This document shows, piece by piece, positions 1-64,000 of a DNA stretch of 64,000 nt. The notes under the pieces were generated by a model. It worked only from the letters and a program-made list of their open reading frames with translations. It searched no databases and was not told where the DNA came from. Positions within the stretch are counted from its first letter, which is position 1. The number at the start of each line of letters is the position of its first letter. Position numbers and translations under genes: made by a program. The stretch comes from Alistipes sp. Lineage in GTDB: Bacteria > Bacteroidota > Bacteroidia > Bacteroidales > Rikenellaceae. The stretch is from assembly GCA_017631275.1 (NCBI GenBank), contig JAGBTQ010000012.1, forward strand, positions 48,458 through 112,457. Reading direction: 5' to 3'.

Positions 1-239
1 AGGCTACGAAACTCGTCTGCTATGAGCGTATCGAGCTTATACGTCCTGAGCGCCGTGCAGAGCTTATCGCCGACCTCGAAGAGCGCCTCGGCCATAAGCT
101 TGAGCGCGTGGATGTTGGCAATGTCGATTTCTTGCGCGATGTGGCATTTCTCAAGGTGCACTACACACCCGCTAATGATGAGGAGCCTATGACTGAGCCA
201 ACTATGAAGCTAAACGAGAAAAACGCATTTAATAACTAA
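1..239 (+). CDS. DUF4956 domain protein, C-terminal part (cut by window start)
   Basis: An open frame enters from the left edge and ends at TAA 237-239, giving the last 78 residues. It contains YERIELI and RRAELIADLEERLG followed by a VGNVDFLRDVAFLKVHY-like segment, which I recognise as the cytoplasmic C-terminus of DUF4956 membrane proteins. In Bacteroidales these are usually found beside a VTC-type polyphosphate polymerase and a DUF2490 protein, and the next gene here is DUF2490. The N-terminal membrane part lies outside the window. The biochemical function of the family is not established; a link to polyphosphate is a context inference. Confidence 0.75.
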   Translation, partial: ATKLVCYERIELIRPERRAELIADLEERLGHKLERVDVGNVDFLRDVAFLKVHYTPANDEEPMTEPTMKLNEKNAFNN

Positions 240-248
240 CGTTGGTCT

Positions 249-1025
249 ATGAGAAAGCTATTAATTGCCTTCGTGGCACTGCTTACTACCGTAAGCCTCT
301 CGGCGCAGAACGTAATTACTGGCGTTACTAACCAGAGCGATGTTCGTGGCCGTGTTGGTGGCGACTTCGAGTGGGAGATAGTAGATGATCTATCGTTGGA
401 GGCATCGCTCGAGATGCGTCTTAACAACAACCTTGCGAGTGTCGACCGCTTACAGACAGGCATAGGTCTTGAGTATAAGACATGTAAATACTTCAACATC
501 GGTGCCGACTATGTGCTGATAAACATTCACGAGCCAGGGGCATGGAAGCGTCCTCGCCACCGTGCCAACCTCAACCTCGAGGGTAACATCAAGGTGGGTA
601 GATTTGAGTTTGCACTGCGCGAGAGATTTCAGACCACCTTCCGCACCGACTCGGTAAACCGCTACGAGAAGATGAACCCTGAGCTAATCTTGCGCTCGCG
701 CCTTAGTGCCGAGTACAACATTCGCCACTCTAGGTGGACGCCATACCTTTTGTTCGAGCTACACAACACGCTCAATTCGCCAGCCGTGGTGCTCAACTAC
801 AAACAAGACCCCTACTCTGTAGATAACTACATAACACGTTATCGTGCTGGCGTAGGAGCAAAATTCAAGGTTACGCGCAACCATCGCCTCGACTTCTACT
901 ACTATTTCGACTACGACAGAAGCTATAATATTGACTATAAGGGCAATAAGGGCGACCTTAAGAGCGTTGTTCAAGAGAATGAGATACGCCACATATTTGG
1001 CATATCATACAAATTTAAGCTATAA
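249..1025 (+). CDS. DUF2490 family outer-membrane protein
   Basis: The 258-residue product has a clear signal peptide (MRKLLIAFVALL... ending near SLSAQ, residues 1-19). The remainder is an alternating beta pattern rich in aromatic and Arg residues (FALRERFQTTF, WTPYLLFELHN, HRLDFYYYFDYD) ending in FKL, typical of a beta-barrel that ends on an aromatic strand. The pattern and size match DUF2490, a Bacteroidetes outer-membrane family of unknown substrate. It starts 9 bp after the DUF4956 stop and 3 bp before the next gene, so the three are probably co-transcribed. Confidence 0.8.
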   Translation: MRKLLIAFVALLTTVSLSAQNVITGVTNQSDVRGRVGGDFEWEIVDDLSLEASLEMRLNNNLASVDRLQTGIGLEYKTCKYFNIGADYVLINIHEPGAWKRPRHRANLNLEGNIKVGRFEFALRERFQTTFRTDSVNRYEKMNPELILRSRLSAEYNIRHSRWTPYLLFELHNTLNSPAVVLNYKQDPYSVDNYITRYRAGVGAKFKVTRNHRLDFYYYFDYDRSYNIDYKGNKGDLKSVVQENEIRHIFGISYKFKL

Positions 1026-1028
1026 GCC

Positions 1029-1571
1029 ATGCGTCACCTACTTCTTGGCATACTCCTCACCCTCAGCACTATAACGCTTAGTGCTCGTGGCCCGTTGTAC
1101 GTGCTCAACGGAGTACGTGTTGAGAGTATCGAGAGCGTCGAACAATCCAACATCGAGCGCATCGACCATCTCCCCGCCACCGAGGAGACCATCGAAAGGT
1201 GGGGCATCGAGGCTTCGGAGGGGGTTATCATGGTGACACTAAAGTACGACACCCCAGCACGCTTTGAGGCTGAGGGACATAGCAACTTCACCACCTATCT
1301 TCAGCACAAGGTTAAGTGGGATAAAAATATGCCTGCCGAGCGAGTGTCGCTACGCATTAAGGTAGATAGCGAAGGTCGAGCAACCATTGCCAAGGTGCTA
1401 CAATCAACCTCTCGCCAATACCTTAAGCGTGTGGAAAATGCTATTGCCACATCGCCATGCTGGACTCCAGCAACCAAAAATGGCAAGGCCGTGGAGAGCA
1501 CACAGCTTGTAAACCTGCTTCTACCCGTGGGCAAACAGCTACCCGTGGAGCATGGTGTTATAATAATGTAA
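1029..1571 (+). CDS. Secreted TonB-C-terminal-like protein with a plug-like segment
   Basis: The 180-residue protein has a signal peptide (residues 1-19, cleavage near LSARG). Residues about 22-70 (LYVLNGVRVESIESVEQSNIERI... GVIMVTLK) resemble the short box at the start of SusC-type plug domains (YVIDGV ... I.S.EVLK ... GVI.ITTK). Residues about 100-170 (RVSLRIKVDSEGRATIAKVL ... AIATSPCWTPATKNGKAV) match the TonB C-terminal fold. Such small proteins may act in TonB-type energy coupling or as periplasmic partners of TonB-dependent receptors. No TM anchor other than the signal peptide is visible, so it is not a standard TonB. Function is inferred only. Confidence 0.6.
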   Translation: MRHLLLGILLTLSTITLSARGPLYVLNGVRVESIESVEQSNIERIDHLPATEETIERWGIEASEGVIMVTLKYDTPARFEAEGHSNFTTYLQHKVKWDKNMPAERVSLRIKVDSEGRATIAKVLQSTSRQYLKRVENAIATSPCWTPATKNGKAVESTQLVNLLLPVGKQLPVEHGVIIM

Positions 1572-1577
1572 CTACGT

Positions 1578-2849
1578 ATGGTTGAACCTATTAACATATC
1601 TACATCGTCACATGAGCACCTCACGCTCCTCGACCTACAACTCATGGTTCGAGCCACGCTTGAGAGTCGCTTTACGGACCCTGTGTGGATAAGTGCCGAG
1701 ATCTCGGAGATGAAGGTCAACCGCTCGGGCCACTGCTACCTCAACCTTGTTGAGAAGGGCAAAGGCGAGGGTGCTCCACGTGCCGAGGCACGAGGTGTCA
1801 TCTGGAAGTCGACATATGCAAACATATCTCGCAAGTTTGCGGAGGCTACGGGGGCACAGCTAAGCACAGGCATCGGCGTTCTTCTGCGTGTTGTGGTCAC
1901 CTACCACGAGGTATATGGCTTCTCATTGCAGATTGTCGATATCGACGCGTCGTACACCCTCGGTGAGGTTGAGCGCAGACGTAGAGAGTGCATCGAGCAG
2001 CTTCAGCGCGACGGTGTGTGGGATATGAACCGAGAGCTCACTCTACCACGCCCTACGCTACGCATAGCCATAGTGTCGAGCGCAACAGCTGCTGGCTATC
2101 AAGACTTTATGAACGAGCTACGACGCACCCCATATCGCTTTCGCACCGAGCTCTTTGGCTCGCTCATGCAGGGCGAGATGGCTGAGGATAGCGTCATCGA
2201 GGCACTACACCATATCGCCGAGCGCGAGGAGGAGTTCGACTGCGTGGTTATCATTCGTGGTGGTGGCTCGGTTAGCGACCTTGCTTTGTTCGACTCCTAC
2301 CGCATAGCCTCGCACATAGCGCAGTTTCCGCTACCCGTGATTACTGGTATCGGACACGACAAAGATACGTCGGTTGCCGACCTTGTTGCCCACACCTCGT
2401 GCAAGACTCCTACGGCAGTGGCAACACTCCTCTGCGAGATGGCTGACATGGAGATGGCAACCTTAGATGAGTATAGCTACAAACTGCGCGATATGGTCTT
2501 AGCGCGCCTCAACAACGAGCGTCTTACGCTTGAGCGTAGTAGTTCGGAGATTGCCCGCCAGTCGGTAGTTGTGGTAAATGGCATGCAGCATCGCCTCACG
2601 AATATCGAGGAGAGCATAACTACCCTTGTTCGCACCCTGATAAGTGGCGAGGAGCAGCGCCTAAAGTCACACCTCATGGTTGTTGAGCAGAGCAACCCCG
2701 AGATAATCCTGCGCCGAGGCTTCGCCATAGTGCGTGATGCAGATGGTTGTGCGGTCGACATACAAAATATTGAGCCGGGCTCAGACGTTAGTATAGAGAT
2801 GGCAGCGGGCGTTATTAAGGCTAATGTAAAGAGTAAAATTTTAAGATAA
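1578..2849 (+). CDS. xseA: Exodeoxyribonuclease VII large subunit
   Basis: XseA is the catalytic large subunit of exonuclease VII, which degrades single-stranded DNA to oligonucleotides. The 423-residue product has the N-terminal OB-fold (about 12-110, with DPVWISAEISEMKVNRSGHCYL), then the catalytic domain with RGGGSVSDLALFD (about 226-238), GIGHDKDTSVADL (about 257) and CKTPTAVA (about 275), and a helical C-terminal stretch. Length is near the family norm. Its stop overlaps the xseB start by one base (TAATG), indicating translational coupling of the two subunits. Confidence 0.97.
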   Translation: MVEPINISTSSHEHLTLLDLQLMVRATLESRFTDPVWISAEISEMKVNRSGHCYLNLVEKGKGEGAPRAEARGVIWKSTYANISRKFAEATGAQLSTGIGVLLRVVVTYHEVYGFSLQIVDIDASYTLGEVERRRRECIEQLQRDGVWDMNRELTLPRPTLRIAIVSSATAAGYQDFMNELRRTPYRFRTELFGSLMQGEMAEDSVIEALHHIAEREEEFDCVVIIRGGGSVSDLALFDSYRIASHIAQFPLPVITGIGHDKDTSVADLVAHTSCKTPTAVATLLCEMADMEMATLDEYSYKLRDMVLARLNNERLTLERSSSEIARQSVVVVNGMQHRLTNIEESITTLVRTLISGEEQRLKSHLMVVEQSNPEIILRRGFAIVRDADGCAVDIQNIEPGSDVSIEMAAGVIKANVKSKILR

Positions 2850-3040
2850 TGGCAACAAAGAGACTAACATATAGTGAGGCAATGGCTGAGGTAGAGTCTA
2901 TCTTGGCACGCCTACGCTCTGGCGAGCTTAGTATCGACGAGCTTACAAGCTCTGTGGCACGCGCCACAAAGCTCATTTCGGAGTGTCGTAAGATGCTTGC
3001 AACAACAGAACAAGAGGTCGAAAAACTAATAAATGGATAA
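2849..3040 (+). CDS. xseB: Exodeoxyribonuclease VII small subunit
   Basis: The 63-residue helical protein has the signature TYSEAMAEVESILARLRSGE followed by SIDELTSSVARATKLISECRKML, the normal shape of XseB. XseB binds several copies to the helical tail of XseA and is needed for activity. The ATG overlaps the xseA stop codon. The next gene begins 3 bp later, so it belongs to the same transcript. Confidence 0.95.
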   Translation: MATKRLTYSEAMAEVESILARLRSGELSIDELTSSVARATKLISECRKMLATTEQEVEKLING

Positions 3041-3043
3041 GCT

Positions 3044-3856
3044 ATGAGATTCATTATTCGTTGGATACTTAACCATGTGCCCCGTCGCACCATACAGCGC
3101 ATGGCTACTTGGGCAGTGCCCCTCCTTGGATTCTTCTATCAGGGTCGAGGTCGCGAGTGCCCTATTTGTGGTGCGCGCTACCGCAACTTCCTGCCCTATG
3201 GCTATGTCAAGGGTCGCAACAATGCGCTATGCCCCAACTGCTTGTCGTTGGAGCGTCACCGCATGATATGGCTATGGATGGAGCGCAACACCACACTCTT
3301 CAAGAACCACCCACGACTCCTACATATCGCACCCGAGCCATCACTCATGAACCACTTCCGTGAGAGCTATGGCTCAAGCCGCGATTATATCACAGCCGAC
3401 ATCGAGTCGCCACTGGCTGACCAGCACTTCGACGTGCAGAATATCCCTCTGCCAGCCGACTCTATTGATGTTCTCATGTGTAACCACCTTCTCGAGCATG
3501 TCGAGGACGACCGCCGAGCTATGCAGGAGCTCTACCGCGTGTTGAAACCTGGTGGCTGGGGCATAATTCTTGTCCCCGAGGACCGCGAACGCGATATTAC
3601 ATACGAGGACGACTCTATCACCGACCCTAAGGAGCGTACACGCCTCTTTGGTCAGTATGACCACCGCCGAGTATATGGCCGCGACTACGACGATAGACTA
3701 CGCGAGGCGGGCTTTGAGGTTGAGCGTAGCGACTTTGCGCGCCGCCTAACAGAGTGGGAGAAGCGCCTCTATGCACCAGGCGAGGACGACCTTGTCATTG
3801 TCCATAAGCCTATGCCAGAGTCGTCAGACGATGATCAAACACCAACAAATGAGTAA
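3044..3856 (+). CDS. Class I SAM-dependent methyltransferase with N-terminal zinc ribbon
   Basis: The 270-residue product starts with a basic amphipathic stretch, then a CPIC...CPNC pair (about residues 39-66) that looks like a four-Cys zinc ribbon, then a methyltransferase core: LLHIAPEPSL (modified motif I, about 91-100), DVQNIPLPADSIDVLMCNHLLEHVEDD (about 130-155) and ELYRVLKPGGWGIILVP. The LEHV and LKPGG boxes are those of Methyltransf_11 enzymes. The substrate is unknown. The rel start codon lies inside its last codons (8-bp overlap), tying it to the stringent-response gene transcript. Confidence 0.85.
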   Translation: MRFIIRWILNHVPRRTIQRMATWAVPLLGFFYQGRGRECPICGARYRNFLPYGYVKGRNNALCPNCLSLERHRMIWLWMERNTTLFKNHPRLLHIAPEPSLMNHFRESYGSSRDYITADIESPLADQHFDVQNIPLPADSIDVLMCNHLLEHVEDDRRAMQELYRVLKPGGWGIILVPEDRERDITYEDDSITDPKERTRLFGQYDHRRVYGRDYDDRLREAGFEVERSDFARRLTEWEKRLYAPGEDDLVIVHKPMPESSDDDQTPTNE

Positions 3857-6062
3857 TACGTTAGATAGATACAACTCCTTGCGAGAGCTTGTAAGAGCCA
3901 ACTTCTCGGAGCGCACACAGCTAATGGTTGACCATGCGCTGGTGTTTGCCAACGAGAGGCTTGCTGGCATTTTGCGCTACGACTCTAAGCCCATGCTTGA
4001 CCATGGCGTGGCTGTGGCGCGCATTGTTGTCGAGGAGATAGGCCTGGGTCGTAACTCGACCATTGCTGCCATCATTCACGACGTGGTACGCATAGCCATT
4101 CAGGAGCACGACCCTGCCCTTGACGAGTTGCTTAGCACCATACGTCAGGAGTATGGCGAGGAGACGCTCGGCATTGCCGTAGCCCTCGCTAAGATTTCAG
4201 ATATCAAGCTCAAGGCATCAAAGGAGCAGGCTTCGGATTTTAGAGATATGATCGTATCCTACTCCGAAGATCCTCGTGTGATACTCATCAAGCTCGCCGA
4301 CCGCCTCGAGGTGATGCGCTCTTTGGATATGTTCCCCGAGCGCAAGCGTCGCAAGAAGAGCTGGGAGAGCCTCAACCTATATGCGCAGATTGCCCACAAA
4401 TTAGGCTTGTATAACATCAAGAGTGAGCTTGAAGACCTCTCGCTGAAGTACCTCGAAACAGATATGTACAACCATATTATCGAGGAGCTCAAGGAGAGCG
4501 AGGAGGAGCGCATGGCATTTATCGAGGAGTTTCTACGCCCTGTGCGCAAGCTTCTCGACGAGGACGGCATAAAGTATCATATCAAGAGCCGCACCAAGTC
4601 GGCATACTCTATCTTCCAGAAGATGCGCAAGCAGAGGGTCGATTTCAAGGGTGTCTACGACATCTTCGCCCTGCGCATAATTATAGACTGTCCGCCTGAG
4701 CGCGAGAAGGCGCAGTGCTGGACAGTATATTCACACGTCACAAGCCTCTATACGCCAAACACCGAGCGTATGCGCGACTGGATATCTATCCCCAAGAGCA
4801 ATGGCTACGAGTCGTTGCACGCCACGGTCTTAGGTGGCGAGGGTCGCTGGGTCGAGGTGCAGATACGCACCGAGCGCATGGACGAGGTTGCCGAGCGAGG
4901 CATCGCTGCTCACTGGCGCTATAAGGGCGTTAAGCAGGGCGGCATGGGTGCCGAGGCGTGGCTTGGTCGCCTACGCGAGTTGTTGGAGGACACCACCTCC
5001 GAGTCTATCGCCCAGCGCTTCGAGGCTAAGGCTTCGGGCGAGATATTCGTGTTCACCCCTTCGGGCGACATACGTAAGCTCCCCGAGGGCGCTACGGTCT
5101 TGGACTTCGCCTTCGACATACACACGTCGCTTGGTGGCATCTGCGTAGGTGGCAAGGTAGGTAGCAGAGTAGTGCCTATCAAGGAGCAGTTGCACAATGG
5201 CGACATCTGCGAGGTACTCACCCGCAAAGACCAGACGCCCAAGGCAGATTGGCTCAACTACTGTGTTACGCAGAAGGCTCGCAGCCGCATACGCACTTTC
5301 CTGCGCGAGGAGAAGCAGAAGCATGCTCGCCTTGGCCGCGAGGAGCTCGAGCGTAAGATAAAGAATTGGAAGATAGAGGTAGCCATAGACGAGGCTGTGG
5401 CCTACCTCTGCAAATACTTCAAAATAAAGCGTGGCAACGAACTATATGTGGCTATTGCCGACCAGAAGATAGATCTTGCGCAGGTCAAGGATATCCTCCA
5501 GCGCTGGCTCTCGGGCGAGGCCGACGAGGAGCGTCGCCTTGCAGCCCAGGAGGTCGAGGAGCGCAAGGCACGCCTACGTGAGGAGCGTGGCGAGGAGAGC
5601 ACAAAGCGTGGCGACGCCCTGGTTATCGACGAGAAGATTAATAATATCGAGTATAAGTTGGGCAAGTGTTGTAACCCTATCAAGGGCGACGACATCTTCG
5701 GCTTTATCACCATAAATGCCGGCATCACCGTGCACCGCACCGACTGTCCCAATGCACGACGTATGCGCGAGCGCTACCCCTATCGTGTTATGGAGGCCCG
5801 CTGGCGCGATGAGGCTCAGGGTGCCTTCCGTGTCACCGTGGGCATCTCGGCAGCCGATATTCCAGGCCTTGCAACCACTATTATGGACGTTGCAAGCAAG
5901 GAGCTCAAACTATCGGTGCGAGGCATCAACTTCACACCTAAGGGCGACGGCTCTGCCACAGCACAGCTTGTCGTGGAGGTTACGGGAGCTAATATCGTAG
6001 ATATGTTGCTACACTCCTTGCGCCGCATTAAGGGCATCAAAAATGCATATAGAATAAACTAA
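3849..6062 (+). CDS. rel: RelA/SpoT family (p)ppGpp synthetase with degenerate hydrolase site
   Basis: This is a long-form Rel protein (about 737 residues from ATG 3849; an in-frame ATG at 3831 is possible). Order: HD domain (about 20-190), synthetase (about 225-350; KSRTKSAYSIFQKM, YDIFALRII, WISIPKSNGYESLH, EVQIRT all intact), TGS (about 400-465; FVFTPSGDIRKLPEGATVLDFAF), a helical region, a Cys-containing segment (YKLGKCCNPIKGDDI) and a C-terminal ACT-like domain (about 655-735). In the HD domain the metal-binding HD is kept (IIHDVV, about 77-78), but the usual following ED is RI, and LHN in the LADRLHNMR box is LEV. Synthetase activity is expected and hydrolase activity is doubtful, i.e. 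RelA-like behaviour. Confidence 0.93.
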   Translation: MSNTLDRYNSLRELVRANFSERTQLMVDHALVFANERLAGILRYDSKPMLDHGVAVARIVVEEIGLGRNSTIAAIIHDVVRIAIQEHDPALDELLSTIRQEYGEETLGIAVALAKISDIKLKASKEQASDFRDMIVSYSEDPRVILIKLADRLEVMRSLDMFPERKRRKKSWESLNLYAQIAHKLGLYNIKSELEDLSLKYLETDMYNHIIEELKESEEERMAFIEEFLRPVRKLLDEDGIKYHIKSRTKSAYSIFQKMRKQRVDFKGVYDIFALRIIIDCPPEREKAQCWTVYSHVTSLYTPNTERMRDWISIPKSNGYESLHATVLGGEGRWVEVQIRTERMDEVAERGIAAHWRYKGVKQGGMGAEAWLGRLRELLEDTTSESIAQRFEAKASGEIFVFTPSGDIRKLPEGATVLDFAFDIHTSLGGICVGGKVGSRVVPIKEQLHNGDICEVLTRKDQTPKADWLNYCVTQKARSRIRTFLREEKQKHARLGREELERKIKNWKIEVAIDEAVAYLCKYFKIKRGNELYVAIADQKIDLAQVKDILQRWLSGEADEERRLAAQEVEERKARLREERGEESTKRGDALVIDEKINNIEYKLGKCCNPIKGDDIFGFITINAGITVHRTDCPNARRMRERYPYRVMEARWRDEAQGAFRVTVGISAADIPGLATTIMDVASKELKLSVRGINFTPKGDGSATAQLVVEVTGANIVDMLLHSLRRIKGIKNAYRIN

Positions 6063-6077
6063 CTAAACCCTCATATC

Positions 6078-6419
6078 ATGAATTTTGAAGATATCAGCAC
6101 ACCATGGAGCGACTCGCTCAAAACATGTGCAATCACCGTTTGCGACCTTGATGGCGTGATTCTCTACCAGAACAAGCGCTCAGTGGAGGTCAATGGCAAC
6201 ATGCGTGGTAAGTCGATGATTCCTTGCCACTCGGCACGCTCACGCGAGATTATCAACCGCCTAATTAACAATGGCGAGAACAACGCCTACACCATCGAGA
6301 AGCGTGGCATACGCAAGCTCATCTATCAGACTCCATGGTACGAGTCGGGCGAGGTCGCTGGCCTCGTGGAGTTCTCGTTGGAGATTCCTATGGAGATGCC
6401 CCACTACGTGAGAGAGTAA
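6078..6419 (+). CDS. PAS domain protein
   Basis: The 113-residue product is a single PAS-like domain: SDSLKTCAITVCDLDGVILYQNKR (beta strands A and B), MRGKSMIPCHSARSREIINRL (helical part), and YTIEKRGIRKLIYQTPWYESGEVAGLVEFSLEIP (strands G-I). No output domain follows, so it would act as a stand-alone sensor or a scaffold. It is 15 bp downstream of rel and is the last gene before a strong terminator. Ligand and partners are unknown. Confidence 0.8.
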   Translation: MNFEDISTPWSDSLKTCAITVCDLDGVILYQNKRSVEVNGNMRGKSMIPCHSARSREIINRLINNGENNAYTIEKRGIRKLIYQTPWYESGEVAGLVEFSLEIPMEMPHYVRE

Positions 6420-6448
6420 GGAACTACGGGTTTTCAAGATAGAAAGAC

Positions 6449-6492
6449 AAAACAACGGTCGGGCATCATATTGAGTGCCCGACCGTTGTTTT
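6449..6492 (+). terminator. Rho-independent terminator after the PAS gene
   Basis: A perfect 17-bp stem (AAAACAACGGTCGGGCA pairing with the complementary arm at 6476-6492) has a 10-nt loop and runs into further T residues. It closes the + strand run that began before the window. Confidence 0.9.
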
Positions 6493-6500
6493 GTTGTTTT

Positions 6501-6813
6501 ATAGGGTAGATGCGACGAATGGGATAAATGGGATAAATGGGATAGATAAGATAGATGGGAGCGCTGAATTAGGGAGATTAGGGAATTTAAGGAGATTAAG
6601 GAAATTAAGGAAAGGCTATCACTAAACTCCTTAAATTCATTAAATTCACTAAACGCCTTAATCTACCACCTCAATCAGCGCGCAATTTCTTGTCAGAAGG
6701 GTGCCGAGTGCTACACTCGGCAAAAATGGCGACGATGGGTAGTACTAAGCGTACGTCCCATTGTCGCCATTTTTTGTTAGGGGCCGCAATCGACCCATTA
6801 TCACAAGAAATTA
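6501..6813 (-). repeat. Composite intergenic repeat, copy 1 (inverted partner at 23235-23523)
   Basis: Read on the minus strand, the unit begins at the stop codon of the C1 peptidase gene (TAATTTCTTGTGATAA), contains hairpins, reaches a second CTTGT/ACAAG end at 6684-6693, then continues through GATTGAGGTGGTAGATTAAGG, TTAAGG-type words and ATGGGATAAATGGGATA words. The copy at 23235-23523 has the same order and near-identical sequence outside the hairpins but lies in the other orientation. No ORF lies in it. It is not an insertion sequence that I recognise. Confidence 0.85.
6684..6813 (-). terminator. Terminator hairpins bounded by an 11-bp-type inverted repeat, copy 1
   Basis: AATTTCTTGT (6684-6693) and ACAAGAAATTA (6803-6813) face each other around 110 bp. 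Inside are a perfect small hairpin (TGCCGAGTG / CACTCGGCA, near 6702-6724) and a long stem AAAAATGGCGACGATGGG / CCCATTGTCGCCATTTTT whose loop includes GTACTAAGCGTAC. On the minus strand this follows directly on the peptidase stop codon and would terminate its transcript; the long stem is nearly symmetrical and could work both ways. Confidence 0.75.
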
Positions 6814-8031
6814 CAAGCCAAGCTTAGCGCGAATCTCCGCAGGAATCGCATCCTTGTGAACGATGATGTTCATAGTCTTGTAACGAACGAATGCCTTTGA
6901 AGCATACCAGATACCCTTGTATGTACCAGCCTCGCCCCATGAGTTCTTAACCATGTAGTACTCAGTACCCTTCTGGTCCTTAGCGATACCGTAGATAAGC
7001 ATGCCGTGGTCGTCGGTTGTCTCGCGGTTGTCGTAGCCAAGCTGACGCTCCTCCTGTGATACCCAGCGCTGCTCAACAGCCATAGGAGCGCTCTTGCGCT
7101 GTGACTCAGTCATCTTAAGCCACTTAGCCATATCAGAGCCATCGAGCTCTGCTGCAGCCTTCTCCATGTCAGGAAGGATTGCAGTACCCTCGCGTGTGAA
7201 GCCGTCCTCGCTAACGTCGCTACCCCAAGCTACAGTGTAGCCATTCATGATAGCGTTGTCGAACACCTCCATAAGCTCGTCGATAGGGAGGTTGTAAGAG
7301 TGAGCCCAACGCCAGTTGTCAGGAATCTCGAGTGCGAATGAAGTGTAGAATGGGTGGTGAGTGTAAGATGTCAAAGATACGTAGTCGCTTGCGTTCAAGC
7401 CCAATGACTCGTAGAATGACTTTGGAGTGTACTCCACACCCTCGTAAGTGAACTTCTCAGGACGTACGCCGAGGTAGATGTCGTGAATAGACTCGATAGC
7501 CTTCTTCCACAACAACTCGCCCTCAGGGTTTGCCTGGAAGCTACGAAGCTTGCTTGTAGCAATAGCCTCAACAACAGCGTCGCTAACAACAGATAGCTCG
7601 TTGTGGTTGCTAAGCTCCATGCCATACATTACACCTGGACGCATCTCTGCCTCAGGAACAAGACCGAAAGCCTCCATACCGTAGATTACATCGTAGAATG
7701 AGCCACCCTGAGCGAACGATACATCGCCGTGTGTGCGTACTGCCTTCTCAGCGCGATCGAGGTAGGTGTTGTGCACGATAAACATCTCAGAGAAGTCGTA
7801 CTCGCCCTTACCCATACGCAAAAGCTCTGACTCGATGAAAGCCAATGATGAGTAGCACCAGCAGGTACCTGCTCTGTTCTGGTTCTTGATGCTTGTAATA
7901 GGGTTCTCCTTTACTACAGTAAACTGGATACCCTCAGACTGCTCACCCTTCTTAGGCTTAGCCTCAGCACCGTTAGCCATAGCACCAGTCACAAACATAA
8001 GACCGAGTGCCAATGCAAAAAATTTCTTCAT
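6811..8031 (-). CDS. Secreted C1 family cysteine peptidase (bleomycin hydrolase/PepC-like)
   Basis: The 406-residue product has a signal peptide (MKKFFALALGLMFVTGAMA). The papain-type catalytic residues are visible: Cys57 in QNRAGTCWCYSS, His342 in DDHGMLIYGI, and Asn363 in VKNSWGE. The overall arrangement is that of the C1B aminopeptidase C/bleomycin hydrolase group, but exported. Export suggests a role in periplasmic or extracellular peptide breakdown. It lies 31 bp downstream of topA as the last gene of the long minus-strand run, and its stop codon is the first triplet of a repeat element. Confidence 0.9.
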   Translation of the reverse strand: MKKFFALALGLMFVTGAMANGAEAKPKKGEQSEGIQFTVVKENPITSIKNQNRAGTCWCYSSLAFIESELLRMGKGEYDFSEMFIVHNTYLDRAEKAVRTHGDVSFAQGGSFYDVIYGMEAFGLVPEAEMRPGVMYGMELSNHNELSVVSDAVVEAIATSKLRSFQANPEGELLWKKAIESIHDIYLGVRPEKFTYEGVEYTPKSFYESLGLNASDYVSLTSYTHHPFYTSFALEIPDNWRWAHSYNLPIDELMEVFDNAIMNGYTVAWGSDVSEDGFTREGTAILPDMEKAAAELDGSDMAKWLKMTESQRKSAPMAVEQRWVSQEERQLGYDNRETTDDHGMLIYGIAKDQKGTEYYMVKNSWGEAGTYKGIWYASKAFVRYKTMNIIVHKDAIPAEIRAKLGL

Positions 8032-8062
8032 AAGTTGTTAGTTTTAGTGAATAATATATGTG

Positions 8063-10360
8063 TTATTTCTTAGCCTTAGCAATGATACGCTGGCAGTCAA
8101 CATATCCGAGTGTCTCCACCTTTGTGCCACGTGGCAGGCGGTAGTTCTTGCCCTGGAACGAGATATATGGGCCATAGATACCACTCTTGATGACCATCTC
8201 GCTATCCTCCGCAAAGGTCTTGATAGGCTCGGCTGCTGCGCGCTGCTTCTCGCTGTTCTCTCTCAAAATCTCTTCGGCACGCTCACGGCTGATAGTGTAA
8301 GGATCATCGCTCTTTGCCAACGATGCGAAGGTCTTGCCGTGGCGCACATAGGGGCCAAACTTACCCACGCCCACCATCAAGCTCTCACCGTCCAACTCGC
8401 CAAGGTTACGTGGCAGGGCAAATAGCTCGAGAGCCTCCTCAAGAGTAATTGACTCGATGAGCTGACCCTTCTTGAGCGATGCAAACTGACCCTTCTCGCC
8501 ATTCTCGCCCTCAAGCTCCACCATAGGACCATAGCGGCCGATACGTGCCTTCACCATCTGACCTGTCTTGGGGTCAATACCGAGCACACGTGTCTGCTGC
8601 GAGCGGTCGCTCTGCGTGCCTACTGCTGCGTCAACGAGTCTGTGGAATGGGTCGTAGAAGTCGTTAATCATATTGTACCATGCGATGTCGCCCTCAGCAA
8701 CACGGTCGAACTCCTTCTCCACATTTGCTGTGAAGTTGTAGTCCATGATTGTTGCAAACTGCGACTCGAGGTAGTCGTTAACAACCATACCTATGTCGGT
8801 AGGTGCCAAGCGGCTCTTCTCCTTGCCATAGCTCTCGGTTGTTATCTTCGACGTGAGCTTACCATTCGATAGTGTTATGTGCTCCACCTGACGCTTCTGA
8901 CCGTCACGGTTCTGCTTCTCAACATAGCCGCGATTGATAATCGTGGTGATTGTTGGCGCATAGGTTGATGGACGGCCGATGCCAAGCTCCTCAAGGCGCT
9001 TAACGAGTGCCGCCTCGTTGTAGCGTGAAGGGGCCTGAGTGTAGCGCTCCGAAGCGGTGATTGTTGTTGCAATAACCTCGCTGCCGAGCTCCATCTTTGG
9101 AAGGATGCCACCCTCGTCCTGCTGCTGATCCTCATCTACCGACTCAGAATATAGGCGCATGAAGCCATCGAAGCGCACAACCTCGCCTGTTGCCACAAAC
9201 TGCTCCGAGCGGCGGCTCAGGTCGATAACTATCTGTGTGCGGTCGAGCTCTGCGGGCACCATCTGCGATGCTACGGTGCGCTTCCATATAAGCTCGTAGA
9301 GGCGCTTCTCGGCAGCTGTACCCTCAATCTCGTGACGCTCGATATACGAAGGACGGATAGCCTCGTGAGCCTCCTGCGCACCCTTCGACTTGGTCTTGAA
9401 GTTGTGAGGATAAGAGTACTTAGCACCAAACAATCGAGTAATCTCGTTTTTGCACTGCGTGATAGCCATCTGCGAGAGGTTCACAGAGTCGGTACGCATA
9501 TATGTGATAAGACCCTGCTCGTAGAGTCGCTGTGCCACGCTCATTGTCTGTGCCACGCTCATGCCGAGCTTACGGCCCGCCTCCTGCTGAAGTGTAGAGG
9601 TGGTGAATGGTGGCGCAGCATATCTCTGCACAGGCTTCTCCTCGCACTTAGCCACGGTAAACTTCTCGCCTATGCACTCCTCGAGGAAGGCGTAAGCATC
9701 GTCACGCTTCTCGAATGCTTGCGACAAGGTTGCCTTGAAGAGAGTCTTCTGTGGGTCGTTAGCGGCATAGAACTGAGCCACAACACGGTAGCTTGCCACA
9801 GGCTGGAAGCCGATAATCTCTCTCTCGCGCTCAACGATAAGGCGCACGGCAACACTCTGCACACGGCCTGCCGAGAGTGCTGGACGCACCTTCTTCCACA
9901 ACACGGGCGAGAGCTCGAAGCCCACCAAGCGATCCAACACACGGCGTGCCTGCTGAGCATTCACCAAGTTCATGTCGATGGTACGCGGGTTCTCGATAGC
10001 GCTGAGGATAGCACGCTGCGTAATCTCGTGAAAGACAATACGCTTAGTGTTCTCGATAGGTAGGCCTAGGACCTTCGCAAGGTGCCAAGCAATAGCCTCT
10101 CCCTCGCGGTCCTCATCGGATGCCAGCCACACGGTCTTTGCCGCACGTGCCAATCGCGATAGTTCGTCCACAACCTTTCGCTTATCCTCGGGAATCTCGT
10201 ATAGTGGTTCGAAGTTGTTCTCAAGCTCAATACCGAGTCCCTTTTTAGCCAAGTCGCGAATATGACCAAAGCTCGACTTTACCATAAACTCCTTACCGAG
10301 GAATTTCTCGATGGTCTTAGCCTTGGCTGGAGACTCTACAATAACCAAATTTTCTTGCAT
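8063..10360 (-). CDS. topA: DNA topoisomerase I (type IA)
   Basis: TopA relaxes negative supercoils by a transient 5'-phosphotyrosine break. The 765-residue product has the Toprim domain at the start (LVIVESPAKAKTIEKFLG, about 5-22; DEDREGEAIAWHL), and the active-site Tyr287 in TYMRTDSVNLS. The C-terminus (about 590-765) contains repeated GKFGPYVRHG / GIYGPYISFQGKNYRLPRG units of the zinc-free Toprim C-terminal repeat type instead of Cys zinc fingers, as is usual for this phylum. It is 78 bp downstream of the DUF4270 gene, with a hairpin between them. Confidence 0.97.
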   Translation of the reverse strand: MQENLVIVESPAKAKTIEKFLGKEFMVKSSFGHIRDLAKKGLGIELENNFEPLYEIPEDKRKVVDELSRLARAAKTVWLASDEDREGEAIAWHLAKVLGLPIENTKRIVFHEITQRAILSAIENPRTIDMNLVNAQQARRVLDRLVGFELSPVLWKKVRPALSAGRVQSVAVRLIVEREREIIGFQPVASYRVVAQFYAANDPQKTLFKATLSQAFEKRDDAYAFLEECIGEKFTVAKCEEKPVQRYAAPPFTTSTLQQEAGRKLGMSVAQTMSVAQRLYEQGLITYMRTDSVNLSQMAITQCKNEITRLFGAKYSYPHNFKTKSKGAQEAHEAIRPSYIERHEIEGTAAEKRLYELIWKRTVASQMVPAELDRTQIVIDLSRRSEQFVATGEVVRFDGFMRLYSESVDEDQQQDEGGILPKMELGSEVIATTITASERYTQAPSRYNEAALVKRLEELGIGRPSTYAPTITTIINRGYVEKQNRDGQKRQVEHITLSNGKLTSKITTESYGKEKSRLAPTDIGMVVNDYLESQFATIMDYNFTANVEKEFDRVAEGDIAWYNMINDFYDPFHRLVDAAVGTQSDRSQQTRVLGIDPKTGQMVKARIGRYGPMVELEGENGEKGQFASLKKGQLIESITLEEALELFALPRNLGELDGESLMVGVGKFGPYVRHGKTFASLAKSDDPYTISRERAEEILRENSEKQRAAAEPIKTFAEDSEMVIKSGIYGPYISFQGKNYRLPRGTKVETLGYVDCQRIIAKAKK

Positions 10361-10384
10361 CGCAAAATTTATCTTTAACAGCGA

Positions 10385-10409
10385 AACCTAAGTATTTGCA
10401 ACTTAGGTT
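10385..10409 (-). other. Hairpin between DUF4270 gene and topA
   Basis: AACCTAAG and CTTAGGTT form a perfect 8-bp stem with a 9-nt loop in the 78-bp gap. There is no T run after it on either strand, so it is more likely an mRNA processing or attenuating hairpin than a full terminator. Confidence 0.4.
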
Positions 10410-10438
10410 CACTATAGTATCATTCTATTATTAACTGC

Positions 10439-12079
10439 TTAATATACAATCGTGTACACCAGCTCTAAGGTCATCGGTGCCATCTCAGCGGTATGTTTAA
10501 CAGCGTCGCCACCATATATCATCTGGCGTTGAAATCCGTATAGCGCATCTGCCGTAGGGCCAACAAACATACGTCGACTTATCTTAAGCATCTTATCTGT
10601 CTTGAACTTCTCAACATCAACAACGCCATTCTCGTCTGACTCCGAGATAACGTTCGATATTAGTTGCTGCATGAAGTTCGAGATATCCATCGTGTAGCAA
10701 CCCAACGAGCGATTGAGATAACCGTCGTAAGGTATCACAAAGCTCGACGACTCCTTAGTATAAAGGTAGTCGGAGATGGCAATAATGTCGTTGGTGTAGC
10801 CATCCTCGTAGCCACCATAACGTGAGTATAGTCCCATGCGCTCCATCGAGCCGTCCATAATCTTGCCAAGGGCTATTGGGTCGGCAAAGTTATAGTCGTA
10901 GCCCGAGCCCTCGAGGTAGATGTTTAGGTGAGCCTGGTTTACCGACACCTTAACACCCTTGCGACCCTTGGCAATATCTGCCAACGACTGCAAGAACTCG
11001 TCGGTGAACTCCACCTCGGTAACGATACCTGTCATCGCATCGACCTTGCCTACAAACACCTCGCGATGCTCCTGTATAGCAGCCATATCGTCGGCATTAA
11101 ACTCGTGCTCGACATGCGACACAGAGACATTACCCGCCTTCACATCATACTCCGAAGGGTTGATGTAGAAGTTGTAGGACATAATCACGGTATCCTTGAT
11201 AATCGAAGGATCCTCCTTATAGCGGCTACGCGCATAGAGCACCAGTGCCGAGTTCTCAACATCTGTCGAGAACATTGCACCCTGGTCATCTGCATCAAGC
11301 GCATCGAGTGGTGCGATATATACGCCTCTAATCTGCTCTACGAACTTCTTCTCGTTGCCCTGCTCATAAATCTCGGCAGTGTCACGCGCATAGCCCTCGT
11401 CATCGAGCTGTGTGGTGAACATCAGGCGGCGAACATACTCCATGGTAGCCTCGGTCTCCTCAAGCGTAACGCTCTCGAAGTGAGGATTTTCCATATTGCC
11501 TACATACACACCCTTCTCCTGGTTAGGATACTTAAATGTGAAGATAGGCTCGGCGCTAACATAGTGCTTAGGGTCGAACTGAGCATAGAAGACCGTGTCC
11601 TTAGAGTCGGTAAGATACGAATTTGAGGTAATCTCATAGACACCAAATCTACGGCACTTGGTAGTATCGCCATGATAGCTGGTTACATACAACGCCAAGG
11701 TCATCGAGTCGAAGATTGGTCGGTAGCCCCAGCCATACTCCTCGTCGAGCTTCGAGCCGAACAACACCTGCGACATAAATCCTGCACGGCGTGCACCAAA
11801 CTCAGCACTCTGCTCCTGGCCGAAATATACATCGTCGAGGTTCGAGCTCTTTATCGAGTCGCTCTGGTAGAGATATGTCTTCGACATTGTGACGCTTCGC
11901 TTCTCGCCCATATCCTCCATCACGCCGTCACGATATACTCTGCGGCGGAGCTCCATGTTCTGGTTTGTAGGCACATACTCAGCACCAAGATCGTAATCAA
12001 CCTCGGTTGTACAGCCCACCATAACGAGCGCCACAATGAAGAGCATCAATGCCTTCGACCACAAATTTCTATAACTCAT
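10439..12079 (-). CDS. DUF4270 lipoprotein
   Basis: From ATG 12079 the product has about 546 residues and starts with a lipoprotein signal (MSYRNLWSKALMLFIVALVMVGC). I chose this start because longer in-frame starts run back into the upstream glycosyltransferase gene and hide the signal. The body (YDLGAEYVPTNQNMELRR, VYFGQEQSAEFGARRAGFMSQVLFG, SQVLF then long beta-rich stretches, VYIAPLDALD) matches DUF4270, a Bacteroidetes-specific surface or periplasmic family of unknown function that typically follows a GT5 protein, as here. The two genes overlap by 11 bp. Confidence 0.85.
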   Translation of the reverse strand: MSYRNLWSKALMLFIVALVMVGCTTEVDYDLGAEYVPTNQNMELRRRVYRDGVMEDMGEKRSVTMSKTYLYQSDSIKSSNLDDVYFGQEQSAEFGARRAGFMSQVLFGSKLDEEYGWGYRPIFDSMTLALYVTSYHGDTTKCRRFGVYEITSNSYLTDSKDTVFYAQFDPKHYVSAEPIFTFKYPNQEKGVYVGNMENPHFESVTLEETEATMEYVRRLMFTTQLDDEGYARDTAEIYEQGNEKKFVEQIRGVYIAPLDALDADDQGAMFSTDVENSALVLYARSRYKEDPSIIKDTVIMSYNFYINPSEYDVKAGNVSVSHVEHEFNADDMAAIQEHREVFVGKVDAMTGIVTEVEFTDEFLQSLADIAKGRKGVKVSVNQAHLNIYLEGSGYDYNFADPIALGKIMDGSMERMGLYSRYGGYEDGYTNDIIAISDYLYTKESSSFVIPYDGYLNRSLGCYTMDISNFMQQLISNVISESDENGVVDVEKFKTDKMLKISRRMFVGPTADALYGFQRQMIYGGDAVKHTAEMAPMTLELVYTIVY

Positions 12080-12875
12080 CGTAGAACTTCTTATAGTTGT
12101 CGAATACCTCCTTAGCATCACCCTCAGAGTACTCGAGAATCTTTTTGCCTGCCTGACGGGCATACTCCACCAACTCCTGGTTAGCATTAGCTGATGTCAC
12201 AACAACGCCGTCGGCATACTCTATAACGAAGCGATATAGGTTTTCGTATGATGGCTCGCCCAAAATTGCCATTGAGCTATCCATGATACCCTCGCCCTCG
12301 AGCTTCTGCTTGAAGTCCTCAGCAAGGCAACCCTCAAACTTATCGTCGCCGAGCGATAGGACAATCTTCACATCGCGGAACAATGGATCGTCGTAGAATA
12401 CCTTCTTAAGATACATTGGAGCTATTGCCGAGAACCAGCCGTGGCAGTGCACGATGGTTGGTGCCCAGCGCAACTTCTTAACGGTCTCGAGCATGCCTCG
12501 AGCGAAGAATATCGCACGATCATCATTGTCAGCAAAAGGCTTGCCCTCCTCGTCGGTGAGCACAGCACGACGTGCGAAATAGTCGTCGTTGTCGATAAAG
12601 TAAATCTGGATACGTGCCGAAGGAATAGAGGCCACCTTGATGATAAGCTGGTGGTCGTTGTCGTTGATAATGAGGTTCATACCCGACAGGCGAATAACCT
12701 CGTGCAGCTGGTTTCTGCGCTCGTTGATGCAGCCAAACCTTGGCATGAACGTGCGCACCTCGGCACCACGCTCCTGCATCTGGCGTGCCATCTCAAGACT
12801 TAGCTTCGACAGCTCGTTCTCAGGCAAATATGGAGATATCTCCTGACAAACGTAAAGTATTTTATTTGTTGCCAT
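12069..12875 (-). CDS. Glycogen/starch synthase-like protein, GT5 N-terminal domain only
   Basis: The 268-residue product matches only the first Rossmann domain of bacterial glycogen synthase: KILYVCQEISPYLPENELSKL corresponds to the usual VxSEVxPxxKTGGLxDV region, and WAPTIVHCHGWFSAIAPMYLK to the conserved HDWxT region. The second Rossmann domain with the donor-binding site is absent, and the KTGG-like motif is not preserved. This short form is normal in Bacteroidales beside DUF4270. It may have another role than classical glycogen synthesis; activity cannot be assumed. Confidence 0.8.
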   Translation of the reverse strand: MATNKILYVCQEISPYLPENELSKLSLEMARQMQERGAEVRTFMPRFGCINERRNQLHEVIRLSGMNLIINDNDHQLIIKVASIPSARIQIYFIDNDDYFARRAVLTDEEGKPFADNDDRAIFFARGMLETVKKLRWAPTIVHCHGWFSAIAPMYLKKVFYDDPLFRDVKIVLSLGDDKFEGCLAEDFKQKLEGEGIMDSSMAILGEPSYENLYRFVIEYADGVVVTSANANQELVEYARQAGKKILEYSEGDAKEVFDNYKKFYDEL

Positions 12876-12908
12876 AACGCTCTAAAGTTTATGTTGGCAA
12901 AATATCTA

Positions 12909-13958
12909 CTAAAGAATCAACATCGCATCGCCGTAGGTACCAAAGCGGTAGCCCTCGTCGCGAGCAATTTTGTATGCGTCCATCACCATGTTATAACCGC
13001 CAAATGCTGCCACCATCATAAGCTGTGTTGAGTATGGAAGCTGGAAGTTAGTAACCATAGCATCTGCCGACGTAAACTGATAAGGGTGGAAGATAAACTT
13101 GTTTGTCCAGCCCTCCATAGGCTTAATCATGCCTCCCACTGATACTGCAGTCTCCATAGCGCGCATTGTTGTTGTGCCAATTGCCACAATCTTTCGTCCA
13201 TCACGCTTGGCAGCGTTAATCTGCTCGGCAGTCTCGTTGTTAATGAAGAACTGCTCCGAGTCCATCTTATGCTTCGACAAATCCTCCACATCAACTGTGC
13301 GGAAGTTGCCAAGGCCTACGTGGAGTGTTAGGAATGCGCTATCTATACCCTTGATCTCCATGCGCTTAAGCAGGTGCTTCGAGAAGTGAAGACCCGCTGT
13401 TGGCGCTGCCACAGCACCTTCATTCTTAGCATATATTGTCTGATACCACTCCTCGTCCTCTGGCTCAACCTTCTCACGCACCCAGCGAGGTAGTGGAGTC
13501 TCACCCATGGCATACAACGCCTCCTTGAACTCCTCATACGAGCCGTCGTACAAGAAGCGGAGCGTACGTCCACGCGATGTAGTGTTGTCAATAACCTCAG
13601 CACCCATCAAGTCGTCGTTGCCAAAGTATAGCTTGTTGCCTATACGAATTTTACGTGCTGGATCTACCAACACGTCCCATAGGCGAAGCTCGCTATTTAG
13701 CTCACGAAGCAAGAATATCTCGATGTCGGCACCCGTCTTCTCCTTACAACCCTGAAGACGTGCAGGGAATACCTTTGTGTCGTTGAACACAAACATATCC
13801 TTCTCGTCGAAATACTCGATAATATCTTTAAATGTGCGGTGCTCAATCTCGCCTGTCGAACGGTGCAACACCATCAGACGAGCATCATCACGGTTTACCG
13901 TAGGATATTTTGCAATCATATCCTCGGAAAACTCATAGCCATACTGTGATAACTTCAT
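12909..13958 (-). CDS. queA: S-adenosylmethionine:tRNA ribosyltransferase-isomerase
   Basis: QueA transfers the ribose part of SAM to preQ1 in tRNA, forming epoxyqueuosine. The 349-residue product has the family landmarks [43 protein letters not shown] (about 190), [17 protein letters not shown], and [10 protein letters not shown]. It sits 33 bp upstream of the GT5 gene and 51 bp after truB. A queD homolog lies at 23.7 kb, so at least two queuosine-pathway genes are in this window. Confidence 0.97.
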
Positions 13959-14009
13959 TATTTTATCTTAAAAAAGCGTGTAACAATCAAATATTATACG
14001 CAAAAGTCG

Positions 14010-14720
14010 CTATTTTGTTTCACATTCGCGCAACTTTTCCATAAAATCGTCGAGCGTATGCGACTTTTCAACGGTGTAACCACCACTGCGGGTACGTCGC
14101 AACGAGCTAAGATAGGCACCGCTCTCAAGCTTCTCGCCAATCTCAAATGCCAACGAACGAATATAGGTACCCTTCGAGCACTCCACCCTAATCTTTATGC
14201 GTGGCAGGTCATACTCCAAGAGCTCCATAGAGTAGATGTTGATAAGCGCCTTTTTGAGCTCAACCTCCTCGCCTGCACGTGCAAACTCGTAGGCACGCAC
14301 ACCCTGCACCTTCTTTGCTGAGTAGAGTGGCGGTAGCTGCTCACGCTCGCCACACAACGCTTTAAGAGCCTCCTCTACCTTCTCGCGCGTGATATGCTCC
14401 GTAGGATAGGTCTGGTCCACTTCATGCTCCATGTCGCCACTTGGTGTTGTTGCGCCAAGCTGAAGCTCTGCCACATACTCCTTCTGCTCTGCCTGCAAAG
14501 CCTCCACCTGCTTTGTGGCACGACCTATGCACACAAGCAAAATACCCGTAGCCAACGGATCAAGCGTGCCCGCATGGCCAATCTTAATCTTTGGATAGCC
14601 ACACTTGCGCAACTGAAACTTCAGCTTGCGCACCACATCTGCCGATGTCCACTCATAGGGTTTATCAATAACGGCGACATATCCTTCAGGAAAGTCAACC
14701 TCTCGTAGTGAAAATTCCAT
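14010..14720 (-). CDS. truB: tRNA pseudouridine(55) synthase
   Basis: TruB makes pseudouridine 55 in the T-loop of tRNAs. From ATG 14720 the product is 236 residues; the catalytic Asp54 lies in KIGHAGTLDPLATGILLVCIG, and the downstream PPxYSAKKVQGVRAYEFAR motif is complete. I prefer this start because it lies just after the uppP stop and the longer in-frame extension overlaps uppP. The C-terminal PUA-like part is short, as in many Bacteroidetes. Confidence 0.96.
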   Translation of the reverse strand: MEFSLREVDFPEGYVAVIDKPYEWTSADVVRKLKFQLRKCGYPKIKIGHAGTLDPLATGILLVCIGRATKQVEALQAEQKEYVAELQLGATTPSGDMEHEVDQTYPTEHITREKVEEALKALCGEREQLPPLYSAKKVQGVRAYEFARAGEEVELKKALINIYSMELLEYDLPRIKIRVECSKGTYIRSLAFEIGEKLESGAYLSSLRRTRSGGYTVEKSHTLDDFMEKLRECETK

Positions 14721-14721
14721 A

Positions 14722-15516
14722 TTATATAAAATAAGAGCTGATGGCAACAACGCCCACCACAGCACAGTAAATAGCAAACCAAATTAGCTTGCCTCGCTTA
14801 ACGATGTTAATCATATACTTACAAGCAAGGCAACCCACGATAAACGATGCAAGGAAACCAGCCACCAGAGCACCTGTTCCAACACCCGCCATCGACATAC
14901 CACCATCTATAACCTCAAGAAGGGTCTCGCCAAGGATTGGGGCAAGCACCATAAGGAACGAGAATGTTGCCACAGCCGACTTCTCGTTGCCAAGCAACAG
15001 GCCCGTGGCGATTGTTGTGCCCGAGCGCGAAAGACCTGGCATCGAGGCTACTGCCTGTGACAGACCAATGATAAATGAGTCACGATACGATATTGTGCTC
15101 TTCTGACGTGGACGAGCATAGTATGCAAACGAGAGCAACGCCGCAGTGAGCAGAAGCATAGCACCCACAATAATCATAATGTAGCTCGAGCTTAGCATGG
15201 CATTAATCTGATCCTTGAGCATGAAGCCCACAACACCGATAGGGAGCATCGAGATAACGAGCTTTACGAAGTAGCGCTTCTCATCGTTCATACCACGCGA
15301 GAATACACCTTTGATAAGGCCCCAAATCTCGCCCCACAACACCACGATGGTACTAAGTACCGTTGCGGCATGCAGCGTAACATCAAATGTCAGATTCTCC
15401 TCAAGCTCAACACCGAGCAACTCCTTTGCAAGCTGAAGGTGTCCACTGCTCGACACAGGCAAAAACTCGGTGAGTCCCTGCACTGCGCCCAAGATTATCG
15501 ACTCTAAAATCTCCAT
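14722..15516 (-). CDS. uppP: Undecaprenyl-diphosphatase
   Basis: This 264-residue polytopic membrane enzyme removes a phosphate from undecaprenyl diphosphate to recycle the lipid carrier for peptidoglycan and surface glycans. The two active-site boxes are present: [17 protein letters not shown] (about 15-31) and [18 protein letters not shown] (about 158-175). It sits between DUF3098 and truB, a conserved order in Bacteroidetes with ftsX upstream. Confidence 0.97.
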
Positions 15517-15536
15517 AGTTTATAGTTCAGTTATGT

Positions 15537-15773
15537 TTACTTTTCAAAACGCTTCATGATGGCGAATACCTCGAATGCAAAGCCCGCGATGACCACTATG
15601 GGTGCAAGCGTGATGCGTCGAAACGAGAATATCGACTCGTCGAACTCGGTTGCTGTATGCTCGCCACCGCCCGACATGAGCACAAATCCCAATACTATGA
15701 TTAACACACCCACCAACATATAGAGGTAGTTCTTCTTTGTTAGTGGCATAGGCTGTTTTTTATTCTCTGCCAT
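15537..15773 (-). CDS. DUF3098 small membrane protein
   Basis: The 78-residue product has two predicted TM helices (NYLYMLVGVLIIVLGFVLMS, about 15-34; ITLAPIVVIAGFAFEVFAIM, about 54-73) separated by a short segment with EFDESIFSFRR, the DUF3098 signature. It starts 1 bp after the ftsX stop and is followed closely by uppP. Constant linkage to ftsX and uppP suggests an envelope-related role, but the function is unknown. Confidence 0.88.
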   Translation of the reverse strand: MAENKKQPMPLTKKNYLYMLVGVLIIVLGFVLMSGGGEHTATEFDESIFSFRRITLAPIVVIAGFAFEVFAIMKRFEK

Positions 15774-15774
15774 A

Positions 15775-16665
15775 TTAGTATAGATGTATTTTATTTGTCT
15801 TCATATTAACATAGTTGTTGACAGCCAGCGCACTAAACACCAGCGTGATAATCACGCCGAGTAGCACCAAGCCACCAACAATCACAATCACTGCCATCTG
15901 GTCAAGGAGCTCCACCTGGGCAGATATCATTCTGCTTATAGCATAGCTCAACCCCCACATCATTGCTCCTGCCACAACACCTGAGAGCGCTCCCTGCCAT
16001 AGTGCACTACGAAGGAATGGGCGCATGATATACCACTTTGTGGCACCCACAAGCTTCATGGTGTTGATCAAATATCGCTTAGCATATATCGCCAAACGTA
16101 TGGTGTTGTTGAGTAGCAGTAACGATATTATGAGCAACACGCCGAGGAACACCAACAGGGCAAGAATAATTGTCGTTAGGCGCTCATGCATCTGATCTAC
16201 AACCTCGATAGGTGGCACAGCAACATATACAACACCCTCGATAGTGCTAATATAACCCACAAACTCACGCACCGACTCCTCATCAACCGACTCCTTGGTA
16301 AGCGTTAGCTCGAAGCTATCACGCAGAGGGTTGTCATCGAGTATCTCGCGTATATCGAGCTCAAACTGACGACGAAACTCCTCGTCGCCCAATTTATCCT
16401 CTTTCGACATATAATCTACCGACAACACCTCATCGCGCCCTTTTATCTGCTTAAGTATAGCGCGCTTAGCCTCCTTGTCGAGCTCATCGGTAATCTCCAC
16501 CGACACAACCACCCTCTCGCGCAACGACTCAGCTGCCGTAATAGCCGAGAGCGTGACATAGCTCACAGCACCCAATATAAAGAGCACCAGGGCTATGCTT
16601 ATGGTAGATATCACATAGGATCTGCGCACCTTGCGTCGCATTCTCTTATCGCTTGTTGCACTCAT
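15775..16665 (-). CDS. ftsX: Cell-division permease-like protein FtsX
   Basis: The 296-residue product has the FtsX layout: cytoplasmic N-terminus, TM1 (about 15-40), a periplasmic domain (about 45-165; VVVSVEITDELDKEAKRAIL ... KEDKLGDEEF), then three TM helices. FtsX works with the ATPase FtsE to activate peptidoglycan hydrolases at division. No ftsE is nearby, which is common in this phylum where the gene is elsewhere. It begins 2 bp after the large YfhO-like gene. Confidence 0.92.
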   Translation of the reverse strand: MSATSDKRMRRKVRRSYVISTISIALVLFILGAVSYVTLSAITAAESLRERVVVSVEITDELDKEAKRAILKQIKGRDEVLSVDYMSKEDKLGDEEFRRQFELDIREILDDNPLRDSFELTLTKESVDEESVREFVGYISTIEGVVYVAVPPIEVVDQMHERLTTIILALLVFLGVLLIISLLLLNNTIRLAIYAKRYLINTMKLVGATKWYIMRPFLRSALWQGALSGVVAGAMMWGLSYAISRMISAQVELLDQMAVIVIVGGLVLLGVIITLVFSALAVNNYVNMKTNKIHLY

Positions 16666-16667
16666 AA

Positions 16668-19223
16668 CTATCTCTTCTTGTTTTTAACCACACCTCTTAC
16701 CGCCAACACAAACGCCACAACCAAGCCAAGAAGTATCAGCCACGAACATACGCCCGTGATTGCTGTTGCCATGCCCCACTGTGGAGCCTTAAACTTCCAC
16801 TCTACAACATGCTTACCCTCAGGTAGTTTCATGCCTCGTAGAATGTAGTCGGCAACAAAGTACTCCGCCTCAACACCATCGACATACGCCTTCCAGCCAT
16901 CGGCAAAGTATATCTCCGAGAATACCGCCAACGCCTCTGCTGGTGCCTCGTACTCATATTTTAGGTAGTTTGGTGCATACTTCGTAAGTGTTATGTTGCC
17001 CGTAGCGTCGTAGTTCTCGGCAAACTCACCAGCCTTCTCGTTCACCACAGCCTTCACTCCGAGGTTTACGTATGCCAACGCCTCAAGCTCCTTCTCGGCT
17101 GTAGGCTGCTCATAGACACCCTCAACAAACCATGCAGCACCCAACGGCTCGCAACCAAGGGCCTCGTCAAGGCCATAGACCTTCTCACCACTGATGATAT
17201 ATCGTGTGTTGAGCATTGCCAACACCGCGCCATTCTGCTCAGCGATATATCGCTCCATAACCTCCTGGTAGCGACCCAGCTTAGCACCATGATAGCCATC
17301 TACCGAACGGTGGAAGTATGCCGCCGTTGCCGAGCCATAGTTATCCAAGTCAAAGACGCGGTATCCAAGATCTCCATCTTGCAAAATCTCGCGGTTTGCC
17401 TCCGTAGGACGAATTGCCGTAGGACTTGAACTATGCCACTTATCCTCACCGAGATAGCGCTTACCAACACCCACCAGGTCGAGCGTAACAACAAGACCCA
17501 CAAAAACCACCACGCCACACATCGCCCAATAACGATACTTTGCAGACTCTTTCTCACGCACCCAGGCAAATGCCACAACGCCGCCCGCTACGAGCACCAC
17601 GTTGAGCAACGAGCGCCACATATCGCCAAGCATAGCATCACGACGCGCCATTAATGCCGCCTCTTTGAGCTGCTCCACCCACCATGTATTGCCAAGCTCG
17701 CGGTTGATATCTGCCAAGCCATAGTCGGCAAGTGCAAACATAGCAACCATAAGCACAACCACAACACCGAGGGCAACGCCCACATATTTTGCACTCTGCT
17801 TTGCGCTTAGCTTGCTCTGCCACAACTGCCACAATGCCACCGCGGCGAGTAGTGGTATAGCCCACTCCAGCACCACAAGTGCCATAGATACCGTTCTAAA
17901 GTTCTTATATCCCGGCAATATGTCATACATTAGCTCGTAGAGGCGCATGGCATTGCCACCCCACGCCAAGAGCAACATAAAGAGCATTGATGCCACTATC
18001 CACCACCTATCACGGTCGGAGGCAAGCATCAAACCGAGCAGGGCAAGCAGTATTGCCGCCGCACCAAGATATGTAGGGCCCGCCGTAAATGGCTGACTAC
18101 CCCAATAGTTCGAGGCATACTTTACTATATTTGCATTCTCTCTATCGGCAATGGCATATAACAGCGACAGCAACTCCTCGTCGCCAGCCTGCAACGCCTC
18201 CTCAACCTCCTGTTTTGTGACATCTGGGAACTGCTCACGACAAATCTCCACAACCTGATTTAGTGCTCCGTCGAGCAGAGCCTCCTGCACACCACGACTC
18301 TGCAATATCGCTATTGCCTCATCGCTATAGTCGCCCGACCATGCACCCATGTAGCTTGGCACAAGCATGTTGAAGCTCTCAAGCTTACCATAGCTCCACG
18401 CCGTGTTGTAGGCAATCTTTGCATTGCGTGCATCCTCCTCCGACACCGACTCGGTCACACCTCGTGTAGTATATTTCTGATGCTTGAAGGTGTACCATAG
18501 TGGCGAGAAGTTTGAGCCTACAGCCAGCAGCGCCGCAACAGCCAGCAGCGCCGTAGTGCGACCAAACGCCTTGAGCGCCTTCTCGCGATAGGCATACCAC
18601 ATCTCGCTAAGCCATAGCGCAACGCACACCAAAAGGAAGTAGTAGGTTATCTGTGGGTGGTTAGCTCCGAGCTCCAACGAGCCAAAGAGCGCTGCAAGTA
18701 GAGCTCCAAGCCACGCATTCTTACGTAGCGCATACCACACCGAGGCAACGAGTGGTGGCGCATATACCAGCGCCCACATCTTAGTGATGTGTCCCGCGTC
18801 GATAATAAGGAAGAAGTAGGTTGACAAGCCATACGCCAAGCCAGCGATTATGCCTATCCATGGATTTACACCCATGAGCACCACCGCCACCATCATCAAC
18901 ACCATAGCAAAGAGGGTCATGTTCATTGGGCCATCGATGACCTTAACTATGCTACCCACACCCTGCTTAACATCCTGCGTAGGATACTCCACGTCGATGA
19001 GGTATGCAGGCATTCCCGAGAACATGTTTCCTGTCCACTGAGGATCTTCGCCCGTAGCCTCACGATGCTCCTTTATATCTTGCGACATGCCGGCATACTG
19101 CGCTATATCGCCCTGACCCAGCGACTTGCCCTCGAATTGTGGCGCATAAAACACAAGACCCACCACCACAAAAATGGCGATGCCCACAACCCATGGCAAA
19201 ATATGTTTAACCCACTCTTTCAT
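16668..19223 (-). CDS. YfhO-like large polytopic membrane protein
   Basis: The 851-residue protein has a first TM (HILPWVVGIAIFVVVGLVFYA), an extracytoplasmic loop with GDIAQYAGMSQDIKEHREATG, about a dozen further hydrophobic helices, and a soluble C-terminal part (about 590-815) before a last TM. The DxxQ(Y) loop and the segment GNMFSGMPAYLIDVEYP fit the YfhO family, which has the GT-C glycosyltransferase architecture and probably acts on lipid-linked sugars. It is the first gene of the ten-gene minus-strand run and has its own promoter box. The substrate is unknown. Confidence 0.82.
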   Translation of the reverse strand: MKEWVKHILPWVVGIAIFVVVGLVFYAPQFEGKSLGQGDIAQYAGMSQDIKEHREATGEDPQWTGNMFSGMPAYLIDVEYPTQDVKQGVGSIVKVIDGPMNMTLFAMVLMMVAVVLMGVNPWIGIIAGLAYGLSTYFFLIIDAGHITKMWALVYAPPLVASVWYALRKNAWLGALLAALFGSLELGANHPQITYYFLLVCVALWLSEMWYAYREKALKAFGRTTALLAVAALLAVGSNFSPLWYTFKHQKYTTRGVTESVSEEDARNAKIAYNTAWSYGKLESFNMLVPSYMGAWSGDYSDEAIAILQSRGVQEALLDGALNQVVEICREQFPDVTKQEVEEALQAGDEELLSLLYAIADRENANIVKYASNYWGSQPFTAGPTYLGAAAILLALLGLMLASDRDRWWIVASMLFMLLLAWGGNAMRLYELMYDILPGYKNFRTVSMALVVLEWAIPLLAAVALWQLWQSKLSAKQSAKYVGVALGVVVVLMVAMFALADYGLADINRELGNTWWVEQLKEAALMARRDAMLGDMWRSLLNVVLVAGGVVAFAWVREKESAKYRYWAMCGVVVFVGLVVTLDLVGVGKRYLGEDKWHSSSPTAIRPTEANREILQDGDLGYRVFDLDNYGSATAAYFHRSVDGYHGAKLGRYQEVMERYIAEQNGAVLAMLNTRYIISGEKVYGLDEALGCEPLGAAWFVEGVYEQPTAEKELEALAYVNLGVKAVVNEKAGEFAENYDATGNITLTKYAPNYLKYEYEAPAEALAVFSEIYFADGWKAYVDGVEAEYFVADYILRGMKLPEGKHVVEWKFKAPQWGMATAITGVCSWLILLGLVVAFVLAVRGVVKNKKR

Positions 19224-19244
19224 GCTATAAATATATTAATGCGC

Positions 19245-19252
19245 CAAAGGTA
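19245..19252 (-). promoter_or_regulatory. -7 promoter box of the ten-gene minus-strand operon
   Basis: TACCTTTG on the minus strand fits the Bacteroidales -7 consensus TAnnTTTG, 21 bp before the ATG of the YfhO-like gene. All nine downstream genes are spaced by 78 bp or less, so this may be the main promoter of the run. Confidence 0.65.
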
Positions 19253-19260
19253 CGAAAAAA

Positions 19261-19365
19261 AAGTGAAAAGTGAAAGGGGGAGAGGCGAAAAGTGTGGTGC
19301 GCTCGGCGGTCATAAGGTTAAAGATGAAAAGGGAAAGGTGAAAAGTAAGGTGTGCTTCGCACAGG
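19261..19365 (+). repeat. Purine-rich GTGAAAAG repeat, locus 1
   Basis: Reiterated AAGTGAAAAGTGAAAG-type words are followed by GTGGTGCGCTCGGCG and, after a second purine block, AAGGTGTGCTTCGCAC, a short palindrome. The same two-module arrangement recurs inverted at 23531-23662. No ORF is evident. The rest of the gap up to 19509 is AT-rich promoter DNA. Confidence 0.8.
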
Positions 19366-19483
19366 TTTTTTATATTGACACAAATGTTCAAATTTATTTT
19401 TGATTATTATCATCTTACCACATAATTTATACACCTCGAAACTAATATTTTTGTCTATATATCAATCATTCACAAAATTTCGT

Positions 19484-19491
19484 TATCTTTG
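19484..19491 (+). promoter_or_regulatory. -7 promoter box of the polyprenyl synthetase gene
   Basis: TATCTTTG fits the TAnnTTTG consensus 18 bp before the ATG, in an AT-rich upstream stretch. No convincing -33 TTTG at the usual distance was seen. Confidence 0.7.
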
Positions 19492-19509
19492 CCTAATTAA
19501 ACTTAATAT

Positions 19510-20526
19510 ATGGCAACAATAGACGCTATACGCAAACCCATTCTTGCAGACCTCGACGCCTTTGACGAGTTCGTGAAGGAGAATGTCACCGCTGAGGGCG
19601 ACCTCATGCGCGAGATGCTCACATATGCCCTCAGCTCACGTGGCAAGGGCGTGCGCCCCATGCTCACCATGCTCTGCGCCTCACTCATGAGCGCAACCGA
19701 GAATAGCAACGCCGAGGAGGCTGGCAAGGAGCGCCACTCGTCGAAGCGCACCTATCTTGCGGCAATGCTTGTCGAGATGATACACACCGCCTCGCTCATT
19801 CACGACGATGTGCTCGACTCGGCTGATGAGCGCCGTGGACGCGCCTCGGTGAATGCTAAGTGGCAGAGCAACATGGCTATTATTCTTGGCGACTTTATCC
19901 TTGCCCGCACAATGGCTCTCGGCATGGCGTCGGCGCAGTACGACATCATGTCGTATATCGGCACTGCCATGGCAACCCTCTGCGAGGGCGAGGTGTTGCA
20001 GAGCCAGCATGCCCGCAACCTAGATACATCGCGTGACGACTACTTTGCGATTATCTATCAGAAGACCGCCAGCCTTCTTGGTGTGAGCGCCGCCCTCGGA
20101 GCACTCTCTGTTGGTGCTTCACGCGAAGATGTCGATCGCATGCGCAAGTTTGGCGAGGCCATAGGTATCGCCTTCCAGATTCAGGACGACATCCTCGACT
20201 TCAACCGCCAGAACAACACGGGCAAGCCCGCCAACAACGACCTTCGTGAGCACAAGATAACACTTCCGCTTATCGAGGTCATGGAGCGCAAGACAGAGGA
20301 GGAGCGCAAGGAGATTTTGGAGCTTATCAAGCGTTGCGACAAAGATGAGAGTGCCGTTGATGCACTCCAAAAAATTGTCGATGAGGGCAATGGCTCAGCA
20401 CTCGCTGCCCAGACCATGCAGGCATATATTCAGCGTGCGCTGCACCTGCTCTCGAAGTATTCGGACACGCCCTACCGCACAGCACTTATGGAGCTATGTG
20501 CCTACATTGCCGAGCGCGATAGGTAA
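19510..20526 (+). CDS. Trans-type polyprenyl diphosphate synthase
   Basis: The enzyme condenses isopentenyl units onto an allylic diphosphate to make the quinone side chain or a similar prenyl chain. The 338-residue product has the first Asp-rich motif DDVLDSADERRGR (starting about residue 99) and the second DDILDF (about 226), with GKGVRPML near the N-terminus. Small residues upstream of the first motif (TASLIHDD) are those of long-chain synthases, so an octaprenyl or similar product is likely but not certain. Its own promoter box lies just upstream. Confidence 0.93.
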   Translation: MATIDAIRKPILADLDAFDEFVKENVTAEGDLMREMLTYALSSRGKGVRPMLTMLCASLMSATENSNAEEAGKERHSSKRTYLAAMLVEMIHTASLIHDDVLDSADERRGRASVNAKWQSNMAIILGDFILARTMALGMASAQYDIMSYIGTAMATLCEGEVLQSQHARNLDTSRDDYFAIIYQKTASLLGVSAALGALSVGASREDVDRMRKFGEAIGIAFQIQDDILDFNRQNNTGKPANNDLREHKITLPLIEVMERKTEEERKEILELIKRCDKDESAVDALQKIVDEGNGSALAAQTMQAYIQRALHLLSKYSDTPYRTALMELCAYIAERDR

Positions 20527-20567
20527 TATATTTATAACCAAGCAATTAACTTAAAACTATTTATAAA

Positions 20568-21857
20568 ATGAGTACTGCAAAGAAAAGCAATCTTTTGGCT
20601 ATCATCGTGATGATTCTTTTGTTCGGAATGATCTCGTTTGTAACCAACCTCGCATCGCCTATGGGTGATGTTCTCAAGAACCAGTTCCAGGTGGCAAATT
20701 GGATGGGGACACTTGGTGTATTTGCCAACTTTATCGCCTACGCTTGCATGGGTATCCCTGCGGGTAACCTTCTTCAGAAGCGTGGCTACAAATTTACCGC
20801 TTTGGCTGCCGTTGCCGTAGGTTTCACTGGAGTGGGCATCCAGACCCTTGCAGGTCTTATCGAGGGCAACACTGCCTTTGGCGTATACCTCCTCGGTGCA
20901 TTCATCGCAGGTTTCTCGATGTGTATGCTTAACATCGTTGTTAACCCTATGCTCAACAAGTTGGCAGGTGGTGGTAACCGCGGTAACCAGCTCCTTCAGG
21001 TTGGTGGCTCATTCAACTCGTTGATGGGTACTGCCGTAATCTTCCTCACTGGTGTCTTCGTGCCAAGCATTGCTGATGCTAAGATCGAGCAGGTATTCCC
21101 ACTCATGTTCATCGCCTTGGCTATCTTCGCGGTAGCATTTGTCGTTATCCTCTTTACCGATATTCCTGAGAGCAAGAGCGAGGCAAAGATCGAGGAGAAA
21201 AAGTCGAACATTGGCCCTATGTCATTCCGCCACTTTATGTTGGGCGCTATCGCCATTTTCATCTATGTAGGTGTTGAGGTAGGTATTCCTAACGTATTGC
21301 AGAAGTGGTTGCAGAATGGTGGCCTTAGCGTCGAGACAGGTGCCGAGGGTATCGCGGCTACTGTTGCTGCAACTTACTGGTTGCTAATGTTCTTCGGCCG
21401 TTTGTTGGGCGCCGCACTCGGTGCTAAGATCTCGGCAAAGAGCATGCTCACAGCAGTATCTGTCTTGGGTCTTGGCTTGGTGTTGGGCGCCATGTTCCTC
21501 AACCCTACAAATAGCGTTAACCTCCCAGTATTCATGGGTACTGAGGGCTTCGGCGTTGCTAACGTGCCAGTGAACGCTGCCTTGTTGGTGTTGTGCGGCT
21601 TGTGCACATCAGTAATGTGGGGTGGCATCTTCAACCTCGCCGTTGAGGGCCTCGGCAAGTACACCGAGAAGGCTTCAGGCATCTTCATGGCTCTTGTATG
21701 TGGTGGTGGTATCCTCCCATTGTTGCAGAACTTTGTTGTCGATCTATCGGGCAGCTACCTCACAAGCTACTGGGTGATTGTTGCTGGCTTGGCATACCTT
21801 CTCTTCTACGCCCTCGTAGGCTCGAAGAACGTAAACAAGGATATTCCTACAGAGTAA
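20568..21857 (+). CDS. FHS-family sugar permease (MFS, FucP/GluP-like)
   Basis: The 429-residue protein has about 12 hydrophobic segments and the features of fucose:H+ symporter-family carriers: a conserved N-terminus with FVTNLASPMGDVLK, YACMGIPAGNLLQKRGYKF (loop 2-3), and the MCMLNIVVNPMLNKL segment that corresponds to the family's N-P region. It probably imports a monosaccharide by proton symport; which one cannot be told. It is 41 bp after the synthase gene and is closed by a terminator. Confidence 0.88.
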   Translation: MSTAKKSNLLAIIVMILLFGMISFVTNLASPMGDVLKNQFQVANWMGTLGVFANFIAYACMGIPAGNLLQKRGYKFTALAAVAVGFTGVGIQTLAGLIEGNTAFGVYLLGAFIAGFSMCMLNIVVNPMLNKLAGGGNRGNQLLQVGGSFNSLMGTAVIFLTGVFVPSIADAKIEQVFPLMFIALAIFAVAFVVILFTDIPESKSEAKIEEKKSNIGPMSFRHFMLGAIAIFIYVGVEVGIPNVLQKWLQNGGLSVETGAEGIAATVAATYWLLMFFGRLLGAALGAKISAKSMLTAVSVLGLGLVLGAMFLNPTNSVNLPVFMGTEGFGVANVPVNAALLVLCGLCTSVMWGGIFNLAVEGLGKYTEKASGIFMALVCGGGILPLLQNFVVDLSGSYLTSYWVIVAGLAYLLFYALVGSKNVNKDIPTE

Positions 21858-21875
21858 CATAGCCAAACATAGCAC

Positions 21876-21918
21876 AAACAACTCCTCGGGTCGAGAACTC
21901 GGGGAGTTGTTTTTTTTG
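21876..21918 (+). terminator. Terminator after the sugar permease gene
   Basis: AAACAACTCC pairs with GGAGTTGTTT around a loop of about 17 nt that can pair further, followed by a run of T residues. Confidence 0.88.
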
Positions 21919-21970
21919 TTGTCACGCAAAAATATTTGCAAAAAGCGAGCCAACATAACGATAGTTTTTA

Positions 21971-22002
21971 TATCTTTGTAATTGAATGTAGCCATAGGCT
22001 AC
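21971..22002 (+). promoter_or_regulatory. kbl promoter box and 5'-leader hairpin
   Basis: TATCTTTG (21971-21978) fits the -7 consensus. About 10 bp downstream, close to the expected 5' end of the mRNA, GTAGCC-ATA-GGCTAC (21988-22002) forms a perfect hairpin. A 5'-terminal stem of this kind can protect an mRNA and agrees with the signs of high expression in kbl. The leader to the ATG is about 65 nt. Confidence 0.6.
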
Positions 22003-22049
22003 TCTTCAGCAGGACAATTATTCATTAACTTTCTAATACTTTTACGACA

Positions 22050-23237
22050 ATGTACGGAAAATTTCAGCAGCATTTGCAGAACGAGCTAGCCGAGATTAAG
22101 GCTGCCGGCTTGTACAAGACAGAGCGTATCATTGAGTCACCACAGCGTGCCGAGATCGACGTGGCTAACCGCCCAGTGTTGAACTTCTGCGCTAACAACT
22201 ACCTTGGTCTTTCTGACAACCCACGCCTCGTTGAGGCAGCGAAGAAGGCTTTGGACGAGCGTGGCTTCGGTATGTCATCAGTACGTTTCATCTGCGGCTG
22301 CCAGGACATTCACAAGCAGCTTGAGAAGGCTATTGCCGACTACTTTGGCACTGAGGATACTATCCTCTACGCTGCTTGTTTCGACGCTAATGGTGGTGTC
22401 TTCGAGCCATTGTTCACTGCCGAGGACGCTATCATCTCAGACGCTTTGAACCACGCATCAATCATCGACGGTGTACGTCTTTGCAAGGCTCAGCGCTACC
22501 GCTATGCTAATGCCGACATGGCAGAGTTGGAGGAGTGCTTGAAGCAGGCTCAGGCACAGCGCTTCCGCATCATCGTTACTGACGGTGTATTCTCTATGGA
22601 CGGTAACGCTGCACCACTCGACAAGATTTGCGAGTTGGCTGAGAAGTACGACGCTTTGGTAATGGTTGACGAGTGCCACTCAGCAGGTGTGTTGGGTAAG
22701 ACTGGTCGCGGTATCACTGAGCTCTACGATCTTCGTGGCAAGGTAGATATCCTCACAGGTACTCTCGGCAAGGCATTTGGTGGTGCAGTAGGTGGCTTCA
22801 CCACTGGTCGCAAGGAGATCATCGACATGCTTCGTCAGCGCTCACGTCCTTACCTCTTCTCTAACTCATTGCCACCAGCAGTTGTTGGCGCATCTATCGA
22901 GATGTTCAAGATGTTGGAGGAGAGCGACGCATTGCACGACAAGCTCGTAGCAAACGTTGAGCACTTCCGTTCAAAGATGGTTGCTGCAGGCTTCGACATC
23001 AAGCCTACAGTATCTGCTATCTGCGCTGTTATGCTCTACGACGCAAAGCTTTCACAGGACTTCGCAGCAGAGCTCCAGAAGGAGGGTGTATTCGTAACAG
23101 GTTTCTACTACCCTGTTGTTCCTAAGGGTCAGGCACGTATCCGTGTTCAGGTATCTGCAGGCCACACAACAGAGCAGCTCGACCGTTGCGTTGAGGCGTT
23201 TGTTAAGGTTGGTAAGCAGCTTGGCGTCTTGAAATAA
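22050..23237 (+). CDS. kbl: Glycine C-acetyltransferase (2-amino-3-ketobutyrate CoA ligase)
   Basis: This PLP enzyme of the alpha-oxoamine synthase family converts 2-amino-3-oxobutyrate and CoA to glycine and acetyl-CoA in threonine catabolism. The 395-residue product follows E. coli Kbl closely (NFCANNYLGLSDNPRLVEAA, EDAIISDALNHASIIDGVRL, DGVFSMDGNAAPLDKICELA, RQRSRPYLFSNSLPPAVVGA). The PLP Lys is K241 in GTLGKAFGGAVGG. Codon choice is skewed to GCT, GGT, CGT and TTG compared with neighbours, a sign of high expression. Threonine dehydrogenase is not adjacent. The TAA stop is the first triplet of a repeat element. Confidence 0.95.
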   Translation: MYGKFQQHLQNELAEIKAAGLYKTERIIESPQRAEIDVANRPVLNFCANNYLGLSDNPRLVEAAKKALDERGFGMSSVRFICGCQDIHKQLEKAIADYFGTEDTILYAACFDANGGVFEPLFTAEDAIISDALNHASIIDGVRLCKAQRYRYANADMAELEECLKQAQAQRFRIIVTDGVFSMDGNAAPLDKICELAEKYDALVMVDECHSAGVLGKTGRGITELYDLRGKVDILTGTLGKAFGGAVGGFTTGRKEIIDMLRQRSRPYLFSNSLPPAVVGASIEMFKMLEESDALHDKLVANVEHFRSKMVAAGFDIKPTVSAICAVMLYDAKLSQDFAAELQKEGVFVTGFYYPVVPKGQARIRVQVSAGHTTEQLDRCVEAFVKVGKQLGVLK

Positions 23238-23367
23238 TTTCTTGTGATAAGCCGCAATCTGCGGCACATGCTTAAAAAGCTGAGCACTCGAGGCTGTACT
23301 AAGTGTACTATCCTTGGGTGCTCGCTTTTTTGATGTACCACATCTCACGGCTTCTAACAAGAAATTA
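23235..23367 (+). terminator. Terminator hairpins bounded by an 11-bp inverted repeat, copy 2
   Basis: TAATTTCTTGT (23235-23245) and ACAAGAAATTA (23357-23367) are perfect inverted repeats. Between them are a small hairpin GCCGCA-ATC-TGCGGC and a long imperfect stem AAAAAGCTGAGCACTCGAGG / CCTTGGGTGCTCGCTTTTTT with the loop core GTACTAAGTGTAC. The T run gives a kbl terminator. The stems differ in sequence from copy 1 but the loop core is nearly the same (GTACTAAGCGTAC in copy 1). Confidence 0.75.
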
Positions 23368-23523
23368 GTGCGCTGATTGAGGTGGTAGATTAAGGTGTTT
23401 AGTGAATTTAATGAATTTAAGGAGTTTAGTGATAGCCTTTCCTTAATCTCCTTAAATTCCCTAATCTCCCTATTTCAGCGCTCCCATCTATCTCATCTAT
23501 CCCATTCGTCCCATCTATCCCAT
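23235..23523 (+). repeat. Composite intergenic repeat, copy 2 (inverted partner at 6501-6813)
   Basis: Starting at the kbl stop codon, this unit repeats the order seen in copy 1: TAATTTCTTGTGATAA, hairpins, ACAAGAAATTA, GATTGAGGTGGTAGATTAAGG, blocks of TTTAGTGAATTTAATGAATT and CTTAATCTCCTTAAATTCCC type, GCGCTCCCATCTATC and CCCATCTATCCCAT. The blocks outside the hairpins are nearly base-for-base the same as copy 1 in reverse complement. No protein is encoded. Confidence 0.85.
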
Positions 23524-23530
23524 AAAATAA

Positions 23531-23662
23531 ACTCCGTGCGAAGCGCACCTTACTTTTCACCTCTCACCTTTCACCTTTCACTTTATGATCGCCGAGCGCA
23601 CCACACTTTTCGCCTCTCCCCCCTCACTTTTCCCTCTTCGGTTTTCACTTTTCACTTTTAAT
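23531..23662 (-). repeat. Purine-rich GTGAAAAG repeat, locus 2 (inverted relative to locus 1)
   Basis: Read on the minus strand: GTGAAAAGTGAAAACC, a purine block, GTGTGGTGCGCTCGGCG, a second GTGAAAGGTGAAAGG block, then AAGGTGCGCTTCGCACGG. This is the two-module order of 19261-19365 in the opposite direction. Confidence 0.8.
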
Positions 23663-23665
23663 CAC

Positions 23666-23673
23666 TATCTTTG
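23666..23673 (+). promoter_or_regulatory. -7 promoter box of queD-polA
   Basis: TATCTTTG lies 21 bp before the queD ATG, directly after the purine-rich repeat. Confidence 0.65.
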
Positions 23674-23694
23674 TAAAACAAATATAGTAATACT

Positions 23695-24147
23695 ATGTCA
23701 GTAATACGTCTTACCAAGGAGTTTACATTCGAGGCTGCCCATATGCTCGAGGGCTACGACGGCCTTTGTCGCGAGATTCACGGCCACTCATATAAGCTAT
23801 TAGTCACCGTCAAGGGCGAACCCATCAGCGACCCCGAGTCACCAAAGCTTGGCATGGTCATGGACTTTGGCGCTCTGAAGCGCATCGTAAACGAGCAGAT
23901 TGTCGATCGTCTCGACCACGCCTTCATGATGCGCAATACGCTTGCTGCTGAGGAGATAATCAACGACCTCGGCTACCGCTTCTCAAAGGTGGTGCTCACG
24001 GAGTATCAGCCTACGTGCGAGAATATGTTGGCAGACTTTGCCGAGAGGTTGTTGGGAGCACTCCCCGACGACATCGAGCTGCACTCGTTGCGCCTACACG
24101 AGACCGCCACATCGTATGCCGAGTGGCACGCTTCGGATAACTTCTAA
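23695..24147 (+). CDS. queD: 6-carboxy-5,6,7,8-tetrahydropterin synthase (QueD/PTPS family)
   Basis: QueD converts dihydroneopterin triphosphate to 6-carboxytetrahydropterin, the second step of preQ0/queuosine synthesis. In the 150-residue product the zinc ligands His16, His29 and His31 and the catalytic Cys25 are visible in AAHMLEGYDGLCREIHGHSY; LDHAFMM (about 80) supplies the conserved Asp-His. The CxxxHGH arrangement favours QueD over a eukaryote-like pyruvoyl-tetrahydropterin synthase. It lies 12 bp before polA; queA is at 13 kb. Confidence 0.92.
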   Translation: MSVIRLTKEFTFEAAHMLEGYDGLCREIHGHSYKLLVTVKGEPISDPESPKLGMVMDFGALKRIVNEQIVDRLDHAFMMRNTLAAEEIINDLGYRFSKVVLTEYQPTCENMLADFAERLLGALPDDIELHSLRLHETATSYAEWHASDNF

Positions 24148-24159
24148 CCAAAAGCCACA

Positions 24160-27027
24160 ATGCCTAAACGACTATTTCTCATCGACGCCTATGCGTTGAT
24201 ATTCCGCTACTACTACGCCTTTATGGGTCGCCCCATGCGCAATCGTGACGGTCTGAACACCTCAGTGGTCTTCGGCTTCACGAAGTTCCTGCGCGACATC
24301 TTACGCCGCGAGAAGCCCGACCTTATAGGCGTGGCTTTCGACCCTCCTGGCGGTTGCTTCCGTCGTGAGATATTCCCCGAGTACAAGGCTAACCGCCCAC
24401 CTACGCCCGAGGATATCAAGCTCTCGGTGCCCTACGTAAAGCGACTATTGGAGGCCATGTGTATCCCAATTTTGGAGGTTGCGGGCTTCGAGGCTGACGA
24501 CGTTATCGGCACGCTCTCAAAGCGTGGTGCTGCGGCGGGCTACGACGTCTTTATGGTTACGCCCGACAAGGACTACGGACAGCTTGTTGACGATAGCTGC
24601 CGCATCTACCGTCAAAAGGGCGATGCCATTGAGATTATCGACAAGGCGGCAATAAAGGAGAAGTACGGCTTCGACGACCCTACATTGGTGCGCGACATGC
24701 TGGCACTGTGGGGCGATACGTCGGATAATATCCCCGGCGTTCCTGGCATTGGCGAGAAGGGCGCGTGCAAGCTTGTAAACACCTGGGGCACAGTCGAAAA
24801 TATACTCGACAACACCGCAAAAATTGGTGGCAAAACGGGTAATAACATTGCCGAGTGGGGCGACAAGCTACGCCTTAGCAAGGAGCTTACAACCATTCGC
24901 CTCGATGTGCCTATCGACTTTTCGGAAGAGGAGCTCTCAATGTGCGAGCCCAACTACACGGCACTCAAGGCGCTCTACGCCGAGCTCAACTTCACCTCGT
25001 TTTTGCGTGATTTAGAGAATGTTACGCCCGACGAGCCCGTGAGCGATGCGCCACAGCAAGCGCCACAAATTCAGCTTCAGGAGGTGGCACGTGCCAAGGC
25101 CGAGGCTAAGCGTCGTGCCAGCCTTGAGGGTCAGGGCGACCTCTTCGCCATGTTCGCCCCCGCAACTACCGAGCCTGTGGCAGAGAGCACCGAGGAGGAG
25201 ATTATAGAGGAGCCTATGGTGCATAGCATAGCCACCACAGCGCACGACTACCAGACAATACACAATGCCGAGGAGCTACGCACATTGTGCGCTAAGCTCA
25301 TGACCCACAAGGAGATATGTTTCGACACCGAGACCACCGACAAGAGCGCCGTGCGCTGTAAGATTGTCGGCATCTCGTTTGCCGTTGAGCCACATAAGGC
25401 GTGGTACATACCCTTCAACATTGGCGACACAAGCTCCTATGTCGATATTCTTCGCCCAGTATTTGAGAACGAGAATATCGCAAAAATTGGTCAGAACATC
25501 AAGTACGACATCATGGTGCTCAAGCGCATGGGCATCGCCGTGCGTGGCGAGAAGATAGATACAATGTTGTTGCACTACCTCCTCGACTCGGAGTCGCGCC
25601 ACAACATGGACTTCCTTGCCGAGCGCTACCTTAGCTATCGCCCAATATCAATCGAGACACTTATTGGCAAGGGTAGCAAGCAGCTAACGATGGATGTTGT
25701 TGGCGTTGAGCGTGTTGCTGAGTATGCTGCCGAGGATGCCGATATCACCCTACGCCTCAAGCAGGTGCTCTACGCAGAGGTCGAGAAGCGAGGCATGCTC
25801 GACCTATACAAGCGCATCGAGGAGCCTATGATCGAGGTGTTGGCAGATATGGAGCTTGAGGGCGTTACGGTAAATCGTGAGGCACTAAATAGCTATGCCG
25901 TGGAGCTACGCCAACTTCTCGAAAGACTTGAAAATGAGGTGCGTGAGTTGGCTCAGGAGCCTACGCTAAACATCAACTCGTCGCGTCAGCTTGGCGAGGT
26001 GCTCTTTGCCAAGTTGCGCATTACTGATAAGCCCAAGATGACCAAAACAAAGCAGTTCTCAACCGAGGAGGAGTACCTGCAAACCTTTGCCCACGACTTC
26101 CCTATCGTAAGCAAGATTTTGGAGTATCGTGGCGTGAAGAAGCTCCTCTCTACCTATGTCGAGGCGCTTCCCGAGCTTATCAACCCCGAGACTGGACGCA
26201 TACACACCTCGTATAATCAGGCAGTTACGGCTACTGGTCGTCTATCCTCGACCAATCCTAACTTGCAGAACATACCTATCCGCGACGACCTTGGCAAGCC
26301 TATCCGTGCAGCATTCATCGCCTCGGATGCGGAGCATACGCTCATTGCTGCCGACTACTCGCAGATTGAGCTTAGGCTCATGGCACACCTTAGCAACGAC
26401 CCCGCCCTTGTCGATGCATTCCGCTCGGGCGAGGATATCCACTCGGCAACAGCGGCACGCCTCTACCACAAGTCTTCGGACGAGGTCACGTCGTCGGAGC
26501 GTCGTAGTGCCAAGACTGCCAATTTCGGCATTATCTATGGCATCTCGGCATTCGGTCTTGCACAGAGGTTGGACATCTCAAACCGTGAGGCTAAGGAGCT
26601 TATAACAAACTACTTCGACACCTACCCAGGCGTTAAGAAGTATATGGACGATGTTGTTGCGAAGGCTGCTAACGACGGCTATGTCGAGACCATGTTTGCA
26701 CGTCGCCGTCAGCTTCCCGACATCGCCTCGTCAAACCGCACAGTGCGAGGCTTGGCTGAGCGCAACGCCATAAATGCCCCTATACAGGGTTCAGCCGCCG
26801 ACATCATGAAGTTGGCAATGGCGGAGATTGCTCGTAGGTTTAAGCAGGAGGGCATACGCTCGAAGATGATTATGCAGGTGCACGACGAGGTTGTCATCGA
26901 CACCTACCTTAACGAGCTCGACAAGGTGAAGCACATCGTGAAAGAGGCAATGGAGAGTGTTGCCGAGCTAAGCATACCGCTTATTGCTGAGGTAAATAGT
27001 GCCGATAACTGGCTCGAGGCGCACTAA
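24160..27027 (+). CDS. polA: DNA polymerase I
   Basis: PolA fills gaps and removes RNA primers. The 955-residue product has the 5' nuclease domain (about 1-290; DAYALIFRYYYAF, EADDVIGTL, DKDYGQLV, GDTSDNIPGVPGIGEKGA), a linker, a 3'-5' exonuclease domain with intact acidic residues (CFDTETTDKSA, about 389; YAAEDADITLRLK), and the polymerase domain (ADYSQIELRLMAHLS, about 730; MQVHDEVV near the end). It appears fully functional and closes with a strong terminator. Confidence 0.98.
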   Translation: MPKRLFLIDAYALIFRYYYAFMGRPMRNRDGLNTSVVFGFTKFLRDILRREKPDLIGVAFDPPGGCFRREIFPEYKANRPPTPEDIKLSVPYVKRLLEAMCIPILEVAGFEADDVIGTLSKRGAAAGYDVFMVTPDKDYGQLVDDSCRIYRQKGDAIEIIDKAAIKEKYGFDDPTLVRDMLALWGDTSDNIPGVPGIGEKGACKLVNTWGTVENILDNTAKIGGKTGNNIAEWGDKLRLSKELTTIRLDVPIDFSEEELSMCEPNYTALKALYAELNFTSFLRDLENVTPDEPVSDAPQQAPQIQLQEVARAKAEAKRRASLEGQGDLFAMFAPATTEPVAESTEEEIIEEPMVHSIATTAHDYQTIHNAEELRTLCAKLMTHKEICFDTETTDKSAVRCKIVGISFAVEPHKAWYIPFNIGDTSSYVDILRPVFENENIAKIGQNIKYDIMVLKRMGIAVRGEKIDTMLLHYLLDSESRHNMDFLAERYLSYRPISIETLIGKGSKQLTMDVVGVERVAEYAAEDADITLRLKQVLYAEVEKRGMLDLYKRIEEPMIEVLADMELEGVTVNREALNSYAVELRQLLERLENEVRELAQEPTLNINSSRQLGEVLFAKLRITDKPKMTKTKQFSTEEEYLQTFAHDFPIVSKILEYRGVKKLLSTYVEALPELINPETGRIHTSYNQAVTATGRLSSTNPNLQNIPIRDDLGKPIRAAFIASDAEHTLIAADYSQIELRLMAHLSNDPALVDAFRSGEDIHSATAARLYHKSSDEVTSSERRSAKTANFGIIYGISAFGLAQRLDISNREAKELITNYFDTYPGVKKYMDDVVAKAANDGYVETMFARRRQLPDIASSNRTVRGLAERNAINAPIQGSAADIMKLAMAEIARRFKQEGIRSKMIMQVHDEVVIDTYLNELDKVKHIVKEAMESVAELSIPLIAEVNSADNWLEAH

Positions 27028-27046
27028 GCCGATACATATATATATA

Positions 27047-27084
27047 AAAGAAGCAGCCCCTTAGACTTAAGGGGCTGCTTCTTT
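27047..27084. terminator. Bidirectional terminator between polA and the tRNA gene
   Basis: AAGAAGCAGCCCCTTA and its complement form a perfect stem of about 17 bp with a 4-nt loop (GACT). A-rich sequence precedes and T-rich sequence follows on both strands, so it can end polA (+) and the tRNA transcript (-). Confidence 0.9.
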
Positions 27085-27085
27085 G

Positions 27086-27159
<74 letters not shown>

Positions 27160-27261
27160 AACGAATTATTGTTCGTGGGTGCAAAGATAGTAATTTTTTC
27201 GTAAAACGATAGCCTCTACCAATTTTTTTTATTCACACTCAAAAATTGAGCCATTAAAAAA

Positions 27262-27291
27262 GTTGGGGCATTCGTTAGCGAACACCCCAAC
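27262..27291 (-). terminator. Terminator after the Gate-domain transporter gene
   Basis: GTTGGGG and CCCCAAC enclose an inner TTCG-TTAG-CGAA stem; on the minus strand it is followed by a T run, 22 bp after the stop codon. Confidence 0.85.
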
Positions 27292-27313
27292 ATACATATA
27301 TTTTATGTAAGGA

Positions 27314-28897
27314 TTACTCCTCAGCCTTCTGGTCGTCAGCCTTAGTCTCGACCTTGAAAGGAATAGCCTCGTCGAGGGCCTTAAGCTCCTCTTCCGAAAG
27401 CTCGGTTAGAGCCTTGCTAAACTTCTCCTCGGCAAACTCCTCACGATACATTGCAAAGGCTGCCTCAATCTCATTCTCAAGGCTCTCGCGTGTAGCCTCA
27501 GGAAGCTTCTCGCCATCTACAACGCTTGCAACATCAATCTTAATGCCGTCAACAACAACAAGCTCGTCGTCCTTCTCGAGCAACATAGCCTTGATAACCT
27601 GTGCCAATGAGCCCTCCTCCTCAGGAGTGTCGCCAGCCTCGTCAGTAAAGATGCGGTCGCCAACCTTCACCTGGTTCTCGCTAACAAACTCGATAACAAC
27701 AGGAGCTGTAGTGTAGCGGTCAGCACCACCCTCAAATGTTGTTGGAGCGCCAAAAGCGAGTGTATAGAGCACGAACAACCAGTGAGCAGAGATACCTGCC
27801 ACCAAGCCACCCACGGTGTGAGCAAGGATAGCCTTAGAGGTGAGCTTGCGGTAGCCAAGAGCATCGAGCATAGCAGTGTGTGTTGAGAGGTAACCGCTCC
27901 AGCACATACCGATAGCTGTGAACACAGCAATAGCGTTACCATTAACAATCTGCTGAGCAGCGAACTCAGGCACGAGGCTCAACGCAGCACCTACAGCTCC
28001 CAACGATGTGATAGGGAATGCCATGAGTGCTGGGTGCTCGAAGCCGAACAACCACTCAAAAATGAAGTTAATCTTGCCGAATACCAAAGGCAAGAACTCG
28101 ATACCCTCGTATGCTGCGCCATCGTAAGTACCGTTAGCACCAGTGCCAAATGTAAGGAGCATAACGAAAGTAGAGATGATAAGCACGCCAGGGATAATTG
28201 ACAAACCTACGTCAACACCTGTCTTACCACCGTCGAGCAACGAGTTGAGGATACGTGTAAACATAGATGTCTCCTTAACCTCGTCGCCTGCCTTCATATC
28301 GTTCTCGTCGAGAACTGCGGCAAACTCCTCCTTAAACTCAGGGTGTGCCTTGCACACAAAGCGCTGCATAAGGCGTGTTGAGCAGATACAGCCGATGAAA
28401 GCACCGAGCAAGCCGATAAATGGCTCGACAAAGTAGCCCTGCGAAATCATAAACACGATAACCAACAAGCCCATACCGAAGGCTGTACCGAAGTTGGTAA
28501 GCGAGATAAGCTGGAACTTCTTGAAGTAAGAGCTGAAGCGCTTGTCCTTAGCCAACGAGATGATTGCTGGGTTGTCCGAGAGGAATGTCATCACAGCACC
28601 CAACGACGCTACACCTGGAAGGTTGAAGAGTGGCTTCATCATAGGGCGCAAGATGCGCTCAAGGAGGTTAACCACGCCAAACTCAACGAAGATAGCACCC
28701 AAAGCACCTGTGATAACGCAGATGGCCATGAGGTAGAATACGGTGTTGAGCAACAAGTCGTGCGCCGTCTTCATGATTGTGTTAAGCATATTTGGCAAGC
28801 CCATAACCGAGCCAATACCACCAAAGATGCCAACAACGATAATTAGGCAGAAGATACCTGCAAGATACTTCTTAATGCCCTTCTCTTTGTTCTCCAT
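27314..28897 (-). CDS. Gate/nucleoside-recognition domain membrane protein
   Basis: The 527-residue polytopic protein has two Gate-like halves related to spore maturation proteins SpmA/SpmB and concentrative nucleoside transporters (FLSDNPAIISLAKDKRFSSYFK in the first half, FPITSLGAVGAALSLVPEFAA and GMCWSGYLSTHTAMLDALG in the second). The last 130 or so residues after the final membrane segment are soluble and very acidic (TDEAGDTPEEEGSLAQVI, LSEEELKALDEA), which is unusual for a simple carrier. The porin gene ends 21 bp upstream, so the pair may move a shared small solute across both membranes. The substrate is unknown. Confidence 0.75.
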   Translation of the reverse strand: MENKEKGIKKYLAGIFCLIIVVGIFGGIGSVMGLPNMLNTIMKTAHDLLLNTVFYLMAICVITGALGAIFVEFGVVNLLERILRPMMKPLFNLPGVASLGAVMTFLSDNPAIISLAKDKRFSSYFKKFQLISLTNFGTAFGMGLLVIVFMISQGYFVEPFIGLLGAFIGCICSTRLMQRFVCKAHPEFKEEFAAVLDENDMKAGDEVKETSMFTRILNSLLDGGKTGVDVGLSIIPGVLIISTFVMLLTFGTGANGTYDGAAYEGIEFLPLVFGKINFIFEWLFGFEHPALMAFPITSLGAVGAALSLVPEFAAQQIVNGNAIAVFTAIGMCWSGYLSTHTAMLDALGYRKLTSKAILAHTVGGLVAGISAHWLFVLYTLAFGAPTTFEGGADRYTTAPVVIEFVSENQVKVGDRIFTDEAGDTPEEEGSLAQVIKAMLLEKDDELVVVDGIKIDVASVVDGEKLPEATRESLENEIEAAFAMYREEFAEEKFSKALTELSEEELKALDEAIPFKVETKADDQKAEE

Positions 28898-28918
28898 ATA
28901 GTATTAAGTATTAGATAT

Positions 28919-30073
28919 TTATTTATTGAGAATGTTTTTGATACCCTCCATTACGTCGATCTTCCATGTTAGACCGATAGTAAGGTAGCCAAGTTTATTT
29001 TGTGCTGTACCCTTAAACTCCTTTATCACCGCTCCATTCTCATCGTACTTGTGGCAGTCACAAGCACTAGACTCCTCGAAGTTGGTATTTACGCCGAGTG
29101 TGTAAGAGTATGCTGCGTGGAGGCGTACATCACGGTTGCCCTTGTGACCCATTGGGTAGTACTCAACACCACCTCCTACACGTGTAAGCTCAGTGCCTGG
29201 GATAAGACCCGATGCAGCAACGGCGCTGCTACCAATCTTGTCGTAAGTAGCCTTAGCGAATACGTTTACACGGTCAGCAATAAGGTATGCGAACTCACCC
29301 ATGATTGAGAAGTTATCGAAACAAAGGTCACGAAGCGATGTGCCACGGTTCATCAAGTCGAGCTGGATAGTAGCATCGCCAAACTTGAACTGGTTGCCAA
29401 GGGCGATATATTTGTCGTACTTGCCTGGCGCATACTGCATGAAGTTGAGCGAGTAGAGCGCAGTGTAGCAGCCATGTGAGCCACTCCAGTAGAGGTTGTA
29501 GGCATAGTAATCAACAGACGACGATGTGGTGTCGTAAGGGCTCTGGCTTGCCTGGAAGAGGATAGTGTCGTTGCCATCGTTTGTGGTATATGCCACGCTT
29601 GCACCAAGCTGATAGCAGTTTACGTTGTTCCAGAACTCCGAGCAGAAGTAGAGCTCGATAGGTGCACGGTCGTACTCCCAACCACCAATCATAAGCACCT
29701 GCTTACCTGCCGAGATTGCCCAATTCGAAGTAGGCTTATAGGTCAAAGTAAACCAATCGGTGTTCTGCGCAAACTCGCTGATTGAGTTAGCACGGTTGAA
29801 ACGCTGACGCCATGAGTAAGAGAACTTAGGCGAAATCTGACCGTCCATACGGAAGTTGAAGTAGCGCACCTTGAAGCCCGAGCCAGCAACATCATGGTTG
29901 CCTGCAACAGCCTGATTAAGATAGTCAAGACGACCCTCAACGCCAATGCGGAAGATCTCGTTGTTCTTCTCATAGCCCGACTGTGCCGAGAGGGCGCTAA
30001 CACTGAAAGCAGCAACAGCAACAAGTGCTACACGACAAATTAGTTTGCGTAGTGAGTTTGTAGTCATACTCAT
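28919..30073 (-). CDS. Porin-like outer-membrane beta-barrel protein
   Basis: The 384-residue product has a signal peptide ending near SALSAQ (residue 30) and a long series of amphipathic beta strands (FKVRYFNFRMDGQISPKFSY, WFTLTYKPTSNWAISAGKQ, LGYLTIGLTWKI). The GYEKNNEIFRIGVEGRLDY start and KQVLMIGGWEYDRAPIELY stretch resemble the phosphate-selective OprP/OprO-like porins of Bacteroidales. It lies in one transcript with the Gate transporter downstream and has a -7 box at 30126-30133. The start may be either of the two Met codons at residues 1 and 3. Confidence 0.8.
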   Translation of the reverse strand: MSMTTNSLRKLICRVALVAVAAFSVSALSAQSGYEKNNEIFRIGVEGRLDYLNQAVAGNHDVAGSGFKVRYFNFRMDGQISPKFSYSWRQRFNRANSISEFAQNTDWFTLTYKPTSNWAISAGKQVLMIGGWEYDRAPIELYFCSEFWNNVNCYQLGASVAYTTNDGNDTILFQASQSPYDTTSSSVDYYAYNLYWSGSHGCYTALYSLNFMQYAPGKYDKYIALGNQFKFGDATIQLDLMNRGTSLRDLCFDNFSIMGEFAYLIADRVNVFAKATYDKIGSSAVAASGLIPGTELTRVGGGVEYYPMGHKGNRDVRLHAAYSYTLGVNTNFEESSACDCHKYDENGAVIKEFKGTAQNKLGYLTIGLTWKIDVMEGIKNILNK

Positions 30074-30125
30074 TCAAAAAAGTTTGGGAGCCGAAGCCCA
30101 CGATTTATGGTTAATAAAATTATTC

Positions 30126-30133
30126 GCAAAGGT
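30126..30133 (-). promoter_or_regulatory. -7 promoter box of the porin-Gate operon
   Basis: TACCTTTG on the minus strand, about 52 bp before the porin ATG, leaving a leader of about 45 nt. Confidence 0.6.
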
Positions 30134-30250
30134 AATACAAAAATCTAAAAGTAAGCGCACTTAGCACCGCCATAATGGAAAAAAGTGCATTATTACATTA
30201 AGAACTACTCCTTTTAGAGGAGTAACCATGGCATTTTAACAGAAAAACCC

Positions 30251-30258
30251 TACCTTTG
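30251..30258 (+). promoter_or_regulatory. -7 promoter box of the patatin gene
   Basis: TACCTTTG lies 25 bp before the patatin ATG. Confidence 0.6.
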
Positions 30259-30283
30259 GCGAGAATTTTGACACTTTACGGCT

Positions 30284-31141
30284 ATGGCAAACCTAAAGCA
30301 TAACATCACTCCTAAATCGGGACTTGTGCTCGAGGGCGGCGGCATGCGTGGTGTCTTTACGTGTGGCGTACTCGACTCGCTAATGGACCGAGGCATACGC
30401 CTCCCCTATGCCGTAGGCGTGAGTGCTGGAGCGTGCAACGGGCTATCCTATATGTCGGGGCAGCGAGGACGTGCAAAGTTCAGCAACATCGACCTTCTGG
30501 AGAAGTACCGCTACATAGGCTTTCGCCACCTTCTCACAAAGGGAAATATCATGGACTTCAACCTCTTGTTTCACGAGTTTCCCGAGCGTATAATCCCTTA
30601 TGATTATGAGGCTTACGAGGCTAACGATGCTCACTACGAGATGGTCACCACCGACTGCCTTACGGGCGAGGCGTGCTACCTTAGCGAGAAGCACGACCCT
30701 AAGCGCATTATCGACATCGTGAAGGCGTCGAGTAGCCTACCCTTTGTCATGCCCATAAGCTATGTCGATGGCGTAGCGATGCTCGATGGTGGCATCAGCG
30801 ACTCTATTCCCGTACGCCATGCCATGGACTTAGGCTACGACAACCTCGTCGTGGCGCTTACGCGCAACAAAGGCTACCGCAAAGCTGAAAAGCAACACGT
30901 GCCCTTCTGGGCATACCGCAAATACCCTGCTCTGCGTGAGGCTATTCGCACACGCAACTTGCGTTATAACAGCGATATGGAGCTTATCGAGAGGCTCGAA
31001 GAGGAGGGCCGTATAATAGTAATACGCCCCGAGCGACCTATTGTCGTGGGACGTATGGAGCGTGATTCGAAGAAGCTTCTCGCACTCTATGACGAAGGCT
31101 ATGAACTAGCCTCAAAAATAGAGTTTTCTACCTCTTTGTAA
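30284..31141 (+). CDS. Patatin-like phospholipase (RssA/YjjU type)
   Basis: The 285-residue cytosolic protein has all catalytic elements of the patatin Ser/Asp dyad hydrolases: oxyanion GGGMRG (18-23), nucleophile Ser47 in GVSAGAC, and Asp168 in LDGGISDSIP. It has no signal peptide or outer-membrane domain. The C-terminus with IVIRPERPIVVGRMERDSKKL is that of the YjjU-like group. It probably hydrolyses acyl esters of lipids; the natural substrate is unknown. Its 3' end overlaps the convergent small lipoprotein gene by 14 bp. Confidence 0.92.
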   Translation: MANLKHNITPKSGLVLEGGGMRGVFTCGVLDSLMDRGIRLPYAVGVSAGACNGLSYMSGQRGRAKFSNIDLLEKYRYIGFRHLLTKGNIMDFNLLFHEFPERIIPYDYEAYEANDAHYEMVTTDCLTGEACYLSEKHDPKRIIDIVKASSSLPFVMPISYVDGVAMLDGGISDSIPVRHAMDLGYDNLVVALTRNKGYRKAEKQHVPFWAYRKYPALREAIRTRNLRYNSDMELIERLEEEGRIIVIRPERPIVVGRMERDSKKLLALYDEGYELASKIEFSTSL

Positions 31142-31364
31142 GCGACTTACTTATTAAGAATTGTTCGTTATCGCTCAGCGTCTCAAGCCATGCATTTGTC
31201 TCGCTGCTTAGGCGCTGCGCCTCGTCTATATTGCCACTCTTCATCGCCTCGCGCATAAGCTCATGACGATGCTTAAACACTGCAACAACATCCTCCTGCA
31301 CTTTAGGCTTTGCCTCGGCACAACCCACCAAAACAAGCGCAACAAACAACAATATCTTCCTCAT
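31128..31364 (-). CDS. Small lipoprotein of unknown function
   Basis: From ATG 31364 the product is 78 residues with a lipobox (MRKILLFVALVLVGC, cleavage before Cys15) followed by a helical, charged mature part (VVAVFKHRHELMREAMKSGN, SSETNAWLETLSDNEQ). I chose this start because it exposes the lipoprotein signal and lies just after the chromate-transporter gene. It may be the last gene of that operon. I do not recognise the family. Confidence 0.65.
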   Translation of the reverse strand: MRKILLFVALVLVGCAEAKPKVQEDVVAVFKHRHELMREAMKSGNIDEAQRLSSETNAWLETLSDNEQFLISKSLTKR

Positions 31365-31374
31365 AAAGAGCACT

Positions 31375-31917
31375 TTATAAAAATCCATAGATAACCACTC
31401 CCGCAACGCCCGAGAGCACAATAAGCACTATCGGATTAACCTTATATGCCGAGCCGAGGAGCGTAGCACCAAATATCGCCCAGCTCCAGCCGTCGATAAA
31501 GCTACGACCATCGTCCGACTTTGGGAACATCAGAAGCAGCGCTGCCGAGGCAATCATGCCGACAACCACAGGGCGCATGCCACTAACAATGCCCTTCACA
31601 TATCGGTTGTTCTGCAAACGAAGGAAGTAGTGGGTGATAAGGAGCATGAGCGTGAGTGCGGGCAGCGACACCGCCACGGTAGCCACCACCGAGCCCCAGA
31701 TGCCCGCAACCTCGTAGCCGATATATGTGGCTGAGTTAATGGCGATTGGGCCAGGTGTCATCTGCGATATAGCCACAATATCCGAGAACTCGCCATTCGT
31801 GAGCCACCCGTGCGACACCACAACCTCGCTATGAATGAGCGAGAGCATGGCATAGCCACCACCGAAGCCAAAGAAGCCAATTTTCAGGTAGCTCACGAAG
31901 AGCTCGACAAGCGTCAT
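31375..31917 (-). CDS. Chromate transporter, half-size subunit (second of pair)
   Basis: The short-chain CHR-family protein (about 180 residues) has the characteristic FGFGGGYAMLSLI near the N-terminus, MTPGPIAINSATYIGY, and five to six membrane helices. Start ATG 31917 overlaps the upstream stop by one base (TAATG); an alternative ATG is 31923. With its partner it should form a heterodimeric anion carrier of the CHR family, which exports chromate in some bacteria; in gut organisms the real substrate may be another anion. Confidence 0.88.
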   Translation of the reverse strand: MTLVELFVSYLKIGFFGFGGGYAMLSLIHSEVVVSHGWLTNGEFSDIVAISQMTPGPIAINSATYIGYEVAGIWGSVVATVAVSLPALTLMLLITHYFLRLQNNRYVKGIVSGMRPVVVGMIASAALLLMFPKSDDGRSFIDGWSWAIFGATLLGSAYKVNPIVLIVLSGVAGVVIYGFL

Positions 31918-32456
31918 TAGCATTGCTCACCTCCTCTCCGTGCTACAACACAAGCGCCCACCACGGCACCTGCAATCAAGAACCATACGGGCGATATGCC
32001 GAAGTACCACACCACCATAGCCACTGCCAACGCCACGGCAACAAGCCACCAGCGCATGCCCTTGGTTAGGCCCACGATAGGGGCTACGATGAGCGCCACA
32101 ACGGCGGGGCGCATGCCCTTAAATGCCGCATCGACATAGACGTTATCACGTATCGACGCAAAGAATATTGCGACAACTAAAATTACCAAAAACGAGGGTA
32201 CTATAACGCCCATGATGGCACTCAGAGCACCCATATAGCCACGATGCTTATAGCCCACGAAGACCGCTGTATTTAGGGCGATAGGGCCTGGTGCCGTCTG
32301 CGCAAGTGTCAGCAAATCAAGAAAATCGCGTTCCTCAATCCACCTACGCCTGTGTATCACCTCGTGCTGGATAAGGGGTATCATGGCATAGCCACCACCA
32401 AAGGTGAAGGCGCCAATTTTGAGGAACGACCAAAATATCTCCAGCAGCTGTCGCAT
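31917..32456 (-). CDS. Chromate transporter, half-size subunit (first of pair)
   Basis: This 179-residue CHR-family protein shows FTFGGGYAMIPLIQHEV, LLTLAQTAPGPIALNTAVFVGY and several membrane helices, matching its neighbour at corresponding sites. Paired short-chain CHR genes are normally both required. It starts 3 bp after the RlmI-like methyltransferase stop, so the four genes 33344 to 31128 look like one operon. Confidence 0.88.
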   Translation of the reverse strand: MRQLLEIFWSFLKIGAFTFGGGYAMIPLIQHEVIHRRRWIEERDFLDLLTLAQTAPGPIALNTAVFVGYKHRGYMGALSAIMGVIVPSFLVILVVAIFFASIRDNVYVDAAFKGMRPAVVALIVAPIVGLTKGMRWWLVAVALAVAMVVWYFGISPVWFLIAGAVVGACVVARRGGEQC

Positions 32457-32459
32457 CTA

Positions 32460-33344
32460 CTATCGTCTAAATCGGTAATATGTGCCAAAAGGTATCTGCT
32501 TCGAACTTCTATCCTCGAAGTAGAGCTCACCCATCTGCTCCATCATAGGTGTGCCAAATGCCTGGTGCACGGCCGTGCGGGCAAGCATCGACGAAAGACC
32601 CATAGAGTAGAGGTTTAATACCAAGAAGGCATTCTGCTTCTCGAGCAACTCGGAACAGCACTCCAACATTCGGCAGATGTGCTCCTCCAAGATCCACTTC
32701 TCGCCATTAGCGCCACGGCCATAGGCTGGTGGGTCGAGGATAATGCCGTGATACTTGTTGCCACGTCTAACCTCGCGCTCAACAAACTTCATGGCATCCT
32801 CAACAATCCAACGCACACCATCGAGGCCCGACGACTCCATATTCTCGCGTGCCCATGTAACAACCTGCTTTACAGAGTCTACGTGCGTAGTGTCGGCACC
32901 TGCCGAGCGTGCTGCAAGCGTAGCACCACCCGTATAGGCAAAGAGGTTAAGCACCTTAGGGCGCTCGATGCCCGACTGCTTAAGCTCCTCGATTGTATCG
33001 TAGATAAACTCCCAGTTGGCTGCCTGCTCGGGGAAGATACCCACATGTTTAAACGAGGTGAGTGCCAAGCGCATACGAAGATGCATATCCTTATAGTCGA
33101 AACGCACATTCCAGCGTGACGGCATCTCGGGCTTAAGCTTCCACTCGCCCCTCTCCTCGCTCTTCACATCGCGCAAAAACGAGGCATCTGCCTTGAGCCA
33201 CTCACGCTCACCGAGGCTCTTATGCCATATTGCCTGAGGCTCGGGACGGCGCACCACATGGCGACCAAAGCGTTCAAGTTTCTCGCCATCGCCCGTATCA
33301 AGAAGTTCGTAGTCGGGAATATTGGGTGTAAGTTGCTTTATCAT
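32460..33344 (-). CDS. Class I SAM-dependent methyltransferase (RlmI/RlmL-like)
   Basis: The 294-residue product has motif I LNLFAYTGGATLAARSAGA (about 130-148), an acidic ribose-binding turn HVDSVKQVV, and motif IV ILDPPAYGRG (about 200), the arrangement of RlmI/RlmL-type rRNA cytosine or guanine methyltransferases. No PUA domain is present at the N-terminus, so it is shorter than RlmI. An RNA base methylation role is likely, the exact site unknown. Confidence 0.8.
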   Translation of the reverse strand: MIKQLTPNIPDYELLDTGDGEKLERFGRHVVRRPEPQAIWHKSLGEREWLKADASFLRDVKSEERGEWKLKPEMPSRWNVRFDYKDMHLRMRLALTSFKHVGIFPEQAANWEFIYDTIEELKQSGIERPKVLNLFAYTGGATLAARSAGADTTHVDSVKQVVTWARENMESSGLDGVRWIVEDAMKFVEREVRRGNKYHGIILDPPAYGRGANGEKWILEEHICRMLECCSELLEKQNAFLVLNLYSMGLSSMLARTAVHQAFGTPMMEQMGELYFEDRSSKQIPFGTYYRFRR

Positions 33345-33440
33345 AAAGTGAAAAGTTAAAGGTGAAAGGTGATAAGTATGGTGCCTGCGGCGCTAAGTTT
33401 ATAAAGTGAAAAGTTAAAGGTCAAAGGTGATAAGTATGTT
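33345..33440 (+). repeat. Purine-rich GTGAAAAG repeat, locus 3
   Basis: Two tandem blocks, each AAAGTGAAAAGTTAAAGGTgAAAGGTGATAAGTATG-like, are separated by GGTGCCTGCGGCGC. It begins at the methyltransferase start codon side and ends before the four-helix-bundle gene. Variant of the family seen at 19.3, 23.6, 33.9, 35.7 and 43.1 kb. Confidence 0.75.
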
Positions 33441-33447
33441 AAAACTA

Positions 33448-33810
33448 CTAATCTTCATTATTCTTTAGTTTGTTTAAAGATGCTGTAATTATTGCGATTA
33501 TCTCCTTCAGCTCGTTGTAGAGGAGCGTAAATTTACTCTCCTCAATAATGCCACTTTTATATAATAACTCGAGCCAATAAGCACTCTCATCTGCCTCCTT
33601 AAGAGCAATTTGAAATTTGTTTATAAAGTCTCGCCTACTCTGCGCATTTACCCTCTCTCGCAAATTTGCACCCACACTTGTTCCACTACGAAGAAGTTGC
33701 TTAGCAAGCACAAAATTTAACCCATCGCTCTTAAGCTCTTTACATAATGATATTATATGCAACGCAAACTCTTCGCTCTTTGTGTCAATGATATACTTAT
33801 TGTAGTTCAT
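33448..33810 (-). CDS. Four-helix bundle protein (23S rRNA IVS/S23-like family)
   Basis: The 120-residue product has the family hallmarks: YIIDTKSEEFALHIISLCKEL, LAKQLLRSGTSVGANLRERVNAQSRRDFINKFQIALKEADESAYWLELL and a C-terminal helix. Members are common stand-alone proteins in Bacteroidetes, occur in 23S rRNA intervening sequences and are related to Avd of diversity-generating retroelements. No reverse transcriptase is present here. The gene is AT-richer than its neighbours and is bracketed by inverted copies of the purine-rich repeat. Confidence 0.88.
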   Translation of the reverse strand: MNYNKYIIDTKSEEFALHIISLCKELKSDGLNFVLAKQLLRSGTSVGANLRERVNAQSRRDFINKFQIALKEADESAYWLELLYKSGIIEESKFTLLYNELKEIIAIITASLNKLKNNED

Positions 33811-33833
33811 AACTTATATCCCACTGTAAAATT

Positions 33834-33893
33834 CGTGCGAAGCACACCTTACTTTTCACCTCTCACTTTTCACCTCTCACTTTCGAATGTACA
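33834..33893 (-). repeat. Purine-rich GTGAAAAG repeat, locus 4 (overlaps U32 gene end)
   Basis: On the minus strand it reads AAAGTGAGAGGTGAAAAG... then AAGGTGTGCTTCGCACG. It begins inside the last codons of the U32 gene, supplying its final residues (ESER) and TGA stop. Confidence 0.75.
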
Positions 33894-35702
33894 ATCTATG
33901 AGGTTCATTCTGCAGCGTGCGCAGTCGAAGTCAAGGCGGTAGCGGTGGCGACCATGCTCCAGGTAGAGCCTATCGCGCAGCTTTGTGCCCTGCTTTAGGC
34001 ACTCGCCAATCTCGCGACGAATGCAGTAGCTCGACTCCATAACCCTCTCACCATGTGTCGAACGCCACGAATCTAAGCCCTCAACAATATGCTCTACGCC
34101 ATGACGCTTGTAGAAGCTACGCGAGAGTGAATTAACAACATTATGCTGGGGCGATAGGCGCACCTCATGGTAGCGTGCCTCGCCACTATCTCGGCGTATG
34201 TCGTGCTCTATCTGCTTTTCGGCGCGCTTAGACGCCATGAGCGACAGCGCCTCACGACGCATCTCGGCAAGGAGCTTGGCCGTAGCAAACCACTCGGCAC
34301 CCTCAACCCTAACGCTCTTTACACGGAAGATGCTATCGCCACTCTTTGCCATCTGCTCCTCGGCAACAGAGCGCATCTTAGCCTCGCTCTTAGCACCCTC
34401 CAGCGCCACACTGCGCCTTACAACAACACTCTCGCCCTCCTCGTCGCGATACTCAGCCTCGATACCCTCTGCCGAGAGACGCACAACACACTCGGCGTCG
34501 ATAGCTCGGCGTGTTCGGCTACGCTCCACAGCTTGCGAGAACTGGTGGTCGTAGTTGCGATACACCTCCATGCCTGGCTTGATGCCCTCCATGCGGTTAG
34601 GCTCGATGATGCTGCCCTCCACACGATTTACGTTTGTGCCAATAATACCCTCCGACGATAGGAAACAAAGGCCATCACCAGCGCTGAGCACAACGCCTCC
34701 GCTAAGCTTGAAGCTACGGCGGTCGGCAGTAGCTACACAGCCTACATACTCACCCACAGCCTTAGGCGTATGGAACGACGCCACGCCAGGGCGCTTGCCC
34801 GAGTACATATACTCGCCACCGTCACGCGTAAAACTCTTCTTGGGGTCGGGCGTAAACTCTATCTCGCTACGGCCCACCGACATACGCTTGCAGTCAGGGC
34901 GTGTGGCAAGAGCCTCATCAATTTTCTGGCGGTAGTAGCTAACAACATTTTTTATGTAGTTGTCGTCCTTGAGTCTTCCCTCAATCTTGAACGACATGAC
35001 ACCCGCGTCGATAAGCTCGCCAATGCGCTCCGAGAGGTCGAAATCTTTGACCGAGAGCAGGTGCTTGCCCTTGATAATCTTCTCGCCACGTTCCGTAACA
35101 AGGTCATACGTTAGACGGCATGGCTGCGAACACTCGCCACGGTTGCCCGAGCGTGAGGACTGCGAGCGTGAGAGGTAGCACCTACCACTATGTCCCACAC
35201 AGATAGCGCCATGGATAAAACACTCCAAATCGACAGTAGTAGCACTGCGTATTGCCTTAATCTCGTCGAGCGACAGTGCACGCTCCAAGATAACGCGCGT
35301 AAATCCACTATCCTCAAAAAACTTAGCGCCCTCAGGAGTCATATTGCACGTCTGTGTCGAGGCGTGTAGCTCCACGGGGAGGTTCATCTCGCGGTATGCC
35401 ATATCCTGCACGATGAGTGCATCGACACCCACGGCGATAAGCTCACGCGCAAGGCGCTCGGCATCCTTCAATTCGCTCTCGTAGAGAATAGTATTAAGCG
35501 TGACATATACTCGCACGCCAAAGAGGTGGGCGTATGCCACAACACGTGCTATGTCGTCGGTAGAGTTTGTAGCGCCGCGACGAGCACCAAACTGATTAGC
35601 ACCGATATACAAGGCATCGGCACCACAATCGACAGCCGCCACCGCCGCACGATAGTCGCGTGCGGGGCATAGCAGCTCTATATTTCGCTTCTTATCACTC
35701 AT
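33870..35702 (-). CDS. U32 family protein, probable RlhA-type rRNA hydroxylase
   Basis: The 610-residue product has a U32 TIM-barrel core (ELLCPARDYRAAVAAVDCGADALYIG, VELHASTQTC) with the Cys cluster CFIHGAICVGHSGRCYLSRS...GECSQPC, likely ligating an iron-sulfur cluster, followed by a long DUF3656-like C-terminal part. This architecture is that of E. coli RlhA, which hydroxylates C2501 of 23S rRNA, rather than a protease. Function here is by homology only. Promoter box at 35723-35730. Confidence 0.85.
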   Translation of the reverse strand: MSDKKRNIELLCPARDYRAAVAAVDCGADALYIGANQFGARRGATNSTDDIARVVAYAHLFGVRVYVTLNTILYESELKDAERLARELIAVGVDALIVQDMAYREMNLPVELHASTQTCNMTPEGAKFFEDSGFTRVILERALSLDEIKAIRSATTVDLECFIHGAICVGHSGRCYLSRSQSSRSGNRGECSQPCRLTYDLVTERGEKIIKGKHLLSVKDFDLSERIGELIDAGVMSFKIEGRLKDDNYIKNVVSYYRQKIDEALATRPDCKRMSVGRSEIEFTPDPKKSFTRDGGEYMYSGKRPGVASFHTPKAVGEYVGCVATADRRSFKLSGGVVLSAGDGLCFLSSEGIIGTNVNRVEGSIIEPNRMEGIKPGMEVYRNYDHQFSQAVERSRTRRAIDAECVVRLSAEGIEAEYRDEEGESVVVRRSVALEGAKSEAKMRSVAEEQMAKSGDSIFRVKSVRVEGAEWFATAKLLAEMRREALSLMASKRAEKQIEHDIRRDSGEARYHEVRLSPQHNVVNSLSRSFYKRHGVEHIVEGLDSWRSTHGERVMESSYCIRREIGECLKQGTKLRDRLYLEHGRHRYRLDFDCARCRMNLIDCTFESER

Positions 35703-35722
35703 CTTGTGTGAAGGTTATCGCA

Positions 35723-35730
35723 CAAAGATA
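35723..35730 (-). promoter_or_regulatory. -7 promoter box of the U32 gene
   Basis: TATCTTTG on the minus strand, 20 bp before the ATG at 35702. Confidence 0.65.
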
Positions 35731-35736
35731 CAAAAA

Positions 35737-35786
35737 AAAGTGAAAAGTTAAAAGTGAGAGGTGAAAGGAATGGTGCCTGCGATGTT
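35737..35786 (+). repeat. Purine-rich GTGAAAAG repeat, locus 5
   Basis: AAAGTGAAAAGTTAAAAGTGAGAGGTGAAAGG is followed by AATGGTGCCTGCGATG. It is followed directly by the GAGTAA-type words at 35790-35875. Confidence 0.75.
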
Positions 35787-35789
35787 GAT

Positions 35790-35875
35790 GCTAATGAGTA
35801 ACGAGGAATTATTAGTGAGTAGCAACACAAAACATTACTAATTAATCACTACTATTTACCAATTTATATAATCCC
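35790..35875. repeat. GAGTAAtGAG word repeat, locus 1
   Basis: AATGAGTAACGAGG and TTAGTGAGTAGC are followed, after about 10 bp, by complementary words ACTAATTAATCACTACTA. The same kind of inverted word array is at 43097-43167. No gene is present. Confidence 0.6.
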
Positions 35876-35914
35876 TGCCCTAAACTCCCTATCTGCCTCA
35901 TCTTACCTATCACG

Positions 35915-36056
35915 GGTATTATTTTTAATACCCGCGCAGTGGGGGGGCTGGCAGGTTGGTGTGGGTACGCAAAGAGTACCCATATAGCGAGCAAGAGGTG
36001 TCGCAAAACAGTTGATTATCAACAAAAAAGCATGGGTATTAAAAATAATACCCGTG
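35915..36056. repeat. Pair of palindromes GGGTATTA-TTTT-TAATACCC
   Basis: GGGTATTATTTTTAATACCC (about 35919-35938) and its exact reverse complement (about 36034-36053) are each palindromes, and together they make an inverted repeat with a loop of about 95 bp. Between them lie a G run (GGGGGGG), GGGTAC...GTACCC (another small inverted repeat) and no ORF. Together with the repeats just upstream this accounts for the 434-bp gap between the U32 and LRR genes. Confidence 0.7.
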
Positions 36057-36093
36057 CTATATAGGGCAATGGCGTTTTTGTCTTTCTCTCAAA

Positions 36094-36130
36094 CAAAAAA
36101 ATGGGAGCGACCTCATTAGTCGCCCCCATA
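36094..36130 (-). terminator. Terminator after the LRR protein gene
   Basis: ATGGGGGCGAC and GTCGCTCCCAT form a stem with an 8-nt loop and, on the minus strand, a run of seven T residues, starting 7 bp after the stop codon. Confidence 0.88.
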
Positions 36131-36136
36131 TGTTGG

Positions 36137-38614
36137 TTATTTAATCGCCTTTATCTGCTTCTTGTATATGCTCCACTTAGGGTCTTGTTTGTATGCTTTG
36201 ACTGCCTTTTTGGGAACATATATCATTGTTGTTTCACCTATCCTTATGTTGTCTATTGCAGGTGGCGTTGTGGCTAAACATGTTATGCTTGTTAGGCTGA
36301 TGCAACCATTGAATGCCGAACGTCCAATGCTTGTTACGCTATTTGGAATAGTAATGCTAGTTAGGCTGATGCAATCATAGAATGCATAAACTCCAATGCT
36401 TGTTATACTCTCGGGAATGGTGTATTCGTTTATTCCATTTGCACTGAATCTTTCAAGCATTCCATCTATGATTAAGCATCTTCCGTCGTCTGATGCATTT
36501 GCTCCGTAAAACGCTATGTTGGCGATCTTGTCTTTGAAATAATCGTAGCAATCCTTATTCGCTACCTTGACACTCTTTAGGCTGCTGCAACCACGGAATG
36601 CTTGCTGTCCAATGCTAGTTACGCTATTTCCAATAGTAATGCTTGTTAGGCTACTGCAACCATAGAATGCTTCATGTCCAATCTCAGTTACACTATTTGG
36701 GATAGTAATGCTTGTTAGGCTACTGCAACCATAGAATGCCTCCTCTCCAATGCTAGTTACGCTATTTCCAATAGTAATGCTTGTTAGGCTACTGCAACCA
36801 TAGAATGCCTCCTCTCCAATGCTTGTTATGCTATTCGGAATAGTAATGCTAGTTAGGCTGCTGCAATATGCGAATGCACCCTCTCCAATGCTAGTTACGC
36901 TCTCTGGAATAGTAATGCTAGTTAGGCTACTGCAACCACGGAATGCATCACTTCCAATGCTTTTTACGCTATTAGGAATAGTAATGCTTGTTAGGCTACT
37001 GCAACCATTGAATGCCCACTCTCCAATGCTAGTTACGCTATTTCCAATAGTAATGCTCGTTAGTCTGCTGCAACCATTGAATGCCGAACGTCCAATGCTA
37101 GTTACGCTATTTCCAATAGTAATGCTTGTTAGGCTGTTGCAACCACGGAATGCACTCTCTCCAATGCTAGTTACGCTATTAGGAATAGTAATGCTCGTTA
37201 GGCTGCTGCAACTACGGAATGCTGCATATCCAATGCTTGTTACACTATTCGGAATAGTAATGCTAGTTAGACTGCTGCAACCTGAGAATGCACCATATTC
37301 AATGCTAGTTACGCTCTCGGGAATGGTATATTCGGTTAAATCTTTTCCGATAAAAAGAATAAGTTTTCCATTATCGATGAGGTATAGTCCATCTTCAGAT
37401 GCATATTTGCTATTGCTATCAATGGCTAATTTTGTTGTGCCTAATTTTTGTGCCTCCTCATACTCTTTAGGAGTTGATACTATAAAGGTGATGTCGGGAA
37501 CTCCAAAATTTTTGAAATAATCGTAGCAATACTTATTCGCTACCTTAACACTCTTTAGGCTGCTGCAACCATAGAATGCATAATCTCCAATGCTAGTTAC
37601 GCTATTAGGAATAGTAATGCTTGTTAGGCTACTGCAATCATAGAATGCACAATATCCAATGCTAGTTACGCTATTAGGAATAGTAATGCTTGTCAACTCT
37701 TTATCACCTTTAAATGTCTCTGCTCTAATTACTGAGTCCTCAACAATGTAATCCAAATACTCGTAATAAAAGATGTTCTCCTCGTCGTTAAAATGAGGCA
37801 GATCATACGTCTCACTCATTATAATAGCACGAGCACATGAGCCAAGGTCAATTGATGCCGTTCTGACCACAATAAAGTGCTTGTCCCACAACTCCTGCTT
37901 AGTGATTTCGCCCTTAGCATACTTTCGTGCCAACTCCACATCCGCTGGACGTGTCGACCTATCGCTTGTAGTTTTGCTAAGTAACACACCCTCGATAAAC
38001 TCCATTTCGACATAGCGGTCCACCACCCACTCACCAGTAAGCTTTCCACCATCTGATATGTTGCCATGATGTTCATGGCAATAGAAATAGCCAACAAGAG
38101 CTCCATCTTTATACGTTGCATCTAACACCTCTTCTCCGTCTTGCACAACACTGAAAGAGCCATTAGGCACACCGCTTGTAAACTTACCACTTAGAGCAAA
38201 AGAATAGCTAATTGTGGTATAATCCGTAAGATACAGATTAGTTGTTAGCCATTCTCCAGCTCTGTAATACTCATCTTCTACAGATACAGCACCATCAAGC
38301 AAACCCTTTTTATAGCTGCCTTGCCACTTATATTTACCCTTATGTTCATAATCGTTGTATAGTGTTAAACCATTTCTAGACCAACAGGTAGATTCATATA
38401 CCCTCGTGTAAGGGAGTGTGCAAGTAATGGTACAAGGACCATCATAAATTAAATCGCCATTCTCGCCTACGATATATCCAAAGGTCTTCTTTCCAGGGAT
38501 TTCATTTCCTACTGATGTCTCCTTATTCCAATCCTCTGTTCGTTGCTTGCGCTGACCATATGCCATGCCCATTGCGAGGCACGACAATACCAACATTAAT
38601 ACAAGTCGTTTCAT
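36137..38614 (-). CDS. Secreted BspA-like leucine-rich repeat (LRR_5) protein
   Basis: The 825-residue protein has a signal peptide ([20 protein letters not shown]). Residues about 40-230 contain MORN-like pieces ([34 protein letters not shown]), and about 300-800 holds some 16 LRR_5 units of 23 residues with the pattern [22 protein letters not shown], interrupted twice by non-repeat inserts ([32 protein letters not shown]). BspA proteins bind host matrix or other bacteria. There is no visible C-terminal sorting domain; the tail ends in QIKAIK. The DNA units are 69 bp and very similar, so copy-number change is likely. Confidence 0.9.
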
Positions 38615-38653
38615 TTATTATAACAGTTTGTTGTAATCGATACTTAGCTTTCA

Positions 38654-38661
38654 CAAATTTA
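38654..38661 (-). promoter_or_regulatory. -7 promoter box of the LRR gene
   Basis: TAAATTTG on the minus strand matches TAnnTTTG, with a TTTG at 38678-38681 upstream (16-bp gap) and a leader of about 35 nt. Confidence 0.5.
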
Positions 38662-38778
38662 GCAAACATTTGCGTAACAAACAATACTAAGCGCGGCATT
38701 AACTTAAGAAAATAGCGGTCATCGCCATACCAGCAAATTTTTTTGGCGTTGCGCTGTACAATATAATTAATATTGTTG

Positions 38779-38786
38779 TATCTTTG
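38779..38786 (+). promoter_or_regulatory. -7 promoter box of serS
   Basis: TATCTTTG lies 30 bp before the serS ATG, in AT-rich DNA. Confidence 0.65.
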
Positions 38787-38816
38787 TGAGTTGAAACGTA
38801 AATCTATCGAAATTAT

Positions 38817-40088
38817 ATGCTTACATTAAAGCAACTAAGAGAGAATAAAGAGGAGGCTATAAGCCGCCTTGCAAAGAAGGGTGTGGACGCCGCACCAATA
38901 ATCGCTACAATTGAGCTTCTCGACGACAAGCGTAAGGCTCTACAGAATGAGCTCGATAGCTGTCTTGCCGAGCAGAACCAAGCTGCAAAGCAGATTGGCA
39001 TGCTCATGGGCAAGGGTCTTAAGGAGGAGGCCGAGGCTAAGAAGCAGGAGGTGGCAGCACTCAAAACACGCTCAAACGAGCTTAAGGAGGAGTCGGAGCG
39101 TGTAGCCGAGGAGCTTCAAAATGAGATTGTTAAGCTCCCTAACTTCCCTGCCGACATCGTGCCTGAGGGTCGCACAGCCGAGGATAATGTTGTGGTTAAG
39201 CTCGTGGAGAACTACACCGAGATTCCTGGCGAGGCACTTCCTCACTGGGAGCTTGCCAAGAAGTACGACATCATCGACTTCGACCTTGGCGTTAAGCTCA
39301 CTGGTGCTGGCTTCCCAGTATATAAGGGCAAGGGCGCACGATTGCAGCGAGCACTCATCAACTACTTCCTCGACTGCAACACAAAGGCTGGTTATCAGGA
39401 GGTTGAGCCTCCAATCATGGTAAACGAGGCTTCGGGCTTCGGCACAGGTCAGCTACCCGACAAGGAGGGTCAGATGTACCACGCCACAGCCGATGGCTAC
39501 TACCTTGTGCCTACTGCCGAGGTCCCTGTAACCAACATCTTCCGCGATGTTATCCTCGACCAGAGCGAGCTTCCTGTTAAGATGACTGCATATACCCCAT
39601 GCTTTAGACGCGAGGCAGGCTCTTATGGTAAGGACGTGCGTGGCCTTAACCGCTTGCACCAGTTCGACAAGGTGGAGATCGTGCAGGTGGCACATCCCGA
39701 CAAGTCGTACGAGGCCCTCGACGCTATGGTAGCACACGTAGAGAGCATCGTAGCATCGCTCGGCTTGCCATACCGTATCTTGCGCCTATGTGGTGGCGAC
39801 ATGTCGTTCACCTCGGCTCTCACCTACGACTTCGAGGTATACTCTGAGGCACAGAAGCGCTGGTTGGAGGTGTCGTCAGTATCAAACTTCGAGTCGTTCC
39901 AGGCTAACCGCCTTAAGCTACGCTATCGTGACGAGAACCGCAAAAATCAGTTGTGCCACACACTAAATGGCTCGTCTCTTGCATTGCCACGTATCGTAGC
40001 AGCACTGCTCGAGAACAATCAAACTGAGGAGGGAATACGCATTCCAGAGGCGTTAATTCCTTATACAGGCTTCGATTTTATAAAATAG
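38817..40088 (+). CDS. serS: Seryl-tRNA synthetase
   Basis: SerS charges tRNA-Ser (and tRNA-Sec) with serine. The 423-residue product has the N-terminal antiparallel coiled-coil arm (about 25-100) and class II motifs: motif 2 CFRREAGSYGKDVRGLNRLHQF (about 262-283) and motif 3 LNGSSLALPRIVAALLENNQ (about 383-402), with TAEVP serine-binding residues. Length is normal. It appears to be a single-gene unit; the next gene has its own promoter. Confidence 0.98.
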   Translation: MLTLKQLRENKEEAISRLAKKGVDAAPIIATIELLDDKRKALQNELDSCLAEQNQAAKQIGMLMGKGLKEEAEAKKQEVAALKTRSNELKEESERVAEELQNEIVKLPNFPADIVPEGRTAEDNVVVKLVENYTEIPGEALPHWELAKKYDIIDFDLGVKLTGAGFPVYKGKGARLQRALINYFLDCNTKAGYQEVEPPIMVNEASGFGTGQLPDKEGQMYHATADGYYLVPTAEVPVTNIFRDVILDQSELPVKMTAYTPCFRREAGSYGKDVRGLNRLHQFDKVEIVQVAHPDKSYEALDAMVAHVESIVASLGLPYRILRLCGGDMSFTSALTYDFEVYSEAQKRWLEVSSVSNFESFQANRLKLRYRDENRKNQLCHTLNGSSLALPRIVAALLENNQTEEGIRIPEALIPYTGFDFIK

Positions 40089-40112
40089 GTGTTGATTTTG
40101 TAAAATAATTTG

Positions 40113-40120
40113 TATATTTG
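40113..40120 (+). promoter_or_regulatory. -7 promoter box of the ferredoxin gene
   Basis: TATATTTG fits TAnnTTTG, 43 bp before the ferredoxin ATG; TTTTG lies upstream at 40096-40100, closer than the usual -33 spacing. Confidence 0.5.
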
Positions 40121-40163
40121 CATTTGAAAACAGAGCAAACACTCATTAAAACTATAAAGTAAT

Positions 40164-40334
40164 ATGGCTTACAAAATTTCAGATTCTTGCGTTGCATGTG
40201 GTACATGTATCGACGAGTGCCCAGTTGAGGCTATTTCAGCAGGTGATATCTATTGCATCGATCCTAGCAAGTGTATCGATTGCGGTACTTGCGCTGGCGT
40301 TTGCCCATCAGAGGCTATCGCTCCTGAGGCTTAA
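40164..40334 (+). CDS. Small 2[4Fe-4S] ferredoxin
   Basis: The 56-residue protein has two complete clusters: CVACGTCIDECPVEAI and CIDCGTCAGVCPSEAI, each CxxCxxCxxxCP, the clostridial-type 2[4Fe-4S] ferredoxin. It is a soluble low-potential electron carrier, probably for pyruvate:ferredoxin oxidoreductase or related enzymes. It is monocistronic, between its own promoter and a strong terminator. Codon use (GGT, CGT-poor, ATC, TGC) suggests high expression. Confidence 0.95.
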   Translation: MAYKISDSCVACGTCIDECPVEAISAGDIYCIDPSKCIDCGTCAGVCPSEAIAPEA

Positions 40335-40350
40335 TTAGATTTTGTCTTAG

Positions 40351-40393
40351 AAAAATATAGGCTATCCCGATTGGGTTAGCCTATATTTTTTTT
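40351..40393 (+). terminator. Terminator after the ferredoxin gene
   Basis: AAAATATAGGCTA pairs perfectly with TAGCCTATATTTT around a 12-nt loop, followed by a T run. Confidence 0.92.
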
Positions 40394-40437
40394 GTTGTGA
40401 TGGGTCGTTAGTTATTGACCAAGATATGTGGCGAGCA

Positions 40438-40986
40438 TTAGAAATAATAGACAAATGCTGTGCCTATGGCTCCTCGCTCCTGGTTGACAAGCCCTGAGTT
40501 GGGCTGATGAATTTTGTAATATATCTTCCAATCGTAGTTTCGTCCAGCAAATCCAATCTGGATAATACTGCTTCGCGCAGGCACCGATAGCTCAACAAAC
40601 TCATCGTTGCCATATTTATAGAAATCGGACATGTTAAACTCATCGCCAAAACCATACTCTAAGTTCTGTTTATCAGACATGAATACAGCATGCTCATATC
40701 CAACACCCAAATAGAACGACATCTCATCAGTGCGTGCGATATTCCAATTTATGACAGCAGGAATTACTATCTGACTAACATTTCGCCTATAGTCAGCATC
40801 GCCATAATGATAGCCCAAATTATCAGAATAGGAGTAAGATATATTCGTATTATATACTGTTCGCTGATACTTAGCACCAATTGTGGCGTTAAACAGCGAC
40901 GTGCTGCGACCTATGCGCATTGACAGACCCAAACCTGCCGAGAACGACTTAAGTCCCTCAAGCGAGCCCTCAAGACCAAAGGTCAC
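40438..40986 (-). CDS. Beta-barrel-like protein without signal peptide (possible 3' half of an interrupted gene)
   Basis: The frame can start at GTG 40986, which overlaps the upstream TGA stop (GTGA), and gives 182 residues. It is beta-rich (LSMRIGRSTSLFNATIGAKYQ, MSFYLGVGYEHAVF, DWKIYYKIHQ) and ends in AFVYYF, a barrel-like C-terminal strand, but there is no signal peptide. An outer-membrane barrel without a signal cannot be exported alone, so it may be the C-terminal domain of the upstream 470-residue protein separated by a one-base shift. A TAA lies only four codons upstream in this frame, inside the overlap zone. Confidence 0.6.
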   Translation of the reverse strand: MTFGLEGSLEGLKSFSAGLGLSMRIGRSTSLFNATIGAKYQRTVYNTNISYSYSDNLGYHYGDADYRRNVSQIVIPAVINWNIARTDEMSFYLGVGYEHAVFMSDKQNLEYGFGDEFNMSDFYKYGNDEFVELSVPARSSIIQIGFAGRNYDWKIYYKIHQPNSGLVNQERGAIGTAFVYYF

Positions 40987-42395
40987 AAAGGATATTTAGG
41001 TGCAGTAGCCGAGGTTGTGCTAGAGGCACTAGCTGAAGAACCACCAGCGTATGCCGCAGATTTTTGAGTGGCTGTTGCATACTTTTCAAAGTTGAGGAAC
41101 TTATTAAAAGCATCAAGATTTTTCTGACAGCTTGCAACATCTGCCAGTGCTGATTTCTCCTGCGTTGCTAATTCGTTAAGCGAGCTAAGAGTTTGATCAT
41201 ACGAACTACTATCCAACTCTGCCCACTTTGCGCTGTACTCCTTTTTATTCTGCACACAACTCAACCTATCGCTCCATAGGTTTATCTTACTCTGACACTC
41301 TCTATCCGACATTACACTCTGCTTAATAGCCCAAGTATCCACCGAGATCTCGCGCGATGGGGCATCGGCAATTCTTGCGATGTCGTCACCACTAATGGTT
41401 AGTGAGGAGCCGTCCATATATATAATCTGAACCTGAGAAAGCTTAACATAAGCTGCCGAGTAGTTATATATGACACAATCCCAGTAGCCTCCGCCCGACT
41501 CTCCCTGCTCCACAGGGCCAGTATCCTTACCAGAGAGTGTTGATCGGTTGCGCACATCACAATAGACAGGGTCATCTACAGCATTATATGCCTTACCTGT
41601 CCAATAGAGATACTTAATGGTTTTTGGCGAGATGTTGGTATATTCGAAGTTATAGTCGCATCCACCAACAGAATTTGGATAGTCTAATTCGGCATAATCT
41701 ATGGCTATTGCATTCACCGCCGCCTTCGACGATGCTGGCAGCGAATTATACCAACTATTATACTCCTTATCTACCCTCGCCTGCTCCTCGCGCTCAGCCA
41801 CCCTGACCAGCGAATCACGAATTTGTGGAAGGCGCGACTCGAGATCTCGATAATAGGCTAGACTATCAGTAGATATCTGCGCATAGTGAGCAACAAGGCT
41901 GTCTAACTCACCTCTTAACGCAGATCTTCTAGTATACAAATCTTGCAGCTTAGCTAGGCTACTGCTCTTTGCCGACTCCAACTCCTCTTTGTTGAGCTCT
42001 ATCGCGGCATTCTGCTCAACAAGCAAAGTATTGATATTCACATCGCTACTCTGCAACACCCACAACTTATCCTTATAATCGACGATGTAAGCATCGAAAT
42101 TTGGCGACTTGGTGACATTTGTATATCTCACCACTGGCAACTGCATCGAATTGCGAATTGTTTTGGGTTTGATTTCGCTGATATCAACAAAATCACGAAT
42201 ACCATAACTCAAAGCCTTTCCGCTTGTGACAGCCTCGCGGTATGATTCGGGCAAGGGATATAGCTTCGCCGAGGGAGTAGTGATAACAAACTTATTACCA
42301 TCTACCTTGCAATATTGCTCATACTGAGCACTACACACAAACACGCTCGACACCATGCCGAGAACCAATATTGCTAAAAATTTAATAAGACGCAT
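40983..42395 (-). CDS. Secreted coiled-coil protein of unknown function
   Basis: The 470-residue product has a signal peptide (MRLIKFLAILVLGMVSSVFVCSA). It has an N-terminal SH3-like or beta region (about 25-115), a coiled coil (about 125-215; LNKEELESAKSSSLAKLQDLYTRRSALRGELDSL), a central beta domain with GGCDYNFEYTNISPKTIKYLYWTGKAYNAV (about 245-275), a second coiled coil (about 370-435), and a Ser/Ala/Thr-rich linker (SSASASSTTSATAP) at the end. A flexible linker just before the stop, followed by a barrel-like frame, suggests the gene once continued. I do not recognise the family. Confidence 0.7.
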   Translation of the reverse strand: MRLIKFLAILVLGMVSSVFVCSAQYEQYCKVDGNKFVITTPSAKLYPLPESYREAVTSGKALSYGIRDFVDISEIKPKTIRNSMQLPVVRYTNVTKSPNFDAYIVDYKDKLWVLQSSDVNINTLLVEQNAAIELNKEELESAKSSSLAKLQDLYTRRSALRGELDSLVAHYAQISTDSLAYYRDLESRLPQIRDSLVRVAEREEQARVDKEYNSWYNSLPASSKAAVNAIAIDYAELDYPNSVGGCDYNFEYTNISPKTIKYLYWTGKAYNAVDDPVYCDVRNRSTLSGKDTGPVEQGESGGGYWDCVIYNYSAAYVKLSQVQIIYMDGSSLTISGDDIARIADAPSREISVDTWAIKQSVMSDRECQSKINLWSDRLSCVQNKKEYSAKWAELDSSSYDQTLSSLNELATQEKSALADVASCQKNLDAFNKFLNFEKYATATQKSAAYAGGSSASASSTTSATAPKYPL

Positions 42396-42417
42396 ACACT
42401 TTAAATTGGGGTTTATA

Positions 42418-42425
42418 CAAAGATA
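42418..42425 (-). promoter_or_regulatory. -7 promoter box of the coiled-coil protein gene
   Basis: TATCTTTG on the minus strand, 22 bp before the ATG at 42395. Confidence 0.65.
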
Positions 42426-42584
42426 GTAAATATTATTTAAAAAGCAATCATCAGCATAAAATATCGCCCTCTCACCGCCCTACTATTAGTTCTGCTTATA
42501 ACCATATAATTATTTCCGTTGGCAATTTTTTGGTGGCTAACAAATTTATCACGATATTTGCACCAGGAAAAAACAGAAGTGAGT

Positions 42585-42785
42585 ATGAAAGCCCCGAGCA
42601 TTAAGGACTCGACCCACGACAAAAGGCGTGAGTTTGTGCTCAACGAGTGGCGATGCTTGCTTAGCTGCGAGATGTGTGGCAAGTGCTCGATACTCCGAGG
42701 GCGAGATGAAGAGAGGCTCTATGCCGACTACATCGAGGGACGACGCGAATATTTAGAGATAACATTAGAGTTACGAAACAATTAA
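42585..42785 (+). CDS. Small Cys-rich protein (four-Cys cluster)
   Basis: From ATG 42585 the product is 66 residues: a charged N-terminus (KDSTHDKRREFVLNEWR), a cluster CLLSCEMCGKC (Cys spacing 3-2-2), then a charged helix (RDEERLYADYIEGRREYLEI). I chose this start because the longer frame begins inside the apparent promoter and adds an unrelated stretch. The cluster could bind iron-sulfur or zinc. The following gene is 13 bp downstream and encodes a small HTH-like protein, so they are probably co-transcribed. Family not recognised. Confidence 0.7.
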   Translation: MKAPSIKDSTHDKRREFVLNEWRCLLSCEMCGKCSILRGRDEERLYADYIEGRREYLEITLELRNN

Positions 42786-42798
42786 AAACTAGACAAAT

Positions 42799-42978
42799 AT
42801 GGAGACAAAAGCAAAAGTATTGGCAGTAATGATTGAGGCAGGTGAGCCTCTAAACGCAGGTAAGATTGCAGAGCTTAGCGGCATCGACCGCAAGGAGGTG
42901 GATAAGGCGATGAAGGCACTCAAGGAGGAGGGCGCAATCGTGTCGCCTGTGCGCTGCAAGTGGGCACCAGCAAAGTAA
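42799..42978 (+). CDS. Small winged-helix-like protein
   Basis: The 59-residue protein [20 protein letters not shown]... reads like a compact winged helix: helix 1 ([11 protein letters not shown]), helix 2 ([10 protein letters not shown]), recognition helix ([16 protein letters not shown]), and a short beta wing ([14 protein letters not shown]). It has no other domain. It may regulate or partner the Cys-rich protein just upstream; DNA binding is inferred from shape only. A terminator follows. Confidence 0.75.
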
Positions 42979-43006
42979 AACGAGAAGAATTGCCATAGAG
43001 AGTAAA

Positions 43007-43042
43007 GGGTGTTACAACGTCAGTTGTGACACCCTAATTTTT
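43007..43042 (+). terminator. Terminator after the small winged-helix gene
   Basis: GGGTGTTACAAC and GTTGTGACACCC form a 12-bp stem (one G-T) with a 4-nt loop and a following T-rich run. Confidence 0.88.
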
Positions 43043-43095
43043 AAGGTGAAAAGTGAAAAGTGAAAGGTGAAAAGTATGGTGTGCTTCGCACGGAC
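43043..43095 (+). repeat. Purine-rich GTGAAAAG repeat, locus 6
   Basis: AAGGTGAAAAGTGAAAAG and GTGAAAGGTGAAAAG words are followed by TATGGTGTGCTTCGCACGG, the same hairpin-bearing end as at 19.3 and 33.9 kb, and then the GAGTAATGAG array. Confidence 0.78.
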
Positions 43096-43096
43096 T

Positions 43097-43167
43097 TAAT
43101 GAGTAATGAGTAGAGAGTAATTAGTAGTATTTTTTTGCTACTCACTACTCATTACTAATTACTCATT
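43097..43167. repeat. GAGTAATGAG word repeat, locus 2
   Basis: AATGAGTAATGAGTAGAGAG and TAATTAGTAGTA are followed by a T run and complementary words CTACTCACTACTCATTAC and TAATTACTCATT, so the array can fold into a long imperfect hairpin. It lies between the purine-rich repeat and the 3' end of the RluA-like gene. Confidence 0.65.
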
Positions 43168-43201
43168 TTAATATGTTCCAAAGATACTCTATTTCTGGAA
43201 T

Positions 43202-44824
43202 CTAAAACTCAGCTTTGCACTCAACAACGATACGTTCCTTGGTGTGCGGGTGCGTAAACTCGAGGCGCGAGGCGTGGAGGCATAGGCGATGACCATCACT
43301 AAGGTCGGCACGCTGCTCATGACCATAGATGTCGTCGCCAACAATAGGTGTGTTAAGTCCCTCAGGGTGAGCCGAATGCAGTCGTAACTGATGTGTACGA
43401 CCTGTAAGCGGATAGAACGCTACTCTTGTGCGACCATCTTCCACTGCCACAACACGATACTCCGTAATTGAGCGCTTGCCGTCGGGGGCAACCATCTGGC
43501 GGGGGCGGTTGTCGTAGTCGAGCTTCATGCATAGGTCGATACGCCCACTATCTTGCTCGACAACGCCGTCGAGGAGTGCTGTATATTGCTTTGATACTGT
43601 GCGTGTTACAAACTGCTCCTGCATAGCCTTATGCGTAGCTTTGTCCTTTGCCAAGAGCAGTATTCCCGAGGTAGATTGGTCGAGGCGGTGCACAATCATT
43701 GGACCTGAGGCCTCCGTATAGCGCTCCTCTGCCCACTCCTCGACACTACGCACGCCCGACTTACCACGCACCGAGAGCATGCCACATGGCTTATCCACAA
43801 CCACGATGTGGCTATCTTCCCACAATATGCGGGGCTCGGCAGGGATAATCTGCGTAAGTGGGTTAGGCTCAACGGCTAAGCCCTCGAGCATATGCGTTAA
43901 TATTGGCTTACACTTGCCGTTGCATGCGGGGTAGAAAGCACCATGGTGGCGCACCTCGCCACGGGGTGATGCTCCCTGCCAAAACTCAGCCATAGCCACG
44001 GGGCGCAGACCGTTAAGGTAGGCATATTGCAACAACTTGGGCGCTGCGCACTCGCCAGCACCTGCGGGTGGCACAAGCTGTGGCGTGGGGGCAAACAACT
44101 CGCAGAGGTTACGCACCTCGCCACGAGCATTGAGTATGCGAAACTCAGCAAATAGCTGCATCTGAAGCTCTGCGGAGCGCTGCTGACGCTCAGCCTTAAG
44201 GGCTTCAACCTCAGCGTAAAGTTTGTTGTAGCGCTCCTCAGCCTCAGCAACCCTATCGCGCATAGCACGCTTTAAGCGTTGTAGCTCGGCATTATCTCTC
44301 TGACTCTCAAGGATTAGCACACCGCTATCCTCGCCCTCGGCACGTCGCTTGTCACGCTTCTTTTTGCGCTCCTTAAGTTGCGCCTTAAGCTCCGACAACT
44401 GCTGCTCGGCATCACACATTGCCCTCTCTAACGCCGCCTTTGCCGACTGATACTCCTCGCCCGACTCACGCTCCTTAATGGTGCGGTTTATGGCAGATAT
44501 CTCTGCCTCGCCACGACGAAAGAAGTCGCCAGGTTGTAGCATGTCGTATATAGGTGGCACAAAATATTCATGGAGGTTTCTTCCACCGAGGTTGCCTGAG
44601 AATGCCGCAAGAAAGCCAAGTTCGCCCCTCGCGTCCTCAACCACAAGCACTCCAAACATCTTGCCTCGCGCAATCTCCTCACGCCACTCTGGATGCGACC
44701 CAAGGTATTGCTGCACCTCGCTTGCCGCCAAGCACGACAACGCGTGTGGCACATAGTGGAATGGCCACGTGAAGAGCTTCGGGCGCTCGATATGCGATAT
44801 GTCAGCAGTAAAGCGGTGCAACAT
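43202..44824 (-). CDS. RluA-family pseudouridine synthase with long coiled-coil N-terminal region
   Basis: The catalytic domain occupies about residues 325-540 of 540: VVVDKPCGMLSVRGKSG, the active-site HRLDQSTSGILLLAK with its Asp (about 398), GRTHQLRLHSAHP and a normal C-terminus. The first 320 residues are unrelated to the usual S4 domain and include FHYVPHALSCLAASEVQQYL, a segment YEWLVVEDARG-like (FGVLVVEDARGELGFLAAFSG), and a strong coiled coil (about 125-230; LKERKKKRDKRRAEGED, RLKRAMRDRVAEAEERYNK). The target RNA is unknown. It is 23 bp downstream of trhA. Confidence 0.85.
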   Translation of the reverse strand: MLHRFTADISHIERPKLFTWPFHYVPHALSCLAASEVQQYLGSHPEWREEIARGKMFGVLVVEDARGELGFLAAFSGNLGGRNLHEYFVPPIYDMLQPGDFFRRGEAEISAINRTIKERESGEEYQSAKAALERAMCDAEQQLSELKAQLKERKKKRDKRRAEGEDSGVLILESQRDNAELQRLKRAMRDRVAEAEERYNKLYAEVEALKAERQQRSAELQMQLFAEFRILNARGEVRNLCELFAPTPQLVPPAGAGECAAPKLLQYAYLNGLRPVAMAEFWQGASPRGEVRHHGAFYPACNGKCKPILTHMLEGLAVEPNPLTQIIPAEPRILWEDSHIVVVDKPCGMLSVRGKSGVRSVEEWAEERYTEASGPMIVHRLDQSTSGILLLAKDKATHKAMQEQFVTRTVSKQYTALLDGVVEQDSGRIDLCMKLDYDNRPRQMVAPDGKRSITEYRVVAVEDGRTRVAFYPLTGRTHQLRLHSAHPEGLNTPIVGDDIYGHEQRADLSDGHRLCLHASRLEFTHPHTKERIVVECKAEF

Positions 44825-44847
44825 AACACTCTAATTTTTGGCCTCGC

Positions 44848-45516
44848 CTACAACACAAACATCTGCAAGAGCTTCCACGTAGCAATCATGTGGCAGATAT
44901 CGCCAAGAATAACGAAAAGGTGGAATACTGAGTGGATATATGGTATCTGCTTGAAGCTATATAGCACAGCACCAACGATATAGGCAATACCTTCGCCAAC
45001 AACCCAGAGCACAATCTCTAGGCCACAACACTCGTAAAATGGCTTGAAGGCGACAAGAATCGTAAGGCCCATAAGCACGTAGCATGCCGTCTCGAGGTAG
45101 CTATGCGCCTTTAGCTTGCGGAAGCTAAGCCCTGTGCCCACAAGGGCTGCGAGCCACACAAACGAGCAGATGGCAATGCCCCAAACAGGAGCACCACCCT
45201 CACGCATGGCTATGAGCGTTACGGGCGTATAGCTACCCGCAATGTGCCAATATATCGCCGCGTGGTCAACCTTGCGAGCGAGGGCCTTTCTCTTGACACT
45301 AGCGGCGGGTATGGCATGATACATTGTCGATGCGGCATAGGAGCTCGCCACACCCACAAAGTAGATTACAAGGCTCAATATGGCGAGCGACGAGGCGTAG
45401 TCCGCACTCTTAATAACAAAGAATCTACACACCACAATGGCCATCAGAAGGCCCACGGCGTGTGTCGAGGCATTTAAAATCTCCTCGCTACGAGAGTATG
45501 CGTGCTTTACATTCAT
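44848..45516 (-). CDS. trhA: Hemolysin III-type membrane protein (TrhA/PAQR-like)
   Basis: From ATG 45516 the product is 222 residues with seven hydrophobic helices. Family residues are seen: RSEEILNASTHAVGLLMA, SSYAASTMYHAI (SxxxH), KVDHAAIYWHIAGSYTPVTL (DHxxI..L.AGSYTP) and HLFVILGDICHM near the end (HxxxxxGxxxH), which together make the zinc site of PAQR-type proteins. I chose this Met because the longer frame overlaps the upstream region with no membrane features. Such proteins are linked to membrane fluidity; haemolysis is not implied. Confidence 0.9.
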   Translation of the reverse strand: MNVKHAYSRSEEILNASTHAVGLLMAIVVCRFFVIKSADYASSLAILSLVIYFVGVASSYAASTMYHAIPAASVKRKALARKVDHAAIYWHIAGSYTPVTLIAMREGGAPVWGIAICSFVWLAALVGTGLSFRKLKAHSYLETACYVLMGLTILVAFKPFYECCGLEIVLWVVGEGIAYIVGAVLYSFKQIPYIHSVFHLFVILGDICHMIATWKLLQMFVL

Positions 45517-45520
45517 ATGG

Positions 45521-45528
45521 CAAAGGTA
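45521..45528 (-). promoter_or_regulatory. -7 box abutting the trhA start codon
   Basis: TACCTTTG on the minus strand ends 4 nt before the ATG at 45516. If used, the transcript would have almost no leader. Confidence 0.5.
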
Positions 45529-45571
45529 ATCAAAATCGGCAAAAAAATGGTTGCGTTCGCCGAAATCTTCG

Positions 45572-45579
45572 TATATTTG
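45572..45579 (+). promoter_or_regulatory. -7 promoter box of proC
   Basis: TATATTTG matches TAnnTTTG, with TTG at 45551-45553 (18-bp gap) as a possible -33 element; the leader to the ATG is about 55 nt. Confidence 0.6.
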
Positions 45580-45638
45580 TAGATGATTGCAGTCCGATTT
45601 ATCGGCCGCAGAAAACCTAAGAACAAACCTTAACAACG

Positions 45639-46436
45639 ATGAAGATAGCTATAATTGGCGCAGGAAATATGGGCGGTGCGGTGGCACGTGGCTTGGCACG
45701 TGGCGCGAAGATTGCCACAAGCGACATCTACGTGTCGAACCCTTCGACCGCGAAGCTCGAGGCACTAAAGAGCGAGCACCCCGAGATAAACACCACAACA
45801 AATAATTGCGATGCCGCAGCGGCGGCAGACCTCGTTATACTCGCCGTGAAGCCGTGGAAGGTGGAGCAAGTCATAGATGAGCTTAAGCCACACCTCGACT
45901 ACAAGCGTCAGGCTGTTGCCTCGATGGTGGGTGGCCTCGGCATAAGCCAGCTTAGCGAGTGGCTCGACAAGGGCGACGGAGAGCTACCCGCAACATTCAT
46001 CATAATACCCAACACCGCTATTGCCACCATGAGTAGCATGACATTTATCGCCTCGGAGAATGCAACCCGAGAGCAGGACACGCAGCTTGTCGAGATATTT
46101 AGCGAGCTTGGCATGGCGATGCTTGTGGAGGAGGGGCTTATCCCCGCTGGCACGTCGCTCGCATCGTGTGGCATAGCCTACGCCCTACGCTACATACGTG
46201 CAGCCATGGAGGGCGGCGTGGAGCTTGGCTTTCGTGCCGACGACGCCAAGCGCATAGTGATGCAGACACTGCGTGGTGCCGCAGATATCCTCGAGGCTAA
46301 CGGTAGCCACCCCGAGGCCGAGATCGACCGTGTGACAACCCCTGGCGGCCTAACCATCAAGGGCCTCAACGCCATGGAGGCTGCCGGCTTCACGCACAGT
46401 GTAATCGAGGGCCTCAGGGCCTCAACGAAGAGATAG
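45639..46436 (+). CDS. proC: Pyrroline-5-carboxylate reductase
   Basis: ProC makes the last step of proline synthesis, reducing pyrroline-5-carboxylate with NAD(P)H. The 265-residue product has the Rossmann box IAIIGAGNMGGAVARGL (about 3-19), ILAVKPWKVEQVI (about 67-79), IPNTAIATMSSMT (about 113-125, the usual RxMPNTP region with I for M), and GLTIKGLNAMEAAGF near the C-terminus. It stands alone with its own promoter and terminator. Confidence 0.95.
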   Translation: MKIAIIGAGNMGGAVARGLARGAKIATSDIYVSNPSTAKLEALKSEHPEINTTTNNCDAAAAADLVILAVKPWKVEQVIDELKPHLDYKRQAVASMVGGLGISQLSEWLDKGDGELPATFIIIPNTAIATMSSMTFIASENATREQDTQLVEIFSELGMAMLVEEGLIPAGTSLASCGIAYALRYIRAAMEGGVELGFRADDAKRIVMQTLRGAADILEANGSHPEAEIDRVTTPGGLTIKGLNAMEAAGFTHSVIEGLRASTKR

Positions 46437-46456
46437 AAGATAAAACAGCGATAAGG

Positions 46457-46484
46457 AAAGGATAGCCGCGGCTATCCTTTTTTT
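46457..46484 (+). terminator. Terminator after proC
   Basis: AAAGGATAGCC-GC-GGCTATCCTTT stem is followed by a T run. It overlaps the 3' end of the convergent gene at 46472. Confidence 0.85.
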
Positions 46485-47077
46485 GGTTGGTGTTCACTGA
46501 GTGGAATGTGGGTCAATGTGGTTAAGCCGTGCTTCTGTCCAATGACGTAGGTCTGAGAGAGGGGTGAGTCGGCGTGGCGGAAGTCGCTCAAGAGGCACTC
46601 CTTGCCAAGCGAGAATTGCAGGCACGAGAAGCTGTCGCCTCTGAGCATCTTCGAGTTCTCGCAGTGCTCGGCAACAAAGCGGTTATCGCCCAAGTAGCGC
46701 ACCTCGCAGACCCTGTCTGGAAGCCAGCCGATGCGCAAGCAGTCGCCCACAGAGAGCTCCGAGGTGGTGATGCTCTCGATGTCGAACAGCGACGAGAAGC
46801 AGTCTGCTGCTAGCGCCTCGCAAAAGAGCCTCCACGAGCACCCCGCACCATACATCGACAGCACGTCGAGGGTGCGCAGCGACACCGTGTCGTAGCCTCG
46901 TGTAGAGTAGCCCCATACACGCTCAAGCGTAGACTCAGAGATGTGCTGACGCTGATCCTGCTCGATAGCAGAAACAAGATCCAAGAAGTCGGCATGCACA
47001 ACTAGTGGCTTGCCAAAACGCTCCTCGACACTCAGGCGCATAGCGAAGATTTGTGGTGTATTGCTTTTAATTGCCAT
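46472..47077 (-). CDS. HTH-like protein of a Bacteroidales family, function unknown
   Basis: The 201-residue protein begins with a helical region including DLVSAIEQDQRQHISESTLERVWGYSTRGYDTVSLRTLDVL (about 29-70), where HISESTLxRxWGY recalls the recognition part of small HTH proteins found in many copies in Bacteroidales. The C-terminal half (about 105-190; DCLRIGWLPDRVCEVRYLGDNRF, SCLQFSLGKECLL) is beta-rich. It is divergent from the kinase gene, with overlapping promoters, so it may regulate that locus. I know no experimental function. Confidence 0.6.
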   Translation of the reverse strand: MAIKSNTPQIFAMRLSVEERFGKPLVVHADFLDLVSAIEQDQRQHISESTLERVWGYSTRGYDTVSLRTLDVLSMYGAGCSWRLFCEALAADCFSSLFDIESITTSELSVGDCLRIGWLPDRVCEVRYLGDNRFVAEHCENSKMLRGDSFSCLQFSLGKECLLSDFRHADSPLSQTYVIGQKHGLTTLTHIPLSEHQPKKG

Positions 47078-47084
47078 TGCGATA

Positions 47085-47092
47085 CAAAAATA
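47085..47092 (-). promoter_or_regulatory. -7 box of the HTH-like gene
   Basis: TATTTTTG on the minus strand, 7 nt before the ATG at 47077; a very short or absent leader is implied. Confidence 0.45.
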
Positions 47093-47098
47093 AATAAT

Positions 47099-47106
47099 TA
47101 TCTTTG
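47099..47106 (+). promoter_or_regulatory. -7 promoter box of the kinase gene
   Basis: TATCTTTG, 20 bp before the kinase ATG at 47127 and only 6 bp from the opposite promoter box, so the two promoters must interfere. Confidence 0.6.
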
Positions 47107-47126
47107 AAATCGCAAACTTTTATGAA

Positions 47127-48461
47127 ATGATAGAGAGCGAAATTTTCGATAGTACTACGACTAGACACATCGAGCAAGGTGGTTTTCAGGATATTATGCT
47201 GCTACGAAGCACAGCATATGCTAAACTATATCGTGCTAGTAGGGCTGGCAAGTTTTTCCTTATCAAGGCTACAAAGGACAACTCGGAGCATCAGGAGGCT
47301 ATGCTTCGACGAGAATACGAGCTCTCTATAGGCAGCGACCACCCACACATCGTACATGTATACACCTACGAGGAGAGTCTGCCCATGGGCGCAGGCATAA
47401 TAATGGAGTATATCGAGGGTCGCACGCTTGCTGAGTATCTAGCCGAGAAGCCCGCCTTAGCGGAGCGCAAGCGCATATTTGGGGAGCTGCTATCTGCCGT
47501 TGACTACCTACATAAAAGGGGTATTATCCACAACGACCTGAAGCCAGAAAACATACTCATAAGTCGAGCAGACAACTCGCTAAAACTCATAGACTTTGGT
47601 TTAGCAGATAGCGACGCACACTTTGCTATGCGCACATTAGGCTGCTCGCCCAAGTACGCATCGCCCGAGCTTAGCTCACGCTCGGCCATGCCCGATGCTC
47701 GTAGCGACATCTACTCATTGGGCATCATCTTGCGCCAAGTGCTCGAGTCAGGATACAGATTTATCACGGCACGCTGCCTAAAGCTAGACCCTGCACGACG
47801 CTATGCTAACATAGAGTCGTTGCAGAGAGCCATGCGCTGGCATGACAACCGCTGGAAGCGCATCGTGGCAGTGGTGTGCATAACGCTCATTGCCACACTA
47901 ACAACGCTCTACTTCTCAACCAAGATGCAGTACAGCGAGGTGCAAAAGCAATACGACAATGCATGTAGCCATTATGTAGATGCCAAACAAAAATATCAAG
48001 AGGTTAAGCAACTATATATATCTACCAAGGAGCAGTACGAGAATCTAAAAGATGGTATTGAGTACAAAAAGAAGAAGCAAGAGCAGCTTTACAAACGTAT
48101 AGAGAATGAGATAGTTAGCGCCTATAAAATTGCTTCAGACTCAATGTCCCGTGCTGTTTATCGAGACCTGGGTTATAACTATCTTACCACATATATTAAG
48201 AAGACTGACAAGTATCGAAAAGATAGCATATCATCTATTACAGATGTTGAAATGGCTACATTTGCCACTAATGCCTACACTCATCTTTATGATATATATT
48301 ACAAAAAGTTAATAGAGCAAGCTGATAAACAACCCTTTCTGAATTGGGGAAATATGTCTAACGACGAGAAAGAATTCTACCGTATATTACTAACTCGCCG
48401 TCTTCTTTATCGCCCTTATAGCAAGGAGGAAGCAAAGACAATAAAAGACAAATTTTTGTAA
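47127..48461 (+). CDS. Transmembrane Hanks-type Ser/Thr protein kinase
   Basis: Kinase domain about 20-245: Lys47 in FFLIKATK, a Glu in RREYEL, catalytic loop HNDLKPENI (His135, Asn136, Asp137: a non-RD kinase), DFG at 156-158, and YASPEL for APE. The glycine-rich loop is replaced by LLRSTAYAKLYRASRAG with no GxG. A TM helix (about 251-270; VAVVCITLIATLTTLYF) is followed by a long coiled coil (about 275-340) and a helical extracytoplasmic domain with no PASTA repeats. The essential residues are kept, so activity is likely. Downstream are two membrane proteins that may be partners or targets. Confidence 0.85.
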   Translation: MIESEIFDSTTTRHIEQGGFQDIMLLRSTAYAKLYRASRAGKFFLIKATKDNSEHQEAMLRREYELSIGSDHPHIVHVYTYEESLPMGAGIIMEYIEGRTLAEYLAEKPALAERKRIFGELLSAVDYLHKRGIIHNDLKPENILISRADNSLKLIDFGLADSDAHFAMRTLGCSPKYASPELSSRSAMPDARSDIYSLGIILRQVLESGYRFITARCLKLDPARRYANIESLQRAMRWHDNRWKRIVAVVCITLIATLTTLYFSTKMQYSEVQKQYDNACSHYVDAKQKYQEVKQLYISTKEQYENLKDGIEYKKKKQEQLYKRIENEIVSAYKIASDSMSRAVYRDLGYNYLTTYIKKTDKYRKDSISSITDVEMATFATNAYTHLYDIYYKKLIEQADKQPFLNWGNMSNDEKEFYRILLTRRLLYRPYSKEEAKTIKDKFL

Positions 48462-48487
48462 TCCCCTTTTACATACCTTTGCCATTG

Positions 48488-48556
48488 CAATAGCTCACTA
48501 AGCGCAAAATTGAGGCTCTCAAAACCACGATTTTTGCAATGTATGGCGAGCTATTG
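48488..48556. other. Inverted repeat upstream of the small membrane protein gene
   Basis: CAATAGCTC (48488-48496) and GAGCTATTG (48548-48556) form a 9-bp stem, with GCAAAA/TTTTGC pairing inside. It fills much of the 131-bp gap between the kinase and the next gene. It may be a kinase 3' end structure, a 5'-leader structure or a small RNA; nothing in the sequence decides. Confidence 0.45.
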
Positions 48557-48592
48557 TCGGACTATTATTATCTTTTAAAAACTTAAATTATT

Positions 48593-48907
48593 ATGGAAAA
48601 CCAGAATGTAAAAGGCGGATGGTGCAAGGCATCACTAGTATTGGGTGTTATCGCAATGATCTTCGCATTGTTGCCACTTGCAAGCGCATGGTTTATGTTG
48701 CTTACAGGCGTAAACTACCTATTGGCACCTATTGGTATTATTTGCGGTGTTGTGGCACTCGTAAAGTCGCAGAACCTTAAGAAGTCGATCATCGGCATGG
48801 TACTCTGCATCGTGGCTCTTTGCCTTCCTTTCTTCCTGGCAGAGCTCTATGTTGAGAGCGCAGCAGAGTCTGTTGGCAACGCTATGGATATGTTGAGCAA
48901 CTTCTAA
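48593..48907 (+). CDS. Small membrane protein, DUF4190-like
   Basis: The 104-residue product has three predicted membrane helices (ASLVLGVIAMIFALLPL, LLAPIGIICGVVALV, SIIGMVLCIVALCLPFFLA) and short polar ends. The pattern W-KASLVLGVIA...AxxGIICGVVALxKS...KSIIGMVL is that of DUF4190-type proteins. It is 20 bp before the next gene and probably co-transcribed with it. Function unknown. Confidence 0.7.
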   Translation: MENQNVKGGWCKASLVLGVIAMIFALLPLASAWFMLLTGVNYLLAPIGIICGVVALVKSQNLKKSIIGMVLCIVALCLPFFLAELYVESAAESVGNAMDMLSNF

Positions 48908-48926
48908 TCATTAAAACATTGAAGCT

Positions 48927-49661
48927 ATGAGCAACAAAAAGAAATATATCCTCATTGGTGTTGGCGCACTCATCCTTATCTCGCTACTTTCATCTATCGG
49001 CGGTGGTGACAGCGAAGTGGCGGAGCAGAAACCTATTATCCTAAAGGCAGCACAGACCGAAATCAAGGGCGACCTTAAGGGTTGCTACGAGCTTGTAGAT
49101 AAGGATTATAAGCCAAAGTACGACAACATTTGGGGATACGCTGTTAATGTAGAGCTTAAGCGCACATCAGCACAGCTACCACACGACCGCAAGGAGATAA
49201 CTATCTTCCCTGACTCACACAAGTCGTCAGCAAAGTATTGCGCAGGCTTTGGCATCGAGATCTTGGATGCCGATGGCAACGTTATCGACAAGAAAAATGC
49301 TAACGCCACACCATACTCATGGGACGAGATGACAGCAGCAGTTCAGCTTCTTCCAGAGGAGACAACAACAATCAAGTACTACTTCAAGAGCCTTCATGAT
49401 GCTGCTAGCATTCGTGTAACCTCAATGCTCATGGAAAACGAAGAGCGTAAGAGTGCTACAAAGACTGAGTCAAAGTCGGAGTCAAAGTCGGAGTCGGAGT
49501 CGGAGTCGAAGTCAGGCTCATTGAGCGGACTTTTGAAGGAGATGACAGATCTTAGCGACGACGAGGATCTAAAGGATGAGCTAAAGGATGCTGAGGCAGC
49601 CTTGGAGATTGCTGGCAAGACAATGGAGGTTGCTGGCGACATGCTTGACCTCTTGAAGTAA
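48927..49661 (+). CDS. Membrane-anchored protein of unknown function
   Basis: The 244-residue product has one N-terminal TM (YILIGVGALILISLLSSIG), an extracytoplasmic beta domain (about 55-165; IWGYAVNVELKRTSAQLPHD, YCAGFGIEILDADGNVIDKK, FKSLHDAASIRVTSML) that resembles small Ig-like or FxLYD-type domains, a low-complexity Ser/Glu/Lys run made of TCNGAG-type codons (about 172-195), and an acidic helical tail with LLKEMTDLSDDEDLKDEL. The repeat run can expand or contract. Its position after the transmembrane kinase and small membrane protein suggests a common envelope role. Confidence 0.65.
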   Translation: MSNKKKYILIGVGALILISLLSSIGGGDSEVAEQKPIILKAAQTEIKGDLKGCYELVDKDYKPKYDNIWGYAVNVELKRTSAQLPHDRKEITIFPDSHKSSAKYCAGFGIEILDADGNVIDKKNANATPYSWDEMTAAVQLLPEETTTIKYYFKSLHDAASIRVTSMLMENEERKSATKTESKSESKSESESESKSGSLSGLLKEMTDLSDDEDLKDELKDAEAALEIAGKTMEVAGDMLDLLK

Positions 49662-49748
49662 TAATCTCACGACACACAACCATAGCAAATCTCAAGGATT
49701 CTACCAACAGCCCACTCCCTCGGTAGTGGCACAAAAACAAGACCTAAG

Positions 49749-49838
49749 ATGCTGTTATTGGTATTAGCAGTAGTGATGTTTAACCTTCGAAAGATGGTTT
49801 CGAAACGGCTAAAGAGCGACAGTGTCCACGATAAATAA
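49749..49838 (+). CDS. Candidate 29-residue hydrophobic peptide
   Basis: In the 387-bp gap between genes, ATG 49749 opens MLLLVLAVVMFNLRKMVSKR followed by a basic/polar tail ending at TAA 49836-49838. One hydrophobic helix followed by positive charges is the form of type I toxin peptides and other small membrane proteins. No Shine-Dalgarno is visible and I know no homolog. The frame may be fortuitous. Confidence 0.3.
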   Translation: MLLLVLAVVMFNLRKMVSKRLKSDSVHDK

Positions 49839-49949
49839 CCTCAGCGTGGTCGCCGCAAACAAAGGGGTTTGCGCCACCCAACATAGCGACGACAGCCACA
49901 CATCCCTCTATCAACGAGGCACTATCACCTCTTAGCAAAGTATAGTCCA

Positions 49950-49983
49950 CAGAAGTTTTTAGACTTTTGTGGGCTTATTTTTT
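49950..49983 (+). terminator. Terminator in the 49.7-50.0 kb gap
   Basis: CCACAGAAGT and ACTTTTGTGG (one G-T) form a stem with a 6-nt loop, followed by a T-rich run. It lies 289 bp after the last gene and before tolC, so it must end a transcript that covers the gap. Confidence 0.75.
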
Positions 49984-50048
49984 ACTGACATTTCCGGTCA
50001 ATTTTTGTTTGGTATAGGGTTTGTTTTGCTCAACACAAAACAGATACT

Positions 50049-51452
50049 ATGTCGAAATATCTTATCTGCATAATGGCACTATGCGTGCCACTCGGCCTCT
50101 TTGGTCAGGACGTGGAACGACCCCTCACGTTAGAGGAGGCGGTGACTATTGCGCGCAACAATAACCTTACGTTAGCCCTTGCCAAGGAGCGTGTTGCCAC
50201 AGCACAAGCCCAAAGCAAAGAGCTAAATGCGCTGTGGTATCCCACACTCACGCTTACGGGTGAATACACGCACTCGCTTACGGAGATTGCTGCCGTCACA
50301 ACCCTAGGCGAAATTGGCAGTGATCTGCTTGGCAACCTTGCACCAGTCATTAGCGAGAACCCTGTTATTGAGGCTCTGGTAAACGACATTGGCAAGAGCC
50401 AGCTTCGCCTACCGATAGTGCCTCGCAACAGCGCTGAGGTTGGTGTTGAGCTAATATGGGTGGTATTTAGCGGTGGTCGCAGGGTGGCAGCATCACGCAT
50501 AGCCAAGGGGCTACTATCTGTGGCAAACGAGCAATATAGCGCCACGCAAGATGGAGTCGTAGTAGCCGTTGCGGAGGCATACTGGGGCTTAGCACTTGCC
50601 CGAGAGCTTACGAACGTAAGACGTAGCGCCCATGCTCAATATGGCGAGCACCTACGTCAGGCACGCAGGCTCGAGGAGGAGGGCATGATAAATCGTGCCG
50701 AAAGGCTCATTGCAGAGGTGGCATACGACCAAAACGCAGCACTTCTCGCCTCGGCAGAGGGCAACCAACAATCAGCCGAGAGGCTTCTTGCCTCGTTGCT
50801 CGATATCGACTCTCTGACAATAACACCCATCACACCCCTACGTATACCCCACACGATACCCAGCAAGGATAGGCTTATAGCACTAATTGCGACAACACCC
50901 ACCATCAACTCTCTAGAACATGGTGCGCAGATTGCCTCGCTCACACTAAATGCCGAGCGCAGTCGCTATCTGCCCACAATCAGCCTTATTGGCCACCAAC
51001 AGCTATGGTCGTCGGGGCTGGATAAGAACATATTTCCACGCACAATAGTGGGTGTTGGGCTCGAATGGACACTCTTTGACGGACTATCGCGCGAAGGTGC
51101 CATAGCTCGGTCGAAATCTGCACTGCGAAGTGCGCAGACCACACTTCAAAAAGCAGACAACGATCTACACACTGCCGTAGAGAGGTATTACGCCACTCTC
51201 ACCACCTCATTAGAGGAGTATCAAGCACAACAAACAACCCTCGCACTTGCCGAGGAACTTCATAGGGCACAACTGCGAGCATTTGCCGAGGGCATGGCAA
51301 CATCATTAGATGTGGTAGATGCCACACAACGTCTTTGCGAGGTTAGGCTCGCACAGCTTGCAACACTATATACGATAGATACCTCGCTCGCCACGCTACT
51401 TATGTTGGTTGGCAAGGCTGATGAGCTAACAACATTTTTCATCTCTCAATAG
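50049..51452 (+). CDS. TolC-family outer-membrane efflux protein
   Basis: The 467-residue product has a signal peptide (MSKYLICIMALCVPLGLFG) and two OEP repeats. Landmarks are RPLTLEEAVTIARNNNLTLALAKERVATAQAQSKELNALWYPTLTL (about 24-70) and the second-half counterpart LNAERSRYLPTISLIGHQQLW (about 302). Long helices would form the periplasmic tunnel. It is the first gene of a four-gene export operon with an HlyD-type protein and two permeases. Confidence 0.92.
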   Translation: MSKYLICIMALCVPLGLFGQDVERPLTLEEAVTIARNNNLTLALAKERVATAQAQSKELNALWYPTLTLTGEYTHSLTEIAAVTTLGEIGSDLLGNLAPVISENPVIEALVNDIGKSQLRLPIVPRNSAEVGVELIWVVFSGGRRVAASRIAKGLLSVANEQYSATQDGVVVAVAEAYWGLALARELTNVRRSAHAQYGEHLRQARRLEEEGMINRAERLIAEVAYDQNAALLASAEGNQQSAERLLASLLDIDSLTITPITPLRIPHTIPSKDRLIALIATTPTINSLEHGAQIASLTLNAERSRYLPTISLIGHQQLWSSGLDKNIFPRTIVGVGLEWTLFDGLSREGAIARSKSALRSAQTTLQKADNDLHTAVERYYATLTTSLEEYQAQQTTLALAEELHRAQLRAFAEGMATSLDVVDATQRLCEVRLAQLATLYTIDTSLATLLMLVGKADELTTFFISQ

Positions 51453-51454
51453 CA

Positions 51455-52447
51455 ATGAAACAGAGATTTTCATATATCGCCTTTTGGGTAATTGTATTGG
51501 CAATAGCAACCCTCTCCATAGTAGGCATTCTTGCATCGCACCACTCGACACCGCCACTGCAAGGCACAGTCGAGGCGCCCGAGATACGCATATCGGGAAA
51601 GCTTGCGGGCAGGGTCGCAGAGATATGTGTTCGTGAGGGCGACAACATCTCCGAGGGTGACACCCTCATAGTAATACATTCGCCCGAAACCGAGGCTCTA
51701 CACTCGCAGGCTGTTGCCCTGGAGGGTGCGGCAATAGAGCAGAGCAACAAAGTAGATGAGGGTGCACGTAGCGAGGTTATAGCCTCGGCTGAGCAGCTAT
51801 GGCAGGGTGCAAAGGCTCAGCGCACGCTTGCCGAAAATACCTTCCATAGGGTTGTGCGCCTATGGCAAGATAGCATTGTGTCGCTACAACGCAAAGAGGA
51901 GGCCGAAGCCCTATATCTCTCTGCCTCGGCAGCGGAGAGGGCAGCTTTCGAGCAATATCTTCTTGCACGCAAAGGGGCACAGAAACAAGACAAGGAGAGT
52001 GCCCACTACATGGCTGCTGCCGCAGCAAGCAGCGTAAGTGGTGTCGAGGCAGTGCTGCGCGATGCTCACCTAAGATCTCCCACAAATGGCATTGTGGCAG
52101 AGATATATCCCGCAGAGGGTGAGCTCGTAGGCATTGGCACGCCACTGCTATCGATTGTGGATATAGCAAAGCCCTACGCCGTGTTCAACGTACGCGAGGA
52201 TATGATGCCTCGCTTTAAGCTTGGACAGAGAATACGTTGCGATGTTCCCGCCATTGCCACACCCAACATCGAATGGGAGATATGCTATATCGCACCCTTA
52301 GGCAGCTATGCTACATGGCGAAGCTCGCACCTTGCCGAGAGCTATGACATGCGCACATTCGAGGTTCATGCTCGACCCACAAAGCATGTTGAGGGTCTAT
52401 ACCCTGGCATGAGTGTCTTGCTAACAATCGAAAATATTGAGCAATGA
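51455..52447 (+). CDS. HlyD-type membrane-fusion protein
   Basis: The 330-residue product has an N-terminal TM (YIAFWVIVLAIATLSIVGILA), a split lipoyl/barrel-sandwich domain (TVEAPEIRISGKLAGRVAEICVREGDNISEGDTL, about 37-70; DAHLRSPTNGIVAEIYPAEGELVGIGTPL, about 200-230), a helical hairpin between them, and a beta-barrel domain ending in MSVLLTIENIEQ. It bridges the inner-membrane permeases to TolC. The next gene starts inside its stop codon (ATGA). Confidence 0.92.
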   Translation: MKQRFSYIAFWVIVLAIATLSIVGILASHHSTPPLQGTVEAPEIRISGKLAGRVAEICVREGDNISEGDTLIVIHSPETEALHSQAVALEGAAIEQSNKVDEGARSEVIASAEQLWQGAKAQRTLAENTFHRVVRLWQDSIVSLQRKEEAEALYLSASAAERAAFEQYLLARKGAQKQDKESAHYMAAAAASSVSGVEAVLRDAHLRSPTNGIVAEIYPAEGELVGIGTPLLSIVDIAKPYAVFNVREDMMPRFKLGQRIRCDVPAIATPNIEWEICYIAPLGSYATWRSSHLAESYDMRTFEVHARPTKHVEGLYPGMSVLLTIENIEQ

Positions 52448-53595
52448 GAGCATTTTTGAGAGTTCTACGCCGAGAGGTTTTAATAGTTGCACACAGACCT
52501 CTACTATGGGTTGCCACAATAGGTGTACCACTATTCTCGGCACTATTCATCTCCACCATATTTGGCAGTGGAGCAATACAAAACATACCAATAGGCGTTG
52601 TAGATGAGGAGTTTACACCAACATCGCGTAGCATTATCCGAACCATAGACTCCTCACCCTCGCTCAACGTAACGCACCACTTTACCTCCTCAACCGAAGC
52701 CCTTGCAGCCATCAAGCAACGAGAGATTTACGGCTACGTCGTTCTGCCACACAACCTAACACACAACATGGTGCAGGGCACACGGGCGACAATACCCTAC
52801 TACTACCACTACGCCTTTATGAGCATTGGGGCACAGGTGCAGTCCACACTTCAGACACTGCTCACCATAATAAGCATCGACCCCATAGTGGTCACTGCAA
52901 ACCAGATGGGCGTCGTGGAGAGCGTCGTGGAGAGCTTCATAGAGCCCACAAATAGCGACATACACCCCATAGGCAACGCCTCGCTAAACTATGGTACATA
53001 CCTCACCGAGCCCTTCTTCTTCATTATGTTCCAGATAGTTATACTCACGACAATGGTCTACGCCCTCGGCACTGAGAGCTCTCACGGCAAGGAGTGGCTT
53101 ACCACAGCCAACAACAACATCTTCACAGCCATAGTGGGTAAGGCCGTGCCATACGTTTGTAGCTTTGTGGCAAGTGGCATGGCGGCACTCTACATAATGA
53201 GCAAGATAGGCAACCTCACCCTCACGTGGGGCTTGGTGGGGGCGATGGTTGGGCTGGTTGTGGCAAGCATATCTCTGGCACTATTTATCTACTCGTTATA
53301 CCCACACATGGCACTGATTCTCAGCGCTGTGTCGATGATTGGCTCGCTCGGAGCAACACTCTCGGGCGTGACATTCCCCATAAATTCGATGTACCCTATC
53401 TTCCGCCACTTAGCACTCCTCCTGCCGATTAGACACTTCACCATAATAACACAAAATATCTTCTACACAGAGGGCGGATATGGGGCTGTGTGGCAACATA
53501 TAGCTATGCTTGCCTCGTTCTGCCTGCTGCCATTCATCACCGCCACACGCCTACGCAAAAGCATAATATCGGGGAGCTATGAGAAGAGTAAATAA
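52444..53595 (+). CDS. ABC-2 type exporter permease (YbhS/YhhJ-like), first
   Basis: The 383-residue product has one N-terminal TM (RPLLWVATIGVPLFSALFIS), a large periplasmic domain (about 45-185; IPIGVVDEEFTPTSRSIIRTID) and five C-terminal TMs with the ABC-2 signature ending in LLPIRHFTIITQNIF. It resembles YbhS/YbhR- and YhhJ-type permeases. It overlaps the HlyD gene by 4 bp and its partner by 17 bp. No ATP-binding subunit is encoded in this operon. Confidence 0.88.
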   Translation: MRAFLRVLRREVLIVAHRPLLWVATIGVPLFSALFISTIFGSGAIQNIPIGVVDEEFTPTSRSIIRTIDSSPSLNVTHHFTSSTEALAAIKQREIYGYVVLPHNLTHNMVQGTRATIPYYYHYAFMSIGAQVQSTLQTLLTIISIDPIVVTANQMGVVESVVESFIEPTNSDIHPIGNASLNYGTYLTEPFFFIMFQIVILTTMVYALGTESSHGKEWLTTANNNIFTAIVGKAVPYVCSFVASGMAALYIMSKIGNLTLTWGLVGAMVGLVVASISLALFIYSLYPHMALILSAVSMIGSLGATLSGVTFPINSMYPIFRHLALLLPIRHFTIITQNIFYTEGGYGAVWQHIAMLASFCLLPFITATRLRKSIISGSYEKSK

Positions 53596-54745
53596 CGCCA
53601 TACGCCTCTTTAACATCTCTTTTAGCAAGGAGCTGCGCGACATCGCCACCTCACTATCGGCTGTGATACTCATCGTTGGCGGAATGATAGCCTATGGCGT
53701 GCTTTACAACCTGCTATACCGACCCAACATAGTGCGCGAAGCCCCTATCGTGGTGATAGACAACTCTCATTCACGCATATCTCGCCACCTTACGAGCCTC
53801 GTAGATGCCTCGCCCAGCGCCGAGATTGTGGCAACAGCCACCGACCTTGGCGAGGCACGCTCCATGCTTAGTCGTAGCGAGGCAGTGGCTATATTGTATA
53901 TGCCTCACGACATGAGCCGACGCATTGGCAGAGGCGAGCAAGCCATATTCGTAACACTCTCGCCCACAGCTACATTCCTCTACTACGAGGCAACCGTAGA
54001 GGCCATTGCCGAGGCTATGCTCGCCCTCGACAGCGACATAAGAGAGGATATGCTATGGACACTCCCCATAACCCTACAAGAGGCACTTAGCAATCGCACA
54101 ACAACCGAGGTTGTTGGCAACGCACTCTTCAACCCCACAAAGGGCTATGCCGACTATCTCATTCCCGTAGTTTTCGTGATTATCATATTTCAGACGATGG
54201 TCATGGTTGTGAGCATGACCAGTGGCGGACGCCGAGCCATGGGCATAACACCTCTGCGAGGCAGAGAGATAGGCTTTGGCGGGCGTGTGACAATCACCCT
54301 CGCACGAAGCGCCACATACTGCCTAATCTACAGCATGCTATCAATATTCCTTGTCGGATTGTTGCCCCATATATTTGACCTGCCACACCTCGCCTCTACA
54401 CCGAAATTGGCAATGCTCCTACTCCCCTTTATGCTCGCCACGTCGCTCTTCGGACAGGCCTTCGGACGACTATTCAACGACCGTGAAGCACCCGTCGTGC
54501 TCATCACCTTCTTCTCCGTGGGTCTTATCTTCATCGCCGGCATCTCCTACCCTCTCGAGCTCCTGCCCACGCTCTGGAAGGCTGTGCACTACCTCTTTCC
54601 CGCTGCCCCCGCCACCCTCGCCTTCGTCGAGCTCAACTCGATGAGCTCATCGCTCGCCGACATCGCCCCACAACTCACCAACCTATGGCTACAATCTGCC
54701 GCCTACCTCCTCCTCGCCACCCTCCCCTCGCGAGGTTTCAGATAA
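53579..54745 (+). CDS. ABC-2 type exporter permease, second
   Basis: The 388-residue product has the same layout: TM1 (LSAVILIVGGMIAYGVLYNLL), a periplasmic domain (about 50-190; APIVVIDNSHSRISRHLTSLVDAS) and a C-terminal five-helix ABC-2 part (FAGISYPLELLPTLWKAVHYLFPA). The two permeases should form a heterodimer that exports a drug-like or lipid substrate through TolC. The missing ATPase must be supplied from elsewhere, or the pair works without one. Confidence 0.87.
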   Translation: MRRVNNAIRLFNISFSKELRDIATSLSAVILIVGGMIAYGVLYNLLYRPNIVREAPIVVIDNSHSRISRHLTSLVDASPSAEIVATATDLGEARSMLSRSEAVAILYMPHDMSRRIGRGEQAIFVTLSPTATFLYYEATVEAIAEAMLALDSDIREDMLWTLPITLQEALSNRTTTEVVGNALFNPTKGYADYLIPVVFVIIIFQTMVMVVSMTSGGRRAMGITPLRGREIGFGGRVTITLARSATYCLIYSMLSIFLVGLLPHIFDLPHLASTPKLAMLLLPFMLATSLFGQAFGRLFNDREAPVVLITFFSVGLIFIAGISYPLELLPTLWKAVHYLFPAAPATLAFVELNSMSSSLADIAPQLTNLWLQSAAYLLLATLPSRGFR

Positions 54746-54821
54746 GATATTTCCACATGCATAGGCAGAGGGCAAAGTAGCATTATTCTCTATTTGTAGT
54801 ACATCGTAAGGGGTTTGGCTG

Positions 54822-54829
54822 TATCTTTG
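54822..54829 (+). promoter_or_regulatory. -7 promoter box of the EamA gene
   Basis: TATCTTTG lies 21 bp before the ATG at 54851. Confidence 0.65.
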
Positions 54830-54850
54830 TGCTCGAAACGAAGATACGAT

Positions 54851-55741
54851 ATGAAAAAGTTGAGTAAAGAGGCCCTCATAGGTTATCCTGCCGGCATAAT
54901 CACGGGCATAACATATGGACTAAATCCACTATTTGGCATGCCGTTGATGAACAACGGCGCCGCCATAGAGTCGATACTATTCTTTCGCTACGCCTTTGCT
55001 GTGGTGATTTTGGGGGCATTCCTTTGGCTTACTAAGCAGAGCTTCAAGATTACGGTAAAGCAGGCGGGTGTGTTGCTCGTTCTCGGCTTGCTCTATACCT
55101 CAAGTAGCATCTGCCTCTTCGAGGCGTACAACTACATCGCCTCGGGTCTGGCAACAACGCTCATCTTCCTATATCCAGTGCTGGTGGCTATTATCATGGT
55201 CTTTTTGCGTGTCGTCCCTTCGTGGCCCGTATGGCTTGCCATAGCAGCAACTTTTGGCGGTGTGCTCGTTATGACGCAGGGCAGTAGTGGCGAGGCGATA
55301 GACCCCGTCGGCGTGCTGTTGTCACTCGGCTCGGCATTGGTCTATGCGCTCTTTATCGTCATCATCAACCGCAGCAAGGTTATTGCTGAGATATCCAACA
55401 CGCTTCTTACCTTCTATGCCTTGACGGTGGGAGCGACGGTATTTCTCTGCATGATCCTACTCTCCGATACCGCCATTACCGCAGGTATCGAGGGCGGAAG
55501 TGCGTGGCTTAACTTGGTGGGCTTGGCACTGCTACCGACAATCGTTTCGACAGCTACACTCGCTATCGCAACCCGCAACATCGGCGCAACAAAGGCCTCG
55601 GTGCTGGGCGTCTTTGAGCCTATTACAGCCATTCTTGTTGGCACGCTGATGTTCGGCGAGCCACTTACCACCAACATCGTAGTCGGCATCTGCATCGCCA
55701 TTGTCGCCGTGACATTTATGATATCGGTAACGAAACGATAG
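54851..55741 (+). CDS. EamA-family (DMT) transporter
   Basis: The 296-residue product has ten hydrophobic helices in two EamA halves: GITYGLNPLFGMPLMNNGAA at the start of the first, SSICLFEAYNYIASGLATTLIFLYPVLVAI near its end, and ATRNIGATKASVLGVFEPITAILVGTLMFGE in the second. It probably moves amino acids, nucleotide-sugar-like or other metabolites. I chose ATG 54851 because it follows the promoter box; the longer frame starts inside the promoter. It converges with the DUF5714 gene 10 bp away. Confidence 0.9.
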   Translation: MKKLSKEALIGYPAGIITGITYGLNPLFGMPLMNNGAAIESILFFRYAFAVVILGAFLWLTKQSFKITVKQAGVLLVLGLLYTSSSICLFEAYNYIASGLATTLIFLYPVLVAIIMVFLRVVPSWPVWLAIAATFGGVLVMTQGSSGEAIDPVGVLLSLGSALVYALFIVIINRSKVIAEISNTLLTFYALTVGATVFLCMILLSDTAITAGIEGGSAWLNLVGLALLPTIVSTATLAIATRNIGATKASVLGVFEPITAILVGTLMFGEPLTTNIVVGICIAIVAVTFMISVTKR

Positions 55742-55751
55742 TGGCTGTCAA

Positions 55752-56471
55752 CTACAAGGTAAAGTCAAATATCTCATCTGCCGCATTCTTGGGAAAGAAG
55801 GGGCAACGCGCGCGAATACACTGGTTGTTTTTGCCAAAATGTCGGCATACCACCGAAGATTTATCCATAGAGATACCGAAATTCTCCTCTACAAAATCAA
55901 TGGCTGAGAGAGTGCTAAGATAGGAATCTCGCTTACAGCATCGTGGGCCACCCACCTCGGCAATCTTGGCTAACGACGTAGCCGTCATCTTGTGCGACAA
56001 GGCAAAAGGCTCGATAGTCAAGGGTGTAGAGTGCGAGATGACGGAAACGAACATTCCAGAGCTCAACCCCGCGCCACAAGCACCCCAAAAGCCGCAAGCC
56101 CCACCTGGCACCTGCTTGCCTCGCTTCATCAGCTCAACCAGTGCGTCACCGAGCACAACATCTCCTCCCGCATTTCGATATGCCGTAAGCAACGCCGCAC
56201 CCACCATCACATGGTGTTCGGGGCCGTGCATGTGGCAGAAGGGCATCGCCATCATTTTCTCCAAAATCTCTATCGGGTTCTTCGAGGTATGGTCAAGACA
56301 AAGCTTGTAGATGGCATCTATACCCTTTGTGTGGCACTCGTTGCAGACATAATGTCCCTGCTCGCAACAAGTATTGCTCTGCTCGCTATTATGACAGATA
56401 GCACACTCCATAATAATCTCATTTTCAAGATATTTCAGCGGAGCACTGCATATCAAACATTCTTCCTTCAT
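55752..56471 (-). CDS. DUF5714 protein (Cys-rich)
   Basis: The 239-residue soluble product has many Cys residues in pairs: CLICSAPLKYL, CAICHNSEQSNTCCEQGHYVCNECH (about 20-48, ring-like zinc ribbons), GPRCCKRDSY, and CRHFGKNNQCIRARCPFF near the C-terminus. The central part with CHMHGPEHHVMVGAALLTAY and PGGACGFWGACGAGLSSG is that of DUF5714, found in anaerobic bacteria and archaea. It may bind metal or iron-sulfur. Function unknown. Confidence 0.8.
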   Translation of the reverse strand: MKEECLICSAPLKYLENEIIMECAICHNSEQSNTCCEQGHYVCNECHTKGIDAIYKLCLDHTSKNPIEILEKMMAMPFCHMHGPEHHVMVGAALLTAYRNAGGDVVLGDALVELMKRGKQVPGGACGFWGACGAGLSSGMFVSVISHSTPLTIEPFALSHKMTATSLAKIAEVGGPRCCKRDSYLSTLSAIDFVEENFGISMDKSSVVCRHFGKNNQCIRARCPFFPKNAADEIFDFTL

Positions 56472-56515
56472 TCTCCTAGAAATTTTAGTTTTCGCTGCAA
56501 ATTATCCTATTGCCC

Positions 56516-56530
56516 CCTTAATCACGCCGT
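56516..56530. repeat. 15-bp direct repeat, right copy
   Basis: CCTTAATCACGCCGT occurs here and at 57355-57369, flanking the GIY-YIG gene. On the minus strand it encodes NGVIKG before TAA 8 codons later, like the end of an alcohol dehydrogenase. Confidence 0.8.
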
Positions 56531-56568
56531 TATATTTACTCTTAAAACAAGGTAGGCTTACTCAATAA

Positions 56569-57330
56569 TTATAATGATTCTCGTATATACCTAATAGCAC
56601 CACGACTGCCAAAGGGATAGTCGCTAACATCTGCGTTCATATAAGGTGAGTCGGGGCAGACTTCTCCTTCAAAACAACAACGAGGTTTTGAGAAAACAGT
56701 GCCGTCATCTGCTTGGTCAACAAATTTATATGATTCTACCTTGATGACACATCTTACAACACCTTTATATACGCCGAGTACATAATCAATATATTCGGCC
56801 TTGGCCCTGTTTATAAACCAGTATTTTCTTGTTGACTCATAAATATCAAATCGCTTATACACCCCTTTGGCTTTTGCCTGATTGTAGCTTTGATTGAGAT
56901 TTACTAACAGTATATTATCCATATCCTTTACGTCTATTTTTGAGCAATCATATATGGCATTTATTTCGTTAATGCTCTTGATACCCTCGTCCCATTGATG
57001 ATGACCTGCAATAAGATTTGTTAGCTGGTTATTGTGATTGAATTTCGAATATGTCAGCATGTCTATCAATGTTGATTCTACAAGATAGGCCTCTTTTTCT
57101 TCAAGGTTGTGGCGTATAATGTAGTGAATCACCTCTTTCCCTTCGGATTTGATACTTCGAATGGTGTCAAGTTTCAAATCGCAACTATTATCTACAATAG
57201 CCGCCGCTACATGCTGGAAAACCCTATCATCTTTGCCTTTTCCAATGTAGAAGATTTTGCTATCTCTTGGGTCAACCAAAGCATATACATAATAACCCAA
57301 AGCCTCTTTAACACTCTGTTTGAATTCCAT
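56569..57330 (-). CDS. GIY-YIG nuclease family protein (LEM-3-like)
   Basis: The 253-residue product begins with YYVYALVDPRDSKIFYIGKGKDDRVFQHV (about 13-41), the GIY-YIG core with VYALVD for GIY and FYIGKG for YIG, the invariant Arg (DDRVFQH) and a Glu in EKEAYLVESTLIDML (about 87-95). The C-terminal half (about 130-250) has a second domain with NLNQSYNQAKAKGVYKRFDIYESTRKYWFIN that I do not recognise. The gene is AT-richer than its neighbours and lies between 15-bp direct repeats inside alcohol-dehydrogenase remnants, so it is probably acquired. Role: defence or a selfish nuclease, not decided. Confidence 0.85.
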   Translation of the reverse strand: MEFKQSVKEALGYYVYALVDPRDSKIFYIGKGKDDRVFQHVAAAIVDNSCDLKLDTIRSIKSEGKEVIHYIIRHNLEEKEAYLVESTLIDMLTYSKFNHNNQLTNLIAGHHQWDEGIKSINEINAIYDCSKIDVKDMDNILLVNLNQSYNQAKAKGVYKRFDIYESTRKYWFINRAKAEYIDYVLGVYKGVVRCVIKVESYKFVDQADDGTVFSKPRCCFEGEVCPDSPYMNADVSDYPFGSRGAIRYIRESL

Positions 57331-57334
57331 ATTC

Positions 57335-57430
57335 TCAATTATTATAAATGGCCACCTTAATCACGCCGTCCAATTTGTTCTCGAATAGATGGTACACCTC
57401 GATAACGTCGGCGAGCTTGGCGCTCAGCAT
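57335..57430 (-). pseudogene. Remnant of a zinc-type alcohol dehydrogenase C-terminus
   Basis: ATG 57430 opens a 31-codon frame MLSAKLADVIEVYHLFENKL followed by DGVIKVAIYNN and a stop. The pattern ADVIxVYHLFENKxDGVIKVAI is that of the last helix and strand of medium-chain zinc alcohol dehydrogenases. Nothing upstream of it continues the family before the SDR gene. It appears to be the 3' end of a dehydrogenase gene otherwise lost. Confidence 0.6.
57355..57369. repeat. 15-bp direct repeat, left copy
   Basis: CCTTAATCACGCCGT, identical to 56516-56530; it is also part of the dehydrogenase remnant. A weaker matching stretch, CTCAATwATTATAA, flanks the same gene at about 57334 and 56561. Confidence 0.8.
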
Positions 57431-57446
57431 TTAGGCATTCTAGATT

Positions 57447-58163
57447 TTACTCCTCCAACTTCCAGCCACAATCTCCGTGGTAAATCATCTGGCGGGTCAT
57501 ACCGCCATCGATGCAGATATTCTCGCCCGTGATAAAGCCCGCCTTGTCGCTACAAAGGAACAGCACCATATTGGCAATATCCATCGGATTGCCCACCCTG
57601 CCTGCAGGCTGCTGTGTAGCGTCGGGACCCTCATAGAGGGTGTATGCCGTATCAATCCAACCTGGGGAGATGGAGTTCACTCTCGCTCGTCCGGCAAGGC
57701 TAACAGCCAGGGCATGAGTGAGTGCCGCAATGCCACCTTTTGCAGCCGTATAGCTCTCGGTCTGTGGCTGGCTCATGCGGTCGCGCGACGAAGAGATATT
57801 GATGATAGATGCACCCTCTGCCAAATGGGGCATAAAGAGTTTTACTAGATAGAACGGCGCCGTAACTCCGACGCTCAGAGCATACTGGAACTCCTCGTAG
57901 GAACACTCATCAATACCTTTCATCAGTGGCATGGCATTGTTGATGATGATATCCACTTTGTTGTGTCTGCTCAGCACCTCGGCAGCAAAAGCCTCCAGCA
58001 CCTCTTTCTTTGAGATATCCCCAACGAAGTGTTCGCCCTCCTGCTTGTCAATCACATAGACCACGGCACCCTGACTGCGAAACTCATCGGCAATGCATCG
58101 GCCAATACCATTAGCACCACCCGTCACTATGACTACTTTATCTTTGAACATATCGGTTTGCAT
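57447..58163 (-). CDS. SDR family oxidoreductase
   Basis: The product (about 238 residues from ATG 58163; a GTG at 58169 is possible) has the cofactor motif VTGGANGIG (TGxxxGIG, about 12-20), Asp for NAD preference at IDKQ, NNAM in place of NNAG, catalytic Ser in ISSSRD and YTAAK (Tyr and Lys, about 151-155), and IDGGM near the C-terminus. It resembles 3-oxoacyl-ACP reductase/glucose dehydrogenase-type SDRs. Substrate unknown. It is 10 bp after the nuclease gene, and was probably adjacent to the AraC gene and the lost dehydrogenase before insertions. Confidence 0.9.
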   Translation of the reverse strand: MQTDMFKDKVVIVTGGANGIGRCIADEFRSQGAVVYVIDKQEGEHFVGDISKKEVLEAFAAEVLSRHNKVDIIINNAMPLMKGIDECSYEEFQYALSVGVTAPFYLVKLFMPHLAEGASIINISSSRDRMSQPQTESYTAAKGGIAALTHALAVSLAGRARVNSISPGWIDTAYTLYEGPDATQQPAGRVGNPMDIANMVLFLCSDKAGFITGENICIDGGMTRQMIYHGDCGWKLEE

Positions 58164-58173
58164 AATCACTTAA

Positions 58174-59151
58174 TCAATATCTGTCCAACTTAGCCAAATT
58201 CAGGTATCTATCATAGAAGCGTTCGAAGACTACGCGATATTTGTCGGGGCAATTATGGATTATTGCATCTACAAAATCCTCTAAATTTATATTATTTATC
58301 TTGCCCTTGTACTCGTCACGAAGTCCACCAGTCAAAGACTTTAACTCATCTTTAGTTGTGGGATGTTTCTCAGGGGCAAGGATAATTGAATAGGATAGTA
58401 ACCCCTCTTTATATCCATACATCTCGCTCAACAGAAAATTGCGATAAATCTGAGTAAGTGGAGTATCGCCCTTCATGATGCGCTGCTCCACATCAGGCAT
58501 AAAACGACAAAGCTCCTCTACAGCCTTAAGAGTCTGCCTTCGGGGTATCTTGTTCCCTTCATCATCTCTATCATAAGCGACATTCGTTCCGAGATTTTCA
58601 GAATATTTGGTCTCCACGGCAATGAAACCCCTCTTTCCTGCTGCGTCTTCAAACCTTATTATGGCATCCATTGCACTCTTATCCCCAGTCAGTTTCTCGT
58701 AGTTCTTGGGAATAAATTCCAGTTCAACCTCCGTTACTCTATGTATGGGATAGTCCGGAAGAGCAGACTTTATTACATTTGTTGCTGTCTCTGGCGACTC
58801 CCTAAGCATCTGCCTTAGTGGGCAGAATAGGTTGAATGCCATAGGCTGGCTCGAAAGAAGATTGTTAAAGAGTCGGTCCGCCTCGATAGTTTCGTATGGC
58901 TTCTTATACTCGGGATCTACACGTTTCTTGGCATAGTTGAAAGCATACTCTGTAAGGAAGTTCTTCCAACAACCCTCCTTGGGGCTCTCTCCATTGCTTA
59001 TGTAGTTGCCGTAATAGTGCACATTGCCATATCTATCCGTGTATGGACATATCTCCTCTCCAATCTCATGGCGATAGATCGATTGTAGCTTTCTACACTT
59101 TGCGACAAACTTTGAATCTCCCTTATACTCTTCTCCTAATATATTCTTCAT
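58174..59151 (-). CDS. Putative PD-(D/E)XK restriction-type nuclease (PGN_0703 family)
   Basis: From ATG 59151 the product is 325 residues. The fold is recognised from DAIIRFEDAAGKRGFIAVETKYSEN (about 178-202): an Asp on one strand, then E-x-K on the next, the catalytic set of PD-(D/E)XK nucleases. NYISNGESPKEGCWKNFLTEYAFNYAKKR and the C-terminal YRVVFERFYDRYLNL resemble the family annotated after PGN_0703 of Porphyromonas. The start is chosen to follow the small HTH gene by 11 bp. It may be a restriction or anti-phage nuclease; no cognate methylase is nearby. Confidence 0.78.
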   Translation of the reverse strand: MKNILGEEYKGDSKFVAKCRKLQSIYRHEIGEEICPYTDRYGNVHYYGNYISNGESPKEGCWKNFLTEYAFNYAKKRVDPEYKKPYETIEADRLFNNLLSSQPMAFNLFCPLRQMLRESPETATNVIKSALPDYPIHRVTEVELEFIPKNYEKLTGDKSAMDAIIRFEDAAGKRGFIAVETKYSENLGTNVAYDRDDEGNKIPRRQTLKAVEELCRFMPDVEQRIMKGDTPLTQIYRNFLLSEMYGYKEGLLSYSIILAPEKHPTTKDELKSLTGGLRDEYKGKINNINLEDFVDAIIHNCPDKYRVVFERFYDRYLNLAKLDRY

Positions 59152-59162
59152 ACTTCGAACAT

Positions 59163-59369
59163 TTATATCATCAACATAATTCGCCCTTCCGCTTTGACAA
59201 ACATATCGGGATAGCGGCAAACAACGGCATAGACTTGGTTAGACGTGACAGGCTGCCCATCCTTGCGGATATGCAACCTCTTGCGATTTATCATCTCTGC
59301 AATCTGCTCTGTTCGCATCCCTCGATTCTGACTCGCGAGGCAATAAAGTATGGCTTCCTCAATTTTCAT
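59163..59369 (-). CDS. Small HTH protein (HARE-HTH-like) coupled to the nuclease
   Basis: The 68-residue protein MKIEEAILYCLASQNRGMRT... has the winged-helix pattern of HARE-HTH domains: helix 1 (EEAILYCLAS), helix 2 (TEQIAEMINRKRLH), DGQPVTSNQVYAVVCRYPDMFVKAEGRIML (recognition helix and wing). In many restriction systems this domain is fused to or beside a PD-(D/E)XK nuclease, as here. It could give DNA-site recognition. It lies 9 bp after the AraC gene and 11 bp before the nuclease. Confidence 0.8.
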   Translation of the reverse strand: MKIEEAILYCLASQNRGMRTEQIAEMINRKRLHIRKDGQPVTSNQVYAVVCRYPDMFVKAEGRIMLMI

Positions 59370-59378
59370 ACGTCAAAG

Positions 59379-60209
59379 TTAATGATTTTTTCGATACGCG
59401 GTTGGGGTTATGCCGACTTCGCGTTTGAAAAAGCGACAGAAATATGGCGTTGTTGAGAAATTAAGCTCTTCGGCAATCTGCTCGACGGTGTGCCCCGAAC
59501 TTCGCAGAAGAAGTTTTGCTTGCACAGTAACCGATCGATTTATCCAGTCGCTTGCCGTTGTACCACTCGTCTCAAAGACTAAGCGGCTGAGGTATTGGGG
59601 CGATATATTCATCCGCTCGGCATAGAACGGAAGGTCGTGTTTGCCTCGATGCGTGTTGAGTTGCTCGATAAATAGGCGGAACAACTCCTCTCTGCGTCCT
59701 TTCGAGTGGTGGCTACTTGCTGTGCTATCTACAATGCGATAGTGTAGCGACAGCAGCAGATGTTCAACACTCCGCCTGTCAAATGGTCGTATAGCCGAAA
59801 TGGTGTATATCAGCTGAAAATACTCCTCCATCCACTGCTCATTTTCACTACCAACGAGGTACTCCTCCTTGATATTTTCATTCTCAGCAGAGAGCGTAAA
59901 GCCCAATAAATCGACAACCGAGTTGGCATCATAGTCGAGAATCTCCGCCACGGAGTTTTGTCCTATATAGAGTGCCTCACCCTCCGAAATTAGATATTCA
60001 CGAAGGTTGATAGAGAAGCGGACAAAACCACGCAACACCCTGACGATGCGGTTCTCCATAAAGCGGTATGGCTCGCCCCTCTTCATCACGCGCCCAATAG
60101 CTACAGCGACCTCGACGCCTCGGTTAATGGCAAAATCGGGGTGCGAGATAAGTGTCGCATCCTTAAACTCCGCAAGAGTATCTATCGCAATTTTGTTTAT
60201 CTGTGCCAT
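59379..60209 (-). CDS. AraC-family transcriptional regulator
   Basis: The 276-residue product has an N-terminal cupin-like sensor region (about 20-150; GEALYIGQNSVAEILDYDAN) and a C-terminal double HTH (about 180-276; FYAERMNISPQYLSRLVFETSGTTASDWINR, and VEQIAEELNFSTTPYFCRFFKREVGITPTAYRK). It probably regulates the divergent HXXEE genes and/or the SDR gene in response to an unknown small molecule. Confidence 0.93.
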   Translation of the reverse strand: MAQINKIAIDTLAEFKDATLISHPDFAINRGVEVAVAIGRVMKRGEPYRFMENRIVRVLRGFVRFSINLREYLISEGEALYIGQNSVAEILDYDANSVVDLLGFTLSAENENIKEEYLVGSENEQWMEEYFQLIYTISAIRPFDRRSVEHLLLSLHYRIVDSTASSHHSKGRREELFRLFIEQLNTHRGKHDLPFYAERMNISPQYLSRLVFETSGTTASDWINRSVTVQAKLLLRSSGHTVEQIAEELNFSTTPYFCRFFKREVGITPTAYRKNH

Positions 60210-60213
60210 ATTG

Positions 60214-60221
60214 CAAAGATA
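60214..60221 (-). promoter_or_regulatory. -7 box abutting the AraC start codon
   Basis: TATCTTTG on the minus strand ends 4 nt before the ATG at 60209, implying a near-leaderless mRNA if used. Confidence 0.5.
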
Positions 60222-60349
60222 ATATAAAAGAGTCTAATTCGCTACAAAAATAGTAATTAAGTATTGAAAAGATAATAAACGAGCTTTGCAAGATAACAGC
60301 CGACAGCATAAAAATTGCGAACTTTGCATAAACAAAAAACTGTTCAGAT

Positions 60350-61006
60350 ATGTTAAGAAGTTATATGCGTTATTGGCCCGCAGTCGGAGGGGTTATCTTC
60401 GCTGTTGTGGCAATCCTTGTGGGTACTTTTGGTGACCAACTTGTTCCCACCCAACGACTTATGGCGGTATTCTTTATGTTGCTCCTTCTCCACGAATTCG
60501 AGGAGTATGTCCTACCAGGTGGTTTTCCTGCGGCGATGAACATCGGACTTATGGGCGAGAAAAAGGATTTCGGCAAATATCCGCTCAACGAACTTAGTGC
60601 CTTTATCGTAAATGTTGTCCTGGCATATCCGCTCTACATCTGCGGTTTTATCTTCCACGATGTGCTGTGGCTTGGTATCTTTATCGCATACTTTACTATG
60701 GCACAAGTCTTTATACACTGCATTGTGATAAACCGTAAACTCCGAACTTGGTATAGTCCTGGCTGTGCTTCGGCACTACTTGCGATGGTGCCATTTGGCA
60801 TCTACTACCTCTGCTACATCGCCGAGCATTTCGACTTCCCGACATACTACTGGTGGGCACCATTGGCTGCATTCCCACTGGTGGCGGTTGTGATGATTCT
60901 CTCGCCCGTGCTTATTTTCAAAAACCGTGATACACGCTACGGCTTTGCCGAGTATGAGGCATCAGCCTTCTCAATTAAAAATGGCATTGCCAAACTGCGT
61001 CGATAA
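60350..61006 (+). CDS. HXXEE domain membrane protein, first
   Basis: The 218-residue product has six to seven hydrophobic helices and the HXXEE motif in LLLLHEFEEYVLPGGFPA (about 46-63), with a later helix FTMAQVFIHCIVINRKLRTWYSPG. His and Glu residues inside the membrane suggest a metal site or catalytic function. Function of the family is unknown. It is divergent from the AraC gene and 16 bp before a second family member. Confidence 0.88.
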   Translation: MLRSYMRYWPAVGGVIFAVVAILVGTFGDQLVPTQRLMAVFFMLLLLHEFEEYVLPGGFPAAMNIGLMGEKKDFGKYPLNELSAFIVNVVLAYPLYICGFIFHDVLWLGIFIAYFTMAQVFIHCIVINRKLRTWYSPGCASALLAMVPFGIYYLCYIAEHFDFPTYYWWAPLAAFPLVAVVMILSPVLIFKNRDTRYGFAEYEASAFSIKNGIAKLRR

Positions 61007-61022
61007 CTCAAAATAGTTAGAT

Positions 61023-61637
61023 ATGAAAAAGTTTATCAGAAACTACGCGCTCGAAATCTACACCGTGATTTCACTCGGTCTGCTACTCACAGGCGCATTG
61101 ATGGATAACCTCTCGGTAATCCAAAAGTTTGTTATGGTCTTCAACCTTCTCTTCATCCTCCACGAGTGGGAGGAGGGACACTATCCTGGTGGCTTTATCG
61201 ATCTCATTTCGGGTATGATTGGCAAGGATGTGCCTGTTGAGACCAAGCGTGCAAGCCGCATCCCTACGGGCATTCTGCTTATTGCCTTTACCTTTGTTCC
61301 ATTCTTCTGGGACGACTGCGTAATTCCTATCTTGGTAACGGCGACACTTGGCATCTTCGAGGGTGTCGTGCATATGATGGCAATTAGGGTCTTCCGCTTG
61401 CCAAAGTTCTATTCGCCAGGAATGGTAACAGCGGAGTTGGAGTTAATGGTGAGTGTGGCCTTGATAGTGTGGTTGGAGCAGAACAACCTCGCTTCGGCAT
61501 CGGATTATGTCTTGGGTGTTGTGATTATGATTGCTTGCTTTGTGGCAATGCAGCGCACGCTTGTATGGATGGTAGGAATGAAGTACAGCGACCTTCCCAA
61601 ACGCATCCGTGCTCAGTGGTCTAAACCGAATAATTAG
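61023..61637 (+). CDS. HXXEE domain membrane protein, second
   Basis: The 204-residue product repeats the layout: LLFILHEWEEGHYPGGFIDL (about 45-64), GIFEGVVHMMAIRVFRLPKFYSPGM, and a similar helix pattern. It is a diverged tandem copy of the preceding gene, so the two may form a heterodimer. A hairpin (GCGGTGGGC/GCTCACCGC, about 61668-61690) follows. Confidence 0.88.
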   Translation: MKKFIRNYALEIYTVISLGLLLTGALMDNLSVIQKFVMVFNLLFILHEWEEGHYPGGFIDLISGMIGKDVPVETKRASRIPTGILLIAFTFVPFFWDDCVIPILVTATLGIFEGVVHMMAIRVFRLPKFYSPGMVTAELELMVSVALIVWLEQNNLASASDYVLGVVIMIACFVAMQRTLVWMVGMKYSDLPKRIRAQWSKPNN

Positions 61638-61667
61638 CAAAACAGACAACTAATAATCGTGCGGCGG

Positions 61668-61690
61668 TGGGCTTTTTGCTCACCGCTGAT
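61668..61690 (+). terminator. Hairpin after the HXXEE genes
   Basis: GCGGTGGGC-TTTTT-GCTCACCGC is a 9-bp stem with one G-T pair. There is no strong T run after it, so it is a weak or factor-dependent terminator. Confidence 0.5.
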
Positions 61691-61744
61691 TTCTATATGA
61701 TAGAAGAGTTTTTCACAAATTCTCGTTTTCTCAAAAATTTTCTA

Positions 61745-61752
61745 TATCTTTG
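61745..61752 (+). promoter_or_regulatory. -7 promoter box upstream of the SLOG-like gene
   Basis: TATCTTTG lies about 100 bp before the 35-codon frame at 61854 and 220 bp before the SLOG-like frame. Confidence 0.6.
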
Positions 61753-61853
61753 TTACGGCTAACGACCTCGGTCGTGTTGCCACACATATTAGTTGACATT
61801 TTATTGTCGTAATCTTCCACTTCAAAAACTTGGCGGTTTTAAACAAAACGAAG

Positions 61854-61961
61854 ATGCGCAATCAGATGTCCGCGTTTGGTGTATATCCTCATCATCGATT
61901 GGCTCGGTGTATGCGATATATCTCCGGCGTGGGCTATCTGTGTTGCTTATTCGTTTTGTAG
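61854..61961 (+). CDS. 35-residue upstream frame, in frame with the SLOG-like gene across a TAG
   Basis: ATG 61854 encodes MRNQMSAFGVYPHHRLARCM followed by RYISGVGYLCCLFVL and a TAG at 61959-61961. The same reading frame then continues without another stop through AAKALKWDKL into the SLOG-like protein. It may be a leader peptide, or the 5' part of a gene interrupted by an amber codon. I do not recognise the sequence. Confidence 0.4.
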   Translation: MRNQMSAFGVYPHHRLARCMRYISGVGYLCCLFVL

Positions 61962-61973
61962 GCAGCCAAGGCC

Positions 61974-62474
61974 TTGAAGTGGGATAAGTTAATACAGCGC
62001 CTGCGCTTTTTTATGGACTTATCCGGAAATAAGGACTTGCTCGATAGAGAGTTGGTGGCATTCTTCGCATCGCGGAAAGCAACGCCACACGACACTCAAT
62101 TGGCACTGCAATGGGCCGAATCCATCTGCCAAACCGACAAAGTCGTTATCAGCGGCTTTCACTCCCCACTCGAAAAAGAGATTCTGAACTACCTGCTCGA
62201 ACGGCATCACCCCGTGATTTTTGCACTCGGAAGAGCACTTTATAAGAAGGTTCCGTCGCACCTGCAATCGGCATTTGACGAGGGGAATCTGCTGTTTATT
62301 TCGTTTCGTGACTACACACGCCATAGCTGGAACTCCGCCCTACAACGCAACTGGGGCGCCGCCGGCCTCGCCGACGAGATCTATTTCACCCAATTCGACA
62401 ACACTAGCTCGCTCAGTACCCTGCATTTCACCCTCGATCGGTACAGCGATAAGGCGGTGTATGTTTTGAGGTGA
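61974..62474 (+). CDS. SLOG/DprA-like small protein
   Basis: The frame after the TAG can start at TTG 61974 (166 residues) or ATG 62013 (153 residues, MDLSGNKDLL). The core reads DKVVISGFHSPLEKEILNYLLERHHPVIFALGRALYKKVP (about 55-95), with VISGFHSPLE for the nucleotide-binding turn, like the Rossmann-type SLOG fold of DprA and related proteins; LLFISFRDYTRHSWNSALQRNW follows. It may bind DNA or a nucleotide. The start is uncertain because of the upstream amber codon. Confidence 0.6.
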   Translation: MKWDKLIQRLRFFMDLSGNKDLLDRELVAFFASRKATPHDTQLALQWAESICQTDKVVISGFHSPLEKEILNYLLERHHPVIFALGRALYKKVPSHLQSAFDEGNLLFISFRDYTRHSWNSALQRNWGAAGLADEIYFTQFDNTSSLSTLHFTLDRYSDKAVYVLR

Positions 62475-62577
62475 TTAGTCAAGGTCGCACCAATCATATT
62501 TCGCAATAATTCAATCTTATACACGCCTTTTTGTCCTACAATTGGCCTCTATATGCTAAATTTTGTTTAACTTTGTA

Positions 62578-62585
62578 TGAGATTT
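62578..62585 (+). promoter_or_regulatory. -7 promoter box of the GmrSD-type gene
   Basis: TAACTTTG fits TAnnTTTG, 15 bp before the ATG at 62601, preceded by TTTTG at 62571-62575. Confidence 0.55.
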
Positions 62586-62600
62586 TAATTAACAATAGGT

Positions 62601-64000
62601 ATGAAAGGTTCGGCAGCTCACTTATTAGGATTTCTTGAGGGATCTCGAAAGAGATTTATTATCCCTGTTTACCAGCGTAATTATGACTGGAAAAAGGAGA
62701 ATTGCCAGCAGTTGTTCGATGATTTAGTTAGTCTGATTAAGCAAGGAAAGAAAACCCACTTTTTCGGTAGTATTGTTTCATGTGCACATAGTCGAGACGA
62801 AGTAGTCTTGATTGATGGACAGCAGCGCATTACTACAATCTCACTCATTCTTATAGCTATGATTAACGCTATGAAGGCTGGCGTTTTGAGTGCGGATGAC
62901 ACGAGCTTGTGTGAGCGAATAAGAGATTCATATATTATTGATAAATATTGCAAAGATGAGCGTAAGGTCAGGCTTAAACCATTTAGAAATGATTGCGATG
63001 CATTTGATAAGTTGATCTTTGCAAATCCCAAGGAGTATTTTGAGGAGTCCAAAGTAACTATCAATTATAAATACTTTTACAATCGTATTGTTAATCAGCA
63101 AGAGCTTACCCTTGATGAACTATTTGTCGCAATTGACAATTTAGTGATTATCGATATTGAACTTGAATTAGAGCATGGCGATAATCCTCAATTAATATTT
63201 GAGAGTCTTAACTCTACTGGCTTGGATTTGACAGAGGCTGATAAAATTCGTAATTATGTCCTGATGGGGCTTGAACCAGCAATACAGGAGCAATACTACG
63301 ATAGTTATTGGAATAAAATCGAAAAGTGTTGCGATACGGAGTTGGACTCATTTGTCCGTAATTATTTGACTATTGTAACTGGTGTGATCCCAAACATTCG
63401 AAATGTTTATAGTGCGTTTAAAGACTATGCTAGAAATATAGACAATATCAGTGATCTATTGGCTGATATGCTGAAGTATGCTGAGATTTATAAAAAGATT
63501 ACATCTTGCCAAATAGGCAATTCTGAGGTAAATGAGATTGCAAAAAGACTTGATTTGCTTGATATGACTGTTGCTTATCCATTTCTTATGGCGTTCTTAT
63601 CCTACTCAAAAGATAACGAGATCTGCGATGAGGAAATAGTAACGGTTATGTCTTGTGTCGAGACATATATTTTCCGTCGTTTAATGTGTGATTTGCCGAC
63701 AAATGTACTGAATAAGATATTTGCCTCTCTTCATAAGGCTATACTAAAACACAAAAAGGAGGATAATAGCTATTCGTCTGTTATGATATACTTGCTGGAG
63801 AATCGTAAGCTATCAGGCTCATTCCCTAAAGATGAAGAATTTATTAAGGGATTTACCAACAAGAATGTTTATGCTATGCGAGGCAAAAATAAGATGTATA
63901 TTTTTGAACGCTTAGAAAACGGAAGTAGTAAAGAGAAAAATGATGTGGTTGCAAATATAGAGTCAGGAACTCTAACCATCGAGCATATTATGCCACAAAC
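62601..64000 (+). CDS. GmrSD-type restriction protein, DUF262 + DUF1524 (cut by window end)
   Basis: 466 codons are visible with no stop. DUF262 is clear at the N-terminus: FIIPVYQRNYDW (about 19-30) and the ParB-like nucleotidase box VLIDGQQRITTISLI (about 69-83), then LIFESLNSTGLDLTEADKIRNYVL. The last residues SGTLTIEHIMPQT are the start of the DUF1524 His-Me (HNH) nuclease motif. The combination is that of type IV GmrSD enzymes, which cut DNA with modified cytosines and need NTP. The gene is AT-rich with different codon use (ATT, TAT, GAT, GTT) from the core genes, suggesting acquisition. The nuclease domain's remaining residues lie outside the window. Confidence 0.9.
   Translation, partial: MKGSAAHLLGFLEGSRKRFIIPVYQRNYDWKKENCQQLFDDLVSLIKQGKKTHFFGSIVSCAHSRDEVVLIDGQQRITTISLILIAMINAMKAGVLSADDTSLCERIRDSYIIDKYCKDERKVRLKPFRNDCDAFDKLIFANPKEYFEESKVTINYKYFYNRIVNQQELTLDELFVAIDNLVIIDIELELEHGDNPQLIFESLNSTGLDLTEADKIRNYVLMGLEPAIQEQYYDSYWNKIEKCCDTELDSFVRNYLTIVTGVIPNIRNVYSAFKDYARNIDNISDLLADMLKYAEIYKKITSCQIGNSEVNEIAKRLDLLDMTVAYPFLMAFLSYSKDNEICDEEIVTVMSCVETYIFRRLMCDLPTNVLNKIFASLHKAILKHKKEDNSYSSVMIYLLENRKLSGSFPKDEEFIKGFTNKNVYAMRGKNKMYIFERLENGSSKEKNDVVANIESGTLTIEHIMPQ

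Follow-up and report, generated by a model that had tools for sequence, protein, structure and literature searches.

Stop-codon-anchored structured repeats in an Alistipes genome with conserved sites and mostly differing units

The analyzed window is a 64,000-nucleotide stretch of an Alistipes sp. contig (JAGBTQ010000012.1, positions 48,458 to 112,457). Two composite repeats lie in it, each consisting of a ~130-nt structured unit followed by a word-repeat hairpin, and in both the terminal stem of the unit starts within the stop codon of the upstream gene. Copy 1 follows a gene for a C1-like cysteine peptidase (PF03051; 6811..8031, minus strand), and the last two bases of its TAA stop codon (6811..6813, minus) open the stem of the unit (6684..6812, minus; 117.6 bits). 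This unit is of type A, with a cloverleaf-like interior and the arms AATTTCTTGT / ACAAGAAATT. Downstream of it are the word-repeat hairpin (GCGCGCTGATTGAGG...TTCAGCGC, with TTAAGG words; 6561..6683, minus) and a tract of CCCAT/TATC words that ends the copy (6505..6560, minus). An ordinary terminator-like hairpin outside the family (6447..6494, plus) separates copy 1 from the opposing gene. Copy 2 follows kbl, encoding glycine C-acetyltransferase (TIGR01822; 22050..23237, plus), with a TAA stop codon (23235..23237, plus) that overlaps the start of a rod-like type B unit with arms as in copy 1 (23236..23366, plus; 123.4 bits). Its word-repeat hairpin (23368..23483) and CCCAT/TATC tract (23484..23523) are likewise on the plus strand.

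Both copies are placed and oriented as in the original prediction, mutually inverted and with the same order of blocks. The claim that they are nearly identical outside their hairpins holds for the downstream parts (149/156 identical bases, length differences aside); the ~130-nt first parts (88/123) have the same arms and interiors of unlike type; both counts come from alignments in gene sense and skip gapped columns (27 bases plus end gaps in the downstream part). The copies fold far better than expected by chance (copy 1 as DNA, z = -8.7; copy 2 as RNA, z = -7.5), and no shuffle was equally good in either case. The pair itself is not the unit of interest; each copy belongs to a dispersed family.

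At least 131 units, arranged in 106 arrays, were identified in the genome of the window (G000; assembly 87.5% complete). Of the arrays, 24 are tandem; nearly every tested site carries one to three ~130-nt units at a gene's stop codon and in the sense of that gene. Family matches were found in 64 of the 101 genus genomes, its own genome included; unit counts, drawn from at most 150 scored candidates per genome, are lower bounds. The predicted repeat system with many relatives is thus supported: rather than being limited to two copies without relatives, the family is widespread in genome and genus. Units were scored with a single model (R1) that spans two structural subtypes and was built mostly from stop-side units. 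Among 30 kbl loci judged by eye, 14 have a full unit, 4 a partial unit and 12 none. Two genomes from other families of the order also hold copies: one (G242) has a copy with the same plan and other arms at a TAA stop, and one (G215) a weak, divergent copy without a carrier frame, where the nearest long frame is oppositely directed. Carriage of the family by phages or plasmids was rejected, as the exact arm pattern occurred in no viral contig searched, the copy 2 unit had no plasmid match and the copy 1 unit no phage match.

Anchoring to stop codons is close to base-exact. Sense-oriented arrays begin at the stop of a frame of at least 90 codons in 97 of the 105 tested cases (offsets -13 to +9), 67 of them at the identical offset of -1, against 5/105 for the mirror-end control. 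Four of the eight arrays without an anchoring frame begin less than 250 bases from a sequence end. In named GTDB records, which were chosen by the exact arm pattern, 69/73 arrays are anchored and 2/63 at the mirror end. The outer stem includes the last two stop-codon bases in most arrays and, at an array behind a TAG stop (C3:9002), the pairing partner has changed to match the stop-codon base.

The units share a common architecture of arm stem, unpaired GAT/CTR, inner stem and variable terminal structure. The arms measure 8-11 bp (TAATTTSTTGTGATAAG / CTTCTRACAASAAATTA) and form terminal inverted repeats. In helix 1 (arms plus inner stem), 97.0% of the cells are paired. Covariation analysis gave 97.7% paired cells versus 91.4% in shuffles, with 75 cells changed on both sides compared with 24.5 in shuffles and no more than 18 when the controls were slid. 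TA is frequently found at both unit ends (TAATTT...AAATTA) and flanks many units, and tandem junctions vary (TTA 19, none 15, TTTA 13, others). A terminator was called inside neither window unit with a simple pattern, although such a pattern can overlook hairpins that internal loops interrupt. A run of four to five T residues follows the central hairpin in some unit types and is absent from others, and intrinsic termination is doubted as a general function on these two grounds. A box C/D-like K-turn (GTGATAA/CTGA) was considered and dropped because CTAA is common in the units at the place of CTGA.

A sister genome (G074, ~90% identical to G000) was used to follow single loci. Its stretches were selected by R1 matches and their carrier genes compared with the 97 G000 carriers rather than with the whole genome; after 6 of 83 arrays without an upstream frame had been left out, 65 of 77 sampled carriers were orthologs of G000 carriers. 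Orthologous genes thus keep a unit. By a strict rule (≥ 93% identity and at least as much alike as the best unit of any other locus), a unit is shared at 8 of the 65 loci, or at nine when C5_49708, seen in the alignment, is included. C21_1991 reaches no more than a tie under this rule. Units at C6_145512 (96%), C6_179207 (95%) and C8_7567 (93%) are alike in the two genomes but no closer to their counterpart than to other loci; turnover may therefore be overstated, since units of common types resemble each other so strongly between loci that true orthologs can fail the rule. Of the 23 pairs that were typed, 7 agree in interior type, slightly more than in shuffles (mean 4.8), 1 in apical loop (1.7) and 13 in arm letter (10.7), so that conservation of the arm letter by locus is not clear. 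Five of 28 pairs are outside this count: both window loci and C5_49708, where types differ, and C11_32936 and C11_96798, where they are alike.

At several loci the two genomes differ by whole units. At C1_11529, C11_59274 and C5_49708 an entire extra unit separates the stop codon from an older unit that both genomes share, and in the clearest cases the exchange point would lie within the arm segment (T)TGTGATAAG. At C5_49708 the locus-specific proximal arm AATTTGTCG is kept in both species; ACAACAAATT forms the end of the new unit, and the one displaced by it carries the head ATTTCTCG. At C11_63275, unit 3 is common to both species and units 1-2 are unmatched. Other loci point elsewhere: at C3_19053 and C21_37977 unit 1 is weakly shared and the extra unit lies downstream in G074, and at C8_7567 and C6_128959 this two-genome comparison fits the gain of a second unit as well as its loss. 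Within tandem pairs the stop-side unit outscores its partner in 21 of 25, which could also be a bias of the R1 model.

We consider it somewhat more probable than not that the repeats form a non-coding, stop-anchored family of modular units that is renewed by recombination at a conserved arm. Units would be gained by recombination inside the segment (T)TGTGATAAG of the gene-adjacent unit, through ectopic homologous recombination, microhomology or a putative further recombinase. The gene-proximal arm would be retained, which in the proposed model keeps anchor and orientation fixed, and older units would be shifted downstream, to decay and be lost. In the mRNA, we surmise, the units would cap the 3' end with a stable structure from the stop codon on. 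Small structured repeats are common in bacteria, yet little is understood of what directs them to particular sites or maintains them there. In this family the site is nearly base-exact, the orientation is fixed and many sites are inherited while their content mostly is not, so that pairs of genomes show gain, loss and exchange unit by unit. If the units act in mRNA, the 3' ends of ~100 genes are rewritten in this lineage on the time scale of a species split.

Another possibility, which we rate as doubtful, is a cis-acting 3'-UTR RNA element whose structure at the stop is selected (for the stability of the mRNA, for release or for the end of the transcript), in which case the swapping of units would be only concerted evolution. 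Sense orientation, the exact stop anchor, the pairing of the stop-codon bases with a changed partner at the TAG stop, covarying stems and the retention of a unit by orthologous genes are all consistent with it. The strand bias argues the other way: the antisense strand folds better in 263/291 units (mean difference 13 kcal/mol, against 5 for single-base shuffles), and over eight arm positions sense-strand mismatches are more often A.C than G.T (27 to 8). The corresponding mismatches in the central hairpin number 183 to 16, most of this excess coming from two A.C positions that are fixed and make up 128 cells in a finer typing. The lack of a terminator call in either window unit and the 12 of 30 kbl loci without a unit also speak against such an element.

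Candidate movers were sought in the 101 genus genomes. Integron integrase (TIGR02249) exceeds its cut-off in none, whereas tyrosine-recombinase matches under that cut-off are present in all 101; the IS630-type DDE_3 domain occurs in none, Y1_Tnp (PF01797) in one that is not G000, and RVT_1 in 33, which include neither G000 nor G074. RAYT (the Y1 transposase associated with REP/BIME), reverse transcriptase, integron integrase and IS630-type transposase were each rejected as mover, since none was found over the cut-off in G000.

Unlikely, in our view, is a MITE-like transposon of the ERIC/RUP kind that is mobilized by a transposase in trans and inserts at the TA of TAA stops, with arrays arising by nesting. 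The terminal inverted repeats, the frequent TA at both ends, the ~130 bp size, the dispersal and the presence or absence of whole units fit this reading, and ERIC and RUP are listed with terminal inverted repeats and terminal TA in the small-repeat table excerpted from PMC2229807. Transposition alone, however, leaves unexplained the sense orientation, the stop anchoring and the sister-shared sites with different units; simple insertion would not change the arm head of a displaced unit, and the DDE_3 and Y1_Tnp results provide no transposase of these types in G000.

We give an equally low probability to a gene-less exchange system, in which a putative recombinase would capture small hairpin cassettes of non-coding DNA where stop-fixed arrays adjoin their gene, perhaps in the form of folded antisense-strand DNA. 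Many chromosomal genes would then have their 3' ends rewritten continuously at inherited positions, the other-arm copies in G242 and G215 would be an older, low-copy form, and an enzyme driving the exchange would make this a new kind of cassette system.

Quite improbable is an integron-like attC site, with the unit as a recombination hairpin past the stop that a tyrosine recombinase uses as folded bottom-strand DNA. An attC site is a folded site after the stop codon with an arm stem, unpaired spacer and variable tip, and its core sites are RYYYAAC / GTTRRRY. Position and architecture of the units, an antisense strand that folds better than the sense strand, gain on the stop side, exchange within the arm and the ubiquitous sub-threshold tyrosine-recombinase matches agree with it, but no genome has TIGR02249 over the cut-off, there are no gene cassettes, the units lie at ordinary chromosomal genes such as kbl, and by eye the arms lack the core motif.

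That short-read metagenome assembly mixed the 130-bp repeats among loci is very improbable: contigs C2, C5, C17 and C32 end inside a unit or no more than ~60 bases away from one, which means that the repeats may fragment such assemblies, but the downstream flank aligns over at least 450 bases at 22 of 28 G000/G074 loci, though most units differ, and the anchoring is repeated in many named GTDB records. Hardly any weight is left for the original suggestion that the window pair inverts the 17-kb interval, which draws on the long inverted similarity of the downstream parts (149/156): the interval was found in one orientation only, the same in G074, which is collinear over window positions 6799-27052 with the queD/polA flank beyond kbl unchanged (the other flank being unaligned), and similar copies occur on both strands genome-wide. 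In another genome (G063), 6810-23249 is collinear in pieces, with uninformative outer flanks. That the copies face in opposite directions follows from the link of each array to its gene, the peptidase gene and kbl being on opposite strands.

As originally noted, no named repeat of this form was found: over the gathering threshold Rfam 15 matched only a tRNA in the window, it gave nothing relevant at E ≤ 1 for L001, L008 and L014, and the open-licence papers searched yielded none. Nor did we find an earlier description of stop-anchored arrays whose sites are kept while their units are mostly swapped.

Compared with integron attC sites, the units share the folded site after the stop, the arm stem with unpaired spacer, the variable tip and one-end gain, and differ in having no integrase over the cut-off, no gene cassettes, another arm motif and chromosome-wide dispersal. 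REP/BIME, mentioned in PMC8040213, PMC3049150 and PMC3733652, are extragenic palindromes in high copy. The present family resembles them in this respect and differs in its 130-nt unit and in that no Y1 transposase was found in the 87.5% complete G000. HMP2_4205, described in part of PMC8040213 as a 132-bp palindromic candidate RNA of Bacteroidetes that lies near TPR genes and is predicted to be a terminator, is similar in size, phylum and palindromic form and dissimilar in TPR-gene vicinity and terminator prediction, a comparison by description rather than by sequence. The enterobacterial ERIC/IRU/RU-1 and YPAL/RU-2 elements (~127-168 bp) have inverted ends, TA at the ERIC termini and a stable transcript fold, and are intergenic or sometimes fused to gene ends, according to excerpts of PMC2229807 and PMC2759123. 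Unit size, inverted ends, stable fold and intergenic place are alike, whereas the strict stop-codon anchor, stop-side array growth and unit replacement at shared sites set the present family apart from ERIC and YPAL as described there. Among the dispersed structured repeats of pneumococcus (BOX, RUP, SPRITE), SPRITE is enriched near the 3' ends of convergent genes and BOX is modular with variable tandem inner parts, as given in part of PMC3049150; the modules of BOX thus described lie within one element, whereas here it is whole units, each closed by a separate stem, that stack up from the stop codon on.

Both repeat copies were found at the positions and in the form of the original prediction. 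Read in the sense of the preceding gene, each starts with TAATTTCTTGTGATAA, whose TAA is that gene's stop codon: a C1-like peptidase gene (PF03051) for copy 1 (window 6501-6813, minus strand; stop codon at the complement of 6811-6813) and kbl (TIGR01822) for copy 2 (23235-23523, plus strand; stop codon at 23235-23237). The stop codon is followed by a structured unit of ~130 nt, then by a second imperfect hairpin composed of TTAAGG-like words, and finally by a CCCAT-word tract. A 10-bp stem (AATTTCTTGT/ACAAGAAATT) closes the units, and shuffled sequences fold much worse than either copy. The predicted near-identity of the copies outside the hairpins holds for the downstream parts (149/156 bases identical, gapped columns left out) but not for the units, which differ in interior type and share 88/123 bases. 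Only these two units were detected within the 64-kb window. A 113-aa protein with no NCBIfam or Pfam match is encoded opposite copy 1 (window 6078-6419), on the side where the sister species genome (G074) has no alignable sequence past copy 1.

The whole-genome DNA search with either copy that had been proposed revealed many relatives (101 and 117 matches at E ≤ 10, overlapping and partial pieces included). A covariance model was built from 55 distinct units (alignment A1) and gave 149 matches in the source genome (G000). After removal of 18 opposite-strand echoes, at least 131 units in at least 106 arrays of one to three units were retained, a lower bound as the best 150 of 653 candidates were scored; 24/106 arrays are tandem. 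Contig ends coincide with units or come within about 60 bases of them at C32:9-138, C2:15232-15357, C5:88524-88652 and C17:62-192. The assembly may thus be interrupted by the repeat, possibly making the copy number an underestimate.

In alignment A1, 97.7% of cells are paired versus 91.4% after shuffling, and 75 cells are changed on both sides versus 24.5 in shuffled and at most 18 in slid controls; arm position 6, for example, is C-G in 29, G-C in 21 and unpaired in five units. The interior is either cloverleaf-like with two side hairpins (type A) or a rod (type B). Common to both types are GTGATAAG/CTTCTRAC and, in all but a few units, a GTAC-loop-GTAC tip. Of 291 distinct units from all fetched loci, 263 fold better as the antisense strand; the mean difference between strands is 13 kcal/mol versus 5 in single-base shuffles. 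On the sense strand, A.C mismatches outnumber G.T mismatches by 27 to 8 over eight arm positions. They also do so in the central hairpin (183 to 16), where finer typing traces most of the excess to two fixed A.C positions (128 cells). Modeled folding and mismatch bias are hints, rather than proof, that the antisense strand functions as RNA or folded DNA.

Nearly all of the arrays tested sit at the stop codon of a carrier gene. Among the 105 arrays with sequence at hand, a frame of ≥ 90 codons ends at -13 to +9 of the unit start in 97, compared to 5/105 in a mirror control (other end, other strand). The offset is exactly -1 in 67/105, such that the last two stop codon bases are unit bases 1-2, and a TGA within GTGATAAG serves as stop in eight further arrays. 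Small offsets often leave a unit prefix (TAAT, TAATT, TAATTTG or TAATTTCTTG) ahead of the unit, and at C3:9002, which has a TAG stop, an altered partner preserves the second base pair. In GTDB records with organism names, 69/73 units picked by exact arm pattern are anchored versus 2/63 in the mirror (nine edge units skipped).

Within the genus, 64/101 genomes (source genome counted) have a match at E ≤ 1e-3; order-wide, 3/198 match under strict filters, the source genome being one of them. Among the at least 80 named-record loci listed with the exact arm pattern, all are titled Alistipes sp. (sheep, goat, cattle, buffalo, yak and deer gut samples) or Rikenellaceae bacterium (no host given). 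A genome of another family (G242) has one unit in the 246 kb read (L348:1500-1629), anchored where a 412-codon frame ends in TAA, with quite different yet perfectly paired arms (TTAATATTGAT/ATCAATATTAA). In G215, again of another family, a weaker, divergent copy (L349) has no carrier frame, the nearest long frame being oppositely oriented. The exact arm pattern was not found in viral contigs, nor did plasmid and phage searches with one unit each give a match.

The sites are largely shared between the source and sister genomes (about 90% nucleotide identity across a syntenic 20 kb), whereas the units there mostly differ. Of the 77 carrier genes in the fetched sister stretches, 65 are orthologous to the 97 source carriers. 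A shared unit was recognized at 8/65 loci by a rule that demands ≥ 93% identity and no closer unit at any other locus, or at nine with C5_49708, which is clear in the alignment. This rule is strict as units of common type are alike everywhere; the pair at C6_145512 (96% identical) fails it because other loci are equally close. In 23 typed pairs from 28 source/sister pairs, the interior type agrees in seven (shuffled mean 4.8), the apical loop in one (1.7) and the arm letter in 13 (10.7). Across the genus, the kbl C-terminus is kept at the 30 best kbl loci (source genome counted), with a full unit after the stop in 14, a partial one in four and none in 12, as judged by eye; the full units belong to various types. 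In more distant members (L220-L225), also by eye, kbl lacks a unit and the next start codon lies 6-18 bp on, opening a putatively Lrp-like frame.

Several loci suggest the side on which units are gained. At C1_11529, an old unit common to both species (98%) lies beneath one new unit in the source and two in the sister genome; at C11_59274 and C5_49708, the first source unit is the second sister unit; and at C11_63275, the third unit is common while the first two are unmatched. Counter-cases are C3_19053 and C21_37977, where the first unit is shared, with weak support, and the extra unit lies downstream of it. C8_7567 and C6_128959 are ambiguous and readable in either direction. At C5_49708, the proximal arm AATTTGTCG is preserved in both species, the new sister unit terminates in ACAACAAATT, and ATTTCTCG has become the start of the displaced unit; the exchange therefore falls within the conserved TGATAAG segment. 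The unit would here have been copied or moved along with its junction to the next unit.

Among dedicated movers searched in the 101 genus genomes, DDE_3 and above-cutoff integron integrases (TIGR02249) occur in none, although ordinary tyrosine recombinases match TIGR02249 weakly in all; Y1_Tnp occurs in one, and RVT_1 in 33, in neither the source nor the sister genome. By default, ordinary homologous or microhomology exchange suffices for the cases observed.

Many units are followed by members of a second dispersed family (window 6561-6683 and 23368-23483, and downstream of many of the arrays listed, drawn from every second of the 105). Its hairpins vary widely in length and pair one arm of short degenerate words (TTAAGG, GATAGGG, GGGTAACGCTTCGCTTGATGGG) with a second arm of the complementary words. 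A further block (window 23525-23650) consists of ATAAAATAAACTCCGTGCGAAGCGCACC and then TTTTCACC-type words; it recurs behind other arrays, for instance C11:27575 and C5:78878.

A simple pattern called no intrinsic terminator in either window unit; past copy 1, at 6447-6494, the opposing gene has a terminator-like hairpin of the ordinary kind. Our guess is that the units act at mRNA 3' ends. In the literature searched, mostly non-subscription, we found no account of arrays that are anchored at stop codons and undergo exchange. A palindromic 132-bp candidate from Bacteroidetes, listed in PMC8040213 and compared by description only, could be related to this family. Among the sources consulted, the closest known kinds are the ERIC/RUP/YPAL repeats (PMC2229807, PMC2759123) and the BOX/SPRITE repeats (PMC3049150).
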